Of a DNA stretch of 64,000 nt, positions 1 through 64,000 are shown piece after piece. How positions within the stretch are numbered: position 1 is the stretch's first letter; each line of letters starts with the position of its first letter. Source of the DNA: Porphyra umbilicalis (lineage: Eukaryota > Rhodophyta > Bangiophyceae > Bangiales > Bangiaceae). The notes beneath the pieces are model-generated. The model worked only from the letters and a program-made list of their open reading frames with translations. It was not told where the DNA came from and searched no databases. A program made the position numbers and the translations under genes. Where the stretch lies: assembly GCA_002049455.2 (NCBI GenBank), contig KV919041.1, forward strand, positions 40,978 through 104,977, in the 5' to 3' direction.

Positions 1-777
1 TTCTCTCTCCAAAGCCCTTCCCTTGGTGAGTCACGCGTCAAAGGTGTGGCGTGCGCACGCTATGAGAGTGCCCACAGGTGACATTCCTGCCGACGTGCGG
101 CTTTTGGGGGAGTCTTTTGTGTCGAGCACAACTGCAATCGTGTGGCGCTCGAGGGTGTCTCGCGCTGTGGTTGTTCTGCGTGTGCACGACTCTGTGAGTG
201 TGCTCGTGTCTGGAGCAACCGGACTGAGGACCGTTCACACCCATGAAGTGAGGCGTGGCGAATCTCCATTGGTTGCTTTCTTATTCGTTGTGGGGCTATT
301 CACGGCAATGCATGGCCCACCATGCGCTATCGTACGGTAGTGCGAGCCAGTTGATGTGGGCCATGTTTTCCGACGAGTTCAGGGTTGCCGTCTGTTTCTG
401 AGGCTGCAGCTCACCGTTCGTCGCGCTCTTGTTGTGCATCGCTGTGAAGAAGGTTGCGAGTTCGACGCTGGGGCTTATGCAATGAAGCACTCGCTCGATA
501 ACGCGTGGTGGGTTTTGGGTCTCTCGGAAGGGTACCCCGGGCGGTTGGCATGATTAAACATCACTTGTCGGCTCTGCACCTGCTCACTACCTGAGTATAG
601 CGTTGTCACGTGGGTCCGTGCTGAATGTTCACTGCCCCAGCGCCGAGCGATGGCTTGTCATCGAGAGAGCCGCTGCCGGCGCGTTGAAGAGCGACCATAC
701 AATTCCTCAGAGTATGAATGAAGTACGTGCCACCTGTATAATTAACAGCTTCTTCTGGAACTCCACGTTTACAGAAA
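1..777. other. No gene recognised
   Basis: Open frames here are short, mutually overlapping and show no domain, motif or coding-like composition that I can defend. No tRNA cloverleaf or terminal inverted repeat was noticed. Confidence 0.4.
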
Positions 778-2852
778 ATGCGATCGATTCGGTTGGCGAG
801 CGCATTGCGGGCTCGACGACGACCGCTGGCCGTGATGCCATTGTCACCTGCTGCTATAGGGCGTACCTACCGCCAGCGGTCCCAGGTGCCAGAGCCCGTG
901 GTGCTGCGGCCGTATGACTCCAGCTCGAGCTCAGATACTGGACGTGCCGCGCGCACGGGCTCTGCTACTGCTGGCGGTAGTCGTCGCACCGCCGCACCAC
1001 ACCCGCCTGCTTGTGGGGCATCAATCGACGACGTCGACTCCAACGCTCGTCTACATGACGCTTTCCACCGGCACCTGGCTCCTGTGCGTGTTCCTGGAGG
1101 TGGCCAAGGTCCTTCCATCGGACGAGGGGGAGCCTCCAGCGATGAAAACGCTCACGCAGTGGACGACGGAGCGCTCGACCACGCTGTCGCCACCACTGTA
1201 CTTGGGTTGCACCCAACGGTTGGTGACGGCGAAGACTCCTCCTCAGGTGTACCCACGCCCTTTGGGTCGCCTCGTTCGAGCACATCCGGTGCATTGTCGA
1301 GCGACGAGTCCGAGAGGAGGGGCGACGGTAATGACGATGAATTGAGCCGGGGTGTGGGAGATGATCGTTGACACGGCGTGTTTATGGGGCTCCATGGCGA
1401 GGAGGAGGCTGCAGAGTTGAGGCCGGGCACCTGCATGTTCCGTCGTAAGCAGCATTTCTTAGGGTTCGTTACACTGTGTGGACAGACCAACTAGACAGAG
1501 CGCTCCTACAATTTGACGCGCGCGTTCTTCAATGATGGCAAGCCCAAGTCAGAGCTTTTTCCAAGCGTGAGCGCCGTGCGCATCACAATTTCACCCCAAG
1601 TGATGCGTGCATGCGGCTTGTCTTTGTCGACTGGTGACGGCTATTCCTATGTACTGCCGAGCGCCCATATGCGCCGCGACTTTGCGTTCCACGAGACCTT
1701 CGAGGGGTTCTTCTCTGCGGCTGAGCGAGACGTGCAGGACCGGCAACGGGATCCTGAGTTCTGTGACTCCGCATTTTTCCAGGACTGCCCTGCCGCGCTG
1801 CTGTTGGACGCCACCCTCAGGACGTTCTGCGTGCTTTCAGTGCTCCCACACGTCGGCGACTTTATCGACGTTGTGCGCAGTGTTGAGGACATGGCCGTCG
1901 ACGCTTTTGCGGGATGTGACAACTATGCTTCGCATGGGGACGGCTTGGCGCCAGCCGCTGTCGGTGCGTCTGCCTGGTCACGCAGTGCCACCAGCGATCG
2001 ACGTGCTGCACAAAGAAGCGCGTGTGTTGTGCACCAAGTCAAGGTCGAGAGTGTCTTCTTTGCTGGCAAGGAGCATGGCGTGACGCGGGACGATGGGGTG
2101 CACGCAGGGGACTTTGTAGCCCTGTGCACCAATCGTGACGGTACCGGTGCCGGAAGGCTCGTCGGACGGCACTGGATGCCGCCGAGTCTGAACAGTGGGC
2201 TCGTGTGGCTCGCGGAGGACGGGGGGGGCGCTGTAAATACCGACAGCGTGCACCCAAGTGTGACGACCGACGCCCGTGCGCACCATGAGCGCACGACAAG
2301 TGCATATCGTCCGACATGCTACACGAGCCAGAGGCCCGTACGTGACCCGGGTGACGACACGGTGCCCATCGTGAAAGTATGCGTGGCGTTCTATGCGGAT
2401 GACTTCATCATCAGGGCCGGTCGCAACCAGTCAGCGGGCGGGGTGTACACGATGTATCCCGAGTGGCTGGTCGCTGATCGTGTGAGCTGCCACGCTGTGC
2501 GCGTCGTTGGCGTCACGCCAGCCGGAGTGTCGTTCGACCAGGTGCTTCACGCCATATCGAGCGATCTCAAGGTGAGCACGACAGCGGGGTGGCTCGTCAA
2601 CGACCCAGACGGAAACCTCATCCGTGTATTAGTCGACGTTGGCTTTTTTTAGGGGACTACCCTCAAGTACCGAAGTCAAGCCATTTGCGCGGGCACATGG
2701 CTGTGGAACCCTGCTCTCTATGCGCCGCTCAAAGATCAATTGGTGAGGGGTGCCGGCACGGCGGTGCCAGCTGCTCGTCGGATGCAACTCTTGTGCGCAC
2801 AACTGGTCGGACCCTTGCTGTGCTCCAGGCGATCAGGGAGCTCGATTGTTGA
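778..2852 (+). pseudogene. Relic of a large DDE-type DNA transposase (Plavaka/CACTA-like middle region)
   Basis: One reading frame runs from about 778 to 2652 with two in-frame stops, TGA at 1369-1371 and TAG at 1489-1491. The first part is rich in Ser and Asp. The second part carries a block resembling the core of Plavaka/CACTA-type transposases: VKVCVAFYADDF, then GGVYTMYPEW, then a leucine-patterned helix and VDVGFF. The frame stops at TAG 2650-2652, directly after a T7 run (2644-2650). In the next frame the expected continuation appears at once: FLGDYPQVPKSSHLRG, then a CSLC zinc-knuckle-like pair. A one-base slip in T7 therefore broke the gene. Nothing recognisable follows 2852, so the catalytic C-terminus is missing. 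The family call rests on motif shape only. That this is a mobile-element relic is fairly secure; the superfamily is not. Confidence 0.6.
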
Positions 2853-3833
2853 TGGACATTTTCTGCTCTTCTGTGTTGAGGGCGCATCGTCTCCCTCCTG
2901 GCAATAGGGTAAAGCCGCCCTAGTTATGTTTATCTTAGTAGCACAACGTACGGCGACACCCAGTGTGATTGTGTGCAGACAAGCGGCACGCAACTTCCGA
3001 GAGTGAAAATCACATCGAGAGTGAAAATCACATCTCGACATGTACTTCAGAAGTACGACGGCCATCTCCTCAATTCCTGATTCAAGATCTTCTCTGAATG
3101 CAGTCTGCAGTACCTAGACGCTTACTACGGGCACCCCGCCATTTCGACCTCGTGCGTTCGTGGGAGTCCTCTGACCTGCCAGCGCTGTGCCCACAGCGTG
3201 CCGTGCGTGCGCTTGTATCGACCGGCCGACCCTCCCGCCCCACTCCAGTTAGTCTATGCCGCCATCCTCCCCCCCCCCTCTCTGGGATGCCGCGTGTTTA
3301 TCGCGCTTCTGTGTGGCTACCGCCGCTGAAATGCTGACGTGGCGTTTTTCGCAGCTCGGTCAGCGGCGCGCCTGGCACCGTCGCTTTGACCCCACAATGC
3401 AAGCTTGCGCACGAAGGCAGCGGCGCTGCCAAAAGAGCTTACCGCCTTCAACAGCCGTAGGTTGCCACTCTGGAGCCCGGCGTGGCGGCACTGCCCAGCC
3501 GGCTTACCAGCTCCCGCGACGCAAGCATGTGCCTCTCCGTCCCCTGGTTGGTACAATGACTAGCCAGGGGCTGCTGCTTCGGTGCCACCGTCCGCGCTGC
3601 CTCACCCCCCGCACCACCCATCCCTTTGTGGTGCACCCTCGCCGTTGCAGACGGCTCCGCGGCTTTTCTGCTCAACCCCCATCCCCACTCCCCTCGCGCC
3701 ACACACTGCGTCGTTGCCTGCCCTCGCTGCCGCCGACGGCTAGGCGGCACTGCTCTGTGCACCCCCGTCTTCTCGACACACTTGAACACCCACCCCGTCG
3801 TTCTCGATCCTCGTGCCCTCACTCCTTTGCAGT
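2853..3833. other. Intergenic, C-rich upstream region
   Basis: Apart from the 18-bp duplication there is no supported gene. The last 500 bases are pyrimidine-rich on the + strand and lead into the ATG at 3834, so they may be the promoter and leader of the next gene. I see no clear TATA box. Confidence 0.35.
2998..3033. repeat. 18-bp direct tandem duplication
   Basis: The unit CGAGAGTGAAAATCACAT occurs twice in direct tandem (2998-3015, 3016-3033), in otherwise unremarkable noncoding DNA. No function is apparent. Confidence 0.8.
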
Positions 3834-5856
3834 ATGCTGAGCGCTGGTGCTTCCGCATCTGGCTCCCGCCGTGGCGCAGGGATCCTGGGCAATCGACGAC
3901 GTGCGGCCGTGGCGGCGGCAGCCGCTGCGGCTGCCGCCTCTGATGCAGCCGCCGCCGCTATTGCTACCGCCGCTACCATCAACGGCGGGTCGCACGAGGG
4001 CGCCGCAACATCCTTCTCCGGTCCTACTCTCACCGAGGCAGACATCCGCGCGATCACTGACGCAATGCAGCCGGTGATTTCGAGGAAGGTGTCGTCCGCC
4101 GTGAACGACAAGGTTGTGCTCGCGCTCTCTGAGTACGTGAAGACGACCATCAAGGACACGCTGCAGGAGACCATGGTGGGTGACGAGGTCGCAGAAGTGC
4201 CCGACGGCGTGGCGGCCAAGTTTTCCGAGGACATGGCGCCCAAGATTGTTTCAATGGTCAAGAAGGACTTGGAGTCAACTGCTCGGCCCATCCTGGATGC
4301 AATTGCTGGCGTCACGACGGCGCTGGCGGAGCGAATTCCCGAGTTTGGCGCGTTCGTGGCGGGCGTCAATGCGTTTGTGCTGGCTGCTGTTGCGGCGCAG
4401 CAGCAGCAAACCGCGCGAGCGGTACTCACTTACGAGAACATTTCATTCGAGCAGATCCGCCGTGTGCTCAACATCCTTGCGCCGACTCGCAACGTGCGTC
4501 GCGTTGAGGCCGCGGTGGCGTACAAGCGCATTAAGCGCGTGGCGGCGACGCCAGCAGCGCAGAAGGACTTTCTCACGTGGCTCATCCCGCAGCCACGCCA
4601 CGGCGGCACAAGCAGAAAATTCTCAATCTACCATTCGGACAAGCTCACCTACGTTATTGCTATCCTCCAAAAAATGGCGGTTGCAGAGAGAAAGGAGGCA
4701 GAGCCGACGACACAGCATAGAAATGAAGACGGATTGGATGTACGACAAGCCACGATCGTACTATTGGCTGAGAGTTGCCGCCAGTAATCTTGCAAGCCAA
4801 TCAACGTGTCTTGCAGGGGTCACGCAGAGCCATTGCAACCCACAATGAGATTTCCTGAGATTTTTGGGCCGCTCGCTCGGGGCTGAAGAGGGCATGGAGA
4901 GGGTTCTGGGCCAGACCTGTGATTCGTCATGAGATCAACAAATTTCTTCAGATTTCTTGAGATCCTGATGTGCGTTTCCAGCGCGCAGAGCTGCATGAGG
5001 AGACTGTGTAAGAAACTCACATGATTCCTAGCCTTTCTATCGGTCCACGTACGCTGCTGAATGATTGCAACCACTCTGCAACCGCCATTTTTTGGAGGTC
5101 AGCAATACAATGCAGACGCTGCTCCTCGAAGTGCACGTGTCGGGCGTTGTCCCGGAGATTTTTCGCAACTGGACGACCGTGTCGTCCACTGACCCTTCTG
5201 TCCGTCACGCGGCCTTTGTCTCCCATATCAAGGGCAACCGCCACGACCCGCGGGCTAATGCCCTCCGCAATCTTTACTTCCTCATCCTGTTCTTCTTTGT
5301 CCTCGCTCCCCGCCCGGGCGTGTACATCGAGATGCGTGACGTCAGCGCCAAGCATCCTGAGACGGCGACGGCCGCTGGCAGCTCGTACTTTGCATACGAA
5401 AAGTCGGCTGTGGTGTGCGAGTTGGGACGCCTGATGCAGGACGGCGACAACGATGGGGAGCCGCAGCGCACGAGCACCCGCACTATCCGCGGGTGCCTCA
5501 TCAAGGACGCTCGCGATGTCGTAGGCTAATTCTTCAAGAGGGGTGCAGGCTGCGATGAAGATGTGCTGGTTCCGGTTGCCGACAACTTCCGGACGATGAT
5601 TCTCGACGTTGGCTTTGAATGGCACGAGGTTGGTCCAGCTGACCATGTCTGCACGCGCACTGATGGACTGGGAGCGTGGCACCTGCTCCTGCCGCGCTTG
5701 TCGACGCAGGCGGACGTGAACACCGCCGTGCAGAAGGCCTCCGACCGGGAGATGGACATGTTCGACGCGGGCCTGGTCGTTGGCTACGAGCGCGACTCGG
5801 ACGATGCTGCCGTTGCTGCCGATGACGAGTATGAGTTTGACATGGGGGCCCTTTGA
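3834..5856 (+). pseudogene. Unrecognised protein gene interrupted by a TA-flanked MITE
   Basis: The first ATG of the frame is 3834, just after a CT-rich stretch. The left part (3834-4654) has an Ala-rich N-terminus, then helical segments such as TEADIRAITDAMQPVISRK and a basic region around VRRVEAAVAYKRIKRVA. At 4655 the frame runs into a 449-bp inverted-repeat element and ends at TAA 4785-4787. Removing the element plus one copy of its TA target duplication joins GTT to ACA ATG CAG and continues, in frame, into a right part (5108-5526). That part contains a hydrophobic segment LYFLILFFFVLA. A TAA at 5527-5529 then interrupts the same frame, which stays open to TGA 5854-5856 with an acidic tail (YERDSDD). 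I do not recognise the family. It may be an element-encoded accessory protein or a lineage-specific host protein. As it stands it cannot make a full-length product unless the element is spliced or excised. Confidence 0.6.
4657..5105. mobile_element. MITE with about 32-bp terminal inverted repeats and TA target duplication
   Basis: The left terminus, TTGCTATCCTCCAAAAAATG (4657 on), and the reverse complement of the right terminus, TTGCTGACCTCCAAAAAATG (5105 back), match through to GCGGTTGCAGAG with two mismatches. TA flanks both sides (4655-4656, 5106-5107), as expected for the Tc1/mariner superfamily. The 449-bp interior has no transposase. The insertion splits an open reading frame, and taking it out restores that frame. 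Confidence 0.85.
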
Positions 5857-6368
5857 GGAGACCTTGGTTGTATGGAGTGTTACCAACGTTGTGACCGTCG
5901 TTTCTCTGAGGGCACTGTGTGACCTTGCATCTCCGCCTCTCCGTGGTTGTGTGTCTGTTTTTGGATACTTGCTGCTGTGCTCGGCGGGGTGGCTATGAGG
6001 ATAAAGCAGCACTTTTTCGTCTCCCTACCTTGTCCCGCGCCACTAAGGCAGCGTCGACACTCCCGAAGCTGGGCTGTCGCTCATTCAGAGCACCGGCAGA
6101 GTGGGGACTGTTTGCGCCGTGGAACCAATTGGTGACTGCTCGCACAGGGAACGCCGCGCCCGTCCCACTCAAACTGGTGAGAGTAGAGTATGAGGAACGG
6201 TAACACCGCCGACATTTCCTCGTCGTTGCTTCACTCCTTGCAATGAGTATTCTTGCAGCACCCCAGAAGGTATGCCAACTTTTCGTGGCAACCAGAAATG
6301 CTGAAAAGACCACAAGAGGTCTGCGACTCATGCCAATCGTCATATTCAGAACCTACAAGGTCGTGAAC
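5857..6368. other. Intergenic, nothing recognised
   Basis: No coding signal or repeat was found between the split gene and the next MITE. Confidence 0.35.
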
Positions 6369-6370
6369 TA

Positions 6371-6769
6371 TTGCTGATCCCCGAATTTTGTCCTGGGGGT
6401 CAGAGACAGAGACTGACTGTGAATAAATGTACTCTTTTGGTCTAATATGACAGTAAGAAGGCATCGAAGCCAATAGAAAGCCCGTATGTGGTGCGAGGAC
6501 CTCGCATCCATCAGGACTCACTGTTTGGTGCCGCTTGATCCGCTTTTCTTGGCACGGAGCAAGCTGCCCACGCGAGATCTTGAGATTTTCTACTGTCTCC
6601 TGCCCAGAAGTGCAGAAAAAAAGAGGAGCTGATGTTGATTTTCAGGCTGTATGGGCACATGTCAGCAGTCGGGAGCACCAAGTCAGTCCCAGGGACGCAT
6701 CTGATTGGTGGAGAGAGTCGGTCCGCGAGTCAGTCTCTGTCCACCGGGACAAAATTCGGGGATCAGCAA
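6371..6769. mobile_element. MITE, second member of the TTGCTG-terminus family
   Basis: The left end TTGCTGATCCCCGAATTTTG and the reverse complement of the right end are identical for about 23 bases. After that an offset GACAGAGACTGACT block is shared. TA is duplicated on both sides (6369-6370, 6770-6771). The element is 399 bp and has no coding capacity. Its outermost bases match those of the elements at 4657-5105 and 60200-60371, which suggests one transposase source. Confidence 0.85.
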
Positions 6770-6771
6770 TA

Positions 6772-7382
6772 CATATTTTGGCGTCGAATCGCATCGCCTA
6801 TCAAGTAAGTGTCAAAACACGGGGGCTACGTTAAGGGCGTGAAGAGGGGCGTCATAATGTTTGGGGCTCGCAGAAGGCCGTGATTAGGCGTGCATCGCCC
6901 ATCCCGCCTTCCAAGAAGGGGCGTGATGCACAACCTTACCCCGCACCATTCCATGCGGATTTTTTGCACTGTGATCGGCGTTTTCAAATACTACATCGTG
7001 CCAAGAACGTGCCCCCTATAGGATTACCCGATCCGGAAAGAGGGGCCGCCAAAGGTATGGTGCTTTTCTGAAGAATGGCCAGCTTGCGAGGGGTCATGGT
7101 TTGCCCAAAGAAATCTTTCCCCCCCTCATGGGGTCAGAATCGGCACTAACGAGTGCGACCGGGTGGTCAACCCGCTTGTCCCACGACCAAAATGCCGGTC
7201 TCCTGTGACATATTCGGGAACAGGGCCATCTGTGCGTGGCCCAGGTCCACGGATTGTCATCGGCAGTGCCTCTCTGACAAAGTACGAGCGCCGCCAGGGC
7301 GTGCTTCTGAATCGGGTGGGCAAACCTGCTATGTTGGACGTGCGGCGCCATGCACTGGCGAGTCGAGGTTGACGACGGCGCT
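6772..7382. other. Upstream region of the H3-like gene
   Basis: No supported gene. The stretch before the ATG at 7383 has no obvious TATA box or conserved histone promoter element that I can identify. Confidence 0.3.
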
Positions 7383-7853
7383 ATGGCGCGCGTTAAGCAG
7401 TCGGCGGTGCTCCATCATCCGCCGATGGGCGAGCCTATGGGGCCCGGTGGGCGTCGCATCGTCGGGACCTCTTTGGTGCGCAAGACCAAGGCTATGACTT
7501 CCACCGGTATCAAGATCACCAAGCGCTACCGACCCGGCACAAGGGCCCTACGAGATATCCGCAAGCTGCAAGCGTCCACCAGTCTATTAATTCCAAGGGC
7601 ACCATTTGTGCGCCTGGTGCGCGAGGTTGCGCAAGAAGTCCGTCACGACTTCCGCTTCACGAAGGAGTGCATCGCCGTTATTCAAGAAGCGGCAGAAAGT
7701 CACGTGGTAGAGGTCATCCCGGACGCCTACGCGTGTGCCCGGCACGCCAAGCGCGTCACGCGGATGCCCAAGGACTTACTGTTGGCACAACGCATCCGCG
7801 GCGAGCGCAGTCGCCCTTGGAATCTGGACCGACGCCCGTGGACGCTGCGCTGA
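7383..7853 (+). CDS. Divergent histone H3 variant
   Basis: A 156-residue intact ORF starting MARVKQSA, which aligns with the canonical H3 start MARTKQTA; this fixes the start at 7383. The histone fold is clear: RYRPGTRALRDIRKLQ (about 48-63, alpha-N), FVRLVREVAQ (75-84, alpha-1), a loop-1 region ending DFRF (89-92), QEAAESHVVE (101-110, alpha-2) and HAKRVTRMPKDLLLAQRIRGER (121-142, alpha-3). The tail keeps R2 and K4 equivalents and an RKT site near 33-35 like the K27 region, but the K9 context is lost. The tail is longer than in canonical H3. Residues 143-156 extend beyond the usual RGERA end. The position equivalent to T107 is Ala (VIPDAYACA), a change also seen in some CenH3s. Loop 1 has no insertion, which argues against a typical CenH3. 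It could be a replacement variant, a CenH3 or a young pseudogene. No intron is seen. Confidence 0.8.
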   Translation: MARVKQSAVLHHPPMGEPMGPGGRRIVGTSLVRKTKAMTSTGIKITKRYRPGTRALRDIRKLQASTSLLIPRAPFVRLVREVAQEVRHDFRFTKECIAVIQEAAESHVVEVIPDAYACARHAKRVTRMPKDLLLAQRIRGERSRPWNLDRRPWTLR

Positions 7854-9159
7854 ACCGGCGCATCCGCGAGGGGGAACGGGTATGATTTTATGGGCAGTTC
7901 GGATTGACGTTCGGGTAGTGGCGGTGGTCCATGTTTTTGACCAAGCCTGTTGTTTGGGTGAGGGAGCGGGTGCCTGCGCGTGTTATGCGAGCGAATACGT
8001 GGGACGGGTTGGTCGTCTTGCGGGCAGGGCTTCTCCCTGGGATGTCACATGGCCGTACCTCACAGGATGGCGAAGACACCTGTGTGAGAGTACGTTTTGA
8101 GTGAAGCTCATCGGCATTTTGCACCACCCGCGTTCAGCTCTTCTCGTAGTGGCGCTCGTGACGCACGATTGTGTCTCCCTTCTATGGAGCGGAGGCCCGT
8201 CGCACCGCCACCGTGTCCCGCCGTGCTCAAGAGGGGTCGAGGAGCACCGATAGCCCGAAGGCGTGCCGGCGCTGCGTCACGTTCCGCCCAGAGGCATCAG
8301 TATCAGCCTCGTACGACGCCCCTCGCGGCAGCGTCAGTTGCTCACTGGTTTCCGACCATAGGCAGCAGCCGTACTACTTCTCACTGTGGCTCTCCCCCGT
8401 TCCTCCATTCTCGCCGCTCCGCCACGCACAGTATGCGCCTGCGCCGCGCCGGTTCTGTGCGGTGGAGGCCCCACGCGTACAACCTCCCTCTCGCCCAGCT
8501 CCCCTGGCAGGGTCACGGACGACGCTCGCTACTGTTTGTTTTCCGTGGCCAGCCTTCGTGTCTCAAGTCCTCACCGTCGATCCCTGCCCCAGACTCATTT
8601 AGGCACACCCTCCGACCAAACGCGTCCCGGCGCAGTGCCAGCTCCACCCGGAGCCACCACTGGCATAGCAGCGAAAAAACGTGGCTCTAGGAAGCATCTG
8701 TCTCACAGTCCTTGATCATCGGCGCTCAGCGTCCTACGCGCCGTCGACGAATAACAGCTGAGGTGCATGGCGGTGTCGGAAACCGCAACCTACGGCCGCG
8801 CGCCCGCAGATTTCTGCCTCGGCCGACTCAGCCGTTGCCCCAATGGCACGAATAGGCGTACCGCGGCCTGCTAGCGCACTGGTTACGAATTTGCCGCCCC
8901 GCGAACGGTACGCATTGCGTTCTGGGCGCCGCGCAGGTAATTGCTGCGTCCCCCGGGCGGCCGGCGGTGGCGGCATACACCTTCTCTGGTCTTCGCCACC
9001 ACGCTCTCCGTGGCATCACCTCCATCCGTGGTGTTCCTTCCACCACGTGATGCGCGGCCGCGCTGCCGCCAAAGAGGAAGCGTTTTATGGATTCCGCGCG
9101 AGTAGTCTCACGCACAAAGTTTATTACATTCGTCCACCGACGCGCGGCACCCAACCGAC
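7854..9159. other. Intergenic, nothing recognised
   Basis: Only GC-driven open frames in several registers, with no motif. Confidence 0.35.
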
Positions 9160-9453
9160 TCAATGTCCAGCCTCAATCTGTTCGTGAAGCATCCAACTCC
9201 CTACAGCTGCCTGTATCTCGCCCGCGTCCACAATGCCGGCATAAACAGGGGCAAGGTCCCTGCCCAGCTCGTTGGGGTCTTTGATCATTGTAATGACGAT
9301 GTCCATTGCCATGACGTGGTACAGCATGCCATTCCGTGTGCCCTTCTCCAAGAGCGGATGACACGCCGCCAGACGGTACTGACGGTGCAGGAAATCGAGG
9401 AGGGCGTTCGCAGACTCTCCGGCAGCCGCCAAAGGACGGCCGGGAAAGCGCAT
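9160..9453 (-). CDS. Short ORF of unknown function, coding-like composition
   Basis: A 97-residue frame starting with ATG. It has balanced hydrophobic and acidic residues (for example GMLYHVMAMDIVITMIKDP and LAPVYAGIVDAGEIQAAV), unlike the Arg/Pro/Ser-rich shadow frames around it. A TGA lies a few codons upstream of the ATG. It may be one exon or a relic of a longer element gene. No family is recognised, and a chance ORF cannot be excluded. Confidence 0.22.
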   Translation of the reverse strand: MRFPGRPLAAAGESANALLDFLHRQYRLAACHPLLEKGTRNGMLYHVMAMDIVITMIKDPNELGRDLAPVYAGIVDAGEIQAAVGSWMLHEQIEAGH

Positions 9454-12400
9454 ATGGTAGGCCGCCAGACGTCAGGCTTCCATTGCGTGGAGCCGCAAAG
9501 ACGGGGAAAGCGAATCAGCGCGGGAGAGAACGTGGTACAGCGAAGATCGGGGGGGTGACAGCAACAGCAGGGCGACGGAGAAGGTGGCGGCCTTGACTGG
9601 GAGAAGAAAGCAAAAAAATGAAACAGACCTGGGTCGCAAAAGCCAACCACCTGAGCACTCTGATGGGTGATGGTTTGGTGATGGGCCTCTTTTGAGATTC
9701 GACAATTATTTGACATTTCACACGAACCATGCTGCTTCGAAAAGTAACCCACCAACAGAGACTTCTCAATATGCGACCTTGTCTGCGTCGTGTGAGACAG
9801 CTGCCTCATTGTAACTTGGCGTTGTGCACGTCAGGGGGGACTTCATCGTCACTTTCCACTGTGTCTGGGACTGAGTTTGTGGTGCTCGATCATCTAGAAT
9901 GGTGCCAGTGGGTACTTGTAATGGACTGTGTTTGACTTCTTCACGCCCGTGTGCGTCTTCTGGGCGCTTTCCGGTCACCATAGCCACGACGCGGGGCGCA
10001 CAGAGTGACAGAAGGTCGCATGCAGGCGTATACAGCCACCTCTGGACTCTATCCTCGCTCTAGGGGCGTGGCAGGAAGCGGTCCTTTCGGAGTGCTTGCG
10101 GTATTGAGCGCTAGGCCCTCGTCAAAGCGCTGAGAGTCTCACCTTATGTAAAAGCACCGTCGGACCTTCATGTCTCCTTTCCGGTTTCACGGCTGTCGGT
10201 CTTGGTTGAGATGCCCTGCAGCACTTGGCAAAGTCTCGCACAGGGTCAATGACACCTTTGCCTCGTGCTGTCCTCTTATGCCCTGCGGAGCTACCGCATG
10301 CTCCAGCTCAGGCGACGACGCATGACGCGGCCACTGTATCATTTGCCACCCCCGTGCTCTATGCTCTAGGGTCAAGGCCCTCACAGAGGCCATGCATGTC
10401 GAGCGATTGGTGAGGATGTAAGCAGCATGCGAGAATCCTCCTTGACTAACTCTCAGATGCACCCTGGAGAGCCATTTGTCAGTAAGTATCGCTCGCAGAA
10501 CGATTGTGTCATGGCACTCGTCGGCATCCCATGCGGGCTCCTGGAAGCGTCTTGCGTCGAAGATCTGTCCGGATCACTTCGTGCATGCAACAACAGTGGA
10601 CCCGACACGATGATATCTCGATCTTGAGTGAAATGCGGTGGAAGAATCGGCGAGATCCATGGACGGGGCATTCCTGTCCACAGAGCCTCGGACCCATGAG
10701 AACGCGTCGACCGGATGCTTACACATCTGACGGGGTCACCAGATGCTTGAATGGGTGTGGGGGAACGCAGTCAAGTTTGCGACAATGAGTGTATGCGTTC
10801 GCTGTCGGCGCATGCACCCACGATGGCGTCGCTTTGTAGCACCTTCATGCAACGCTGCTGCTGCTTCGCATGCTACGCTGCTTCTTCCGGCAGTGTGCTT
10901 GGATCTGCTCGCGGTCGGACGTATGACACGACGAAGGCGGCCATTTGGGGCATTTGTGCTCTTCCTGCGGTGCGTCGGCGGCTGGATGCATTTTTAAGGG
11001 CGGTCTGCTGCGTGTGACGGTCCGTCTCATGGCCCCCACACTCGGGAAACCAGATTCCCCGGAAAAATGCCCCACTACTACATATTTCAAATTGTTCCGT
11101 TGGCGACCCTCTTGTGATCGCCTCGTGGCTCACCAACCACAACCCCAATCTTAATACTTCCCTGAGATTCGTAACCCCCCCGAGCGCGCCCCTACTTAAG
11201 GGCCGTATTTTTTGTACACCCGACTTGGATTATCGAGTTATGTTACTCCCCACCCCTGACCCCGGGGCGCCGCGAGGGTGTCACGTAGCACCGTTCCCCC
11301 GCCTCTACTCAAGGCGGTATTCGAAGCTTCGGCCGTCCTCCGGGTTATGGGCCCCGTGGGCCCTGAGGGGAGGGTTTTCCGAGAGTCCCTTGAGGGTGTC
11401 TGAGGAGGGTTTTCCGAGGGTCCGAGGGGAACGGATGGGATAAGAGGGTGAGGCGTGAGTGACGCCTCGAGACCCTCGACGCGGGCAAGTAAACTTCCGG
11501 TCACACAACTCGTGTTTGTCGCTCGGGGCGCCTTCCCCCGGTCGACGCCGTGCGTGTGTGCTCTTCGGGGTTTTCTTCCGGGGCGGGTATTCCCCGACAG
11601 GACTACCCGGCGACACGGTTTGGCTCGCCCTCCCCCCAACTGGGTGGGGTGGTCTGAGCGTGTTGTCACACTGCGTGTGTGGCTTGTGTTGTTCCTGAGT
11701 CGTGCCGTGCGGGAGCAGTAGAATCTTCCTCTCTGCATCTGTTCCGGTCGCTAACTTAAGTTTGAGCGATCTCACTTACTTGCTGCTTGCTTTCGTTGAT
11801 TGGCACCATGTGGATTATTGTGGGCTTGACGGGCTGCGCTCTGTTACAGTGTTCACAGTCAACCGCGCCCGTCAATAGCAGTTGGATGCCACTCAGTGCG
11901 GATGGTGGCGGGACGACAGCCAGCGGCGGCAACGCGGCGGATGGCGGCCATGACCGTTGCACAGTTGCTCCTCTTGGTATGAGGCCGGACTCCGTGAAGG
12001 TAGAGGCCGCTCTGACCATTGCTTTTTCGTTAGGCAGACGGCTCTCCGTGGTGTACCTGTCGTTTCGCACTCTTACAAATAAATGTATGATCGAGAGCGC
12101 CTTGTACGTGTGTGTGTGAAATTAGGAGCGACATGTCCAACGGCACTCTTGTCTTGATATGCGCACTACCGAGCAAGCAGATGACTTTCATAAAACTCTT
12201 TTGTGAGTAGTGAAGAAGTAGCATCGTTTTTTGTGGCACAGGGAGCTTCAGCGCTCGACGACAGTACCTTCCTGGGGCGCGATGCGACACGCCCTGTCAC
12301 GCCAGTATGATGGCCTCTAGCGTTCAACATACCAACGACAACTACGAGTCACGACGAGAAGCTCGCCGCCGCATCATTCGCGGTGGTGTTTCCATACGAC

Positions 12401-13429
12401 CGTCCCCCGGGACCAAACGCTCTCCATCATCGACGTAGCCGACCACCCCATCCTTTAACGGATTTGTCCTGGCACAAGCTGGAGCCTACGGTCCCATACT
12501 CCTTTCCCAATGCTGCCCAAGGCCACCGCCGCGTGCCCTCATCTTTCCAGTCCTACGATGCGACCATCGACGTGCACCTCCGCACCACCAGTGACGCGGT
12601 CTTCCGGGACGAGTGATCAGCCATCGTGGGCCCTGTGACGGCAGAGATGTTACGCCCTTTCACACCTCGGCCGTCTATTCATGAACCCGCGTGTTTGCTT
12701 GCTCCGGCGGTCCACCGCTACAGGTCGCGCTGGCGCCGAAGAGCTGGTCTAGAACTGGTGCAAGCAACACAGCCTCTGGCAGGAGGGGAGGGAGGTACCC
12801 ATGCCCTCCTCGCCGTCGCGGCACGGGTGAGGGTATGCTCTCCAGTGACCATGGTTAGAAGTGAAGTAGGAGGTGCGTGCCGACTGACAATGTCCAGGAT
12901 TGCGGCACGCGGAAGAAAGTGGCCTGTTCTTGTGCGATGGCCTTGACCAGCACGAAAAACTTATCGGGCGCGAAGGTCGGTGCGACCAGCGCTTATTTCT
13001 CCACCTACGCTTCTAACATCGTCTTCGCCGCGAGGCGCAAGCATCTCGAGCAGGTAACAGCCTCACTTCAGTATTTTTCCAGCGCGATACGGTTGCTGAA
13101 CGATACGGCGCAGGCGGACACTTGTGCGCTCAAAAGCGGAGACGCCGGACTGTGTAGGCCAAGTGGGAACTACAGTGCGCGGCAGAGAAATTGTATCCGA
13201 AAGGCTAGCAGAGGAACACCTCGAGCTCTTCCGCACATAATGACACACAACGCCAGAGAGGGCCATACCCTGGCAAAGCCCGACAATAAAAACCTTGGAC
13301 CTTGTCATTGTAGAGACGCGAGCCGCCAGCGTTCGCGGAGAAGATGTCCGGCGCCTTCTTCGCGAAACTCATCGCCGACGCGGACCGCCCCTGCATAAGA
13401 AGGTGATCGGGGGCGCTGGGAGGGACGGC
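9454..13429. other. Long stretch without a supported gene
   Basis: About 4 kb of mixed composition. Around 11340-11450 a phrase GAGGGTTTTCCGAG is repeated at short spacing. Open frames near 11787-12119 and 12937-13398 lack recognisable motifs. No TIR pair was found. Confidence 0.35.
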
Positions 13430-13860
13430 CGTAGCGGGAGCGACGTCGAAGAGGCGCCGGTATGGTGGGGGCAACGATGGTGGCGGGAACGACGCCAAAC
13501 GGAGCAGGGACAGGGACAGAAACGATGGTGGTGGGAGCGACGCCGGAGTAAGCGGAGAGTGCGGAAAGAAGACGGTGGTAGCGCCGATGTCTGATGAGGT
13601 GGGGAGCGCGGGACCAACGATGATGGCAGGAGCGACGTCGGCGAGCACCACTGCGGTGATCGGGAGTGACATGAGCGGGAGCGCAAACAGTGGAAGTGAA
13701 GACGAGGGTGGCAGCGATGACTGCTGCGACGGGGACGAGGGTGGCAGTGACGAAGGCGGCAGCGGGGACAGAAGCGACGATGACGGTGGTGGGAATGACG
13801 ACCGTGGGAGCGACGACCGTGACACATTCGACCGGTCCAACAGTGGTGCCGGTACCGTGT
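13430..13860. repeat. Degenerate purine-rich minisatellite
   Basis: Variants of GGTGGTGGGAGCGACG and GGTGGCAGTGACGA recur with irregular spacing, so all frames read as Gly/Ser/Asp-rich or Arg-rich low complexity. A 95-codon Ser/Asp/Gly frame on the + strand is most likely a by-product. Confidence 0.55.
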
Positions 13861-15295
13861 GACGTCCAGAATTGCCACCAAGGTGGCCTGCTTCTTTTTT
13901 GCAATCTACCGCCTCAGATCGAGATCATCGAAGCGTGCAGGCCCGTTTTCTGTGTTCCGCTTGCACTTCCATCCGCTCCGACACCATGCGGCTTTGATAC
14001 CGTGAAAGCATCCCCGACAAGCAATCCGCTGTTGCAGACTGGCCCGTTGGGTACGTCACACAGCACGTGCGAATGGAATGGGGACCTGCATTCAAAGTAT
14101 TCAGTTCCTTTCTTCTTCCATTCAGATTCTACTTCTTCGAGCTCATTTCTGGGGCAGAGTCGGAGGACTGGAACAATGAAGTGGGCCCGCGTGTTGGGCG
14201 TGCCTTGTCTTGATGCATGATCTGGCTTCCACGGTCACCTTGCTTGAGCTCATGCTGACTGGCGGGCGTACGACAAACACGGCTCGTCAGCGGCTAGAAT
14301 GTGCGCCTTACGCTCCACCAGAAGCGAGCTCGCTGCAGGCAACCACGCCACCTGCAACAGGCACGCGGAGCGAAAAATGCATCAGTCGCTACATCGCAGC
14401 GGGCGCGCAGTCGTCCGGAGCTCAGCGGATTGCTCACCCTCGTGGGGCAGCAGTGCACAGCAGCGCACATTTTCAGTTCGTTGAGCACTGTGTCTTTAGG
14501 AAGGTACCCCCTGCAAAGGTGGCCCATGATGAATTCTCTTCCGAGGGTGACGCCACCCTTTCTGTCAGTACGTGGTCCGCTTAGTACCCATGGGCATAGC
14601 TCACGTAAGCCATTGACGTATGGGAGAAACGCATTACACTTGGGTCCCGGGCCTGTCCGGCCGAGCGAGCGACAAAAACAAAGTGAACTACCACAATCCA
14701 TGGCCGCATACAGTACTTCGAAGTGCAGCTGAGGTCCGACGACCCATCTGGATAACACCTTGTGAAAACTGTAGATGCACCTATCTTTTAACTCTATGTT
14801 TCAAATGGTTTGTGGGAGACCACAAGATATCGGCATTTCATGGGATTTTCGCGGAGCCCGAACATCTAGGGTTGACCACGATCTTGGGGCTTCCCAGCCC
14901 CCACCCCCCACAGACAGTCCATGCTTCTGAGTGTCTCTCGTGAGCACTAACTGTGCGTGCGGCACGCACACAGTGTGCTCATTGCTGTGCACGACGACGC
15001 TTTCCACGGGAGGGTCCCCTTTGTGCCGTGTAACAAGGCGCGCAAAGCGACCAGTCGGTGGGTTTGGAACTTCCCACGCTCGCTCTCACTGCCAGTCTCG
15101 CCCGCGCAAGGACGCCCGAGGCCCTGCGCCCCCCACTGGGGCGGACGAAGACCTACAGCCGCCGGACCCCGTCGATGTAGCTCCTGCCGCTCTGGCCGAC
15201 AACGACCCGAAGACGACCACGTTCGCGATACTCGCGCCGCCCATTCTCGGGAGCGCCAGTCTGTGCCGAATACCGAGGGAGCAGACGGTGCAGAG
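13861..15295. other. Intergenic, upstream of the IS630-type transposase
   Basis: No supported gene. The reading frame of the downstream transposase is open from about 14957, but its only non-ATG start there is GTG and the translated leader is Arg/Pro-rich, so I treat it as untranslated. Confidence 0.35.
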
Positions 15296-16315
15296 ATGTT
15301 CTGTGAGATGCAGCGGCTGCACGGGCTGGACCTGGTTGAGGAAGGCTATAGGTGGAACGAGGTGGCAATGATCACTGGTTGGTCAGAGTACTCTCTAAGT
15401 AGCTGGCATGCATGCTACATGGAGTCGGGGAGTGTGTGGCAGAATCCCGCCCTGCGGAATCGGCATGACGACGCTGCGGTGCGGAACGAAGATCTACGCG
15501 ACGCTATTCTCACGCTGGTGGAGGCAGAGTGGGTCGCTTTCTCGCGCGACCACGTCGACCTGCTCGTGAGGCTCAGCCTCCACATTCCTGACTTCGAACA
15601 CCGGTACGTCAGCGCGTCCACTGTGCACCGCGTTCTGCGACACAATGGCTACATGCGCAAGAAGGTGGAGAGGCTGTTCCTCGAGCGATCCGAGGCGGCG
15701 CAGCGGGAGCTCGCGGTGGTGCTGAACGAGGTGCCTATGCGGTATCTCGTCAGCGTCGACGAGACGCATACTGACGGCGGCGACGTCTTTCGTCATTACG
15801 GCCGCTCCATCAACGGCGTACGTTGCAAGCTGCTGGATCCTCGCTCTGTTCCGAGCACCAGCACAATGATGGGCGTCTCCATGACGCGCGGCGTCATCTG
15901 GTCGCAGACAGTCGTGCTGCAACCGGTACAGACAGCTGACGACTGGCGTCTATTCCTCTAGTGCCTCGGCGAGCAGATGAACATCTACGTGCCCGGGCTG
16001 CCGTGGGATGTCCAACTTGACGCATGTGTCGTGCTGTACGACAACGACGGCATTCACGACCTCCACGCCGACGAGTTTATGAACGCCAACGGCCTGTACC
16101 ACATCCGCCTGTCGGCGTACTCGCCCAACCTCATGCATATTGAGAACGTGTTTTCAGAGCTCAAGAAGCATGTCAGGGAGCTCGTGTACCACAATGCCAA
16201 CTACCTCTGCAAGCCGCGGCAGCTCATGGCGGCTGCCGTAAGCTTGCTCACGCTGCAGCAAATTGCAGGCCAGTTTCCGCGCGTATTGCACAAGCTCGCT
16301 GAGCTACTCAACTGA
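15296..16315 (+). pseudogene. Tc1/mariner-IS630-type (DDE_3) transposase with an in-frame stop
   Basis: The first ATG in the frame is 15296 (MFCEMQRLHGL). An N-terminal helix-turn-helix region (GYRWNEVAMITGWSEYSLSSW) is followed by a second winged segment (RYVSASTVHRVLRHNGY). The DDE_3 catalytic core has SVDETHTDGGDVFRHYG carrying the first Asp, LYDNDGIHDLHADEF with the second, and AYSPNLMHIENVFSELK with the final acid. TAG at 15959-15961 cuts the frame between the first and second acids. The same frame continues without further damage to TGA/TAA-bounded 16315. Product length without the stop, about 339 residues, suits the family. No terminal inverted repeats could be located by eye. It is a recently inactivated copy, or it relies on readthrough. 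It could in principle supply transposase for the TA-flanked MITEs, but the termini do not prove that. Confidence 0.78.
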
Positions 16316-16869
16316 TCGAGCTTCTAACAGGGCGTACGTAGGCCGTGTTTTCCGTGTGAGGAGAGACGAGAAGGGACGCCGCTGGGGGGTGAGAGATTGG
16401 CGTGCGCGCCGTCATCGAAGGTGGCCGGCTCGTTAGCAGCCCGTCGTCGTCACGCCTCGTGGATGGTTGCAAGGGGCGATTAACAGATCATGACAAGTAT
16501 GATGGACGCGCTTCATATAGGGGAAGCGTACAGAAAGAAGAGACGGGTGCCGTCTGGGTCGCACGCCTATGTGCTTCCCTCCCGTTCCCTGGACGCCCAG
16601 TGTTGCTGTACGATAAAGGCGACAGCGGGGCACCACGCGAGGCAGAAGTCACACCGCAGCGTACGGCGGCGGCCACAAGTTACAGGAGTGCGCCACCTGT
16701 CATTGTCCATGCAGGAGTCAGAGCTCCACGAGCAACCCCAGAGAGCGCCACGTCCCAGACTGGAAGCCGGGACGCGCCCCAGAAGACAGTACCCAATAAC
16801 CAACGAGCAGAAGCAGAGCAGATACACACACCTGACGCAAACAGAGCACCTGTGACGTACGTCCGCAGC

Positions 16870-17890
16870 TTCACGCATGGCCGCACTGCCACCGCCACCC
16901 GAACGTCTTCAAGGAGGGGGCAGCTGTGCCGGCGGCCGAGGGCGCGGCGACCGCGCTCGTCGCACCGCCCAAGGTGCCCGCAAACAGCGGCGCCACCGAC
17001 GCCAGCCACGCGCCACTGCACCACCGCCGCCGCTCAAATGTCAAAGAGGCGGGCGTGGAGGTGCCGGCCGGCGCCCGAAGGCGCAGCGACCAAGCTGGCC
17101 TGACCGCCCAAACTGCGGCATCCGGAGGCGCGGCGACGGCTCTGGCCGCACCACCGGAGTTGCGGTGGCCTAGGGCGCGGCAAAGAAGCTGGCCGCACCG
17201 TCCAAGATGACCGGAAGCAGCGGTGTCACTGAAACCAGCCGCGCACCACCGCACCACCGCCGCCTCCCAAGCGTACCGCCGCTGCTCAAGCCTCATAGAG
17301 GCGGGCACGGAGGTGCCGGTCGGCGCCCGAGGCTGCGGCTACCAAGCTGGACTCACCGCCCAAATTGCGGCGGCCGCGGGCACGGCGACTACGATGGCGG
17401 CACCGCCCCAGCTGTGGCCTCCGAGGGCGCGGCGATCACGCTTGCTGCACCCCCCTAAGTGTGGCCGCAGAAGGCGCGGCGACCGCGCTCGCCGCATCGC
17501 ACGAGGTGTGGCCGCCGCGGGCGCGGCGACCGCGCTCGCCGCATCGCCCGAGCTACCCGCACGCAGCGGCACCACCGACGTCAGCCGCGCGCCACCACAC
17601 CACCGCACCCCCGCCATCGCCCAAATCTACCGCCGCCGCCCAAACGTCACAGAGCCGGGCGCGCAGGTGCCGGCCGGCGCCCGAGGCTGCCCCGACCATG
17701 CTGGCCTCACCGCCCGAGCTGCGGCCTCCAAAGGGGGGGCTACCGCACTCGCCGCACCGCCCAAGGTGCCCGCAAACAGCAGCGCCACCGACTCCAGCGG
17801 CACGCCACGGCACCACCGCCGCCGCCCAAACGTCAAAGAGCCGGGCGGGGAGGTACCGGCCAGCAGAAGACAGCGGCGCCACCGACGCCA
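16870..17890. repeat. Degenerate long-period GC-rich tandem repeat
   Basis: A module containing CACCACCGCCGCC, then a TCAAAGAGGCGGGC-like phrase, then GGTGCCGGCCGGCGCCCGA, then a CTGGCCTGACCGCCC-like phrase, recurs near 16976, 17207, 17551 and 17764. Shorter GCGGCGACCGCGCTCGCCGC units lie inside it. Several long open frames cross it on both strands and are repeat by-products. Confidence 0.6.
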
Positions 17891-19943
17891 GCCGGTGAGT
17901 GAACCAAGAAAGCCTGCAGGGCGTGCATGAGGAGGGGTCTGTCCAGAAAGTCCCATCTCGAATCATCAGGACACGCGAAGTTTTGCGCACGACCCACGAG
18001 CACGTTTCGTCACGCGCATCGCTCCGCAGAGCTCCCAGACGAAGGCCTTTCTCCGACAACCGAGACACAAGCGGTCTTTTGCTGCCATGAATACAATGGT
18101 TCGGCCCGCATTCCACCAGGGCCTGGCGTTGTCGTTGAATGACTACCACCCTCTCGTGTGCACAGGCTGATCATTTGGAGTTCGTGGGCATTCGGCGGTG
18201 TTTTTTGGATGGTCTTGAAACTCTGCGGGCATTGGGCTTGGGTTGAGCAGCTCTGTGTCAGCCACGTCTTCCACTGATGATCGCACATGCCCTCCTCGGC
18301 CATGCTCCACATGACGCTCTGCGCCGCTCTACTATCCTGCTCTCCGTCACCCACTAACGCCGTCAAGGAAGGCACATGCCCTCTTCCACCGCGAACCAAG
18401 CCACCACGCCGCACATGAATCTCTGCCCCGCCCTACAAGCCACTTCCGCCCACCTCCCCCGCGGCCACTGATCGCACATGCCCTGTTCCACGACGGCCGG
18501 AGCTGCCATGCTGCCGGACCCTTAGCGCCTTAGGGAACCACTACGTCGCCCTGCAGCCTGTCTGCGCATCGCTGCCTGCGGCCGGACTGTTCACTCTCTC
18601 CGGGGACGTCCGCTTCGCGCGCTGCTTTTCCACGGCTTATCTCCGCTGTGGCGAGCGCTGTGGGGATTTTCGTGCTTTCTTCGAGTCGCGCGGCCGTGGC
18701 GCGACACCAGCACCCACCACTCGGGAACGTGGGCTGGCCTCTTGCGGGCGACGCGCACATCTATTCGGCAGAACCGGCCACCCACAGCCACTTGGCTACA
18801 ACAGGAGGGTTTACGGTTCTTTTGGCTTCCGAAGAACATGCGCCGCCTGTGCGTGCCCCACGGCAGAATATAGCAGGTGGCCTCCGATTGCGTGAGGCCG
18901 TACGGGGTTTGGTGGGCTCGCACCAGTTTTTCCTAATCGGGAAGGCTGCGGCCACCGAAATCCAGACGGCCGACAACTCCCCTAGTGCGGTTGGATTCCC
19001 GGTGGCGACCAGGGGCTGAGGTGGATAAAGTTGAGCTAGATCTATCCGCACAGTATACTCGGATATAACCATATTCATGCCGTGGTTGCCTATTCTTAAT
19101 GTACTCTGTCTATGCACCGACGATTATAATGTGCCTTAATAAGTCTCCGAGGGCAGGATATAATGTAATCAGATTGCAGATACTTTGCCTGAGTTTATCC
19201 GACTCCGGGACTCGGCTGTGCGCTACAACAGCATTTTGGGGCCGCCCTTGCGACGCCGCAGGCGAACAAGATGCCAATGTTGGCTACCAGCTCGGCGATA
19301 ATGGCCGGACCTTCGCAACTAAGAGGGAAATGTGTCTGGCACACCCGAGCCGGATGCCCGGACCACGACGTGAAACTGTTTGGGTATCCGCATCATGATC
19401 ATATCCTTTTCACGTGAGGAGCAGCCCTGCCCCCCTGCTTCTCGACGCATAAATTCTGCTCCTCTTTGCTGTCACAACACCCTCCGGGATCGACCATTTT
19501 TGCACCCCGACGAGCACTCGTCGTGTCTTGGGGAGCACTGCCCGCAGCACCAGAAATCTTTCTGTGGCGGATGACGAAATTGTAGCTTTTAGTATGCACG
19601 CTGGAATTGTGCAGGTACACCAAACAACTCCAGTTTCCCAGGAGATTGAGACCATATCAGAACGTACGTTGGCTGGCGCCAGATTTTATTGGCGGCATTG
19701 TCCGACAACTTGTCGCTGGTACATGCGCCGATCCCTATTTAAGCAGAAACGTCCTCGGAAGGAATATACTCACTCTAGGTACACAGAGTAAGATCAAAAT
19801 CGGAGCGATAACATATCCGAATAAAATGCTGATCCTTACTCCGGCCAACGAGGTCAGATTCGAATTCAGATACATGACATCATCGAAAACTCAAATCTGA
19901 ATGCATATTAGCGCAAGTGGAGTATATTCTGATTCTATGAAGA
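17891..19943. other. Intergenic, nothing recognised
   Basis: Two kilobases without a supported gene. From about 19020 to 19940 the DNA becomes distinctly more AT-rich than its flanks, which may mark an old insertion, but I found no termini. Confidence 0.35.
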
Positions 19944-19991
19944 GTGACAGATTCAAAAGCCCCTGGTGCCCACCTGTTCACACCCTCGGAT

Positions 19992-20817
19992 ATGCGCGCG
20001 CGATGGGCGGCGGTGGGCCGGCAAATCCGCCCAACCCCCGCTGTTCAAGTGGACGTCACGGACACAAAGGCTGTGCGCCGCTTCCAGAAGCTGATGCGAT
20101 GGTTTCTGGACGGTGCCACCACCCATCTGTACTACAAGAAGCGTCTAGTCGACTTGAACGCTATCGCGGATCTGCTTTTTCGTATTGTTCTGGACCTGGA
20201 AGCGGCTCACACGCCGACTGGCACGTCCGTCCCCGCTGCTGTGTAGTCGTCAGATCCAGCGGCGCCGACAGCGGTAGAGGACCCCGTCTCAGCGCGCGGC
20301 GGCGTGACGCAGCAGCTGCAACAGGCGGTGATGCGCGCGACGCCTGCCAGTGCCGCGTCGTTAGGCGACGACGAGATACCACCGCTGGCTTTGCCGTACC
20401 CGTCACCACTGGCTGGTGACGTGGGACGAGGGGGGCGAGCACTGGCCGCGGTCGCCGGCTCCGTCGCGGCCTCCGTCGCCTCCAGGGCGGCGGTGGCGGC
20501 ATCAATGGCGGCGGCGTCGAAGGCGGTGGAATCGACGCGGACATGTCCTCTGCCGACTCCTCGTCTGCCGCGTCGGACGCAACACGCTTGCCGCCGCAGC
20601 GGCGACGGCGCGTCGTCTTGCTGTCTTTGTCGAGTAGCGAAGCGACGGCGTCGAGCGCGCGTCACCAACGGGCAGCACGCTCGCGGCCGCTGCCGCGGCC
20701 GTCGCGGCAGCAGAGTGTGGCGGCGACGACGGCCATGGCGGCGGCGGCGGCGACGCCATCGACGGCAGAGGTGGTAGCCCTGCGGGCCCCCGGCGACCGC
20801 GGCCCACGGAGGGCGGC
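19992..20817 (+). pseudogene. Upstream broken part of the helicase-associated-domain gene
   Basis: From ATG 19992 a coding-like frame (KAVRRFQKLMRWFLDGATTH, NAIADLLFRIVLDLEA) runs to TAG 20244-20246 and then continues in the same frame as an Ala-rich stretch (VTQQLQQAVMRATPASAAS) to about 20540. Similar composition then moves to another frame (20543 on) before the main frame of 20818-22272 takes over. This looks like the N-terminal half of the following gene with one stop and one or two frame changes. No family is recognised. Confidence 0.4.
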
Positions 20818-22272
20818 GTGGACGGCTGTGGCACCTGCTTTGGTGGTCCTGCCGAGCCGGGCGTCCGCGCGCTCACCGCGCTGACGGGGGCGCTGCCGGC
20901 CACGGGCGGTCTCAAGCTGCCGCCGGTGACGCCTGAGGCGGCAAGAAGCATGCCCCCGCCAGGACTGTCGACGGGGACCCTGCTGTCGATTGCGCCAGCG
21001 TCGCCGGCAACGACCGTCTCCTCCCTGCCATCTTCGCCGAACGCGCAGCCGCCGCCGGCCGCTAGGCAGTCACCCTCTACCGGCCGGGGGAGCGAAAGCG
21101 GCGGCGGCAGCGGCGGCGGCGTCAGCGGCGGCAGCAGCGACGGTAGCACCAGCAACAACGACGGCGGCGGCAGCAGCAGCGACGCGTCGCCCGAACTTCT
21201 CAAGCCCTGCGTGCAGGAGGCCGTTGACGAGGCCAGGGAGGCCATCTCCGCCTCTGCGTCATACCTGCGTGTAGTGGCAGACGCTGCGGTGGCAGCCGCC
21301 GCGGTGGACGCCCGACGAAGGGCCACCGCGGCGTCCGTTGCAGCTGCAGAGCAGCTAGCTGCAGATGCAGCTCGCCAAGTGCATGGCGTCCGCGTCGACA
21401 TCGTGCCAGTCGCGCAGGCACAGTTGGACGAGGCGTGGTCTCGCGCCCACAAGGCGGGCGTCAACCTGATTGTTGACGACGCCGGGGTCTACGTCGGAAT
21501 GGTCTGCCAGTCGGCATCATCGGTGCAGGCGGCCGTTGACATCCGCGACGCCCAACACCGAGAAGCGCGAAGGGTCACCGAACGGGGGGGGGGGTTTGAC
21601 GGTCTGTATTTCGCGGACGGAACGCGCTTCACAAACGTTGTCGTCTTTGCGTACGACGGCGTCAAGGGCGACGCGGCCACCAATGCCGTGACCTCGGCGG
21701 TGGAGGATCTCCTCTACTCTACGTTTTCCAGTAGCGCACGATGGCGTGTGTACAACGCGGTGCGGCCGGCGATGCGGGCTTGCGCTCGGTACGGTCGTGA
21801 TGACTTCAGCTGGCAGACCCTGATACAAGGACTGGGTCAGTTCTTGCAGAAGAACGGGAACCTCGCTGTTCCGATCAGTTCCCACTACGCCCCTCACGGC
21901 AAAGGGCTGGCATTTGGGCAACACGTGAGCAGGCTGAGACGTGAGCAGGACGAGCTGCGTGCTGCACACTCTGAGCGCCATGCGCTGCTCACGGCGATGG
22001 GCTTCGATTGGCGCACGAGTCGCGAAGCCTATACGGAGCGCATACGACACTCCACGCAGGCCGGCTTGGTCGGCAAACTTCTCGTCTTCCTGAAACGCCA
22101 CAATCGGCTACAACGCAGGCACAAGGATGATACTACAAAAGAGAGCCGGCTCGCCCAATGTATGTCAAGAGTGCTTAGTAATGGAGGCTTTGCACCACTT
22201 CACCTTGGAGAGCTGGACCAGGCGGCACAGAGTTGCCCAACGCTCAAGGAGTTCCCAAGAAGACGGTTGTGA
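20818..22272 (+). CDS. Protein with helicase-associated (HA)-like domain and possible GIY-YIG-like segment
   Basis: An open frame of 484 codons; the first in-frame ATG is 20950 (MPPPGLSTG), giving 440 residues. A Ser/Gly-rich linker (GSESGGGSGGG) precedes an Ala-rich coiled-coil-like helix. Then comes DAGVYVGMVCQS with a following IRD...HREARR, VVVFAYDG, VEDLLYS and WRVYN. That order of Y-V-G, R, H, E and N resembles GIY-YIG nucleases. It is followed by a segment matching the HA pattern: SWQTLIQGLGQFL, a VP motif, LAFGQHVSRLRREQ and LLTAMGFDW. HA repeats usually sit at the ends of helicases or element-encoded proteins. The gene lies 150 bp upstream of a sulfotransferase fragment and has damaged coding sequence upstream, so it is probably part of a mobile element. 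Domain calls are by eye; the HA call is firmer than GIY-YIG. Confidence 0.5.
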   Translation: MDGCGTCFGGPAEPGVRALTALTGALPATGGLKLPPVTPEAARSMPPPGLSTGTLLSIAPASPATTVSSLPSSPNAQPPPAARQSPSTGRGSESGGGSGGGVSGGSSDGSTSNNDGGGSSSDASPELLKPCVQEAVDEAREAISASASYLRVVADAAVAAAAVDARRRATAASVAAAEQLAADAARQVHGVRVDIVPVAQAQLDEAWSRAHKAGVNLIVDDAGVYVGMVCQSASSVQAAVDIRDAQHREARRVTERGGGFDGLYFADGTRFTNVVVFAYDGVKGDAATNAVTSAVEDLLYSTFSSSARWRVYNAVRPAMRACARYGRDDFSWQTLIQGLGQFLQKNGNLAVPISSHYAPHGKGLAFGQHVSRLRREQDELRAAHSERHALLTAMGFDWRTSREAYTERIRHSTQAGLVGKLLVFLKRHNRLQRRHKDDTTKESRLAQCMSRVLSNGGFAPLHLGELDQAAQSCPTLKEFPRRRL

Positions 22273-22420
22273 CCTCTCCGCCAAGTGGCTCGGCCGCGTC
22301 GGCGACACGCCCTTGTGTGGGGCGGGCTTTTACGCCGCCGACGCCGGGCTTTTTACAGTTTCTTGTATGTCTGTTGACTTTTTCTGAACACGACGCGGCC
22401 CCTTGGGCGATATCGGATAG

Positions 22421-22828
22421 GTTGGTGCCCGCTGCAGCCGGTCTTTTCGTCTTTGGCGCGATTGGCTGACGGCACAAACGCCAACGTGGATCGACGCGCA
22501 GCGCAGCGCGCGCGCCTACGTCGGCCTGTACATTGTCGGCATGCAAAAAGGCGCCACGTCGGAGCTCTCCCGCCGCCTCTACGAGCTCGGCGTCAGCGAC
22601 GTGCACATGACCAAGGAGTGGGATTTGTTCGACGCGCTCGACCGCGACGCCGGCGCGGGTGGCGGCCGCCCCGAGCGCACGCCGGTGGTCGACGCGGCGC
22701 GGGGTGCCGCGGGCGCGTGGGAGCCACCTCGCCGGCGGCGGCGCGCGGAGGTGCCCGCTCCCCCCCCCCCCTCCCCCCCCCCCCCCCAACGACCCGTCCG
22801 CACCGCCCCGGGGCGGCGACGGGTTTGA
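22421..22828 (+). pseudogene. Fragment of a sulfotransferase N-terminus (PAPS-binding loop)
   Basis: After TAG 22418-22420 the frame reads WLTAQTPTWIDAQ, AYVGLYIVGMQKGATSEL and then VHMTKEWDLFDALDRD. A hydrophobic strand followed by G-x-Q-K-G-A-T-S, then a KEWDLFD element, is the 5'-phosphosulfate-binding start of carbohydrate-type sulfotransferases (usual form VG-x-x-KGGT, later KE-x-HFF). After about 22750 the frame dissolves into Pro/Arg-rich translation of C tracts (C12 at 22760-22771, C15 at 22773-22787). The 3'-PB region and the remaining 150-plus residues are absent, and no initiator context is seen. It therefore appears to be a truncated or captured host fragment. It abuts the 19-bp satellite on its right. 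Confidence 0.55.
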
Positions 22829-22984
22829 CTTTGAAAAACGGGCGGCGGGGCGGGCGGCGTGTCGGCGCGCCGGCGCGGGCGCCGCCGTCCTCGCCGGCAC
22901 CTCCCCACCCCGCCCCCCTCCCAACCGCGCCGCCCGCGGACCCACGGCGGCAGCGCCCCGCAGCGGCGGATCTCGGCGCCCGCC

Positions 22985-23290
22985 GCGAACTGTCCCCCGG
23001 CTCGCGAACTGTCCCCCGGCTCGCGAGCTGTCCCCCGGCTCGCGAACTGTCCTCCGCGTCGCCAACTGTCCCCCGCGTCGCGAACTGTCCCCCGGCTCGC
23101 GAACTGTCCCCCGACTCGCGAACTGTCCCCCGGCTCGCGAACTGTCCCCCGGCTCGCGAACTGTCCCCCGCGTCGCCAAGTGTCCCCCGCGTCGCCAACT
23201 GTCCCCCGGCTCGCGAACTGTCCCCCGGCTCGCGAACTGTTTCCCGGCTCGCGAACTGTCCTCCGCGTCGCGAACTGTCCCCTCGGGGTG
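22985..23290. repeat. 19-bp satellite, 16 units
   Basis: Units of CGCGAACTGTCCCCCGGCT repeat with exact 19-bp spacing from the AACTGT at 22988 to the one at 23273. A variant has GCGTCGCGAACTGTCCCC. Each unit carries a TCGCGA palindrome. Because 19 is not a multiple of three, all frames read the same 19-residue cycle, which explains the long open frames on both strands. The same unit occurs four times in inverted orientation at 62361-62432. Confidence 0.92.
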
Positions 23291-23520
23291 CCCGACCGTC
23301 CCGCCAGCCACCACAACGGGGCGCCGGCAAAACACCGAAGGCCCCTTGTGCACTCCGCGGGGCTTCAGGCTCGAAGTCCCCCCCCCCCCGCCGCAGGCGC
23401 GCGCCGCGTACCACCACCGCGACATCCCGGCCGTGTCGCCAGCGCGGCGCCAACCAAGTGCCCGCCTAGCGCGCTGAGTGGACCAGCTGGGGGATGTGGC
23501 ATGCCGCAGCCTGCGAGCAT
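23291..23520 (-). mobile_element. Dispersed element end (copy A), joined to the satellite
   Basis: Read on the minus strand from about 23520, this segment matches 62119-62360 on the plus strand, with small indels. Shared phrases include CGCAGGCTGCGGCATGCC, CCCAGCTGGTCCACTCAGCG, GGCGCGCGCCTGCGGCGGGG and GTCGGGCACCCCGAGGGGAC. Both copies pass straight into the 19-bp satellite. It is probably the terminal or subterminal region of one transposon family. Confidence 0.75.
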
Positions 23521-23862
23521 TCATTGGCCACATGAGATTCTTTTATTGAGCGGTGATTGGCTCTGTCACATTGTCCTGCTCAATGTGGAACGATGGGCCC
23601 ACATTCCCCTTTGCATCCAATTCATCGTAGTGATTACTTATTGTTATTTCGGCGCATCTCCCGCCTGACCTCGATTGATCTTATACAAACCGCCACCTGC
23701 CGCCGGTCCCCCACCGGCCGCGACGGGCAACCTTCTTTGATATCTTCACACTCAACGACGACGGGGGCGATATCCAGCGCCTAGCTACCCGGTTGAGCTC
23801 CACTGCGCAGGGACTGCTGTCGAGACCCATCTACAGCAGTCGAGATCCATTGTGCCGGCCGC

Positions 23863-24603
23863 TGCCGGCGCAGTGGGGCTTAGGCCGTGTACCTTACAGA
23901 TCTGCGAATCCTCTGCAATGGCGCGTTGCAGACTGCTTGCAGGTCTGGAAAAGTGGCCGCGTGAGCCACGAGCAGCATGATTTCCTACAGCAGAGATCTG
24001 CGGAGCAGCTCATTGTCGTGCATTTATGCAAAAAAAACGGAGGACCGGTGCTTTTCTTTCATGGAAAGCACCGTGACGGTGCGAGGATCTTGTGACAAAA
24101 AGTTCCAGCGTGATCCCCCGTTTTTTTCTGTCCACGATATGCCTTTATTGTTTTTGACCTGCAGGAAATCTGCTGGTAAAATGTTGCAGGTCGCTGCCGG
24201 ACCCCTGTTGCAGCGCACATTTTCTGTGCCGGGTCTGTGGAAACCTGCAACTGGGCTGCACTTGCAGCGCATGTCTTCAGCATCAAGTCTGCTGCAGAAT
24301 GACGATAACGGCTTCCTATTGGTGGAAGCGAGATAACTCCGCGCCTCCTCGGAGTTATACTAGCGTACAGCAGAAGAACAGCACGAGCTGAGCATCGTCT
24401 CAGCATTTGGATGATCCAGACAAGCAGCGAAAGAGCAGAAAACATGCGTGCCGATCTGCCAGATATCTCTTGAGCCAGCAGGCTGCCAGCACAAAATGGC
24501 CCGACCTGCAGCCATTTGGCAGACTGTGGAGATCCTGCAACAGCCTGCAACACGGAATCAGCAGATCCGTAAGGTACACGGTCTAAGCCCCACTGCGCGG
24601 GCA
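23863..24603. mobile_element. Non-autonomous TIR element of about 740 bp
   Basis: The left end TGCCGGCGCAGTGGGGCTTA, continuing to GGCCGTGTACCTTACAGATCTGC, matches the reverse complement of the right end over about 43 bases with three mismatches. TGCAG/CTGCA motifs are densely repeated inside, like subterminal repeats. No transposase is encoded. A perfect 9-bp-stem hairpin (ATAACTCCG, 8-base loop, CGGAGTTAT) lies at about 24333-24358. No clean target duplication was found, so the superfamily is open. The internal CAGTGGGG would suit a hAT end only if the TIR begins there. Confidence 0.7.
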
Positions 24604-24884
24604 TGGCGGGGAGCACCGTGCAACGGCCCGCCCGTGACGGGAATGCACCCCGGCAAGATTACAGGCACTGGGGGTAGACGACTTGTGGGGAGAGTATTAA
24701 TAGCCATTGAAGGTATGGAGGAGGGGCAGAGTGTCAGCACGTGGGGAAATTGGCGGCCGGAAGGTTCCCCGCTGGGCGAAAGTCTGGCGTGGGGAGAGTG
24801 AGATATGTTGGTGGGCGCGCTGCGCCCAGCCACACGTCGGAATACAAGTGACGCGTTCGTGTGACAACCGCCCGTACTCCCACC

Positions 24885-25214
24885 ATGCCAACAAGCGGCT
24901 CTGCTCTGCGGCGGCGCCGGGACCTCGACGAGGCGCTGGAGCGCCTGGGGCTACCGCCCTCCCCGCCGGCTCTGCGCGCACCGCCCTCGTTCATCAACAA
25001 GGGCAACGCGGCGCACGTCAAGAACTACAAGAAGCGGGGCAAAGAGCGCATGGACCAAGATGAGGAGCGCATCCGCGCTGCGCTGACGGAGCTCTACCGT
25101 ACGGACCTCCGTCGGGCCGCTACTGTCTACGGATGTCTTTGTGTCCAACAGCCGGCAGCGAAGCGTCTCTGTGCCAACAACGAACGGTGGCCGCCGCCGC
25201 CACAGGGCGGGTAG
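24885..25214 (+). CDS. Short basic/acidic ORF of unknown function
   Basis: From ATG 24885 an ORF of 109 residues begins MPTSGSALRRRRDLDEALER. It continues with INKGNAAHVKNYKKRGKERM and a charged helix (DEERIRAALTELYRTDLRRA) and becomes Pro/Gly-rich at its end. The charged helical part is coding-like compared with the Ala/Arg low complexity that follows. It may be the first exon or surviving N-terminus of an element protein. No family is recognised. Confidence 0.3.
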   Translation: MPTSGSALRRRRDLDEALERLGLPPSPPALRAPPSFINKGNAAHVKNYKKRGKERMDQDEERIRAALTELYRTDLRRAATVYGCLCVQQPAAKRLCANNERWPPPPQGG

Positions 25215-27025
25215 CCGTCCACCGCTTCCGTTTCGCCCCCCGGTCCACCAGCACCTGCGGCAGCGTCGCCGCCGACTTGCACGTTGGCGGATGCGGCGGC
25301 GTGCCCCCCTCACGGTCGGCCGGCACGTGCGATGGCGTCGCGTCCCTCCGGTGCGTCCGCACCTGCGACGACGTCGCCGCCGCGTAGTGCGGCGGCAGCA
25401 CCGGGGGCGTGGCCGCACCCCGGTGCGCCCGCACCTGTGGCGGTGCCGCCGCCTTCTCTTATGGCGGGCGCGGCGGCGGTTGCGACGTTGGCGCACCCCG
25501 GTGCGCCCGCGTCTGTGGCGGCGTCGCCGGTGCCTGGTGCGGCGGCGGCAATGGCGACTGCACTTATCGGCTGCTGCCGCGGATTAGCAATGGCGGCGGC
25601 AGCCACGACATTCTTCGGCGCTGCCGCCGCTGACACGATCACGGTTGTGGTCGCACCTCTGCCACTTGCAATGAGCGGCCACGGCGGCCGAGGAAGCTGT
25701 CACGGGCAGCGGCGGCGTTTGTGGTGGCGTGCTCACACCGGCGGCTGGCGCGGCTCCGTCCCGAACGGTCCCTCGCTCTGCCCATGTCGGCCTGACCGGC
25801 AGCGGACGCGTTATCAGTGGCAACGGCGGAGGGAACGAATGGGCCGCTATGAAGCGACGGTCGCGGTGGCCTCGTCCATCCTGGAGTGTTTCGGTCGCGG
25901 TGGCTTCTTCTCTCCTTTGCCGCGGCGCGGCGCCGCCGCCCTGTCCGCATCTCAGCGCATGTACGTTAGCGCGCAGCGGTAGCGGGCAGCGTCTGGCGCC
26001 GCTGCGCCGTCGGCTTTATCCATGTCACCTCCACGCTTGTCGCCGTGGCTTCCAATGCCGGTTGGCGGCTGGCGCTCTCCCTAGAGGCTGCACGCGTACG
26101 CGTCCCGCAACAGACACGGTGCGACTACACAATGTCCGCGGAGCGGCTGCGACCATATCCGCCGCGATACCAGTGTCGTGATCGGTCCGAGGGAGCTGTG
26201 ATGGGGACGGGAGGGGGGGTATGGGAGGAGGGAACGGGTGTAGCAGCCTGGTTGTAGGATGAATGTGACTCTCTCTGTTCCTGGCGGCTGGGGGGTGGCA
26301 ACTTCGTCGAGGGTCCTTGTTGATACAAAGAAAACAAACAGTTGTCGGTCATGATGCTGGTACTGGCAGTACCCCTTCTCCATCCGCAAGTACACAAGAT
26401 CCAAACAAAGAGATAATCATACAGAGCAGACAAAGAGCACGGAAAAGATGTCCGTCAAAATGCTCTGATGGAACTACAGCTAAACTCGATGAGGCGTGAC
26501 GTTGCTGCTACCGTCCGAGACCGGAACGGGCGAGCCGCCATGCTCCTCCGCGACGACGCGGACACGCCTAAAACAGACTGCCGCCTACACGCGGTGCACC
26601 TCATTGTCACCGTGCAAGTCATTTTCACCGCCGTGGAAAGGTTGGTCAGTCCCTCCGGCAGCGACGGCAGACGTTGCCGTCGCGGCGCCACCGTTCATGG
26701 CAGCGACGACGCCGCGCACGTCGGCGCCGCGCGCCACACTTTGGGCCCCAACGGGGGCACAAGCCGGAGCCCCATCCTCCCCAGAAGCGCTAGGAATGGG
26801 TCCGCTGGTACACGAGGACAGTGCCTCCCATTCAGCTCCCGTCCGAGAGCCAGTGACGACGAGTTGCACGGCAAATGCGATGATGGAACGTAGGGCCGGA
26901 CGCATCGTAGCCGACATGGCTGAGCACAGCCATTCCTACACGTCGGCGGGAGCGACGGACCCAGTCGTCAGCGTGTAACCGCGCAAGTGCGACTGTACCG
27001 CACCCTTGATGATGTAAGATGACAG
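25215..27025. other. GC-rich low-complexity DNA without a supported gene
   Basis: GTGCGCCCGCACCTG-like and GGTGCGTCCG-like phrases recur between 25290 and 25540, giving Ala/Pro/Arg-rich frames in every register. A conventional mixed-composition stretch (26270-26460) carries no motif. Confidence 0.4.
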
Positions 27026-28532
27026 CTATTGGTCCGCCTCTGCCACCGGACACCAACACAGCTGGACGCTGATGCGGTGCGCAATCTGCAGCGGCGCGGG
27101 GCCGCAGAAATCGCGGTTGGTGAAGACGGCCAGCGGCCGGGCGTAGATTTTGTGCGTGCCGCGCGGCCACAGGTCGTCCTTGCGGACGCAGAAAGTGGGT
27201 ACCTCAGTCCGCTTCTCTCCGGCCGGCACACGGGTGACGCTCTCGGCCGTCGCTCTGCCCCTTCCCTTGCCGTCCACCGTCGGCGGACGCAGCGCGTGCG
27301 CCGCCACACGCTTCGCACGGCCTTTGGCGATGGCCGCCGCGTACATCCTGGAGCGGGGAGCGGTCGCGCCAGGCAGCATGCGAACGGCCTTTGGCTCGTG
27401 GAAGGCGTCGGCGCCGCTGCTGTCACCCTCAGCTGCAGCTGACGCACCAGCGTCATTGTCTTTGTCGCCGCTTGCGCGGGTCGCGCTGGCGACGGCGGCG
27501 ACGTCTGCTGACGAGGCATCGGCGTCCGAGACGTCCCCCTCGACGGCTTGCGCGGCGCGCTGGTTGGCGGCGACGCTCTCTTTGTGCGCGTGCTGCCGGA
27601 GGACGCTGAAGGCCACCTTGCTCGCGCCTATAAGCACGGCCGCCTTGCTGCCCAGCATCTCCATAACGCGCATCGTCTCTTCCACGTCCACCTTTGCGTC
27701 ATGCACGTTACGGCGGAGGCGAGCAACAGAGACGCGGCGCTCCGCCCTCTCCATACCTTACGCTGCCGACATGCTCTGTGAGTTGTTCACGAGGCTCTAG
27801 ATGGTCTCGGGCGTGACTAGCACACAAAAAAAGTCCGTCTTGTCGAGCGCCCGCTTGCACCACTTGCGCACCACGCCACCCTTCTTGTTCAGCCGCCAGC
27901 GGTCGAGCGCGAACGTCTGAGTCCCATAAAGGTGGCCTTGGAGCCCGCACTTGCCGCATATCTTGTGGTGCATGCACTTTAGGTCGACGCACTGCCCACC
28001 TCACCAAATGGATGCCCCTCGCGGAGCGTGCGGCGGCACTGCGTCTGCTTGAGTGGGCAGGTCCGGGCCGTTTGAGAGGCGCCGTCCTCGGGCGCCATGT
28101 ACGAGCAGATGCCGCACTTCATGGTTGCGCGCGTGAAGAAGACCGACGAGCAAGGACGAGAGGTAGTCGGCGGTAGGGACGGCAAGCACGCGGGGGCCGA
28201 CGGCGAGAAGGCGCGCGGAAACGTAGGCATGGACCAGAGAGAAGGAGACGCGAGGGCCGACAGACGGCAAGGAGATGGGCGCTGACGCCGAGTGCGTCGA
28301 CGCAGGGTGAAACGAGAAAGCCAGGTACGGCGACACCAGCGCCACGCCGGCCACCCCCTGCCTCGGACGAGTTGAAGAGATGCACGGGGTGATTGGTAAA
28401 TTTGCGGGTGACGCAGTCGCACACGACTGCAACTGTGGCACCTTTCTCCTGCTGCCGGCAGCAGGCGCCACGGTTATGTAGCCACCGCAGCGCCGCGGCG
28501 CTCGTAAAAGCGGCGCCATAGGCACCGCCCAC
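27026..28532 (-). pseudogene. Relic of a cysteine-rich (zinc-ribbon-like) element protein
   Basis: Coding-like pieces follow each other on the minus strand in changing frames. A segment near 28480-28380 has CCRQQEKG and VVCDCVTRKF. Then ATG 28122 begins MKCGICSYMAPEDG. After a frame change comes QCVDLKCMHHKICGKCGLQG followed by a basic helix (DRWRLNKKGGVVRKWCKRAL). That frame is cut by TAG and TAA stops near 27800-27765 and continues from ATG 27754 as VARLRRNVHDAKVDVEETMR to a stop at 27026. The Cys-x2-Cys and Cys-His clusters suggest two zinc-binding modules. This is probably part of a transposon protein. The exact family is unknown. Confidence 0.42.
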
Positions 28533-31500
28533 ACCCTCAAATCTCGCAGGCTACGCACCGGCCGGGGCCCAAGACGACACTGACATGCATAGCAGGCCGC
28601 CGGTCCTCGAGCCGCCCATACGGGGCCGCCCCGCCGGCCCGTCTCGTGGCGAGAGGACCGAGGGCGCTGCCGCAGGGACAATCCCAATGGAACAGCATTG
28701 CCCACATTCTCTGGGGAGGGGACAGGGGTGCAGTGTGAATCAAAATGCAAAAAGTACTGCCAAAAGGCACCAGCAGGGCAATACCACGAGGGCCGGAGCG
28801 TGTGAGGCACCCCGTTCAATAGTACACCAGGACGACGGCGGAACCCACATTGGGTGGGGAACAGAGCGCGGCTCTCCACCAGTCACAAAACCGCGTCGCA
28901 GACAAAGCGGTCGGTTTCCAGGAGCACCACATTGCGGAACGAACAGCCGACGGCGCCAGGTCAACCCGGTCAGAAGGACCAGCGCGGCCCGGATGTGGCA
29001 GCAGGCGCCAGAGAGCGCGCGCATTACACGGACAATCCAAAAGCCAGTAACAGAGTCAGGCACCGCCATCTGCAGAAGCAAATGTCCTCGCGCAACGGGC
29101 GTCGTTGGCGCCCAAACAGCGTGCGGGATCCGATGGTGCGGCGCAGGGGCTTCAGAGCGTTGTTGAGGGGGGGTCGCCAGGGGGCGAAAGGCAAGCGAGA
29201 AAACTGTCTTGATGGCGTGGTATACAAGGAGATGGTGTTGCTCGCGTGCATGCGCCCAGATCGGGCACCGTCGCGTGCAGGGCTGTCCGTACGCGCAGAT
29301 GGCCAAAGATGCTGCAGCCCTTCGCAGTGTCTGTCTGTGAAAATGCTAACAATCGCAACTCTTCCAGGGACGGAGAGCACGACAAATGCGCAGATGCAAT
29401 CTGATAGGCCGCTTGCCCTCAGTGTGAAGACGATGTCCTTTGGAACATCCCGGCAGCGATTGGTAGATGACGTCGTTACCAGATCATGGCATGGAGGGCA
29501 CCTCGCCAACCAATAAACAACAGAGTAGCTGGGCCTGACGTCCAGCGCTCGGAAGCAACGCGTAAAGGCCGCTCATTGGAAGAAAATACCTCGAGAGTGC
29601 TCGAAATCTAGTGGTCCACTAGTGTTTGGGCAAACCTTCACTCCCGCGGACATGGCAAATTTTGGCAAAGGACCATAGAGCAAGCATGTGCTGACAATTT
29701 GTGCACGAAAAAAAGGGCACCACCTTCCCAATAAACACATGAAAAAGACCCCCATGTAGCCCCCTGTGAGGACAACAGGATTTGGGACACCCCTCATCAA
29801 AGCTGCAGTTAGCACATGAGCCTTGGCGTTGCAAACCCGTAACCCCAAGAACCTGAAAAAGACTGGATCCAAGATTGGGGCTATTTGAGAGGTCCGCAGA
29901 TCAGGGCTCAAAGGCGCGTATTAAGGAGTTGTCAGCGAAGCACGCGTCGTCAGAGGCTCTTTCCATGGAGGCCAGTCGAGAAACTTCTCGTACCTCACGC
30001 CGCCTGCCGCCGTGCAGTGATGCGTCAGTCCTTCAGAAAACGCGCATGTCTCATTTTTGGGACGCGCACAATAAATCATGCTAGTTTTAATGATATCAAT
30101 CATTTACCTGGGAGGTCTCATAAGTTCAATCCCATGGCCGGTATCCAACTTACACTCATGGAGTCTTACACTGCCGGCGTGGACCAACGAGCGAGGGCCA
30201 ATGTGACGGTTATCGATGCTCTGGACAACCGTCATCAGAACCACCATACGCTGTGGTCAAGTCACCGTCGCGGCGGCCGCATTTTCTTCGCCTCCGCTTT
30301 CGCGACGATAGTAGCGTGGGCTCGCGCCACTGCCGCTGCCATCCTCGCGCCAACCATCCAGCTGCTGAAGACCACCAACCACGCCGCCATCATTGCTCTC
30401 GTTGACACTGCCGCCGCCTGCCGCTCGTCCGGGGATGGCGAGCAAAGGGTGGGCACAGGGATGGTCGCCATGGAGCTGACCATCCTGATGATGGGGTGGT
30501 TGAGAACGCGCTCCGTGGGCAGCTGCGTAATGGCCGAGCCGCGACCGGCGGATGCGACGACGATAGCGCCATAGCGCCTGCATATGGGCCGCCACCGCGG
30601 TGGCAACTTCGCCGTGGACGGGGGCCGCCAGCATCGCATCCGCAGACTCGTCGAATGGATCGTCCATCGTGGGAAGAAGACGGTTTCGTCGACGGTGACG
30701 TCGACCATGGACACGGGCGTCACGACGCGCCTGTCGCCGTCACGTAATCACGCCGCGGGGCGCCGACAGGACCTCGTCCCACTGCCCTCTCTGACAGGCC
30801 CACAAGTTTATTCCATCTCCCGGCCTCCGACGTCCCCCGCCCCATGCCGCGAGCACGTACAGAAGCGATCTCCGAGGCTCGGAAACCAGTGCCTGGGGAA
30901 CGCCGCCGCCGTGCCCTGATTGACGCTGTGCGCGCCATAAAGGGCGGCAGCGGAGCGTCCCACCACACACCCAACTTGCGTCGAATGGGGGGTCCTGAAA
31001 CGGTCAGACTCGTTCAGGCTTTTCTGGGTCTCGATAGTGATCGCCGAGATCGTAGACAGCCCCGGAGAGCGCCAGTTTCGGGCCGTATGAGTTGATATAT
31101 GACCATGCCACGTGAGCTCGTTTTCCAAAAGGAACTGAATATGCAACAGCCAATGGCACGCCAGGAAAAAATGGGGAGGAGCAGCGGGTCCGCCCAAATC
31201 GGTGATAAAATGTGGGACGGCGGCGCCTCCCCCCACTTCTGACGCGTAAATGTCGGAGGACTTACTCGATTCAAATTATCTGTATTCAGGTTCTGTCTGA
31301 GCGTTTTTGGGGTCCCCCGCACCATGCACGTAGGATGTTCGGATACTGAGACGAATCTCTGTCCAGACATTACAACTCGAAAGTTGTAGCGACTGGCTAC
31401 TACGGTTTCCTCTGGACGGCTCTCAGCCATCCTTGTAACGATTGGGTATGCGTGCGCCACGTGCACTCACTCTCATCCACACAGCTATCCGCGTCCCACC

Positions 31501-32054
31501 ACGCATGGAAATATTCAAGGCATTCCAATGCTGGCTCCGATTTCAACCCCTTCTTAGTGCATGTAAAGCGCTTGTCCTTGATTATCTGCGATATTTTCAT
31601 GCCGGTTTTTCTGACCTCCGCTCTTGGTACCCAAAGGCGTCAGAATTAACCCTAAAAGGGTTCTCAGGAACTAATATTCTCTGGCGATCCAGGCCTCGGA
31701 GCATCACGCCCTTAGGGTGCCCCCCCCAGCGGTGTGCGGCCGAACAGCCTCGTCAATGAAACGCTTCTCCAGGCCGTGTCCCATTTCTATGCTCACCCAC
31801 ATCCCTTTCCCACCGACGGCGCAATTCCAAGGATGCTCGTGATGTATCTATGCTTGTTGACCCCGGCGTTGCGCACGCTACCTTGAATCGAAGGGTTTAG
31901 ACACTTTGCATCTCTTTTCTGTATACTGCGCGCAGGTTCGTGTATCCAGTTTGCGCCACCCCACCACGAGAAAAATGAACATTCTATAGGGTACGACCAA
32001 CAGGTACCAACGCAGAAATCGCGCCGTAACGCAAGTCCGCGCTTCTTCATGCCC
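28533..32054. other. Long stretch without a supported gene
   Basis: Frames around 28850-29520 and 30257-30720 are long only because of composition. The 30280-30740 part is a degenerate GC-rich repeat-like region. No TIR pair was identified. Confidence 0.35.
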
Positions 32055-32348
32055 CTAGTGTCCATTCTACTGCTCCCGAGGCTCAAATGAGCCTCAGATG
32101 AGGCTCAAATGAGGCTCCCTCTCATATGGCCTAGAAACGCGGCCTTTTTGGGGTGTCTTGGGCACCCCCTCCGAGTTTTCATCGTATACAGCCGCCGAGT
32201 TGGCCCATAGGTAAGTGGACTGCGCTGAGTCCAGATCTATTCTCAAGAAGAGCAGCCGAGGCCGGAACCTGGTCACAGAGAGGCATCAAAAATAGGCTCA
32301 AATGAGCCTGAGAGGCTCAAATGAGGCGGTCAGTAGAATGGACACTAG
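32055..32348. mobile_element. Small inverted-repeat element with GGCTCAAATGAG subterminal repeats
   Basis: The ends CTAGTGTCCATTCTACTG (32055-32072) and CAGTAGAATGGACACTAG (32331-32348) are perfect 18-bp inverted repeats. Just inside each end, the motif GGCTCAAATGAG occurs repeatedly, partly as the palindrome GGCTCAAATGAGCC. An AGTCCGCGCTT phrase occurs just left of the element (about 32031) and at its right border (32347 on). It may be a diverged flanking duplication. There is no coding capacity. Confidence 0.72.
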
Positions 32349-33803
32349 TCCGCGCTTGTCTGCAATGCCGCTGTGTTCGGAACAGTCTTAGTTAAGACAA
32401 TCCGTAGCATTTAGGTTGACTGAACAATAGTTTACTCGTGGTCCAGAGGGGCCGCATGACAAATACGTAACTCTAATACTTTCTTGGTTCTTTGGCGATG
32501 CTGTCATCGCCGCTGTCAGGGAGGATGAAACGTCTCGCATGTCAGGCCGTGTGGCCATATTGTTGGTGTATCGGTAAATTTGATCGGAAAGGGCCGGTAT
32601 CCCGATCAATAGTCGGTATCGTCCATTTTCTCAATGGTCGGTACAGGTCTGTAATGTAACAATATTCGTTTTTAATCCTGGGAGAACTCGACCGACGCCA
32701 CACACCAGGCGAGGCACTCACCGATCCCATTAGTCCCCGACCAGATCGACCAGCAAAACAGCCACGATGCAATAATGATCGCACAAGGCACCGGCGTCTA
32801 GTATGCAGGCCCTCGTGCTTCAGTCCAGCTCGCCTCCTCTGCCCAAGCAAGCGTGTCCTCTGCCCTTTCAACAGATGCCTGGGTATCCCCAAGCGGTAGT
32901 GTTGCGGCTGCGGAACTTCCGCTCCACTAAGTTTTCTTTGCGTCATAATGTTGGTAGCAGAGTGGGCGAGCGGTATGTTGTCGATGTATGTGCCTTGATG
33001 TGTGGGAAATGAATGGCGCGCTGTGGTACGCAGGAGTATTATTGGTGGGGAGGCGAAGGGATGGATCCGAGCTTGCCCAGGTCAGACACAGTCGAGGCCG
33101 TGGTGCTTGTAGGGTAGAGTGCAGAGGCGGGAGGTTGGTATGGTCGGGGTCATGCGGTGGCCGTTACACTGTGTGGATGAGGGTGCGGACGCGAGTGGGG
33201 CTCTAACCTCATATGCCACAAAATCGGAAATATTATGAAACGTGAGACAACCGAGATATCGGTACAAAATCGATAAATCGGTTTTCCGATTGGGAAAGAG
33301 CATTCATCGCAATGTTCGGTAAATGCCAATCTTAGTGGCCACGCCCTGATGGTCCAGAAGCACAGAGCGACGGGACAGCTACGCATCGCGCGTTTGCGAT
33401 GAGAACGTCCAGCCGAGCAGCGAGATGCCATTGGCAACACGCCAGGTCTGGCGTCACACCGTCATGTGGACTTCATCCACCTCATCCAGCCTGATCCTGT
33501 GCATTCTATTCCGCGTATTTTACAACGATTTCGGCAACTGAAGTATTATACCTACCGACATTAGGAATGTAACCCCCGCATCCTCATCAAGGAAAGGCAG
33601 ACGTTTTTATCTGGACTCCTAACGCATCAGCCGATGAAAGACGGTATGAAGCAAAAAGAAGACAACAGTGACCAGCTCCGTAAGAGAGGCTCACAAACAA
33701 GAACGCTACTGATCCATGTTCTTCACAACCTAGCTTAGTACCAGTCGCCAAAAATTGGAACGTGATCGGCCGGTAGGAAGAGCATGAGAGGAAAAGTTGC
33801 TGG
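32349..33803. other. AT-richer intergenic DNA with scattered CGGT/ATCGG motifs
   Basis: No gene is supported. Motifs such as TATCGGTA and AATCGG...CCGATT recur at 32570-32650 and 33225-33295, with a small hairpin AATCGG-TTTT-CCGATT near 33276. They may be ends of an old element, but no consistent TIR could be fixed. Confidence 0.3.
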
Positions 33804-34660
33804 CACACTCACTGGCAGAGGTTTACTGTGAAAGCGTGCACAAGTTTTTCACCATTTGCCTGCTCCAGTGAGGTGCCAAGAGCCCCTCTTTCGAATTGCG
33901 AGATAATTCGCCGGATAGTGAAGTGGCCCCCATCCTTCTCTCTCGGTCGCATTCAAATGCTGAATAACGCTACGTGCATGAAACATGGGCCTTTTGGGGT
34001 GCCTGAAGTTGCTGTGGGACCCTCCCCATCCCCAAGACCTAAATTAGAGGCATGTGGTGCATTTATGAGACACATTTCTGACACGTTAGCATATTGCCGG
34101 CACACTCACTGGCAGAGGTTTACTGTGAAAGCGTGCACAAGTTTTTCACCATTTGCCTGCTCCAGTGAGGTGCCAAGAGCCCCTCTTTCGAATTGCGAGA
34201 TAATTCGCCGGATAGTGAAGTGGCCCCCATCCTTCTCTCTCGGTCGCATTCAAATGCTGAATAACGCTACGTGCATGAAACATGGGCCTTTTGGGGTGCC
34301 TGAAGTTGCTGTGGGACCCTCCCCATCCCCAAGACCTAAATTAGAGGCATGTGGTGCATTTATGAGACACATTTCTGACACGTTAGCATATTGCCGGCAC
34401 ACTCACTGGCAGAGGTTTACTGTGAAAGCGTGCACAAGTTTTTCACCATTTGCCTGCTCCAGTGAGGTGCCAAGAGCCCCTCTTTCGAATTGCGAGATAA
34501 TTCGCCGGATAGTGAAGTGGCCCCCATCCTTCTCTCTCGGTCGCATTCAAATGCTGAATAACGCTACGTGCATGAAACATGGGCCTTTTGGGGTGCCTGA
34601 AGTTGCTGTGGGACCCTCCCCATCCCCAAGACCTAAATTTGAGGCATGTGGTGCATTTAT
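33804..34660. repeat. 297-bp tandem repeat, two full copies and a truncated third
   Basis: Copies begin CACACTCACTGGCAGAGG at 33804, 34101 and 34398. They are almost identical: a single A-to-T change (TTAGAGGC versus TTTGAGGC) stands out near the end of copy three. The period of 297 equals 99 codons, so a 301-codon frame stays open through all copies. I regard that frame as incidental. Copy three stops at GTGCATTTAT (34660). The missing continuation, GAGACACATTTCTGACACG, reappears at 36171. Confidence 0.92.
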
Positions 34661-36166
34661 CCCCTGGCCTTTAGGACAGGGTACTATCCAACATGCGCAT
34701 AGGGGCCCCCATGCTAATTTTTTTCCGAGCTAGTGCACGTTGCGGGAGTACTTGCGAAAAAGCGGGGTGCACGCGGAGAGACCTCGTACGGCTCGGGCGG
34801 ACGTCGCCGTACGTTGAGTCCGACATGGTTAGAAGCGTCAACTTGCACACTATCCGAACATGTATTTTTGCACGATGGCCGTACGTTGGGCGTTTGTGAG
34901 GTCCAACCATGTAGAAAGAGGGTTTTTTTCTCGTTCAGATGGCTTGAAACGGGGGGTCTGTGCTTCAGACGAGCTGGAAACGAGGATGCGTGCTGCATAT
35001 GACCGCGTCGGGTGAGGAATTGAAGACGTAATTGGTGAAACATGCCCCTGAGATGCTCTGGACGGTGTTTTTGTTCTTCAAAATTTTGAACGCGCAGGAG
35101 AGGGCCAAGATCGGGGACAGCCGAGAGTCGTGGAATGTGGTGTGACCGTGGCGCGCAGTGACTGAAGCGGGCAGTCGCGAGTGGCGTGACGCAGCTGCCC
35201 GCGTGGTTCTGTGCGCGGACCTGTGACGAGGAGAGGGCGGCGTCGTGCGTGTGGCCCGTGCGAGGGGGTGGTGGTGTCGCGGTGGCGGATCCGGCCGTGC
35301 GGGATGTCGCACAACTGACCGCGCGGTACGTCGTGGGGGGAGGAGAACGGACAGGGGGGTACGTTCGGGGGGCTGTGGAGGGGTTGAGGGGCCGTGGGGC
35401 TGGAGGGGGGGAGGGGTGAAGACGCCGCTGGCTAGCCGGTGGCAGCCCCTACGGCGGCGGCGGCGGACCCTGCGCCCGCGCCCCCTGCTGCGATAGGCTT
35501 GCTACTGGCAACAAGCCTAGCCATCATGGACGAGGGGGCGGGAGTGGCGTGGCGTTTGCCCCAGGGGGCGGGTGGACTGCGCGGTAGCGGCGGCGGAGGC
35601 GGACGTGGGTGTGAGGCCGGTGGGCTGGGGGGGGTGAGGCTGTCGGCGAGCCGTGCGTGGCTTGGGACTGTCGCAAGCACGGCGTCGCCTGGGTGGGGGG
35701 CCGGCGCGCTCCGGGGCGGACGGCTCTGGCGCGCGCGCCTGCCCGTGGACGCCCGCAATGACATAAAAATAAAAACCAATGCAGTGCATGAAAAATATAA
35801 CCACGTGCCAAGTGAAGCGCGACGCGGCATGCTTCAAGTCTATGGCGCGTCGCCAAAGAATGATCGGATCCGAGCAAGTTCCACAGCAAGTTGCAGCATG
35901 CTGTGACCGTGCTGTGACTGCGCTTTGAAATAAAATTGCATGCTGAGGGCTCCTGGATGGCTCTGTGGGAGGCAAGGACGATCACAGCAATTTTAAATTC
36001 TGTGCTGTGAGCTGCTGTGAACTGCTGTGACTTGCTGTGAGCGTTTCTCAGATCCGATCATTCTTTGGCGACGCGCCATAAATAATGCTCCAGAACTTAC
36101 TCGTATAGATTGTCTTCGATCACAGCACAACTCCAGGCCAGGGTGTTTTCGCGTACGCGCTTTCAG
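34661..36166. mobile_element. Insertion of about 1.5 kb within the third 297-bp copy
   Basis: The truncated third repeat ends in TTAT (34657-34660). The missing part resumes after another TTAT (36167-36170), so the 1506 bp between could be an insertion with a 4-bp target duplication. Its left edge starts CCCCTGGCCT, and the complementary AGGCCAGGG occurs at 36136-36144, slightly inside the right edge. There is no convincing coding region: the long frames at 35180-35500 and 35440-35900 are G-rich and shared between strands. After 36200 the sequence does not return to the repeat start, so the array ended there or the right part has diverged. Confidence 0.55.
35841..36080. mobile_element. 240-bp MITE with perfect 30-bp inverted ends starting with TA
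   Basis: TATGGCGCGTCGCCAAAGAA...(35841-35870) and its exact reverse complement (36051-36080) bound the element. The outermost TA on each side suits a TA target duplication. The interior is rich in the direct repeat GCTGTGA, for example four in a row at 36004-36040. A related piece (CTGTGACTTGCTGAGCG and then GGATCCGAT) occurs at about 39261-39296. Confidence 0.85.
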
Positions 36167-36509
36167 TTATGAGACACATTTCTGACACGTTAGCATATTT
36201 GAACTTGAGGAAGACGTTGTTGGGTGTGCTCTAAAGGGGCGATGGGGGAGCCTTCGGGAACTTCTTCGGGCCCACCGCGAGCAGCCGACTTGCGAGGATG
36301 CCGAAGTACTTTTTGCGATCTGCTTTGCTGACGAAGGCCACACGGCACTCGGCAAGATTATAATATCGCCGAGTGCCGACGTGCGCTGCGCAGCGTGACC
36401 CCCACTCGGCCTGTCGCGGTCTCGTGTGGCCGCTTGGTCCTTGACTGCCCCTCTCCGCCACTTTGTCCTTCCCCCGGCCTTGTGTCTTATCCACATGCTG
36501 CCCTTCGTC

Positions 36510-37589
36510 ATGCACCCGCGGGGCTCACGGTTGTGGCGGACGCCCCCCTCTCCCTGCACCTCCATCGCCTGCTGCGTGGCGGTGGCGGCCGTGTTGGCGA
36601 CGCACTCAACCGTTGGTGCCACTCCCCCCCCCGCCACCCCCGCCCCCATCTTTGGCGACTATGAGCTCACGACTGTTGGTAACCTCAACGTGGCCGACTC
36701 CATCCTGGAAGGCCCCGCCTTGGTCATGGGCACGGCCACGCTCGACCACTTCACCGTCGGCGGGGACGGCACCAACGCCACGGCGGCCGGCGACGGCAGC
36801 GCCGGCGCGCCCTCCCCCTGCGACGCGCCCCTCCACGCGCTCGCCGTCGTCGGGCGGGCGACCGCCAAACGGGGCGCCATCATTGGCCGCGCCGTCCTCG
36901 GCGCCAAGAGCATTCTCGCGCCGACCGTCGCCCTCCCGTGCGCCGAGGCGGCGCGCCCCCCCCCCGTCGACGGGCGCGCGGACTCGCGTCACGCCCCCCC
37001 CCCCAACCCGTGGGAGGTGTTTGGCTCGACGGGCGGCGTCGACATTTCGCCCCTCCGCGCCGCCGCGGCGCGCGCGACGGCCACGCTGTGTCGGCTGGCG
37101 CCGACGGGCACCGCGACGGTCATGGGCACGACGCTGCACCTCTACCCGCGAGGCACGGTCGGCCACGGAGGCATGGCGGGGCTCCCCGGCGCGGCGGGCG
37201 TCGGCGGCGGACCGCCGGGCGGCAACGCGTCGTGCGTCGACGTGTTTGGCGTCGACCACCCGCCCGACGGCTTGACGCGGGTGGTGTATTATGGGGTTGG
37301 CGCGCCGCTGCTGCTCTACCGCTTCCGCTCCGTGCGGTGGCGGGGGATGGATATGGGGCACCTCGACGCGGCGCGCTCCTTGCACGTGGTGTGTGGGGGA
37401 GGGCGCCTCGACGTGGACGCGTCGGCGCTGCGGGGGTCCCTCCTCGCCCCCGCGCTGCACGTGGCGGCCGACGCTGTCGAGTGGGCGGGGCGCCTCGCCG
37501 TGGAACACCTGCGGGGGCGCGCCGTGCGGTTGCGGTACGGGCGGTGGGGGGGGCTGCCCGCGGCGGAGGTGGCCAATAACTTGTGTTGA
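36510..37589 (+). CDS. Secreted choice-of-anchor A-type protein
   Basis: An intact intronless ORF. ATG 36510 (MHPRGSRLWRTPPSP) gives 359 residues and places a hydrophobic signal segment (IACCVAVAAVLATHSTVGA) at about 20-40; an upstream in-frame start at 36426 is less suitable. The mature part begins IFGDYELTTVGNLNVADS with strand-rich beta-helix-like turns (GRATAKRGAIIGRAVLGAKS). It later has VYYGVGAPLLLYRF, then VDASALRGSLLAPALHVAAD and a WAGRLAVEHLRG segment. The order of an early FGDY-type strand and a late GSLLAP plus G-x-x-x-x-x-L-x-G is the choice-of-anchor A pattern, known mostly from bacterial secreted surface proteins. No C-terminal anchor is visible. A G15 run follows the stop (37593-37607), and AATAAA occurs about 200 bases downstream. 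It is probably an extracellular or cell-wall protein; its partner is unknown. Confidence 0.6.
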   Translation: MHPRGSRLWRTPPSPCTSIACCVAVAAVLATHSTVGATPPPATPAPIFGDYELTTVGNLNVADSILEGPALVMGTATLDHFTVGGDGTNATAAGDGSAGAPSPCDAPLHALAVVGRATAKRGAIIGRAVLGAKSILAPTVALPCAEAARPPPVDGRADSRHAPPPNPWEVFGSTGGVDISPLRAAAARATATLCRLAPTGTATVMGTTLHLYPRGTVGHGGMAGLPGAAGVGGGPPGGNASCVDVFGVDHPPDGLTRVVYYGVGAPLLLYRFRSVRWRGMDMGHLDAARSLHVVCGGGRLDVDASALRGSLLAPALHVAADAVEWAGRLAVEHLRGRAVRLRYGRWGGLPAAEVANNLC

Positions 37590-37592
37590 GGT

Positions 37593-37607
37593 GGGGGGGG
37601 GGGGGGG
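37593..37607. repeat. G15 homopolymer directly after a stop codon
   Basis: The tract starts four bases after the TGA of the choice-of-anchor A-type gene. It is one of several runs of 12-23 G or C in the window. Confidence 0.9.
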
Positions 37608-37879
37608 CGGCGGGCACGGCCGAGAGGCGCGACCGTCGGACCTTGGGGGCTGACCGCCGCCCTCCGCGGCACGGGTGTCGCTGCGTGCGCTACCTCAGTT
37701 TTTTCTTCAAGGCAAGTCAACGGGGGCGTGTGCTCTTCTTCTCGTGTCGCCACGTCACACAGAAAAGTCAATGCACGCCGTACCGTAGCGCAAAAATAAA
37801 CTAGGAAAGGGCGGAGAAGGCGACAACCGCCCGAGCTGCCGCCGCTGGCCGCGCCGCCGCTGCCGCGATAGCTGCGGCG

Positions 37880-38773
37880 CTAGAGGGTGCCCTTGAATGT
37901 TTCGCGCATAAAGGCTTCCACTTTGGCGAGCCCCGCGCGGTCGCTCTGTACGGCGCTCCGGCGACCCCCTTCGCTCCACCCTATTTTCATCTCTTTGATG
38001 AGGCGTGTCCCCAAGCGCTGGCAGGAGTTCAAGTTGACCAGAACCGCTGTGTCGTCCTGCGTGAGCATAACGTTTCCCGGATGCACGTCATTGTGGCAGT
38101 ATGGCCGCTTCTGCCCTGCGCCATCCTTCAGGTTGTGCAAGAACGCCAAGGCCCCTTCCACCTCCTGAACAACCTTGGCGACATCCAGCGGCCGGGGCTG
38201 ATGCGAGCAGCCGGCTGCCGATGCCTCCTTGCACCGCTCGTGAACCGTCTCTTTCATCTTGCTCAACACAAGTCCCACCATCCGGCCGCGCTCCACAATG
38301 ACTCCATGGTACTTGACGATGTTGGGGTGGCCGCCCATCTTGTGCAGCTCCTCTAGGACCGTCAACTCAGACAGGAAAGAGCTGTGGAGAATCTTCTGGA
38401 ACGGCGTGCCGTGATGCACAAGCGAAAGATACTTGGGGTATAGATCACGACGGTTGCAGAGGTCTGGCGCTAGCGTGTACAGCCCCGCATGAAACTCGGG
38501 GAAGGCTTCATCGGGGTTGATGAGCACCGGCGGGCCGTTCACATCGCCAGGTGCCACCTGCCGCTCCTTGTCAGCGACCTTCTCCTGTGCAGCAGCCAGT
38601 AGACCAGGTAACAAGCCAGTCAGGACCTCCAGCGGCTTGTCGTCACAGTGGCGGCTGGTCCGCAGCACATAGCGGTCGCACCCATCCGTGTACACGATGG
38701 TGCTGGTCTCGAACACACGCTCGTTGTCTGGTCCATTTTGCAAGAGGTCGAGAGGGTCGATCACTTCTGCCAT
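37880..38773 (-). CDS. Protein-kinase-fold protein, probably catalytically impaired
   Basis: An intact 297-residue intronless ORF from ATG 38773 to TAG 37882-37880. The N-lobe part includes TIVYTDGCDRYVLRTSR. A regulatory-helix-like segment SELTVLEELHKMGGHPNIVKY (about 136-157) has the expected Glu and the HPNIV phrase found before beta-4 in kinases. The catalytic loop CHNDVHPGNVML (226-237) has HND where HRD is usual, and it keeps the Asp (229) and Asn (234). The magnesium-binding DFG position reads VNLNS (246-250), so the metal-ligand Asp is replaced by Asn. The C-lobe is short and ends with a QSDRAGLAKVEAFM helix; no APE or activation segment of normal length is seen. It resembles small Bud32/aminoglycoside-kinase-like or fungal-type single-domain kinases. 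It may be a pseudokinase. Its gene is convergent with the choice-of-anchor A-type gene, 290 bp away. Confidence 0.65.
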   Translation of the reverse strand: MAEVIDPLDLLQNGPDNERVFETSTIVYTDGCDRYVLRTSRHCDDKPLEVLTGLLPGLLAAAQEKVADKERQVAPGDVNGPPVLINPDEAFPEFHAGLYTLAPDLCNRRDLYPKYLSLVHHGTPFQKILHSSFLSELTVLEELHKMGGHPNIVKYHGVIVERGRMVGLVLSKMKETVHERCKEASAAGCSHQPRPLDVAKVVQEVEGALAFLHNLKDGAGQKRPYCHNDVHPGNVMLTQDDTAVLVNLNSCQRLGTRLIKEMKIGWSEGGRRSAVQSDRAGLAKVEAFMRETFKGTL

Positions 38774-39731
38774 CCTGAGTGTTGGTTTCCACGGCGCAGC
38801 CGCTCACACGGAGTCTTGGACGAATGCAGCGGGGTCCGAAGAGCGGTGGCCGTCTGCAGCCGGCAGGTGTTGGTCAGCTGGGAGATGACAACTGGCGGCA
38901 AGGCAGTCGTCGTCGTCACGGACAATACGACCTGGTGGTACAGTCTTCTTCCACACGTGTAGGTTTAGTTCTTATCCAGGGGTGCATAAAACGATACAGC
39001 ACTGCACTGCTGACTGTAGGGTTGTGCAACGCGCCCCTTTTCGACGGGCGCATAGGCGTGACACGTCAAAACGCGTCCTACACACACCCTACAGCACGAC
39101 ACACATTCAACACGCCTCAAAGTAACACCCGCATTAATTCTCAAGTAGCCCTTACAATTGGTCTGGTGAAAAAGTGATCGAATGTTGCTGCCGTTGTAAC
39201 TCGACCAGTTGTTGTAAGTATCTGCGGAGAGATTCTGTCAACACCAACGTCCGTCAATAGCTGTGACTTGCTGAGCGGTTTCCTGGGATCCGATGAATAT
39301 TTGACATGACACGACCACGTCATCGAGCGTAGTTTGGCACGGCAGCAGCGACGCGCCGGCCGCCACAAGACCGCCAGCACCCCGGCGCGGCGCCCCCGCC
39401 GCGCCGCGCTCCGCGCCGAGCCCGCAGTGGCAGCGCCACCCCATCAAAGAGGTCTGCCCTCCCCCCCCCCCCCCCTCCGTCGATGCTACCGCGCGCGCCC
39501 CGCCCCCCCGCCACCGCGTCCACGGCCACGACCACGGGCCCCCCCCCCCCGCCACCACCCCCGCCGCCTGCGCCCGCACCGCGGGGGGCAGCAATCCCAG
39601 CAGCGCCGCCGCCGCCGGCAGGCTACCCCCCCCCCCCCCCCCCCCCCACCGCGGCCGCCGCGGCCGCCGCCACCCCCGCCGCCCCCACGTCCGGCACCCA
39701 CCCAATTGGGGCCCCCGCGGGCGCGGCCGCG
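38774..39731. other. Intergenic between the kinase-like and SppA genes
   Basis: No gene is supported. The segment 39261-39296 is related to the MITE interior at 36025-36060. A C15 run lies at 39461-39475 and a C22 run at 39626-39647. The latter two sit in low-complexity translation downstream of the protease and may be its trailer. Confidence 0.4.
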
Positions 39732-42698
39732 TCACAAAAGAGCGGCAGCGCGTCGACGCCCGCCGGCGCGTCGCCGACGCCACCCGTGACGGCCGCCCAC
39801 ACGCCCGCCGCGGCGGCGGTGGCGGCGCCGCCGAGGGCGGCAGCGAGGCCGTTGCCGCCCGACCCAGTGGCGGCGGCGGTGGCCCCCCCCCCGCCCCACC
39901 GGCGGGCGACGGCCACGACGGCGGCGGCGCCTCGCCCCGCCCGAGCCGCCGCCCGTCCGCGACCGGGTCCCCCTGCTCGTCGATATCCGTGTCACCGGGG
40001 AGGAGGCCGACCGCGCGCGCGAGCCGCCGCAGGGGGCGCCCGTCCGCGCCGGGGGGGGCGGCCACACGCGCGCGTCGAGGCGGCCCCACTCGGGGCGGCC
40101 GACGCCGGCGGGCGCCGCGCCGCCGTCGGCGCCCGCCGCCGCCGCGTCGTCACGCGCGCGCGTCGCGGCGAGGCGGGCGGCGGTCGCAACCGCCGCGTCC
40201 AAGCCGCCGAGCTCATCGACAAGGCCCCGCTCCGCCGCCGCCTCGCCCGTCCACACGCGCCCCTGCGCGAGGCCGTCGACGACGGCGGGCTCCATCCGCC
40301 GCCCCGCCGCGACCACGTCGACAAAGTTGGAATACATCTCCCCGACGAGCCCGTCGACGCGGCGGAGGGCGTCCGGCCCCCACGGGAGGCCCAGGGAGGC
40401 GAGCCCCCCCGCCGCGTCGGGCGCCGCGACGCCCTCGGCAATCACCTCTGCGCGCACGCCGGTGCGGGCAAAGAGCGCCGACGCGTCGGGGCGGGCGAGG
40501 ATGACCCCAATGGAGCCCGTGACGGTGGCAGGCGCGGCGACAATGGCGTCGGCGGGCGTGGCAATGTAGTAGCCGCCACTCGCCGACACGGACCCAAACG
40601 ACGCAACGACCGGCTTGGCCGCCTCGGCCACCGCCCGCGCCGCGACCGACGAGCCGACGACCGCCCCCCCCGGGGTGTCCATCCGCAACACGACCGCGTC
40701 AATGCCGGGCGTCGCGTCGGCCGACCGAATGGCCGCCCGCAGCGCCTCCCCGCCCGCGTCGGTGATCGCGCCAACCACGTGGATGACCGCCACCGCCGTG
40801 CGGGAGGGCGGCAGCGTCAGCGCTAGCCGCTGCCACGCGGGGAGGGCGGCGGCGGGGAGGACCGACGGGTCGGCGGGGAGGGCGGCAACGGTCAATGCGG
40901 GGCGGCGGGGGGGGGAGGTGCCGCCACGGGGGGGGAATGTCACCGCCGCCACCGCCGCCGGCCGCGCCCTTGTCAGCCGACCCCGTCGCCCACAACGTCA
41001 GCCGCCGCAGCACCCCCACCGGCGCCGGCAGCGGCTCGGCGCCTGCGAGCACCCGCAAGCTATTCACGAGGCCGAGCGCGCCCGCCGTGGCCGCCTCCTC
41101 CTCCCGCCGCTCGGCGAGGACTTCGCCCAAGTAATCCGACAGGCGCACGTGCACCCGCGGGGGCGACCCGTCGGCGTCTGGGCCGCCGTCCTTGCCGCCG
41201 ACGCCCGGCGGCGGGGGGGTGGAGCCGCCGTCATGGCCGCATCGCGGCGCGCGGCGAGCGCGGCCGCCACCGCCGCGCCCGCCCCGTCGCGGCCGGGAGG
41301 CAGGAGCAGGCGGGGCTCCCGCCCGTCCCCGCCGCGCGGCGGCGCCACCCCCGACCGGGGCAACGACCCCGGCGCCGCGTCTGATAGGACGAGGGAGAGG
41401 AAGGAGAGCACCGGGGGAGGCAGCCGCGGCAGCTCGTCCCCAGCGTCGGCCACGCACCGCCGCATCCAGCCGACGGCGCGGAGTTCGGCCGCCCAGTCGG
41501 ACCGCGCGCGGGCGTCCCAGGGGGCGGCGCCCTTGCCGCCGCCACGGCCGCCGCGCCCGCCGGCAGACGCGGCCGGGGGCGCGGCGGGGAGCCCCCCCCC
41601 CGCCTCCATCCACGCGCCGTGCGCGTCGAGCATGCGCCCGAGGGCGGCGCGGATTTCCGCCCGCTCCGCCGGCGGCTTGCCCAACGCGGCGCCCGTGGCG
41701 TCTGCCTCGGCCGCCGCCCGCCGCGCCACCACCGCCGCCAAGGCGGCGCGGGCGGCGGCCCACTCGGCGGCGGCCGCCGCCGCGGCCGCCGGCCGCGACG
41801 CCTCCCGCGCGTCGACGGCGCGCCGCACGACGGCGGGCACCTCGTCGCGCCACGCGAGGCCGTCGACGAGGCCGGCGGCGACCGCCGCCGCCGCCCCATG
41901 CGGCGCCTCGTCAACGGCCGCCCGCACGGCGGCGGGGCCGCCCGCGGCCACCCCCCGGTCGCTCGCCGCAACCGCCGCAACGATTTGCCCCATCCACCCG
42001 CCCAACAGCGCCGCCGTCGCCGCCCGGTGCGCGTCCGTGTAGCCCGTCTCGGTCAACCCATTGGCCGCATTCTTGTACTCGCCGCGCTTGACGACGACGG
42101 CCGCCACGCCGGCGCCGTCGAGCGCGTCGCGGAGGAAGAGGGCGGGGGCGGCCAGTCCCGGCACCGACACGTAGGCCGACGGGGCGACGAGCACCGTCGA
42201 CGCGGCCGCCGCCAGCACGTAGGGCACGGTGCCGGCGGTGCCAAAGCCGCCCGCCGCGTGCAGCACGGCGGGGCGGCCGCCGCCGAGGCCCGCCCGAAAG
42301 GCGCCGACGGCGGCGCCGATATCCGCCACGCCCGCCAAGCCGACGGGCGCGAGCCCGTCGACGCCGCGGAGGACCAGCCCCGCGACGCGCGGGTCGACCG
42401 CCGCCGCCCCGAGGGCGGCGAGCACCCCCGCCAGCGGCATCTCGGCGGGGGGGGGTTCGGGCGCGCCCGGCGGGCCGCCGGGGCCGCCGCCGCCGAGCGC
42501 GCGCGCGAGCGCCGACGTGGGCGACCGCCGCTCGACGACCGCCGTCGCGTCAAGGTCGAAATCGAGGATGACCGAGCCGGGGGGGCCCGCCGCAGGCGAC
42601 GGCGGGAGCCCCCGTCGGGCGTCAGGGCAGAGACCAACGCCACCGCGGTGAGGAGGAGGGCGGGGCGGCGGGTGGCGCGGAGGAGGCGGGCGGGCCAT
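39732..42698 (-). CDS. sppA: Signal peptide peptidase A / protease IV (SppA), tandem S49 domains, frame broken at homopolymers
   Basis: SppA-type peptidases cleave residual signal peptides in membranes; plant homologues are plastid-associated. The N-terminal S49 half (frame running 42698 to about 41220) begins GSVILDFDLDATAVVE and includes VAGLVLRGVDGL and VVVKRGEYKNAAN, whose Lys matches the SppA general base. The C-terminal half (40952 to about 40050) has VVGAITDAGGEALRAAI, VVLRMDTPGGAVVGS, SVSASGGYYIATPADAIVA with the nucleophilic Ser, and TVTGSIGVI. Between the halves the coding register moves to another frame (VHVRLSDYLGEVLAERREE, LGLVNSLRVLAG). The changes coincide with a 7-base run (41213-41219) and with runs of 9 and 8 (40907-40915, 40928-40935). 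A further change at 40051-40058 may give an acidic tail (GDTDIDEQGDP). ATG 42698 gives a Pro-rich start. An alternative frame joined at 42579-42585 gives a hydrophobic LLLTAVALVSAL segment that would be a better targeting signal. Either homopolymer sequencing errors or real decay explain this. Confidence 0.72.
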
Positions 42699-42703
42699 GT
42701 GGT

Positions 42704-42883
42704 GGGGGGGGGGGGTGAGGGGGGGGGGGGGCCGCCCGGGGGGGGGGTGACATTGGGGGGGGGGGGGGGGGGGGGATTGACGCTCGGCAGGGGGAGAGGG
42801 GCGTCGTGACGGACATGGCGGCGGCCGCCGATCGGGTGGGGGGGGCGTGCGCCGGCGCCACCGGGGGGGGGGGGGGGGGGGGG
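42704..42883. promoter_or_regulatory. Cluster of poly-G tracts upstream of sppA
   Basis: Five tracts lie within 180 bp: G12 (42704-42715), G13 (42719-42731), G10 (42738-42747), G21 (42755-42775) and G21 (42863-42883), all G on the plus strand. They sit immediately before the apparent start of the minus-strand sppA gene, so its sense strand carries poly-C. Such tracts can form G-quadruplexes or i-motifs. A promoter role is inference only. Confidence 0.4.
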
Positions 42884-42889
42884 AGAGGA

Positions 42890-45766
42890 AGACTGTAGGC
42901 GGCGTCTGTAGGCAACGGCGGCCGCGTCGAGGCGAGGGAAACGAGGCGGGCGTCGACGTTGCGGGTCGAGGGCGACGCGGCGGGGGGGGTGGCGGGCAAA
43001 CAAGAAGCGGCGACGGCCGGCGATCCAAATGGGCGGGTCGGGGGTGTGCCAGTCGTGCAAACAACGGGGCTGATGACATCGATCGAGGTTGTGATGGTCC
43101 GTGGCGCGGCAGCGGCTGATCCAAGCGCCAGATGCGGTCGCCTGATGGCCCAACGAGCGACGCGCAGACAGCACCGCGCCGCCAGTCGCTTGACCGACTT
43201 GCTGTCCCCCCGGCCGTGCCAATTGCACGGCGCCGCGCGCGCCGACGCGCCGCTGACGCGCCAACCAAAAGGGCGGGAGGACAGGCCCAGCCGTCGCGCG
43301 GCCGCGCGGCGCTTCCGCCACGCCGGCGGATCGCCGACGACGACTTTCGAGCGCCGGTCCACCCCACCGCGGCAGACGAGCTGCTGCCCGGTGGCCCGTC
43401 CCGTGTCCCCCGCACCGTCACACTGGCGCGCGGCCGTCCGCTCCCCCGCGGGTCGGCGACGCGCTCGCCGCAGCTCGCCCCGCGTTGCACACGGCTGGCG
43501 CCCTAGAGCGTCCAATGGGAGCAGTGCGGCACCCCGCGGGCGGCGCTCGGAGCCGCCGCCGACGTGCCGGCGGTGGCTGGTGGGGGTGGGGCAGACCCCG
43601 CCCGTGTGCGGGAGACGGCGCCGCCGGGCGCTGCCGACGGTCGATGGGGGGAGCGGGGCCCGACCGTCGGCGCGCGTCCACCTCCGCATGGGGCGACGGG
43701 GTGTTGGGGAGGCAACGCTGCCCGACGGGGCCGAGGGGGCGACGGGTGTCCACCCGGCGGTGTCGACGGCGACACGGGCCGCGGCTGCCGTGTCTGGGGC
43801 CGGCGCAGGCCGGTCTCGCTGCCTTGTATGCGTGCCCCTTGAGGAGGGGTGCTGCGCAGGACGATCATGCCCAGGCGGGGGTGGTGGATGGGGGCGGGGG
43901 GGCCCCCCGCACGTCCCGCCAAAGGCGGTCGGCACGCGGGCGGTGGTCACCGCCGCGAGGCGGTGAGCCGCACCGCCCGCGGCGGCGCGGCGGTGACGCT
44001 GCCGCCGCTTTGACAATGTCGCCGCTGCTGTTGCACAGGGGCTCGTCTGAACGAGCAGCGGTCGTACGCGTTTCAGACCGCCAGTGACAGTGTCGACCCC
44101 ACCGCGACGCACGGGGCAACTAAAGCACGGCAGATCTCGGCAGTGAAGTCAGTAGGATTATTGACAGATACAGTCTGCTCAAATTTGCCTGTCGCAGCCT
44201 GAGAGATGTCCTCGTTTCAAAGGAAAGATTGCCATTCACTATCCACCGCGCACGCCTAAAGGTGTATCTCACGATTTAAGACGGTTAGAATAATCGTTTC
44301 TGAGGACTGAGTGTTGCACCAACGGCCACGAAACTTTCGCATGTATAGGATGGTGGGTGGACAGTGCCAAATGGCGCTATGAATTTCGAGTACCTGGGAG
44401 TTGACTGTCGTTGAGTGTCATTCGTGAAGCGCTTGACCCGATCGCGGCGCTCTTATCTCGTGGCGCAACACAGAATTGACAGGTATCGGCTTCCATATCG
44501 AGTGTGCAGGGGACACACTTGCAAGATTCCAGGCACGTACGTGCAATACCCTGGCCTTCAGGGCGGTGGCGCGCTCGGCGACGCATGGACACCGGGTACG
44601 CCGGCCGGCTCCATGGCCGCGAGCACGCACGGGGGCACGTACAGCCACGTTGCCGTGGTGGGGGAGGCGTGGGGCTAGGAAAGGGGTGCCGCCGCCGCCG
44701 CCGCAGTTGCGGCGGCCCGCCGGCGTGGTGCAACGCCTACAGGCGGGGCCGTCACCCCGCCGCGCAGCGCACCCGCGCGCGGCCGACACGGCGCACGGGC
44801 GGGCGGATGGGACCGACCACAGCGCGACCGGGCGCTTCTAACCGCACCGGTAGATGGCGTCAGCAACCGCCGACGCGCTGCCGCCAATGAAGCCGGCGCG
44901 CAGGCACGATCATCCGCGGGTCATCGTGGGCGCTTCGAACACCGGAAGTCGGTTGCCCCGCGCAACTCGAGGCGGTGGGGGGGGGCAGAGGGGCAGGCGC
45001 CGTCCGGGCCCTGTGACCCCTGTGGCAGGACAGCCCTTCTGAGCCACGTAACTATACTTGCTTTTAGCGTCATCGCGACCCTTCCAACGCTGACACGCCC
45101 TCAGATCCGTGAGGACACGAATGCAGACTGCCACCTCTGAGACGGAGAGCAAGTCTCATGATCTAAGTATAAGTGAGCATCACTACACTTTGAGAGCACC
45201 CTGTCGTAAAGGCCAGGGAAATCGGACCCCTGCTGGAGAGCAGCGCTTCACTTTTTGGGTGACTCCTCGGCGCTTCAGACGTGCTTGTTTTTGACAACCA
45301 ACTGGATGGAAGGCGTTCTATGATCAATTGCGACTCCTGTGACCGTCACGTGCAAGCTTTATCGCTGAAGCGCATACGGTACAGGATCAAGCGTTCTGGA
45401 AGTTCCCCTTTATTTCATGCCTATGTTTTTTGCATGAGCTACAAGTCGTCCAGAGATACTTGGAATATAGCATCTAACAATTCACTCTTGGAGCTCTTGA
45501 GTCACTCTTCCTGTCTTTGTGCTTTTTCTCGAACACAGTGCGCCCTTGGCAGCTTGGTGACAGCCTGAAGTCGCGTCGCCGCCATTCGTCTTATTGCGTG
45601 AGATGCACCTTTAGTCAAGACCGCCTCGAGCAGCTCTTTTGGATCTCAGGCCCCAGGCTGTCACCTCATTGGCTCGGTTCAACATTATGGCTTTCTATTG
45701 GCCATCGCAAAAGCTGTCGGCAGAGCTCGAGCTTCATGCACTTACGGCTTCCACGTTGACCACTTT
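42890..45766. other. No recognised gene
   Basis: 43.0-44.1 kb is extremely GC-rich, with long frames on both strands of Arg/Pro/Ala composition and no motif. 44.1-45.8 kb is of ordinary composition and also lacks a supported gene, apart from the transposase relic that starts at 45767 on the minus strand. Confidence 0.4.
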
Positions 45767-48700
45767 TCAGAGTGAAGAGCCCGTGGACCAATCAGCATGT
45801 GACACCAGCTTCATTCTATTCACAGTCGGGAACCGGGCTGTTGATCCGCCTTGGGCTCGCAGGACATGGGACATCCAACAAGCCCACCTGGTGGAAGCCC
45901 CGGCTCCAAGATCACACCCAGAGGTCCACCTGTGAGAAAGGCCACCCGTAGCAAACTTTTTCTTAGCGTACGCTTCTATCAAGCCATTGCCCTCATCAAA
46001 CTGGTCTTTGGCCCACTTGGCCCTGTCATCTATCCTCTTTTTCAGCGTCGCAAGGCACTCGCGCCGCCATGTCTTGTTCTGCCGCAATCGTCGGTCCCCA
46101 GGCCGCAGCGCGCCGCGGGGCGCCGCCTTGCGCTTGCGAATTGGGGCCTTCGCCCGCCGCAGGGCCTCGGACGCCACGCCGCTCAGCGCCATCGTCTGCA
46201 CCAGCTTTTGGCAGGACAGCAGCGCCGTCTCAGCGGTAAACCGGGGAGCGTGTTGGTTAAAGAAACCATGCGATTATTCGATGGCTTGCTCCCCGTACAG
46301 CCCCGTGCTGCCCCACAGCCCCATGAATTCCCAAGAGTGGGCGAACAGCATATGGAGGTTGGGCGAAATGCTCAGCCAAGGAAATGATCCCTGAAGGAGT
46401 CTGAAAAACGCCCGTGCATCAGCCTTAAACCGCGCCTGCTCGGCGCGGGGAATAAGCGCCGCTCGGTTCAGGGATGACAGTACCCTGCGCCAGAGCTCCC
46501 ACGCGCGCTCATAGGAAGTTAGCCTGGGAGCAGACACGAGAGGACGCAGCACGTCCACAATCTCACCGCACCGCAAAGCGATTGTGTGGCAGTGCCGACC
46601 GATGAAGTTGCCCCCGTGGTAGGGCACGGGCTCGACGCCAATGTTGACGCTTAATGCAGCCGCCAGGCGATGCGCAAACTGCCGACCATCCACGGACCCG
46701 CGCTCTTGGGTTACAGATTCAATTGCCAACCGCAGGAGCCGCGCTGTGATGCCAATTGTGAGATGAAGTGGGAGGGGCACGGTTTGGGAAGGTGGCACAA
46801 CAATGACCGGTGACCGCTCCACCGACTTGTGTGTAGCCAACCCAAGTTCGGCCGGGGTCTGTCCCAAGCCCCCATACGCCTCTTGCATTCCCGCAAGTGC
46901 GCCGCCGTCCGGGGGGGATGAGTGTAGTCCAAGTCCTGCAGGGTCCCAAATGCCCAATCCAGCAGAGCGTGGGCCTCTGCGGGGCATTTCATGCGAAGGC
47001 AGCAGGGACAGGGCATGGACGCGCTGTTCCCCTTATGGCCAACCGTGTTGGTTATAGCCGGGAAGTCGCTGTTGAAAAACACGCGCACCGCCCGTCGATG
47101 GCCACCCACCACCACACCAGTGTAGCTCAGTCGTAGTATCTATGCCACATGTGGAGCCAGTATGGCAGCCACCTCAGGGTACCTGTCCTTGGACTCAGGG
47201 CATACTGCCACGAGGAGGGTATTTACCAGTCCGTTTAGGTGTTCTTGGTTTATAAAACTCATCACAACCTTCACAGAAGATGGGTCACCTCCCCTGTCCA
47301 AGCCAATGAAGACATGAATATCTCGCATGTCGGCTGGAGGGTAGAAATCGCGATAAGAGGGTCTCCCATCGCCGGGAATCTCATAATCACGAGTCCGCGG
47401 GATGGCCACGCCCTGCGGATCATATGCAGGGCGCTCAATGAGCAGCCCCGCAGACCACAGGTCGGCGAGCCGCCCTTACACTACCCGCGAGAGGTGGGCC
47501 AGATGAGCGCCAGTGTCCAATAAGGAGACTTCCATCGCGGGAAGTGTCATTAGGGATGGTCGAGCCTCCCGCAGAGCGTGTAGACTAGCCATCGGGCTCA
47601 GCACCCCGCCGAAAAACATCCGTATCCGATTGAACTTGGCATCGCTCAGTCCAATGGATGCCAGCAGCCCAACCTGCTCCGCGGCAGTCGGGCGCGGCGG
47701 GAGTCTTCGACCGCTCCGTGGGCGTGCCGCGTCCGAATTGGAGCGTACAACCACAGCCAAGCGTTTGCTTCTCCGGCTCCTCCGCACTTGCGTTTTCAGC
47801 AAAGTCGTGGGCTGCCGAGTATATACGCTGAAACGCCCGTTGGCGTGTCGCATGGACACCGCAGATGGACAGGTTCGTGACAAGATGGCAGATGAAACCC
47901 GGTTTAATTCCAAAGCTGCGATATCTGTGGGCGTCCGCGCCGCACCCAGGCACTCAATGACCTGACTGAAAAGGTCAGGTACACTGAGGCGTGGCATGAC
48001 GGGAGGGGGGCCCGGCCCTTCAACCGGCGCCACACCCTCCAGAGTTAGAGCCTCTGAGGGCCCCGCCCGCCCGGCGCCATCCACTGTAGTGGGCATCCAA
48101 GGCGCCGTCGGCGCCCCTCTGAGCAGGGGGGGGGGCGCGGTGCCCAGAGCCAGCCCGACAGTAGCCGTGGCAAGGCTCGATCTGAGCGCAGGTAGTGGCA
48201 CAGAGGAGGTGGGGAGAATTGCGGGCGCCGGTGCTTGCACGACCCAGCTGCCCAACTTCGCTTCGTCGCCTGACTGGGAGGCTGGGTCTGCGTCACTGGG
48301 CGCACCGCTGCGCGGCGCCGAGCCCAATTTGAGCTGCGGCGCCGCACGCGTGCTGTCCTACAGATAGCGGTCACCTGTCGGCATCGCCTGCCCTGGGTGG
48401 CTGCACGACGGGGGGCCGACGGAGGTGGCACGCGGCACCTCTGCCGGCCACGGCCGCGGTTCGCGGCCTCCCCAAAGCAGGCATCCGCCCAGTGTCTGGC
48501 CGTCCGGCCCTGTCGGAGGACGGGGGAGGGGGAGGAGCAGCCGCACGGGCTCTTGACACGTCCGTCGGCGAGCCGAGGCTCAATACAAGGCCTGGCGGTG
48601 TCAGCTCTGTGACGGACGACATGTCCGGGTCACATGTCGGGCCGCGCACAGTCAAGAGAGGCCGGCTGGCACGGGTGGTGGCGTGCCAGCACCGAAAAAC

Positions 48701-49068
48701 CCACAGGCTGGCGTGGCAGGCCCCGCCGCGCCAGCAGCCGGCGCCGCCGCCGCACCGCTGAAATGCCCTGACTTCCGGCGCCGGCGGTACTCCGTGCAGG
48801 CACAGCGGCCACAGACCCGGTGAGCAACGCCGAAATCGTCCGTGAAGCTGCCGCTCTTGGTCCATCGAAATGGCAAAGCGGCCGCCGCCTTGACTGCCGT
48901 CGCCTGGTTCTTGCCATCATCTGTCGCTTGTGCGGCAGCACGCCACGCTGCCGCCTCGTCTGCCTGACTGAGATAGGGTCGCTCACACGGGGGGCAAAAA
49001 AAGGCAAGCACTTTTACTGGAAAAGCTTGTCGCAGCTCAGCAGATGATTGCACACTGTAGGATGGCAA
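45767..49068 (-). pseudogene. Large DDE-type transposase relic with three in-frame stops and a frameshift
   Basis: On the minus strand an N-terminal zinc module near 48990-48830 has FFCPPCERPYLSQ and then VAHRVCGRCACTEYRR. After a degenerate linker, the main frame runs from 48327. It is cut by TAA (47476-47478) and TAG (47140-47142), and it includes MRDIHVFIGLDRGGD and VVMSFINQEHLNGLVN, then FNSDFPAITNTVGHKG and MPCPCCLRMK. A G7 run at about 46911-46917 shifts the frame. The C-terminal part then reads LHMLFAHSWEFMGLWG and GLYGEQAIE, TAA (46274-46276), SHGFFNQ, ending in a basic and charged tail. A PCPCC site after a GDFPA-like block, and a late LHMLxxH...GEQxIExxHGxFN block, are typical of large cut-and-paste transposases. 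The gene at 0.8-2.9 kb is similar in layout. Superfamily assignment (Plavaka, KDZ or another) is not possible by eye. Confidence 0.65.
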
Positions 49069-49356
49069 CGGAAATAGAGACGGTTAACTTTGCTGCCGTT
49101 TACAGCACAAAGCAATAGCGGTCGAGTCGGTTCTCTTCTCACCATCCCAATCAACTCGGAGCCGTGATCACGATGGCGTGCCCAGCCGATGAATGACAGA
49201 TGACCGTCAGCAAACGAACCCAGAGTAATTGCGATACGTACCGCAAAGGCCGTCGCTCCACTGTCCGGTATCTTCCATCGCGCAGCATGGCCGTACAGGC
49301 GTGCTCCTCGGTCAGATGATTGGTCAGGCTCCGGCGGACCCGTATTGGGGCTGTTA

Positions 49357-49375
49357 GGGGGGGGGGGGGGGGGGG
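49357..49375. repeat. G19 homopolymer
   Basis: A pure G run between two transposon relics. It has no associated gene start. Confidence 0.9.
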
Positions 49376-49646
49376 CGAGCAAGATGCTCTGCTCAACTGC
49401 CTCTTTCGCGCCAGTGCCTATCGCAGCTTCTGCCGGCCACACCAGAATCGCGACGCTTTCAGGCAACTTCTGTAATGGTGACTTTCTCTTCAAATCCAAA
49501 AGAGCCACCTTGACTAGGCGTGCGCGGTGGCCGTCAAACTGTCAGGCACACAGGGCACTCGTGATCCGATTGCGCCCCGCACCGAGCCGACGCACGGCTC
49601 TCACCTGGACCAAAAAAACAGAACGATGTTGCTGTTGTGTTCATGA

Positions 49647-50310
49647 CTATAGCAACAGCTGAGCCACTATGGTATCTACGTCTGCTGGGTCGATATCAGG
49701 GGGGGCGTCCCTTTCTAGATCCCACCAGTCGAGCCCACTCCCACCGGTGTCATCGGCGGTGTCATCTACGGCTGCGGCAAGGGCGGTGTCCGCATCGACC
49801 ACGCCCGCCACTCCGACACCCCCCTCTCCAGCCCACCTACTCCAACCCCCCCCCATCCACGGCATACTCCTCGGGAACAGAAAAACGACGCAACTTGAGC
49901 TCGGTTGATGACCTTGAAAGAGAAGTAACAGGGTCAGGACGACGCAGCTTCGCATTTTTGAAGGCAATGCGGATCAGCTGGTCAACGAGTTATGGGGAGA
50001 GGCGGCTGCTCCGGGTGGTGTGTACTTGGTGCAGTCGTTTAAATGAGCGCTCGCCGCCCGCGGCTGACGCAGGAAAGGAAAACAGACGCAAGCAAATGGG
50101 ATTCCGGAGCACAAAGCGCTCACCATAGAGCCGCCACCAGCTCCTTGGGTTGAGGCGGCACCAGCTGTCAGCGCGCGCCGGTTGTGCAGCAAATGCCAGA
50201 AACTCGCTCAGCTCCGCCTGTAGCTGTGCGGCCAACGCGGTGTCGCCATCAGCCGGGGACGCAATTGCCACGTCACGCAGCTGAGACAGCGTGACGGAGA
50301 GGAACGACAC
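49647..50310 (-). pseudogene. hAT transposase C-terminal (dimerisation) relic
   Basis: The frame from 50310 contains LNPRSWWRLYGERF, LRLFSFPASAAGGERSF and HQVHTTRSSRLSP. This is the hAT C-terminal signature (W-W, P-x-S-x-x-x-E-R-x-F and R-x-R-L). TAA 49974-49976 follows directly. The same frame continues LVDQLIRIAFKNAKL, as expected after the RxRL motif. At a 9-base C run (plus strand 49846-49854) the coding register changes to a Gly-rich and then acidic tail (SGLDWWDLERDAPPDIDPAD) ending at 49647. The catalytic RNase-H core should lie upstream (50.3-51.1 kb), but there I see only Ala/Pro/Gln-rich low complexity, so the core is lost or unrecognisable. Confidence 0.65.
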
Positions 50311-51321
50311 GCGCTGGCGATGTTGGATTTGGCGGGTGTCAGTTCGCGCGGGCGCTGCAGCCGTTTGAGCGCCGCAGCGTCGGTGAAGGTTGAGGGCCGC
50401 CGCGGCCGGCGGCTCGCCAACGCTGCCGGCGGCGGCAGATGGGGCAGGCGGTGAGGCCGACCTGGCGGGGCCGCGTCATTGGTGGCGCCGAGCTGCCGCG
50501 GCCGGCGGCGCTGGCGTTTCGGCTACGACGGCTGGTGGCCGCGGCCGCGACAGCTGCTGGCGGCGAAGGGCGGTCAGCGGCCAGTTAATTCGGGAGGTGG
50601 GGTGCACGTGCTTGTGTCTGACGGAAACCGCTGATGTTTTTGGCGGCGCGAGCGGGAGGAGGCAGCACGTTGGCCTGGGGGGGGCGGCATTCTCTGCAGG
50701 ACAGCGGAAGCCACGTCTGCTGGTTGCGATGAGGGGCCGGCGCCGGCAAGCTGGTGTCTGGCGGGGGCGGCGTCCGCGGCAGTCGCCGTCGCCGCCGCGG
50801 CAGAGGAGGCAATTTGGTGGCTGAATTGCCCGCTGGTGGCAGCTCTTGCTGCAGTCTCGGGGAAGGCGGCGGCCAATCGGCGTTGCGTGGAGGCGCGGGC
50901 GGCGGCTGTTGCGGACGCCGCGGGGAGGGGTGGTAGTTCGTGCGGCGGCGGAACGTCGGTTTTTCGGGGCGCCGTCAGCAGCGGCTGCTGCTTCTGGGCG
51001 CTCTTTTTCTCCAATGTGACTCCGTCCTGATCCCTGTGGATACGTTCGGCGCATGAGCTCCCTTCTCATTCGATCCGGACCCGCTCTACACAAGCACGTT
51101 TACGGCCAAGCACCGCGAAGCCTTTCGTGTCGGGGCGGGAAGGGGAAGTGGTTGTCCGTGCCTCTCCTCGTTGGCCCGTTGATTCCCAGCGCACCTCTGA
51201 GCCGACGAGTTAGGCCTTGGGCTTTGGGTTATGATTGCTGCCCGAAATCCAGATCTGCTCCCTTGTGACCATCTCCCATGTTTTTTTTTGTCGCCTGTGC
51301 AGCGACAAACATGCACCGTCC

Positions 51322-52260
51322 TCACGGCCGCCATGTTTTCAGTCTCGTAGTCATCAGGACAGCGTGGAAGACATCATTTCTGCGTGCAGCTGTCGCCCAG
51401 TAGACATTGACCAGCCACACGGCTCCATTTGAGCACACAAGCGGCATAGAAGTAGCGCCTGTATTGCTGTGACAAGTAGCACAGGTGTGACAAGCACCAA
51501 ACGTGCTTATTGGAGTTACCTTTGCGGCAAAGCACCGGGAGCATTCCCAACCTTCTTGCGGTCGCGATGCCGGCACAGCGACACTCGATGCGCGATGTAT
51601 TTTCCGCACTATGGTCTCCTTCATTGCCGCAGGCTGCTTTCCCAGTGTACACGAAGTACTAAATGAGCAAGGAATCATTATAAAGGTGGATCGACGGCAG
51701 TGCAGAAGAAGCAGTGGCACTGCCGGCGGATGGCATCCTGCTTCCCTTTGACACCAAAAAAAAAAACAGTCGCAAGTACAAACAAGCAGGCTCAGTGAAA
51801 CAGCGAGCTACCTCGTCGGAAGTGGCGATGGTCCGTTGCTGCCGGATTGATGACGGCGCCCAAGCCACAGCATGTTCCTCATCAGTCGTTTTGGCCCCTC
51901 GCACATTGGCAACCGGGTGCAGCACGTCAAGCAACTCGACGGATTCCTTGTGGACGCCACTAGCTTCCAGATCCTCCACGGTCCCGCCACACGCGGCCGC
52001 GGCTCTCAAGCCGAACTGGTCAAAAGGCTCTGAGTCCGTCAGGTCGTCCACACGAATGCGAACAAAAAGGGTAAATGCCAAGCAGGTCCTCGGCAGAGAT
52101 TACCTCGTCCGTGCTCCGCTGGACTGACCCTAGCAAGCGAGGCCTCCGCTAGCAGCCGTATCACGGCCTGCACTCTAGGGGAAGATACGCTACGGCGAAA
52201 GAGTTCCACTGCTTTGACAAACATGTACCTGTTGATCGGGTCTTCTGCGGTCCACACCAC
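51322..52260 (-). pseudogene. Degenerate coding-like region downstream of the RecQ relic
   Basis: Three minus-strand pieces look coding but are in different frames: DPINRYMFVKAVELFRRSV (about 52230), DLTDSEPFDQFGLRAAAACG (about 52030) and a Cys-rich WECSRCFAAK...CHTCATCHS (about 51560-51480). They may be 3' exons of the helicase gene, but frame changes and possible introns prevent a model. Low confidence. Confidence 0.25.
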
Positions 52261-52293
52261 GTTTCACGCGACCTGCGGGTCACGGATTGAGAC

Positions 52294-53482
52294 CTACTCA
52301 CGCTCGACTGCCCTGCGCAGCGTAGAGAGATAGTGAGGATGATAAAATATCAAGCATATTGCTGCTCGGCCATCTCTACCAGAGCGGCAGACCTGTTGGG
52401 CGTAGATAGTGATAGAGTCAGGTAGTGTCTGTGTGGGTGTCAGAGAGTCGATCTGCAGAAAGGTACTGCATTGTGCTAAGAAAAGCGAACAAAGAATACA
52501 GAGGAGGCAGCACAAAAGCGTACCTGATGAATGACAACCAGCACGGCGGCCGAGTTGGTGCCAAGACCAAATGCCACCGGGGCGACAACGACAACTTTTC
52601 GCCTTGATGAAAAGGCAAGCTCGATTACACGGCGGTCATCAACGCCAGCATCGTAGGCACAAATCAAGACACCTGCAGCGTGGTCGCTTGACTTGTTGTC
52701 GTACAGCGTGTTGTCCTCGCGGAGCAAGTTACGGGCCAGAGCATCGGCTTTGCGTCTTGTGTGCACGTATACAATGGTGTGGGCATCCCTTCACGCCGCC
52801 TCCAATGCAAGTAACAAGGATCTTCGCTGCCGATAGGCCATTTCAAAAGCAGAATTTGACCGCTTTATACCAGCGCTGGAGCTTGCAAAACTCGGCCTGC
52901 GATGCTCCACACGTAGCATCAAGTTGCCTCGAAAAAACGCTTGCCGGATCCCAGTGGCGCCATCCATGCTGAGAGCCCGCAGTATGCACCTCTCTGATGC
53001 GCGCCTGAGCGTTGCTGTCAGTGCCATGCACGGTGTTGTCGTCAGGTGTTCCACGCAACGCGCCATTGCTGATATCCACGCCGGCCAGCTCAGCCACGTG
53101 TGAGCTTCGTCAAACACAATCAACGCCACACCGGCCGGACAAGCACCAAAGCAGAATAGCGCAAGCTCCGAACACAAGCGTCTACGAGAGAGAAAACCAG
53201 AACCAAACAGAGGCGCCGATAAGTGCCAGAATGCGCAACAGGCAGAGAGAGCTAAGCCAGTAACGACAGGAGCACGGCAAGTCATATCTGGACATCCTCG
53301 GCCGCCGGCTTACCTTTTTCCATGGTACACAGTAGGCTCAAGGCGCCCCCAGACGCGGCAACGACGTTCGTGATGGCCTCCAATTGGCCTGGGCGCAAAG
53401 GTACCAGCCCGAAGTTTGAATGCAGGACGTGTAGAGCACGGTGCTCCGTAGGGATGGCCATGGTGGTGACGGGTTCGCGCAC
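52294..53482 (-). pseudogene. RecQ-like helicase relic with an intron and an in-frame stop
   Basis: In order: FGLVPLRPGQLEAITNVV (motif 0 of RecQ-type DNA helicases), a decayed Walker A (LLCTMEKGK), VALIVFDEAHTWLSW (motif II DEAH), CMALTATLRRA (motif III), FFRGNLMLRVEHR, TGA 52791-52793 in frame, HTIVYVHTRRKADALARNLL (start of domain 2), VVVVAPVAFGLGTNSAAV (motif V) and VIHQ. An intron at 52523-52429 (GTACGC to CACAG, 95 nt) joins exactly to TLPDSITIYAQQ and then QVCRSGRDGRAA, the motif VI region. A second intron is likely between GTAAGC near 53318 and TTCTCTCTCGTAG near 53190. The distance from Walker A to DEAH is shorter than in RecQ, so part is missing. Walker A lacks the usual GxGKS. It sits among transposon relics, so it may have been carried by an element. 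Confidence 0.65.
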
Positions 53483-54527
53483 GCGTCTCTAGCCGGCCCG
53501 GCCAAGCACTGCTGTCAAGACTGTGGACGTCGTTCGCCCGCTCGTGTCGTGGCAACCCGTCAAGCGAAGACTGAGTTACCCATTCATTCACCATTGAAGT
53601 GCAATTTTGCAGGTTCTAGATATATTGCGAGACATCACAGGCGGACTACATGGTTATGTAAGGGGGTCTACTGCGTTTCATGCTGTTTTCATGAGAGGCG
53701 CCAGACATCCATTTTCTCTAGCTCTGATGCGTGGCCAGTGCTCAGAGGTCCGTGTGGAGGATCTTCAGGCATCCAAGTGGTGCGCGAGAGACCCCGAGTC
53801 GCAGCTGGCCTCCAGCCGTGGGACTGAACTCTCACACTCGATGGTGTCTCGTGATAACTACCGAGGAATACCTCCAGCTCGCGGTCGAGGGGCCGGAAAT
53901 GAAGCCACCGAGTAGCTGTCCTCTGATACCCGGGTGCACAACCCTTGCATAAGAGTCCGCTGCTGGAGGCGGCCGGCCGCTGCTGGCCTACGCTGACAGA
54001 GAATCAGGCTCATAGTGCCACATCACAGCTGGGGACGGGTCGCGCGCCTGTCACGATAGAGCGTGTGCTGCACTGCCGTGCGACAAGGAGGGTCCTTCCC
54101 AGGTGCACAGGTGACAGATATGCCCGTTTTAGTATCCGATGTAAGCCCCCTTCATCTGCCTCTGATAGGCCTGGCTGCTGCTTTGTTGGCGTCCGTCTGC
54201 CAGGCGATGATGGTACACGTCCTCACACGCTCCACCTTACCTTACCGTCATCCTCAACCCTCCATTGCGGCGCATGATTTCCCTCTCCAGAAACATCTGC
54301 CCTTTTTCCCACACGGTCCACCATCCTACATCAAGAGCACCTCGTGCTGACCTGTATTCCAGGTAAAATACTGTCTAACGCACTCATTCTCCGAAGCTAC
54401 GTGGTGATTTCTCCCCGCGCCATCGCAAGCCCGGCCGAGAACCCCACTGGGCCCCTGTTGTCTCGAAGTGGTGGTCCCCATCAGCCTTTCCTGGAGCCGA
54501 TTCCAGGCCTCCCTGCTGTGGTGGACA
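53483..54527. other. Intergenic, nothing recognised
   Basis: No supported gene or repeat. Confidence 0.35.
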
Positions 54528-55400
54528 ATGGCTAAGAGCTTGTCGTCAACGTGTCGGCCTTGCAGGGCCAAGAAGCTGCAGATGATGCACCTGGTGTGGA
54601 AGGTGGAGGTGACGGCGGCGACGCGGGCAGCGCCCTCAAGCCGTTGGCCGTTTGCTATCCTGAGCGACAACGCTGCAGCGTTCGAAGCCCGCAGTGTATC
54701 AGTCCTGTCGCGCCTATATGATGAGGTCATGGCGGATGCCGACTTTCAGCGGGTGCGGCTTACGCGGCTACGGGGTGGGACGCCTACGTCAGGCGTCGCC
54801 CGCGCCACGAGCGGAGCGTCTCTCGCCACGGATCGTGGGATTTTTGGAGATTGGTTGGGTACAGCAGCACAACCCTGCGCCCCTTCATCCTCCTCTCCCA
54901 CTGCCGACCCCGCTTCGTCCACAGCCCTTGCTGGACCTCTGTCGCAAGCTGGCGTTTCTCCTGTGGTTCTCCACCCGCCCAACGCGCTGTCGAAAGCCCC
55001 ACCACTTGTGTCACCCATCCGTACTGTCTCCCATGCCGCTATGCTTCCTCCAGTTTTGCCGCCTTTCGACGCGCACATGGCCATTCCTTCGTCTTCCCAG
55101 ACGCCACTCTCATTTACCGATGGTACAATGGCGGCGGACCTACCCACATGGTCTCATGCTGAGTTACCTTCGATTAAGTCTTGCCGGGAGCTTGATGCTT
55201 TGTGGCACGAAGGGCAAGTTGAAGGCGCTGGGGTCATTATCGTTCACCCTCACTTGGTGCTCTGCCACTCCGTACAAAGGAAGCAGCTCTACCCTGGCCG
55301 GCTCCTCCAGGCCTTTTTGACGATGGCCACAAGGTACAAGCGTGTGGCAGCCGAGATAGCCGCAGTTGGGGGGATTGAAAAGTTTGTAGAGGAATGGTGA
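54528..55400 (+). CDS. ORF with a GCR1_C-like C-terminal segment
   Basis: ATG 54528 gives 290 residues. The N-terminal third has mixed composition with a helix FEARSVSVLSRLYDEVMADA. The middle is a Ser/Pro/Ala-rich linker. The C-terminal 90 residues contain ELPSIKSCRELDALWHEGQ followed by a helix with LLQAFLTMATRYKRVAAEIA. A phrase of the form LPxxxSxxELxxLWHxG plus a downstream helical DNA-binding region resembles the GCR1_C domain that closes many Crypton-type tyrosine recombinases. It is convergent with the tyrosine recombinase at 55817-57384, so it is not simply its own C-terminus. It may belong to another copy. Coding status is uncertain. Confidence 0.4.
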   Translation: MAKSLSSTCRPCRAKKLQMMHLVWKVEVTAATRAAPSSRWPFAILSDNAAAFEARSVSVLSRLYDEVMADADFQRVRLTRLRGGTPTSGVARATSGASLATDRGIFGDWLGTAAQPCAPSSSSPTADPASSTALAGPLSQAGVSPVVLHPPNALSKAPPLVSPIRTVSHAAMLPPVLPPFDAHMAIPSSSQTPLSFTDGTMAADLPTWSHAELPSIKSCRELDALWHEGQVEGAGVIIVHPHLVLCHSVQRKQLYPGRLLQAFLTMATRYKRVAAEIAAVGGIEKFVEEW

Positions 55401-55816
55401 GACCGCATCGTTGGCCGAGTGTATGCAAGACTGACGAAGAGGGCGTCGAGGGGAAGGAAACAATTGACGGGTCAGGAAAAACATACGCTTTCCACGGTCT
55501 CTATCTTACTCTTCAAAGGTCTTTGTGCTTACTACAGCGGATGTAGAAGGTGGAGAGATGGCAGCTCCGAAGTCAGGAAGCTGTTGCAGCAATATATAGC
55601 ATTCGGCAGCCATCACAATGTGTGACACCGACTTCGTAGGACGCTCCCCGCAAGCAGTGATGTAGAGCCAAGTCGAGTGCAAGGTTCTCCTCCGGCGCAG
55701 CCGGTTCGAATTTTCAGGTGGAGGTAAGACATTTTCTGCACGCCAGTTGGTAGACCTCCTTCGTAAGCTGTATTATTACAAGAGCAGGCGTATTGAATAG
55801 GAAACGGCATACAAAA

Positions 55817-57384
55817 TCAGGACAGAGAGGCCTCGATACGGTCCATCGCCACAGCCGAGAATGTAGAGTACGCCAACAACGTCGGTTCCGGTAGCAGGTC
55901 GCCCTCAAGCTCCCGCCTGTTGTTCGAGGATAAATACGTCTCCGTGCGCTGGTAGATAGACCACAAGCCACGCTGGCGAACTCTGGACATGGACACACCG
56001 AGGAGGAGAAGAAGCTGCGTGCCACGGCGCCTCATGCTGTGTGTGCCGATAAATTCTTCATCGGAGCGGTCAAGGCGGTACAGGTGGCACTTTAGCACAA
56101 CGTGGAACCGCAAGTACTGCCACGACTTGTCGTGGTCGATCTGCATGTGGCGCCTGTGCACGTCACCCGTCATCCCGACTTGATTGTGGCGATTCGCGGG
56201 GAAAACGTAACCGTCCTGCAAGCCTCGAACGGACAACCAGACCCTTCAGAAAAAACTCCAGGACACACACTTGGAAGACATAAGGCCGGGAGCGTCCAGG
56301 GAAGAAAAGCAGCACTCGAGGCTAAATAACATAAATTCAGAGTGGGTCTTATGGTTCACGTTCGGCTCTGTCACCGTTGCGTGATCTAGTGGGAAACGAG
56401 GTTCCCTCCGTGGATGAACTGCGTAATGCAGCGATGAGACATCTGGAGACGTGTGCCGCATATTTTCCAACTAAGATGCCTGGCCAGTGGACGACGTTGA
56501 AGCGCACCGTGACGACCTTTTCTGCTTTCGTTCCGACAATGAAGAACCGGAACCGATCATCATCCACCTTCATCAACTCTATCCTGTGTAAGAAAATGAC
56601 AAAGACAATGTCAGTCACCAAGAGCGAGCCAAGAACGGTACTGTCAGAGTCTGTAACTGCGGGGTGTGTGACAGAGAAGGGCTACATGAACACGAGCAGC
56701 ACCGCCACGAACCGTAGCGCGTAGCCAGAGAAAACAAGACGGACAAGCGTACCGCAGATGTGCCAGCTCATTGAATCTCACGCACAAGCTCATGCCAACC
56801 AGCTGAGCTGTGTACACCGCCCACATCTCTGGATCCCACGTCGCCAGCGACTTTCCTAGAAAGTGCTCGTTGTAAAATCTGTCGAAATCCCTACAGCGAA
56901 GGGGATCTACACCCTGCACTACCGTTGTCTCGCGGCGCCGCTTACTCTTGTGGGCGTCCGTGGTGGCATGATTGAGCGGTGACTCTACTGGATTGCCGAG
57001 AGACCCGTTCCACGGGCCAAGCACCTTGCACGATGCAAACTCCCTAGTGAGAGCCGCCATGGTCTTGCGCACCTGGTCCTCCCAGCAGGACCACGGCACA
57101 GATCGGTCAGAGAGGTATGCGTGGATGAGGACATCATACTGAGGTGGAAGGTCACTGAAACTTTCAAAGACGTTGACAATGGCTCTTCCCGCGGGCGTGC
57201 CGTCACGGTAGGAGGCGGAGCCGCCCACCTTTTCAAGGCGCCCGATCGCCGCATACCCTAGGTAGCTGCGAAGCGTGGCGGCGTTGTCGAGCTCCAGTAA
57301 GGAGACGAACCGCTTCGTTTCCGCCATGTTCTCCTTCAGAGTGCGTGAAGCTCGCCCCTCGTCGCTTGTGCGGCCGATATTCAT
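55817..57384 (-). CDS. Crypton-like tyrosine recombinase, spliced
   Basis: Exon 1 (57384-56753, ATG start) encodes an N-terminal helical domain (RTLKENMAETKRFVSLL) and ends AQLVGMSLCVRFNELAHLR, which supplies the first catalytic Arg in the usual R-x-x-E-L-x-x-L-R setting. An intron 56752-56584 (GTACGC to TTACACAG, 169 nt) joins in phase to IELMKVDDDRFRFFIVGTKAEK, the beta-2/beta-3 Lys region. A second intron or gap precedes GYVFPANRHNQVGMTG. The last exon has IGTHSMRRRGTQLLLLLG, the H-x-x-R box, then GLWSIYQRTETYL with the likely nucleophilic Tyr, ending at 55817. All key elements of tyrosine recombinases are visible in order. The second splice junction could not be fixed, so integrity is unproven. 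Such genes mobilise Cryptons through circular DNA intermediates. Confidence 0.65.
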
Positions 57385-57716
57385 GTCCTCTGTCAGTTCG
57401 GCAAGGTCACGGGGAGCGTACCGCCCGTGACGACCTCCACCTCCACACTACAGTGCGCCGCCCCTACCAGATTCCTCAGGCCCCAGCCCGTCGGGCATAT
57501 CCTCAAGGTCGCAGTCGAACATGTCGTATCACATCGTCTGACAGCGCTGCATGAGTCGCGTCAGAGGCAGGTGACGCCATGACGAGCCGGGATAGGGTGC
57601 ATGGACGGATATGGTCGCGGTAAGGAAGACGGCAGTCGATCTGAAGGATTTCCATCCCACGAGTGGTTGCCAAGGGGCTAGAGTGAAAGGGCACGTGGAG
57701 AGAAACGAGTTCTTTG
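57385..57716. other. Short spacer between two element genes
   Basis: No gene or repeat recognised. Confidence 0.35.
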
Positions 57717-59524
57717 CTACCTGCCCGAGGCCGCCTGGGCGGCCTGCAAAGCAACCACACGCCTCAAAATGTGCAGTGGAAGCGGATGTGTGGCCGCAGA
57801 CGGACCGCGTGCCCTTGCCGCCGCCGCACGACGCCGCAGCTTGGAAGCGGAGGTTCCGAGCATCCCCATCGCCCGCATTCTAGATGCCCCCTCACGCGCG
57901 GCGTCAAACGTTAACTCCGCCCACATCTCACGTCGTGCAGCCGCCTGCACTGCCCGCATCTTATCCGAATTAGCTCGTTCCACCTGGGCGGCCAACAGCT
58001 TTCTCTCCTCAGCTTTAGCCTCGCGTGCGCGCTTGCCCGCCTCCTTGGCCTTCCTGGCCGCGGCTTTGGCGGCCGCCTCCCCCTCAACGGCCACCAATAT
58101 CTCGGGCGCGGTCAGGACCGTACCAAGGCCGGCAGTCGACAGCGTCCCGTTGACCACCCGCGCGCACGTCATGTTCTTGCGCACCGAGTGGATGAGGCGG
58201 CGCGTGAGCTTCTCGAGATCAACACTCGTGACCGGAGCGTCGGCGCCCTCGCTCAGCTCCTCCTCAGTCACAACCGTCGGGTCCAGCGGCCACATACCGA
58301 CCCGCCGAAAAGCCGTCGTCAAGGCGGTCACCGTCAAAGCGTCCGATGCGGCCGCCGCAATACATCTCATCAACTCCGGGGTGTTGAACTGCCGCCCAGC
58401 GTATCGACTCTCGGTAGCAATCTCACGCACTCGAGACCGCAGCTTGGGCTGGTACCGTCCAAACGCACTCTTGTTGTCGAGCGCTTGCAATACATGCGAC
58501 ATCTGTGACGGCTCCGCAATCACGTGCACATTTGCGCGCAGGAGGGTAGCAAGCCGGCTAGAGAGAGGTGTACCTTGGCGCCGTCAAGGGATGAAAGTTT
58601 ATCCTCCTGTGTGTAATAGGACCGCACGAAAGCCGCAAAATGCTCCGCCCAAACTTCAAAGACGACCTTGTCAAACCCGGGCGGGGAGCGACGCCACACC
58701 ACAGCCGCGTCGTTCAAGAACGAGGCGAGCGCCGTCTCCTTCTTGATGCCCTCCGGCGACGTCTCTGTGACGACGCTGTGCCCGGCGACTTTGCCATCGA
58801 CGACAATGAAGTAGGGAGCGACCACGCCCGCAGCCGACACACCAAAAGCCGCCGTGCACGCCCCCACCCCTGATGCAAAGGGCGGCAGCAGGACCTCCGG
58901 CTTTGTCATCCCGACCTGGCCAATCACCTCGCTACGCCCCGTCATCGCCGATGTCCGGGCGTGGATATGGGTTTCGTTCATATTCCAAACTTGACGTGGG
59001 GACGTGATTTTGAGGTCCCGGTACAGCAGCGACAGGAGGCCAAACCAGCGAGCCACAACCTCCTGTCTCGCGTTCCGCCCCCGTCCTTCTTCCAAGGTGC
59101 CGACGCGGTACTTTCTCAATTCCGGGTGGAGGAAGCACGTGACCCAGCTGCGGCCGGGCGTCAACTTGCCGTTGAAAAGGGCGCGAGCAGCCGCCTGCCG
59201 CTCCGTCGACATCTCGGACAGGTAGTCACCACAAACTTTGCAGAGCGCCTCGGTGTACAGTCCTCGGCCAATCGTGGCGTTGATGATGAGGTACTTCACT
59301 AGCAGGGACTCCTCCTCGGGAGAAAAAAAGGGCTTGGGACCGCTCCGGCGGCTCACTTCTCTGTTTAGGATGAAGTAGCGGGCCTGCGCGTAAGACATCT
59401 TGAAGCGCTCGGCGAAGGCTTTGGTCGTCAGCCCGCCTTGGCGCACGAGACGCAGTCCCGCGAGCCTAGCTTCGTGGAGGTCTGCGGCGCCAGCGTCCGT
59501 CGCCGAGCTCCAGACCGGTGGCAT
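57717..59524 (-). pseudogene. pogo/CENP-B-type (DDE_1) transposase relic
   Basis: ATG 59524 (MPPVWSSATD) lies just inside a G23 tract, so the longer open frame beyond it is ignored. An N-terminal psq/CENP-B-like DNA-binding part reads LTTKAFAERFKMSYAQARYF and RSGPKPFFSPEEESLLVKYL. The catalytic core starts VWNMNETHIHARTS, where the conserved first Asp of NMDET is Asn. SLDGAKVHLSL holds the second Asp. The frame then breaks at about 58550. The next frame, to 57717, begins LLRANVHVIAEPSQMSH followed by VLQALDNKSAFGRY, the equivalent of the QPLD third-Asp region. It ends with an Ala/Arg/Lys-rich coiled coil (KAKEAGKRAREAKAEERK). Loss of the first acid and a frameshift show that this copy is dead. 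Total length, about 600 residues, fits the family. Confidence 0.72.
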
Positions 59525-59535
59525 GGCGGCACAAA

Positions 59536-59558
59536 GGGGGGGGGGGGGGGGGGGGGGG
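59536..59558. repeat. G23 homopolymer
   Basis: The longest pure run in the window. It lies 12 bases upstream of the start codon of the pogo-type relic (minus strand). Confidence 0.9.
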
Positions 59559-60197
59559 CGGGCGCAGGAAGAACCTTTTGCAGCGGGGACAGGGGGGCTC
59601 ACCGGCCCAATGGGCGTGACAGTGGGGTGGGGGGGTGGGGAGGAGGGAATGGGTCCTCAGCCGGCGTGGGAAAGGACTACCTCGCCACCGGGCGGCGAGC
59701 ACGCGGCGCCACTGGCGACGGAAAGGCTGAAAGAGCGGGCAAGGTGGTCGCATCGCCGATGAGGACGGTCCCCACCGCCAAACACTTCATTAGATCGGTC
59801 ACGAGACGCTGTACTTCACATTCATTTGAGCCTCGCGAGCGCGCCCTTTTTCTCGAGGGCGGCCTCGCGAGGTGCTCAGGGCTCCTTCCCAGGGGTTCTA
59901 CACACGGCTGGCAGGCTCTCGAGTTGGCGCGTTCAACGGTGTGCATCGCTCTTTCGGTTCTCGTCTGGTTGCTTTATGAAAAATGCCGCAGTCAGCGAGG
60001 TGACGCTTTTTCTGGTGCCTTGGAACGCTACTTCATATGTAAACACTGTGGGATTTCCACACGAGCCCGATTTGCTAAAGACTTGCACAGTTGTCAAAGA
60101 CTGGGGTCAGACGGATACAGTAAATCCTCGATGATGGCTCATCCCTACGGCGCGAATTGCACCTGCCAGCACTATTGCCGCAGCCAGTTTTGAAGGC
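59559..60197. other. Intergenic, nothing recognised
   Basis: Open frames only; no motif. Confidence 0.3.
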
Positions 60198-60199
60198 TA

Positions 60200-60371
60200 T
60201 TGCTGTCATCCCAATTTTGGCCGATGTGGTCGAAGTCAAGACAGGCTCTCGGTCAACTGCCCATTGGTCGAACGACTTTATCCGGCTGAATAGATGGCTG
60301 AGAAACTTTTTCGCACAGTTCATCATCCCTCTTGACATCGACGGCATCGGCCAAAATTGGGAATACAGCAA
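60200..60371. mobile_element. 172-bp MITE, third member of the TTGCTG-terminus family
   Basis: The left end TTGCTGTCATCCCAATTTTG, then GCCGATG, is matched by the reverse complement of the right end TTGCTGTATTCCCAATTTTG, then GCCGATG, with two mismatches. TA flanks both sides (60198-60199, 60372-60373). Non-coding. Confidence 0.82.
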
Positions 60372-60373
60372 TA

Positions 60374-62118
60374 CTTCATCAACAATCGTTACCAGAAGCT
60401 GCCCTCCTGATGCGATCAATCAGGGTTGTCAGCGTTTGGTTTGGTTTGCCAAACATGAACGGAATTCAACCTGATTCACTTGAACGCTGGAGCGTTCAGG
60501 TTGAACGCAACATGTCAAAGGGCGTACTTGTTCCGCGTAATACTTAGTGTGCCACGTGTAAAGTAGTTAAGATTGTGCTTGGGGAAGTCGCGTTGTCTGA
60601 CTCGAGCTGCATCGAGCTTGAGTCGCCAAGCCGATGTAGCGTGTGCATAGCAGGCCTGCTGCAGTCCCGGCGACAGAGCCTCGCTTTCCTGCTCCACCAC
60701 CGCCACACAATCCAAACGACAGGTACGAGCCGACGCCGGGGCGACGACGTTGACAACCGCCTGGGCCACCGCGCAGTAACGGAGACGGGGGGACCAAACA
60801 GAAAGGACCAAACACCGATACGTGTAGACGGGGCATTGAGGGCGAGTGGATGCCCCGATGTGTGAGAAGCAGCTTGCTGCACTCCACGCAATCCTGGGTG
60901 CAACCACGACCCATCCATCCTCCAGCCAAAAAGGCTATGATTCACGCACACGGTGACAGTAGATGAATCGATCTACGTACTCAGCGTCTATGGTGCTACA
61001 CAGCCGATTGGCAACAGTTGACATGAAGGAGGGTCTGGGAGCAGAACTCTCAGCGCGACTGACCTGCAGGGGTACAGTCTTTCTCCAATGCTGTCCACCC
61101 TCTATGGCGATCGTACGACCACAAAGTAGCCCACATTTTTCGTGCAGAAGACGATGATCGGGAGCCACAATCGCCTTTGATTGTACCGCAGAGGCCGGTC
61201 GACCGCGTTTGTTGCTATCCCCCCCTGGATAAGAACGGAAGCGACAAGAATGGAGAAAGACTGTATGGCAACGAGGCAGTCAGAGCGGCCGCACAGCGCC
61301 GAACCACCTGGCTGATCAATTTGAAGTGGTCAACGAAAGCTCCTGTCTGCCAGGGCAATTAATCATAAATACAACCAAGTCGTTTGTCGTTTGGTTTGGT
61401 TCGTTTCTTGAAATCAACCTGATTCATCGAACCATCTGTATATTCAACATGAACTTACAACCCTACGATCAATGCAGGTCGGTCTCTGAAATGGTGCTCA
61501 GAGCCTTGCGCGACGTGAGAATGTGCCTTGATCGCCTCTCTGGGGGCGATCGTCGGTCGACTCATTAAAGGCCCACCTGGGCCTATACCGGGTGTGACCA
61601 GGTCGGGGATTGACTGTATCTTCCTCGGTCCGCATGCTCCCGCCCGATGTTGCAGCCGCCCCGCCCCCCTCCCATCCCCGCGATGCCGGTGCTGGCGCCA
61701 CCCCCCGCCCGTCTCGGCCGCACCCCGGCGCTCGGCCCCCCTTGCATGCCGCCTTCCCTTGGTCCGTCCCCCGCTCCATCCCCTCATTGGGTTCCCCCAC
61801 ACGCCGACCCCGTCCGTCGCCGCTGCACCGCCGCCCCCGCCGTCGGGCACATTCCCCGTCCGCCTACCATCGCCCTGGATGCCTCGGGCGCCCCTGGGGG
61901 CCTCGACCGGCCCCGACCCCCACCGTGGCAACCACACGCTTCCGGCGGCGGGGACTGCCGAGGCGGGCAGCCGCCGCTGGCACCGCCCTCACCCCCGCCC
62001 CACTGGCACGCGCTGTTGACGCTGCCGGGCGTGGCGGCAGCCGCCCCCGCCACCCCCCCAACGTGTCGCGGCCGACGCTCGCACGCGTTACCGTGTGCGT
62101 GCGCGCCCGACACGGCCG
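60374..62118. other. No supported gene
   Basis: Similar phrases TTTGGTTTGG and CAACCTGATTCA occur in the same order at about 60438-60475 and 61390-61430, a possible weak direct repeat about 950 bp apart. From 61620 on, the DNA is Pro-coding-biased C-rich sequence without motifs. Confidence 0.3.
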
Positions 62119-62360
62119 AATGTTCGCAGGCTGCGGCATGCCCCACCCCCCAGCTGGTCCACTCAGCGCGCTAGGCAGGCACTTGGTGGGCGCCGCGCTG
62201 GCGACACGTCCGGGATCATCCCGACATGATGTCGCGATGGTGATACGCGGCGCGCGCCTGCGGCGGGGGGGGGGGAACTTTGGGGTGCACAAGGGACCGA
62301 AGGCCCCTTTGGCCTGCGCCCCTTTGAAGTGGCTGGCGAGACGGTCGGGCACCCCGAGGG
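62119..62360 (+). mobile_element. Dispersed element end (copy B), joined to the satellite
   Basis: It matches the minus strand of 23291-23520 phrase by phrase, from GCAGGCTGCGGCATGCC to GTCGGGCACCCCGAGGGGAC, with small indels (for example an extra ATCATCCCG-like insert near 62215). It leads into four copies of the 19-bp unit, as copy A leads into sixteen. Confidence 0.75.
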
Positions 62361-62432
62361 GACAGCTCGCGACGCGGGTGACAGTTCGCGACGCGGGGGA
62401 CAGTTCGCGACGCGGGGGATAGTTCGCGACGG
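62361..62432. repeat. 19-bp satellite, four units, inverted relative to 23 kb
   Basis: Units GACAGTTCGCGACGCGGGG start at 62361, 62380, 62399 and 62418, the last one incomplete. They are the reverse complement of the units at 22985-23290. Confidence 0.9.
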
Positions 62433-62525
62433 TGCCGCCGCCGCCGCTGCCGCCGGCCACGGCGGGCGGGCGGTCTGCGGCCGGCGGCGCGCCGCGGCGG
62501 CGGTGGCGGGGGTGGTGGCTGGGGC

Positions 62526-62712
62526 GTGTCAGCGGAGATCATCGCGTGGGGGCGGTGGCTCGTTGCCACGGCGGGCGTCGACGGCTTTCGACGGCTTTCG
62601 CCTCGACGCCGTCAAGCACATGGCGGCGCCCCTGCATTATGCGCTCGCCTTGGCCTCGGTTGGGGGCGTGCGCACCTTTGCCCTCCGGCCGGCCGGCCAG
62701 CGGCGTGGATGA
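62526..62712 (+). pseudogene. Fragment of a GH13 alpha-amylase carrying conserved region II
   Basis: Frame one reads AEIIAWGRWLVATAGVDGFR. After a 10-bp tandem duplication (GACGGCTTTC at 62580-62589 and 62590-62599) the next frame reads FDGFRLDAVKHMAAPLHYAL. Removing one copy of the duplication would make the two parts contiguous. W-G-x-W-x-V-x-T-x-G-V-D-G-F-R-L-D-A-V-K-H is the region II signature of cytosolic-type GH13 alpha-amylases, and the Asp in RLDAVKH is the catalytic nucleophile. Only about 50 residues of a protein normally over 450 are present. Upstream and downstream is GC-rich low complexity. It lies about 95 bp inside the satellite of element copy B, like the sulfotransferase fragment beside copy A. 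Confidence 0.7.
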
Positions 62713-63835
62713 CGGCGGCGGCCGCGTCGGCGGTGCCCGGGCGGGCCGCCCGCCCGCCCCGCCGTCGGCGTGTGGGCGGTGGCAGCGGCGGCGGTGCGCA
62801 CGTGTGGCTGCGCTAATGGCTCGGTACTGGCGGCGCTCCGCGCGCCGCGCTCCCACCGTCTGCGCCGCCGTCGACGGGGCAGAGGGGGTCGGGGGCGCAC
62901 GCGGCGAGCCGCCCCGTCACGGCCGCCCGAAGTCGGTGTGGCGTGGCCGACGGACGCGGTCGCGCCGACGGCGGACGCGCGGCACGGCGGCGGGCGCACC
63001 CCAAACCGGTGGTCGGGTTTTACCTTGGATGGGGTTGTGGCGGCAACAGCGTGCGGTGACGGCGGCGGGACTGCAGTACGAGTTCTATTGGCAACACACC
63101 CCCCCCCCCCACCGCTGGGGCGCCATCCTTGCCGGATTTCCTCACCACACGCTGCTTTATTCTGCCGCCCGCCCTGCTCTCCCGTCCCCCCCACCCCCCC
63201 GTCTGCGGTGATGGACTGCGTGGGTGGGCGTGGGTGGACGGCAGCCTCCGGGTCGGGGCAGCGCCCGCACGTCCTTGCCGCGCCTCGACAACGTCCTCGG
63301 GGTGGGTGTGTCCGCTTCCATCCGATGTTGCGTGGGCGCGCACGCGGCGCGTGGCCTGCACCCAACAGGGGGCGTGGCGGCCGCCACGCACCGCCACCGC
63401 GGGCGGGACGTGGCGCAGAGTCAGTGCCGCGCACGCGTGAGGCGGATCATCCCCTGCGCCGCGATGCACACCTCATGAGGAGGGGGGATCACGGCTGCGC
63501 GGCTCTGCTCGATCGGGTCGAGCGGCGGCCGGCAGCACCGCCCGCCAGTGGAGATGGTCGGTGCGGCGGGCAACGGGCGTGCCCGCCGTCCCGCCCGCGC
63601 CTTGCACGACACCGCCGTCGCGCCCAGTGCCCTCGTGCGGGTCCACCTGAGGACCTTTGTGACACGCCGCTTGCCCGTCACCCTCCCCGTGGCACAGTGT
63701 TTGGCGCCGCATCACCCACCTTTGCAAAGACGCCGCCGCCGCCAACCCCCCCCCCCCGCCCCCCTCCCCCGCCTCGCCCTCCCATCTCGCCTGCCCGCTG
63801 GCCGTCGCCCGGCGTCTGCCGATGCTCGCGTAGCC
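62713..63835. other. GC-rich DNA, no supported gene
   Basis: Long frames on both strands have Arg/Pro/Ala composition. C11-C12 runs lie near 63101 and 63746-63757. Confidence 0.35.
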
Positions 63836-64000
63836 ATGGAGGTCCTCCGGGACTGCCCCTCCCGCATCGCGCGCCGCGTGTACGCGGCCATGACGGCGGC
63901 GGCCCCCCCTGGCGGGGGCGACGCGACGAGCACCTTTGCCTTCCTCACCCCGACCGCCTGTCACCAGCTGCTGACTGCCCCCGGGCGGCGGCGGCGCCTT
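63836..64000 (+). CDS. Possible 5' end of an unknown gene, cut by the window edge
   Basis: From ATG 63836 the frame stays open for 55 codons to the edge. The sequence starts MEVLRDCPSRIARRVYAAM and continues STFAFLTPTACHQLLTAP, with more normal composition than its surroundings. No family can be assigned from this much. A chance GC-rich open frame is the alternative. Confidence 0.3.
   Translation, partial: MEVLRDCPSRIARRVYAAMTAAAPPGGGDATSTFAFLTPTACHQLLTAPGRRRRL

Follow-up and report, generated by a model that had tools for sequence, protein, structure and literature searches.

Two copies of a 19-bp array in the window

The window analyzed here, a stretch of 64,000 nt, corresponds to C281:40978-104977 of its own genome (83.8 Mb, 665 contigs) and carries two copies, A and B, of a repeat in which a tandem array of 19-bp units is preceded by a lead. 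Light-harvesting genes gave 10 matches in this genome, and one of the proteins has its best solved-structure matches in algal light-harvesting chains, several of which are of red-algal, cryptophyte and fucoxanthin types; the host is thus probably a red-lineage alga. The features at and around copy A are listed below.

19965..25562, no strand assigned: duplicated segment of 5.6 kb, with a C270 copy at 94-95%, with gaps
20818..22272, plus strand: ORF of 484 aa inside the duplicated segment, encoding a helicase-associated (HA) domain
22486..22644, plus strand: sulfotransferase (ST) coding fragment, 151/159 (95%) to C296:761-919
22832..22983, minus strand: about 150 bp following the array of copy A, common to C270 and C459/C75; the core edge is at 22832
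22984..23282, minus strand: 19-bp array of copy A, 16 units (ACGCG/AGCCG GGGGACAGTTCGCG) by unit dissection
23283..23522, minus strand: lead of copy A, 240 bp, common to C270, C459, C75 and copy B; 144 bp of it in C47
23523..24640, minus strand: outer part of the copy A lead, also present in C270 and C459/C75 (in C459 about 200 bp), here split by two insertions
23579..23751, no strand assigned: 168-bp insertion with TG..CA ends and a 5-bp duplication CTCAA/TTGAG (by eye), solo-LTR-like
23866..24598, no strand assigned: 733-bp TIR insertion, TIRs of 38 bp at 95% or 43 nt at 93%, MITE-like

Copy B is situated 1.6 kb from the contig end.

62118..62357, plus strand: lead of copy B, 240 bp, differing from copy A by 14 additional bases and further indels
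62353..62428, plus strand: 19-bp array of copy B, 4 units in fixed phase by unit dissection
62529..62622, plus strand: GH13 alpha-amylase fragment, including a tandem duplication of 10 bp at 62580-62599

The sharing of an end of about 240 bp and of the 19-bp array (16 and 4 units) by the two copies, from which the earlier note had set out, is borne out, with coordinates right to within a few bases. Tandem Repeats Finder delimits the arrays to 22984-23282 (15.7 copies) and 62358-62431 (3.9 copies); the first fixed-phase unit of copy B overlaps the last bases of its lead by definition. The alignment of copies A and B spans 328 columns at 80% (local BLAST, E about 1e-86; own-genome search, E 1.1e-83), and their leads are identical at 201 of 224 ungapped positions, with three gaps, a similarity that far exceeds chance. 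Long ORFs cross the array; a coding role of lead plus array was rejected because indels in the lead, which measure 14, 16, 2 and 1 bp when copy B and C47 are aligned with the others, break the frame.

Distribution and variable extent of the repeat

A genome-wide search for the end and the 19-mer, as the earlier note had proposed, found ten places, six with the lead and four with bare arrays. For the array, it used a two-unit 19-mer pattern with at most two mismatches, a setting that more diverged arrays would escape; it gave 103 matches in the own genome and none in a reversed control, and a recount puts all 103 in the ten places. The 19-bp unit occurs in two main variants, ACGCGGGGGACAGTTCGCG and AGCCGGGGGACAGTTCGCG. 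Unit counts are 16 in copy A, 15 in C270, 19 each in C459 and C75, 4 in copy B and 36 in C47, the six lead-bearing places; the bare arrays have 10 (C30), 4 (C42), 4 (C14) and 2 (C130) units. C75 matches C459 at 98% along 18.3 kb and is counted with it as one locus; merging these two and the duplicate pair A/C270 reduces the six lead-bearing places to four independent loci.

The repeat is found in three states: lead, array and the 150 bp beyond it (A, C270, C459 and C75, the only places with that 150-bp part), lead and array only (B and C47), and the array alone. The lead itself differs in length, from 144 bp in C47 and 240 bp in copy B to about 440 bp in C459 (25189-25627), where the whole repeat amounts to 952 bp; in copy A it reaches 1.36 kb when its two insertions are counted, and the C459 homology to its outer part stops near 24640. 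The last bases directly before the array read CCCCGAGGG in the lead-bearing places and CCCGAGGG in C75. Lead divergence is 4.6% between A and C459, 5.8% between A and C270, and 7-10% between copy B and the other copies. In the 150-bp part past the array, A and C459 are 10.5% apart.

The arrays of the one-sided copies B and C47 run directly into other DNA. Past the whole units, the match extends by only 0-7 bases on either side of the four bare arrays, and by 3 bases on the far side of copy B. These short extensions suggest joining at short G/C-rich matches, in a sample of five loci and with counts that are inflated by chance matches. Ankyrin coding DNA (E 9.4e-11) is found about 100 bp away from the C30 array. 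Of six flank frames submitted to Pfam, no match was obtained for those of C47 and C14, the two of C42 and one of C30. The notion that the repeat family is accompanied by host-gene pieces is supported. The array was also considered as an intron in C30 and rejected, as its edges offer no usable GT-AG (by eye); at C30 or C42, some frames are open with or without the array. No empty site was found for the arrays or the leads.

Searches with the array pattern in viral contig and genome contig collections gave 0 matches each, as did an Rfam search of the window. We noticed no paper that names the 19-bp repeat, in a literature search that did not use the sequence itself.

The duplicated segment around copy A

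Both edges of the 5.6 kb duplicated segment fall inside open frames of C270 (544 and 605 aa); the window matches residues 1-141 of the 605-aa protein at 90%, with overlapping repeats in addition. Copy A thus arrived in a duplicated fragment that lacks element-like ends. The two insertions, which the earlier note does not mention, adjoin the outside of the 240-bp lead. The 168-bp TG..CA insertion is missing from C270, C459 and C75; the 733-bp TIR insertion has a CCG duplication (by eye), is present in C270 (96%), and has an empty site in C459/C75.

Relatives of the HA-domain ORF were found on C270, C11, C542, C96 and C317, and C270 is the only array contig among these. The HA-domain protein was rejected as a candidate mover since its relatives do not track the array, C11, C96, C542 and C317 being array-free. 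C542 was likewise considered as a reference for an empty site and set aside, since beyond the HA match it enters another dispersed repeat, which matches window positions 32392-33599.

Sulfotransferase pieces from one donor region

The earlier note placed an ST fragment directly inside copy A. The fragment is real, but it lies 340 bp past the array, 188 bp from the core edge of copy A and outside the core shared with C459. Its C270 copy agrees with C296:761-919 at 154/159 positions (97%). The C296 ST frame, which lies at the contig start, is open and intact-looking and clipped by the contig end; Pfam finds Sulfotransfer_3 on it (E 3.2e-6), and no match on the window fragment itself. The proposed comparison of the fragments with intact genes thus yielded, for the ST pieces, a donor at 95-97%, though a contig-cut one, but no close gene for the GH13 piece.

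When C296:1-2300 was searched against the own genome (102 matches; 40 of 238 candidates scored), five non-self matches reached 129 bp or more at 89% or higher, all of them on array contigs: C459 and C75 (C296 1675-2091, 94%), C270 and copy A (761-919; 97% and 95%), and C270 again (635-763, 89%). The other rows of this search are read as G/C-rich simple matches. The segment C296 1675-2091, here called R417, is located upstream of the ST frame, and its start is 2 bp away from the core edge of C459; R417 at C459 and ST 761-919 at copy A agree in orientation and in the side of the array that they occupy. The ST pieces diverge by 3.1% (C270-C296), 5.0% (A-C296) and 6.9% (A-C270), and R417 by 3.4%. 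Leaving copy B aside, the divergences of the leads, the ST pieces and R417 all range from 3 to 7% and are compatible with one period of copying.

On C270, the ST pieces 635-763 and 761-919, contiguous in the donor, flank a TRM2-like gene at a distance of 6.85 kb from each other; the second piece (635-763), 10.9% from C296, lies away from the core and 3' of the TRM2-like frame. The TRM2-like gene was considered as a captured copy and rejected, as it is the sole close copy found and the next best reaches 40%.

There are weak hints that the array was formerly present at C296 itself. GGGGGACAGAACTGTC is found 28-43 bp to the left of R417 on C296, and GACAGAACTGTC occurs once outside arrays in the 211,287 bases examined; a 9-mer situated left of R417 is seen again at the left edge of C459 (by eye; chance of any shared 9-mer 0.02). 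A scripted comparison at the C459 left edge, whose interval ended short of the 9-mer site, contained no such 9-mer. What counts against a former array at C296 is that the wider C459 left flank is unlike C296 left of R417: the comparison scored 21, compared with a mean of 19.6 and a maximum of 28 in 200 shuffles.

The GH13 fragment beside copy B

A GH13 fragment had been placed directly inside copy B. It is real (E 1.1e-6 over 26 residues against solved alpha-amylases) but is separated from the array by about 100 bp. Read across its 10-bp tandem duplication, it encodes EIIAWGRWLVATAGVDGF-RLDAVKHM. Pfam had no match for the 41-residue piece, and two short-protein searches of the own genome with it found the window only. 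A PF00128 search of the own genome gave six matches on C88, C137, C405 and C64, none of them close to the GH13 piece. Other short motif matches in 57001-64000, at 57707 and 62272, have a context that is not GH13 (by eye). The GH13 piece is thus a remnant for which no close donor was found in the own genome.

Search for element ends

The earlier note had asked for an opposite end and for target duplications; no opposite end was found, and no duplication beyond chance at C459. Inverted pairs number 14 in 22400-24700 and 15 in 61900-62800; in neither copy does any of them connect the edges of core or lead, and the sole strong pair there is the separate MITE-like insertion. Scripted arms in C459, B and C270 (the first 20 listed for C270) are exact matches of 11-14 bp, short, G/C-rich and off the edges. 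A pair at copy B (61903-61932 with 62562-62591, 77% of 30) touches the GH13 piece and lies more than 100 bp outside lead and array. The duplication test at C459 yielded one shared 7-mer, CCACAAG, whose left edge is not flush (chance 0.156, with the tested interval about 10 bases off the true edge). The core that A/C270 share with C459/C75 contains neither the ST piece nor R417, and no second end was found beyond either.

Helitrons and Helentrons have a 3' hairpin and a CTRR terminus at a constant edge. A scan of five copies for such an end (exact hairpin, stem of at least 7, loop of 2-6, 5-15 bases before CTRR) found none at an edge; the hits fell at four distinct places of C459, the nearest 60 bp from the core edge inside R417, and A, C270, B and C47 gave none.

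How the copies may have spread

On balance, we lean, with modest confidence, towards a small dispersed minisatellite family, in which an array-bearing repeat of about 1 kb was spread by fragment duplication together with scraps of neighboring DNA. The copies would be duplicated DNA fragments without fixed ends, as their variable extents and the breaks of the A/C270 duplicate inside ORFs suggest, and the satellite-bearing repeat of about 1 kb would have lost, or never had, clear ends. The likely route would start from the G/C-rich array, by recombination or break repair there or by reinsertion of circles derived from it. Because the ST pieces share donor, orientation and array side, a single ancestral copy may have been situated in or beside the ST gene and been copied onward with varying amounts of it, while the GH13 piece would be a gene remnant that abuts the independent copy B.

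Several observations speak against this spread by fragment duplication. The ages are not uniform, as the values for the 150-bp part (10.5%), the lead of copy B (7-10%) and the second C270 ST piece (10.9%) show. No empty site that could show insertion by break repair was found for any array or lead. The order on C270 fits one ancestral insertion, but requires that the TRM2-like gene was relocated as well; the own genome yielded no ancestral composite locus; and repeated capture by an active element would equally give one donor.

A possible though doubtful alternative is a non-autonomous Helitron- or Helentron-like element with a central tandem array and gene pieces at its far end, often truncated. 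For Helitrons, PMC12628747 describes tandem arrays in a central position, forms that are one-sided or stand alone, and the capture of genes; in both A/C270 and C459/C75 the array-side core is constant and the far side variable, with gene pieces. Against a Helitron origin stand the lack of a hairpin-CTRR at the edges of the five copies scanned and the lack of a terminus common to the copies.

We regard it as improbable that coincidence explains the whole pattern, with arrays lying in gene-rich, G/C-rich DNA next to unrelated decayed genes. For copy B taken separately, coincidence is possible: the GH13 piece has no close donor, most tested flank frames are Pfam-blank, and the C30 array lies near an ankyrin gene region. 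For the ST pieces it is unlikely, with the same ST locus found within 200 bp of the core at two independent loci and at none that is array-free (40 of 238 candidates scored). It would be similarly surprising if a still-mobile array element of a new type copied neighboring gene pieces at its open, far end; the ST locus would then have been sampled at least twice, as an exon piece and as the region upstream of that gene, and the bare arrays would be abortive or circular products.

A Pack-type TIR transposon with captured exons and the satellite as putative transposase binding sites, the layout advanced in the earlier note, is very improbable: gene pieces with a donor at 95-97% do occur at two independent loci, but the core edges have no inverted pair, no target duplication beyond chance was found at C459, the ends vary, four arrays are bare, the ST pieces lie outside the core, and the only real TIR element (23866-24598) was inserted separately and is lacking in C459/C75. 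What holds up from the earlier idea of host-exon capture is the recurrence of one ST donor at repeat loci, but this does not extend to the GH13 piece, which has no near-identical donor. A repeat and a gene fragment side by side are insufficient to call a capture transposon.

Comparison with known systems

Fragments of segmental duplications may carry minisatellites at their breakpoints. The copies studied here resemble them in the ORF-internal break, the variable extents, and an array at or near the edges in B and C47; they differ in that one donor gene recurs.

Pack-TYPE elements carry coding fragments between TIRs, with target duplications, according to PMC8903248. Similar to these, host-gene pieces with a near-identical donor elsewhere adjoin copies of the present repeat; in contrast to them, there is no TIR at the edges, no target duplication beyond chance was found at C459, and the pieces are not flanked by two ends.

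According to PMC12628747, the Helitron-linked oyster satellite Cg170/HindIII occurs in element-incorporated, one-sided and stand-alone forms. Dispersed element-like, one-sided and stand-alone arrays are common to that satellite and the repeat described here; here, however, the unit has 19 bp, the arrays occupy ten places, the host is a photosynthetic eukaryote, and no Helitron termini were found. In the present case, the incorporating unit is a putative element. The repeat illustrates how a very short satellite can arrive in gene-containing places with scraps of one ST region, a small, testable case of gene-piece shuffling. Since Helitron-linked satellites show the same three states, the 19-bp repeat would be at most a further case of that kind.

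Insertions beside copy A

Two insertions lie beside copy A, the 240-bp lead followed by 16 units of the 19-bp array on the minus strand (window 22984-23522), and their structural features are listed below.

Insertions beside copy A (window coordinates)
23579-23751: insertion of 168 bp, TG..CA ends, 5-bp duplication
23866-24598: TIR element of 733 bp, TIRs of 38 bp at 95% or 43 nt at 93%, CCG duplication

The 733-bp element is MITE-like; a copy with 96% identity is present on contig C270, and the C459/C75 locus provides the corresponding empty site. The 168-bp insertion is solo-LTR-like, and among the four loci compared (copy A, C270, C459, C75) it is found in copy A only.

Borders of the other arrays

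Copy B, with four units, is positioned between the arms of an inverted pair (61903-61932 and 62562-62591; 77% of 30 positions), the right arm of which overlaps the alpha-amylase (GH13) fragment; this pair may be a chance product of G/C-rich DNA. On C47 (L012 4240-4300), an 18-bp palindrome, GACAGTTCGCGAACTGTC, forms the end of the array, and the start of the lead is at an inverted repeat (identified by eye), precisely at the site of 14 extra bases in B. The bare 10-unit array of C30 (L013 4682-4892) adjoins an ankyrin-repeat gene, and there is no simple joining of the frames from its two sides.

Dispersed and tandem repeats

Dispersed repeats shared with C459/C75 are present at 6369-6772 (90%) and at 44526-45220 (88%; also on C42, 83%). 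A 1.2-kb segment (32392-33599), adjoined by a 297-bp tandem repeat (33797-34660; 2.9 copies at 99%), has a second copy on C542 (92%), which stands after an incomplete match to the helicase-associated (HA) domain.

Coding sequences

On C296 (L048 1-2100), whose contig start falls inside the sulfotransferase gene, the catalytic part is read in one frame and an N-terminus that, by eye, looks like a membrane anchor in another, a split that suggests an intron or a frameshift. A 334-amino-acid ORF (14957-15958) is possibly transposase-derived; its weak HTH_23 match (E 4e-5) is just under the cut-off. The C270 array is flanked by a pair of proteins (window 20818-22272 and L011 1601-3415) that share 31% identity across 275 columns of their alignment and have relatives on C11, C542, C96 and C317. 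The 484-amino-acid member of the pair, that of window 20818-22272, has an HA domain. Both contain a stretch that, by eye and without Pfam support, resembles the start of a GIY-YIG domain.
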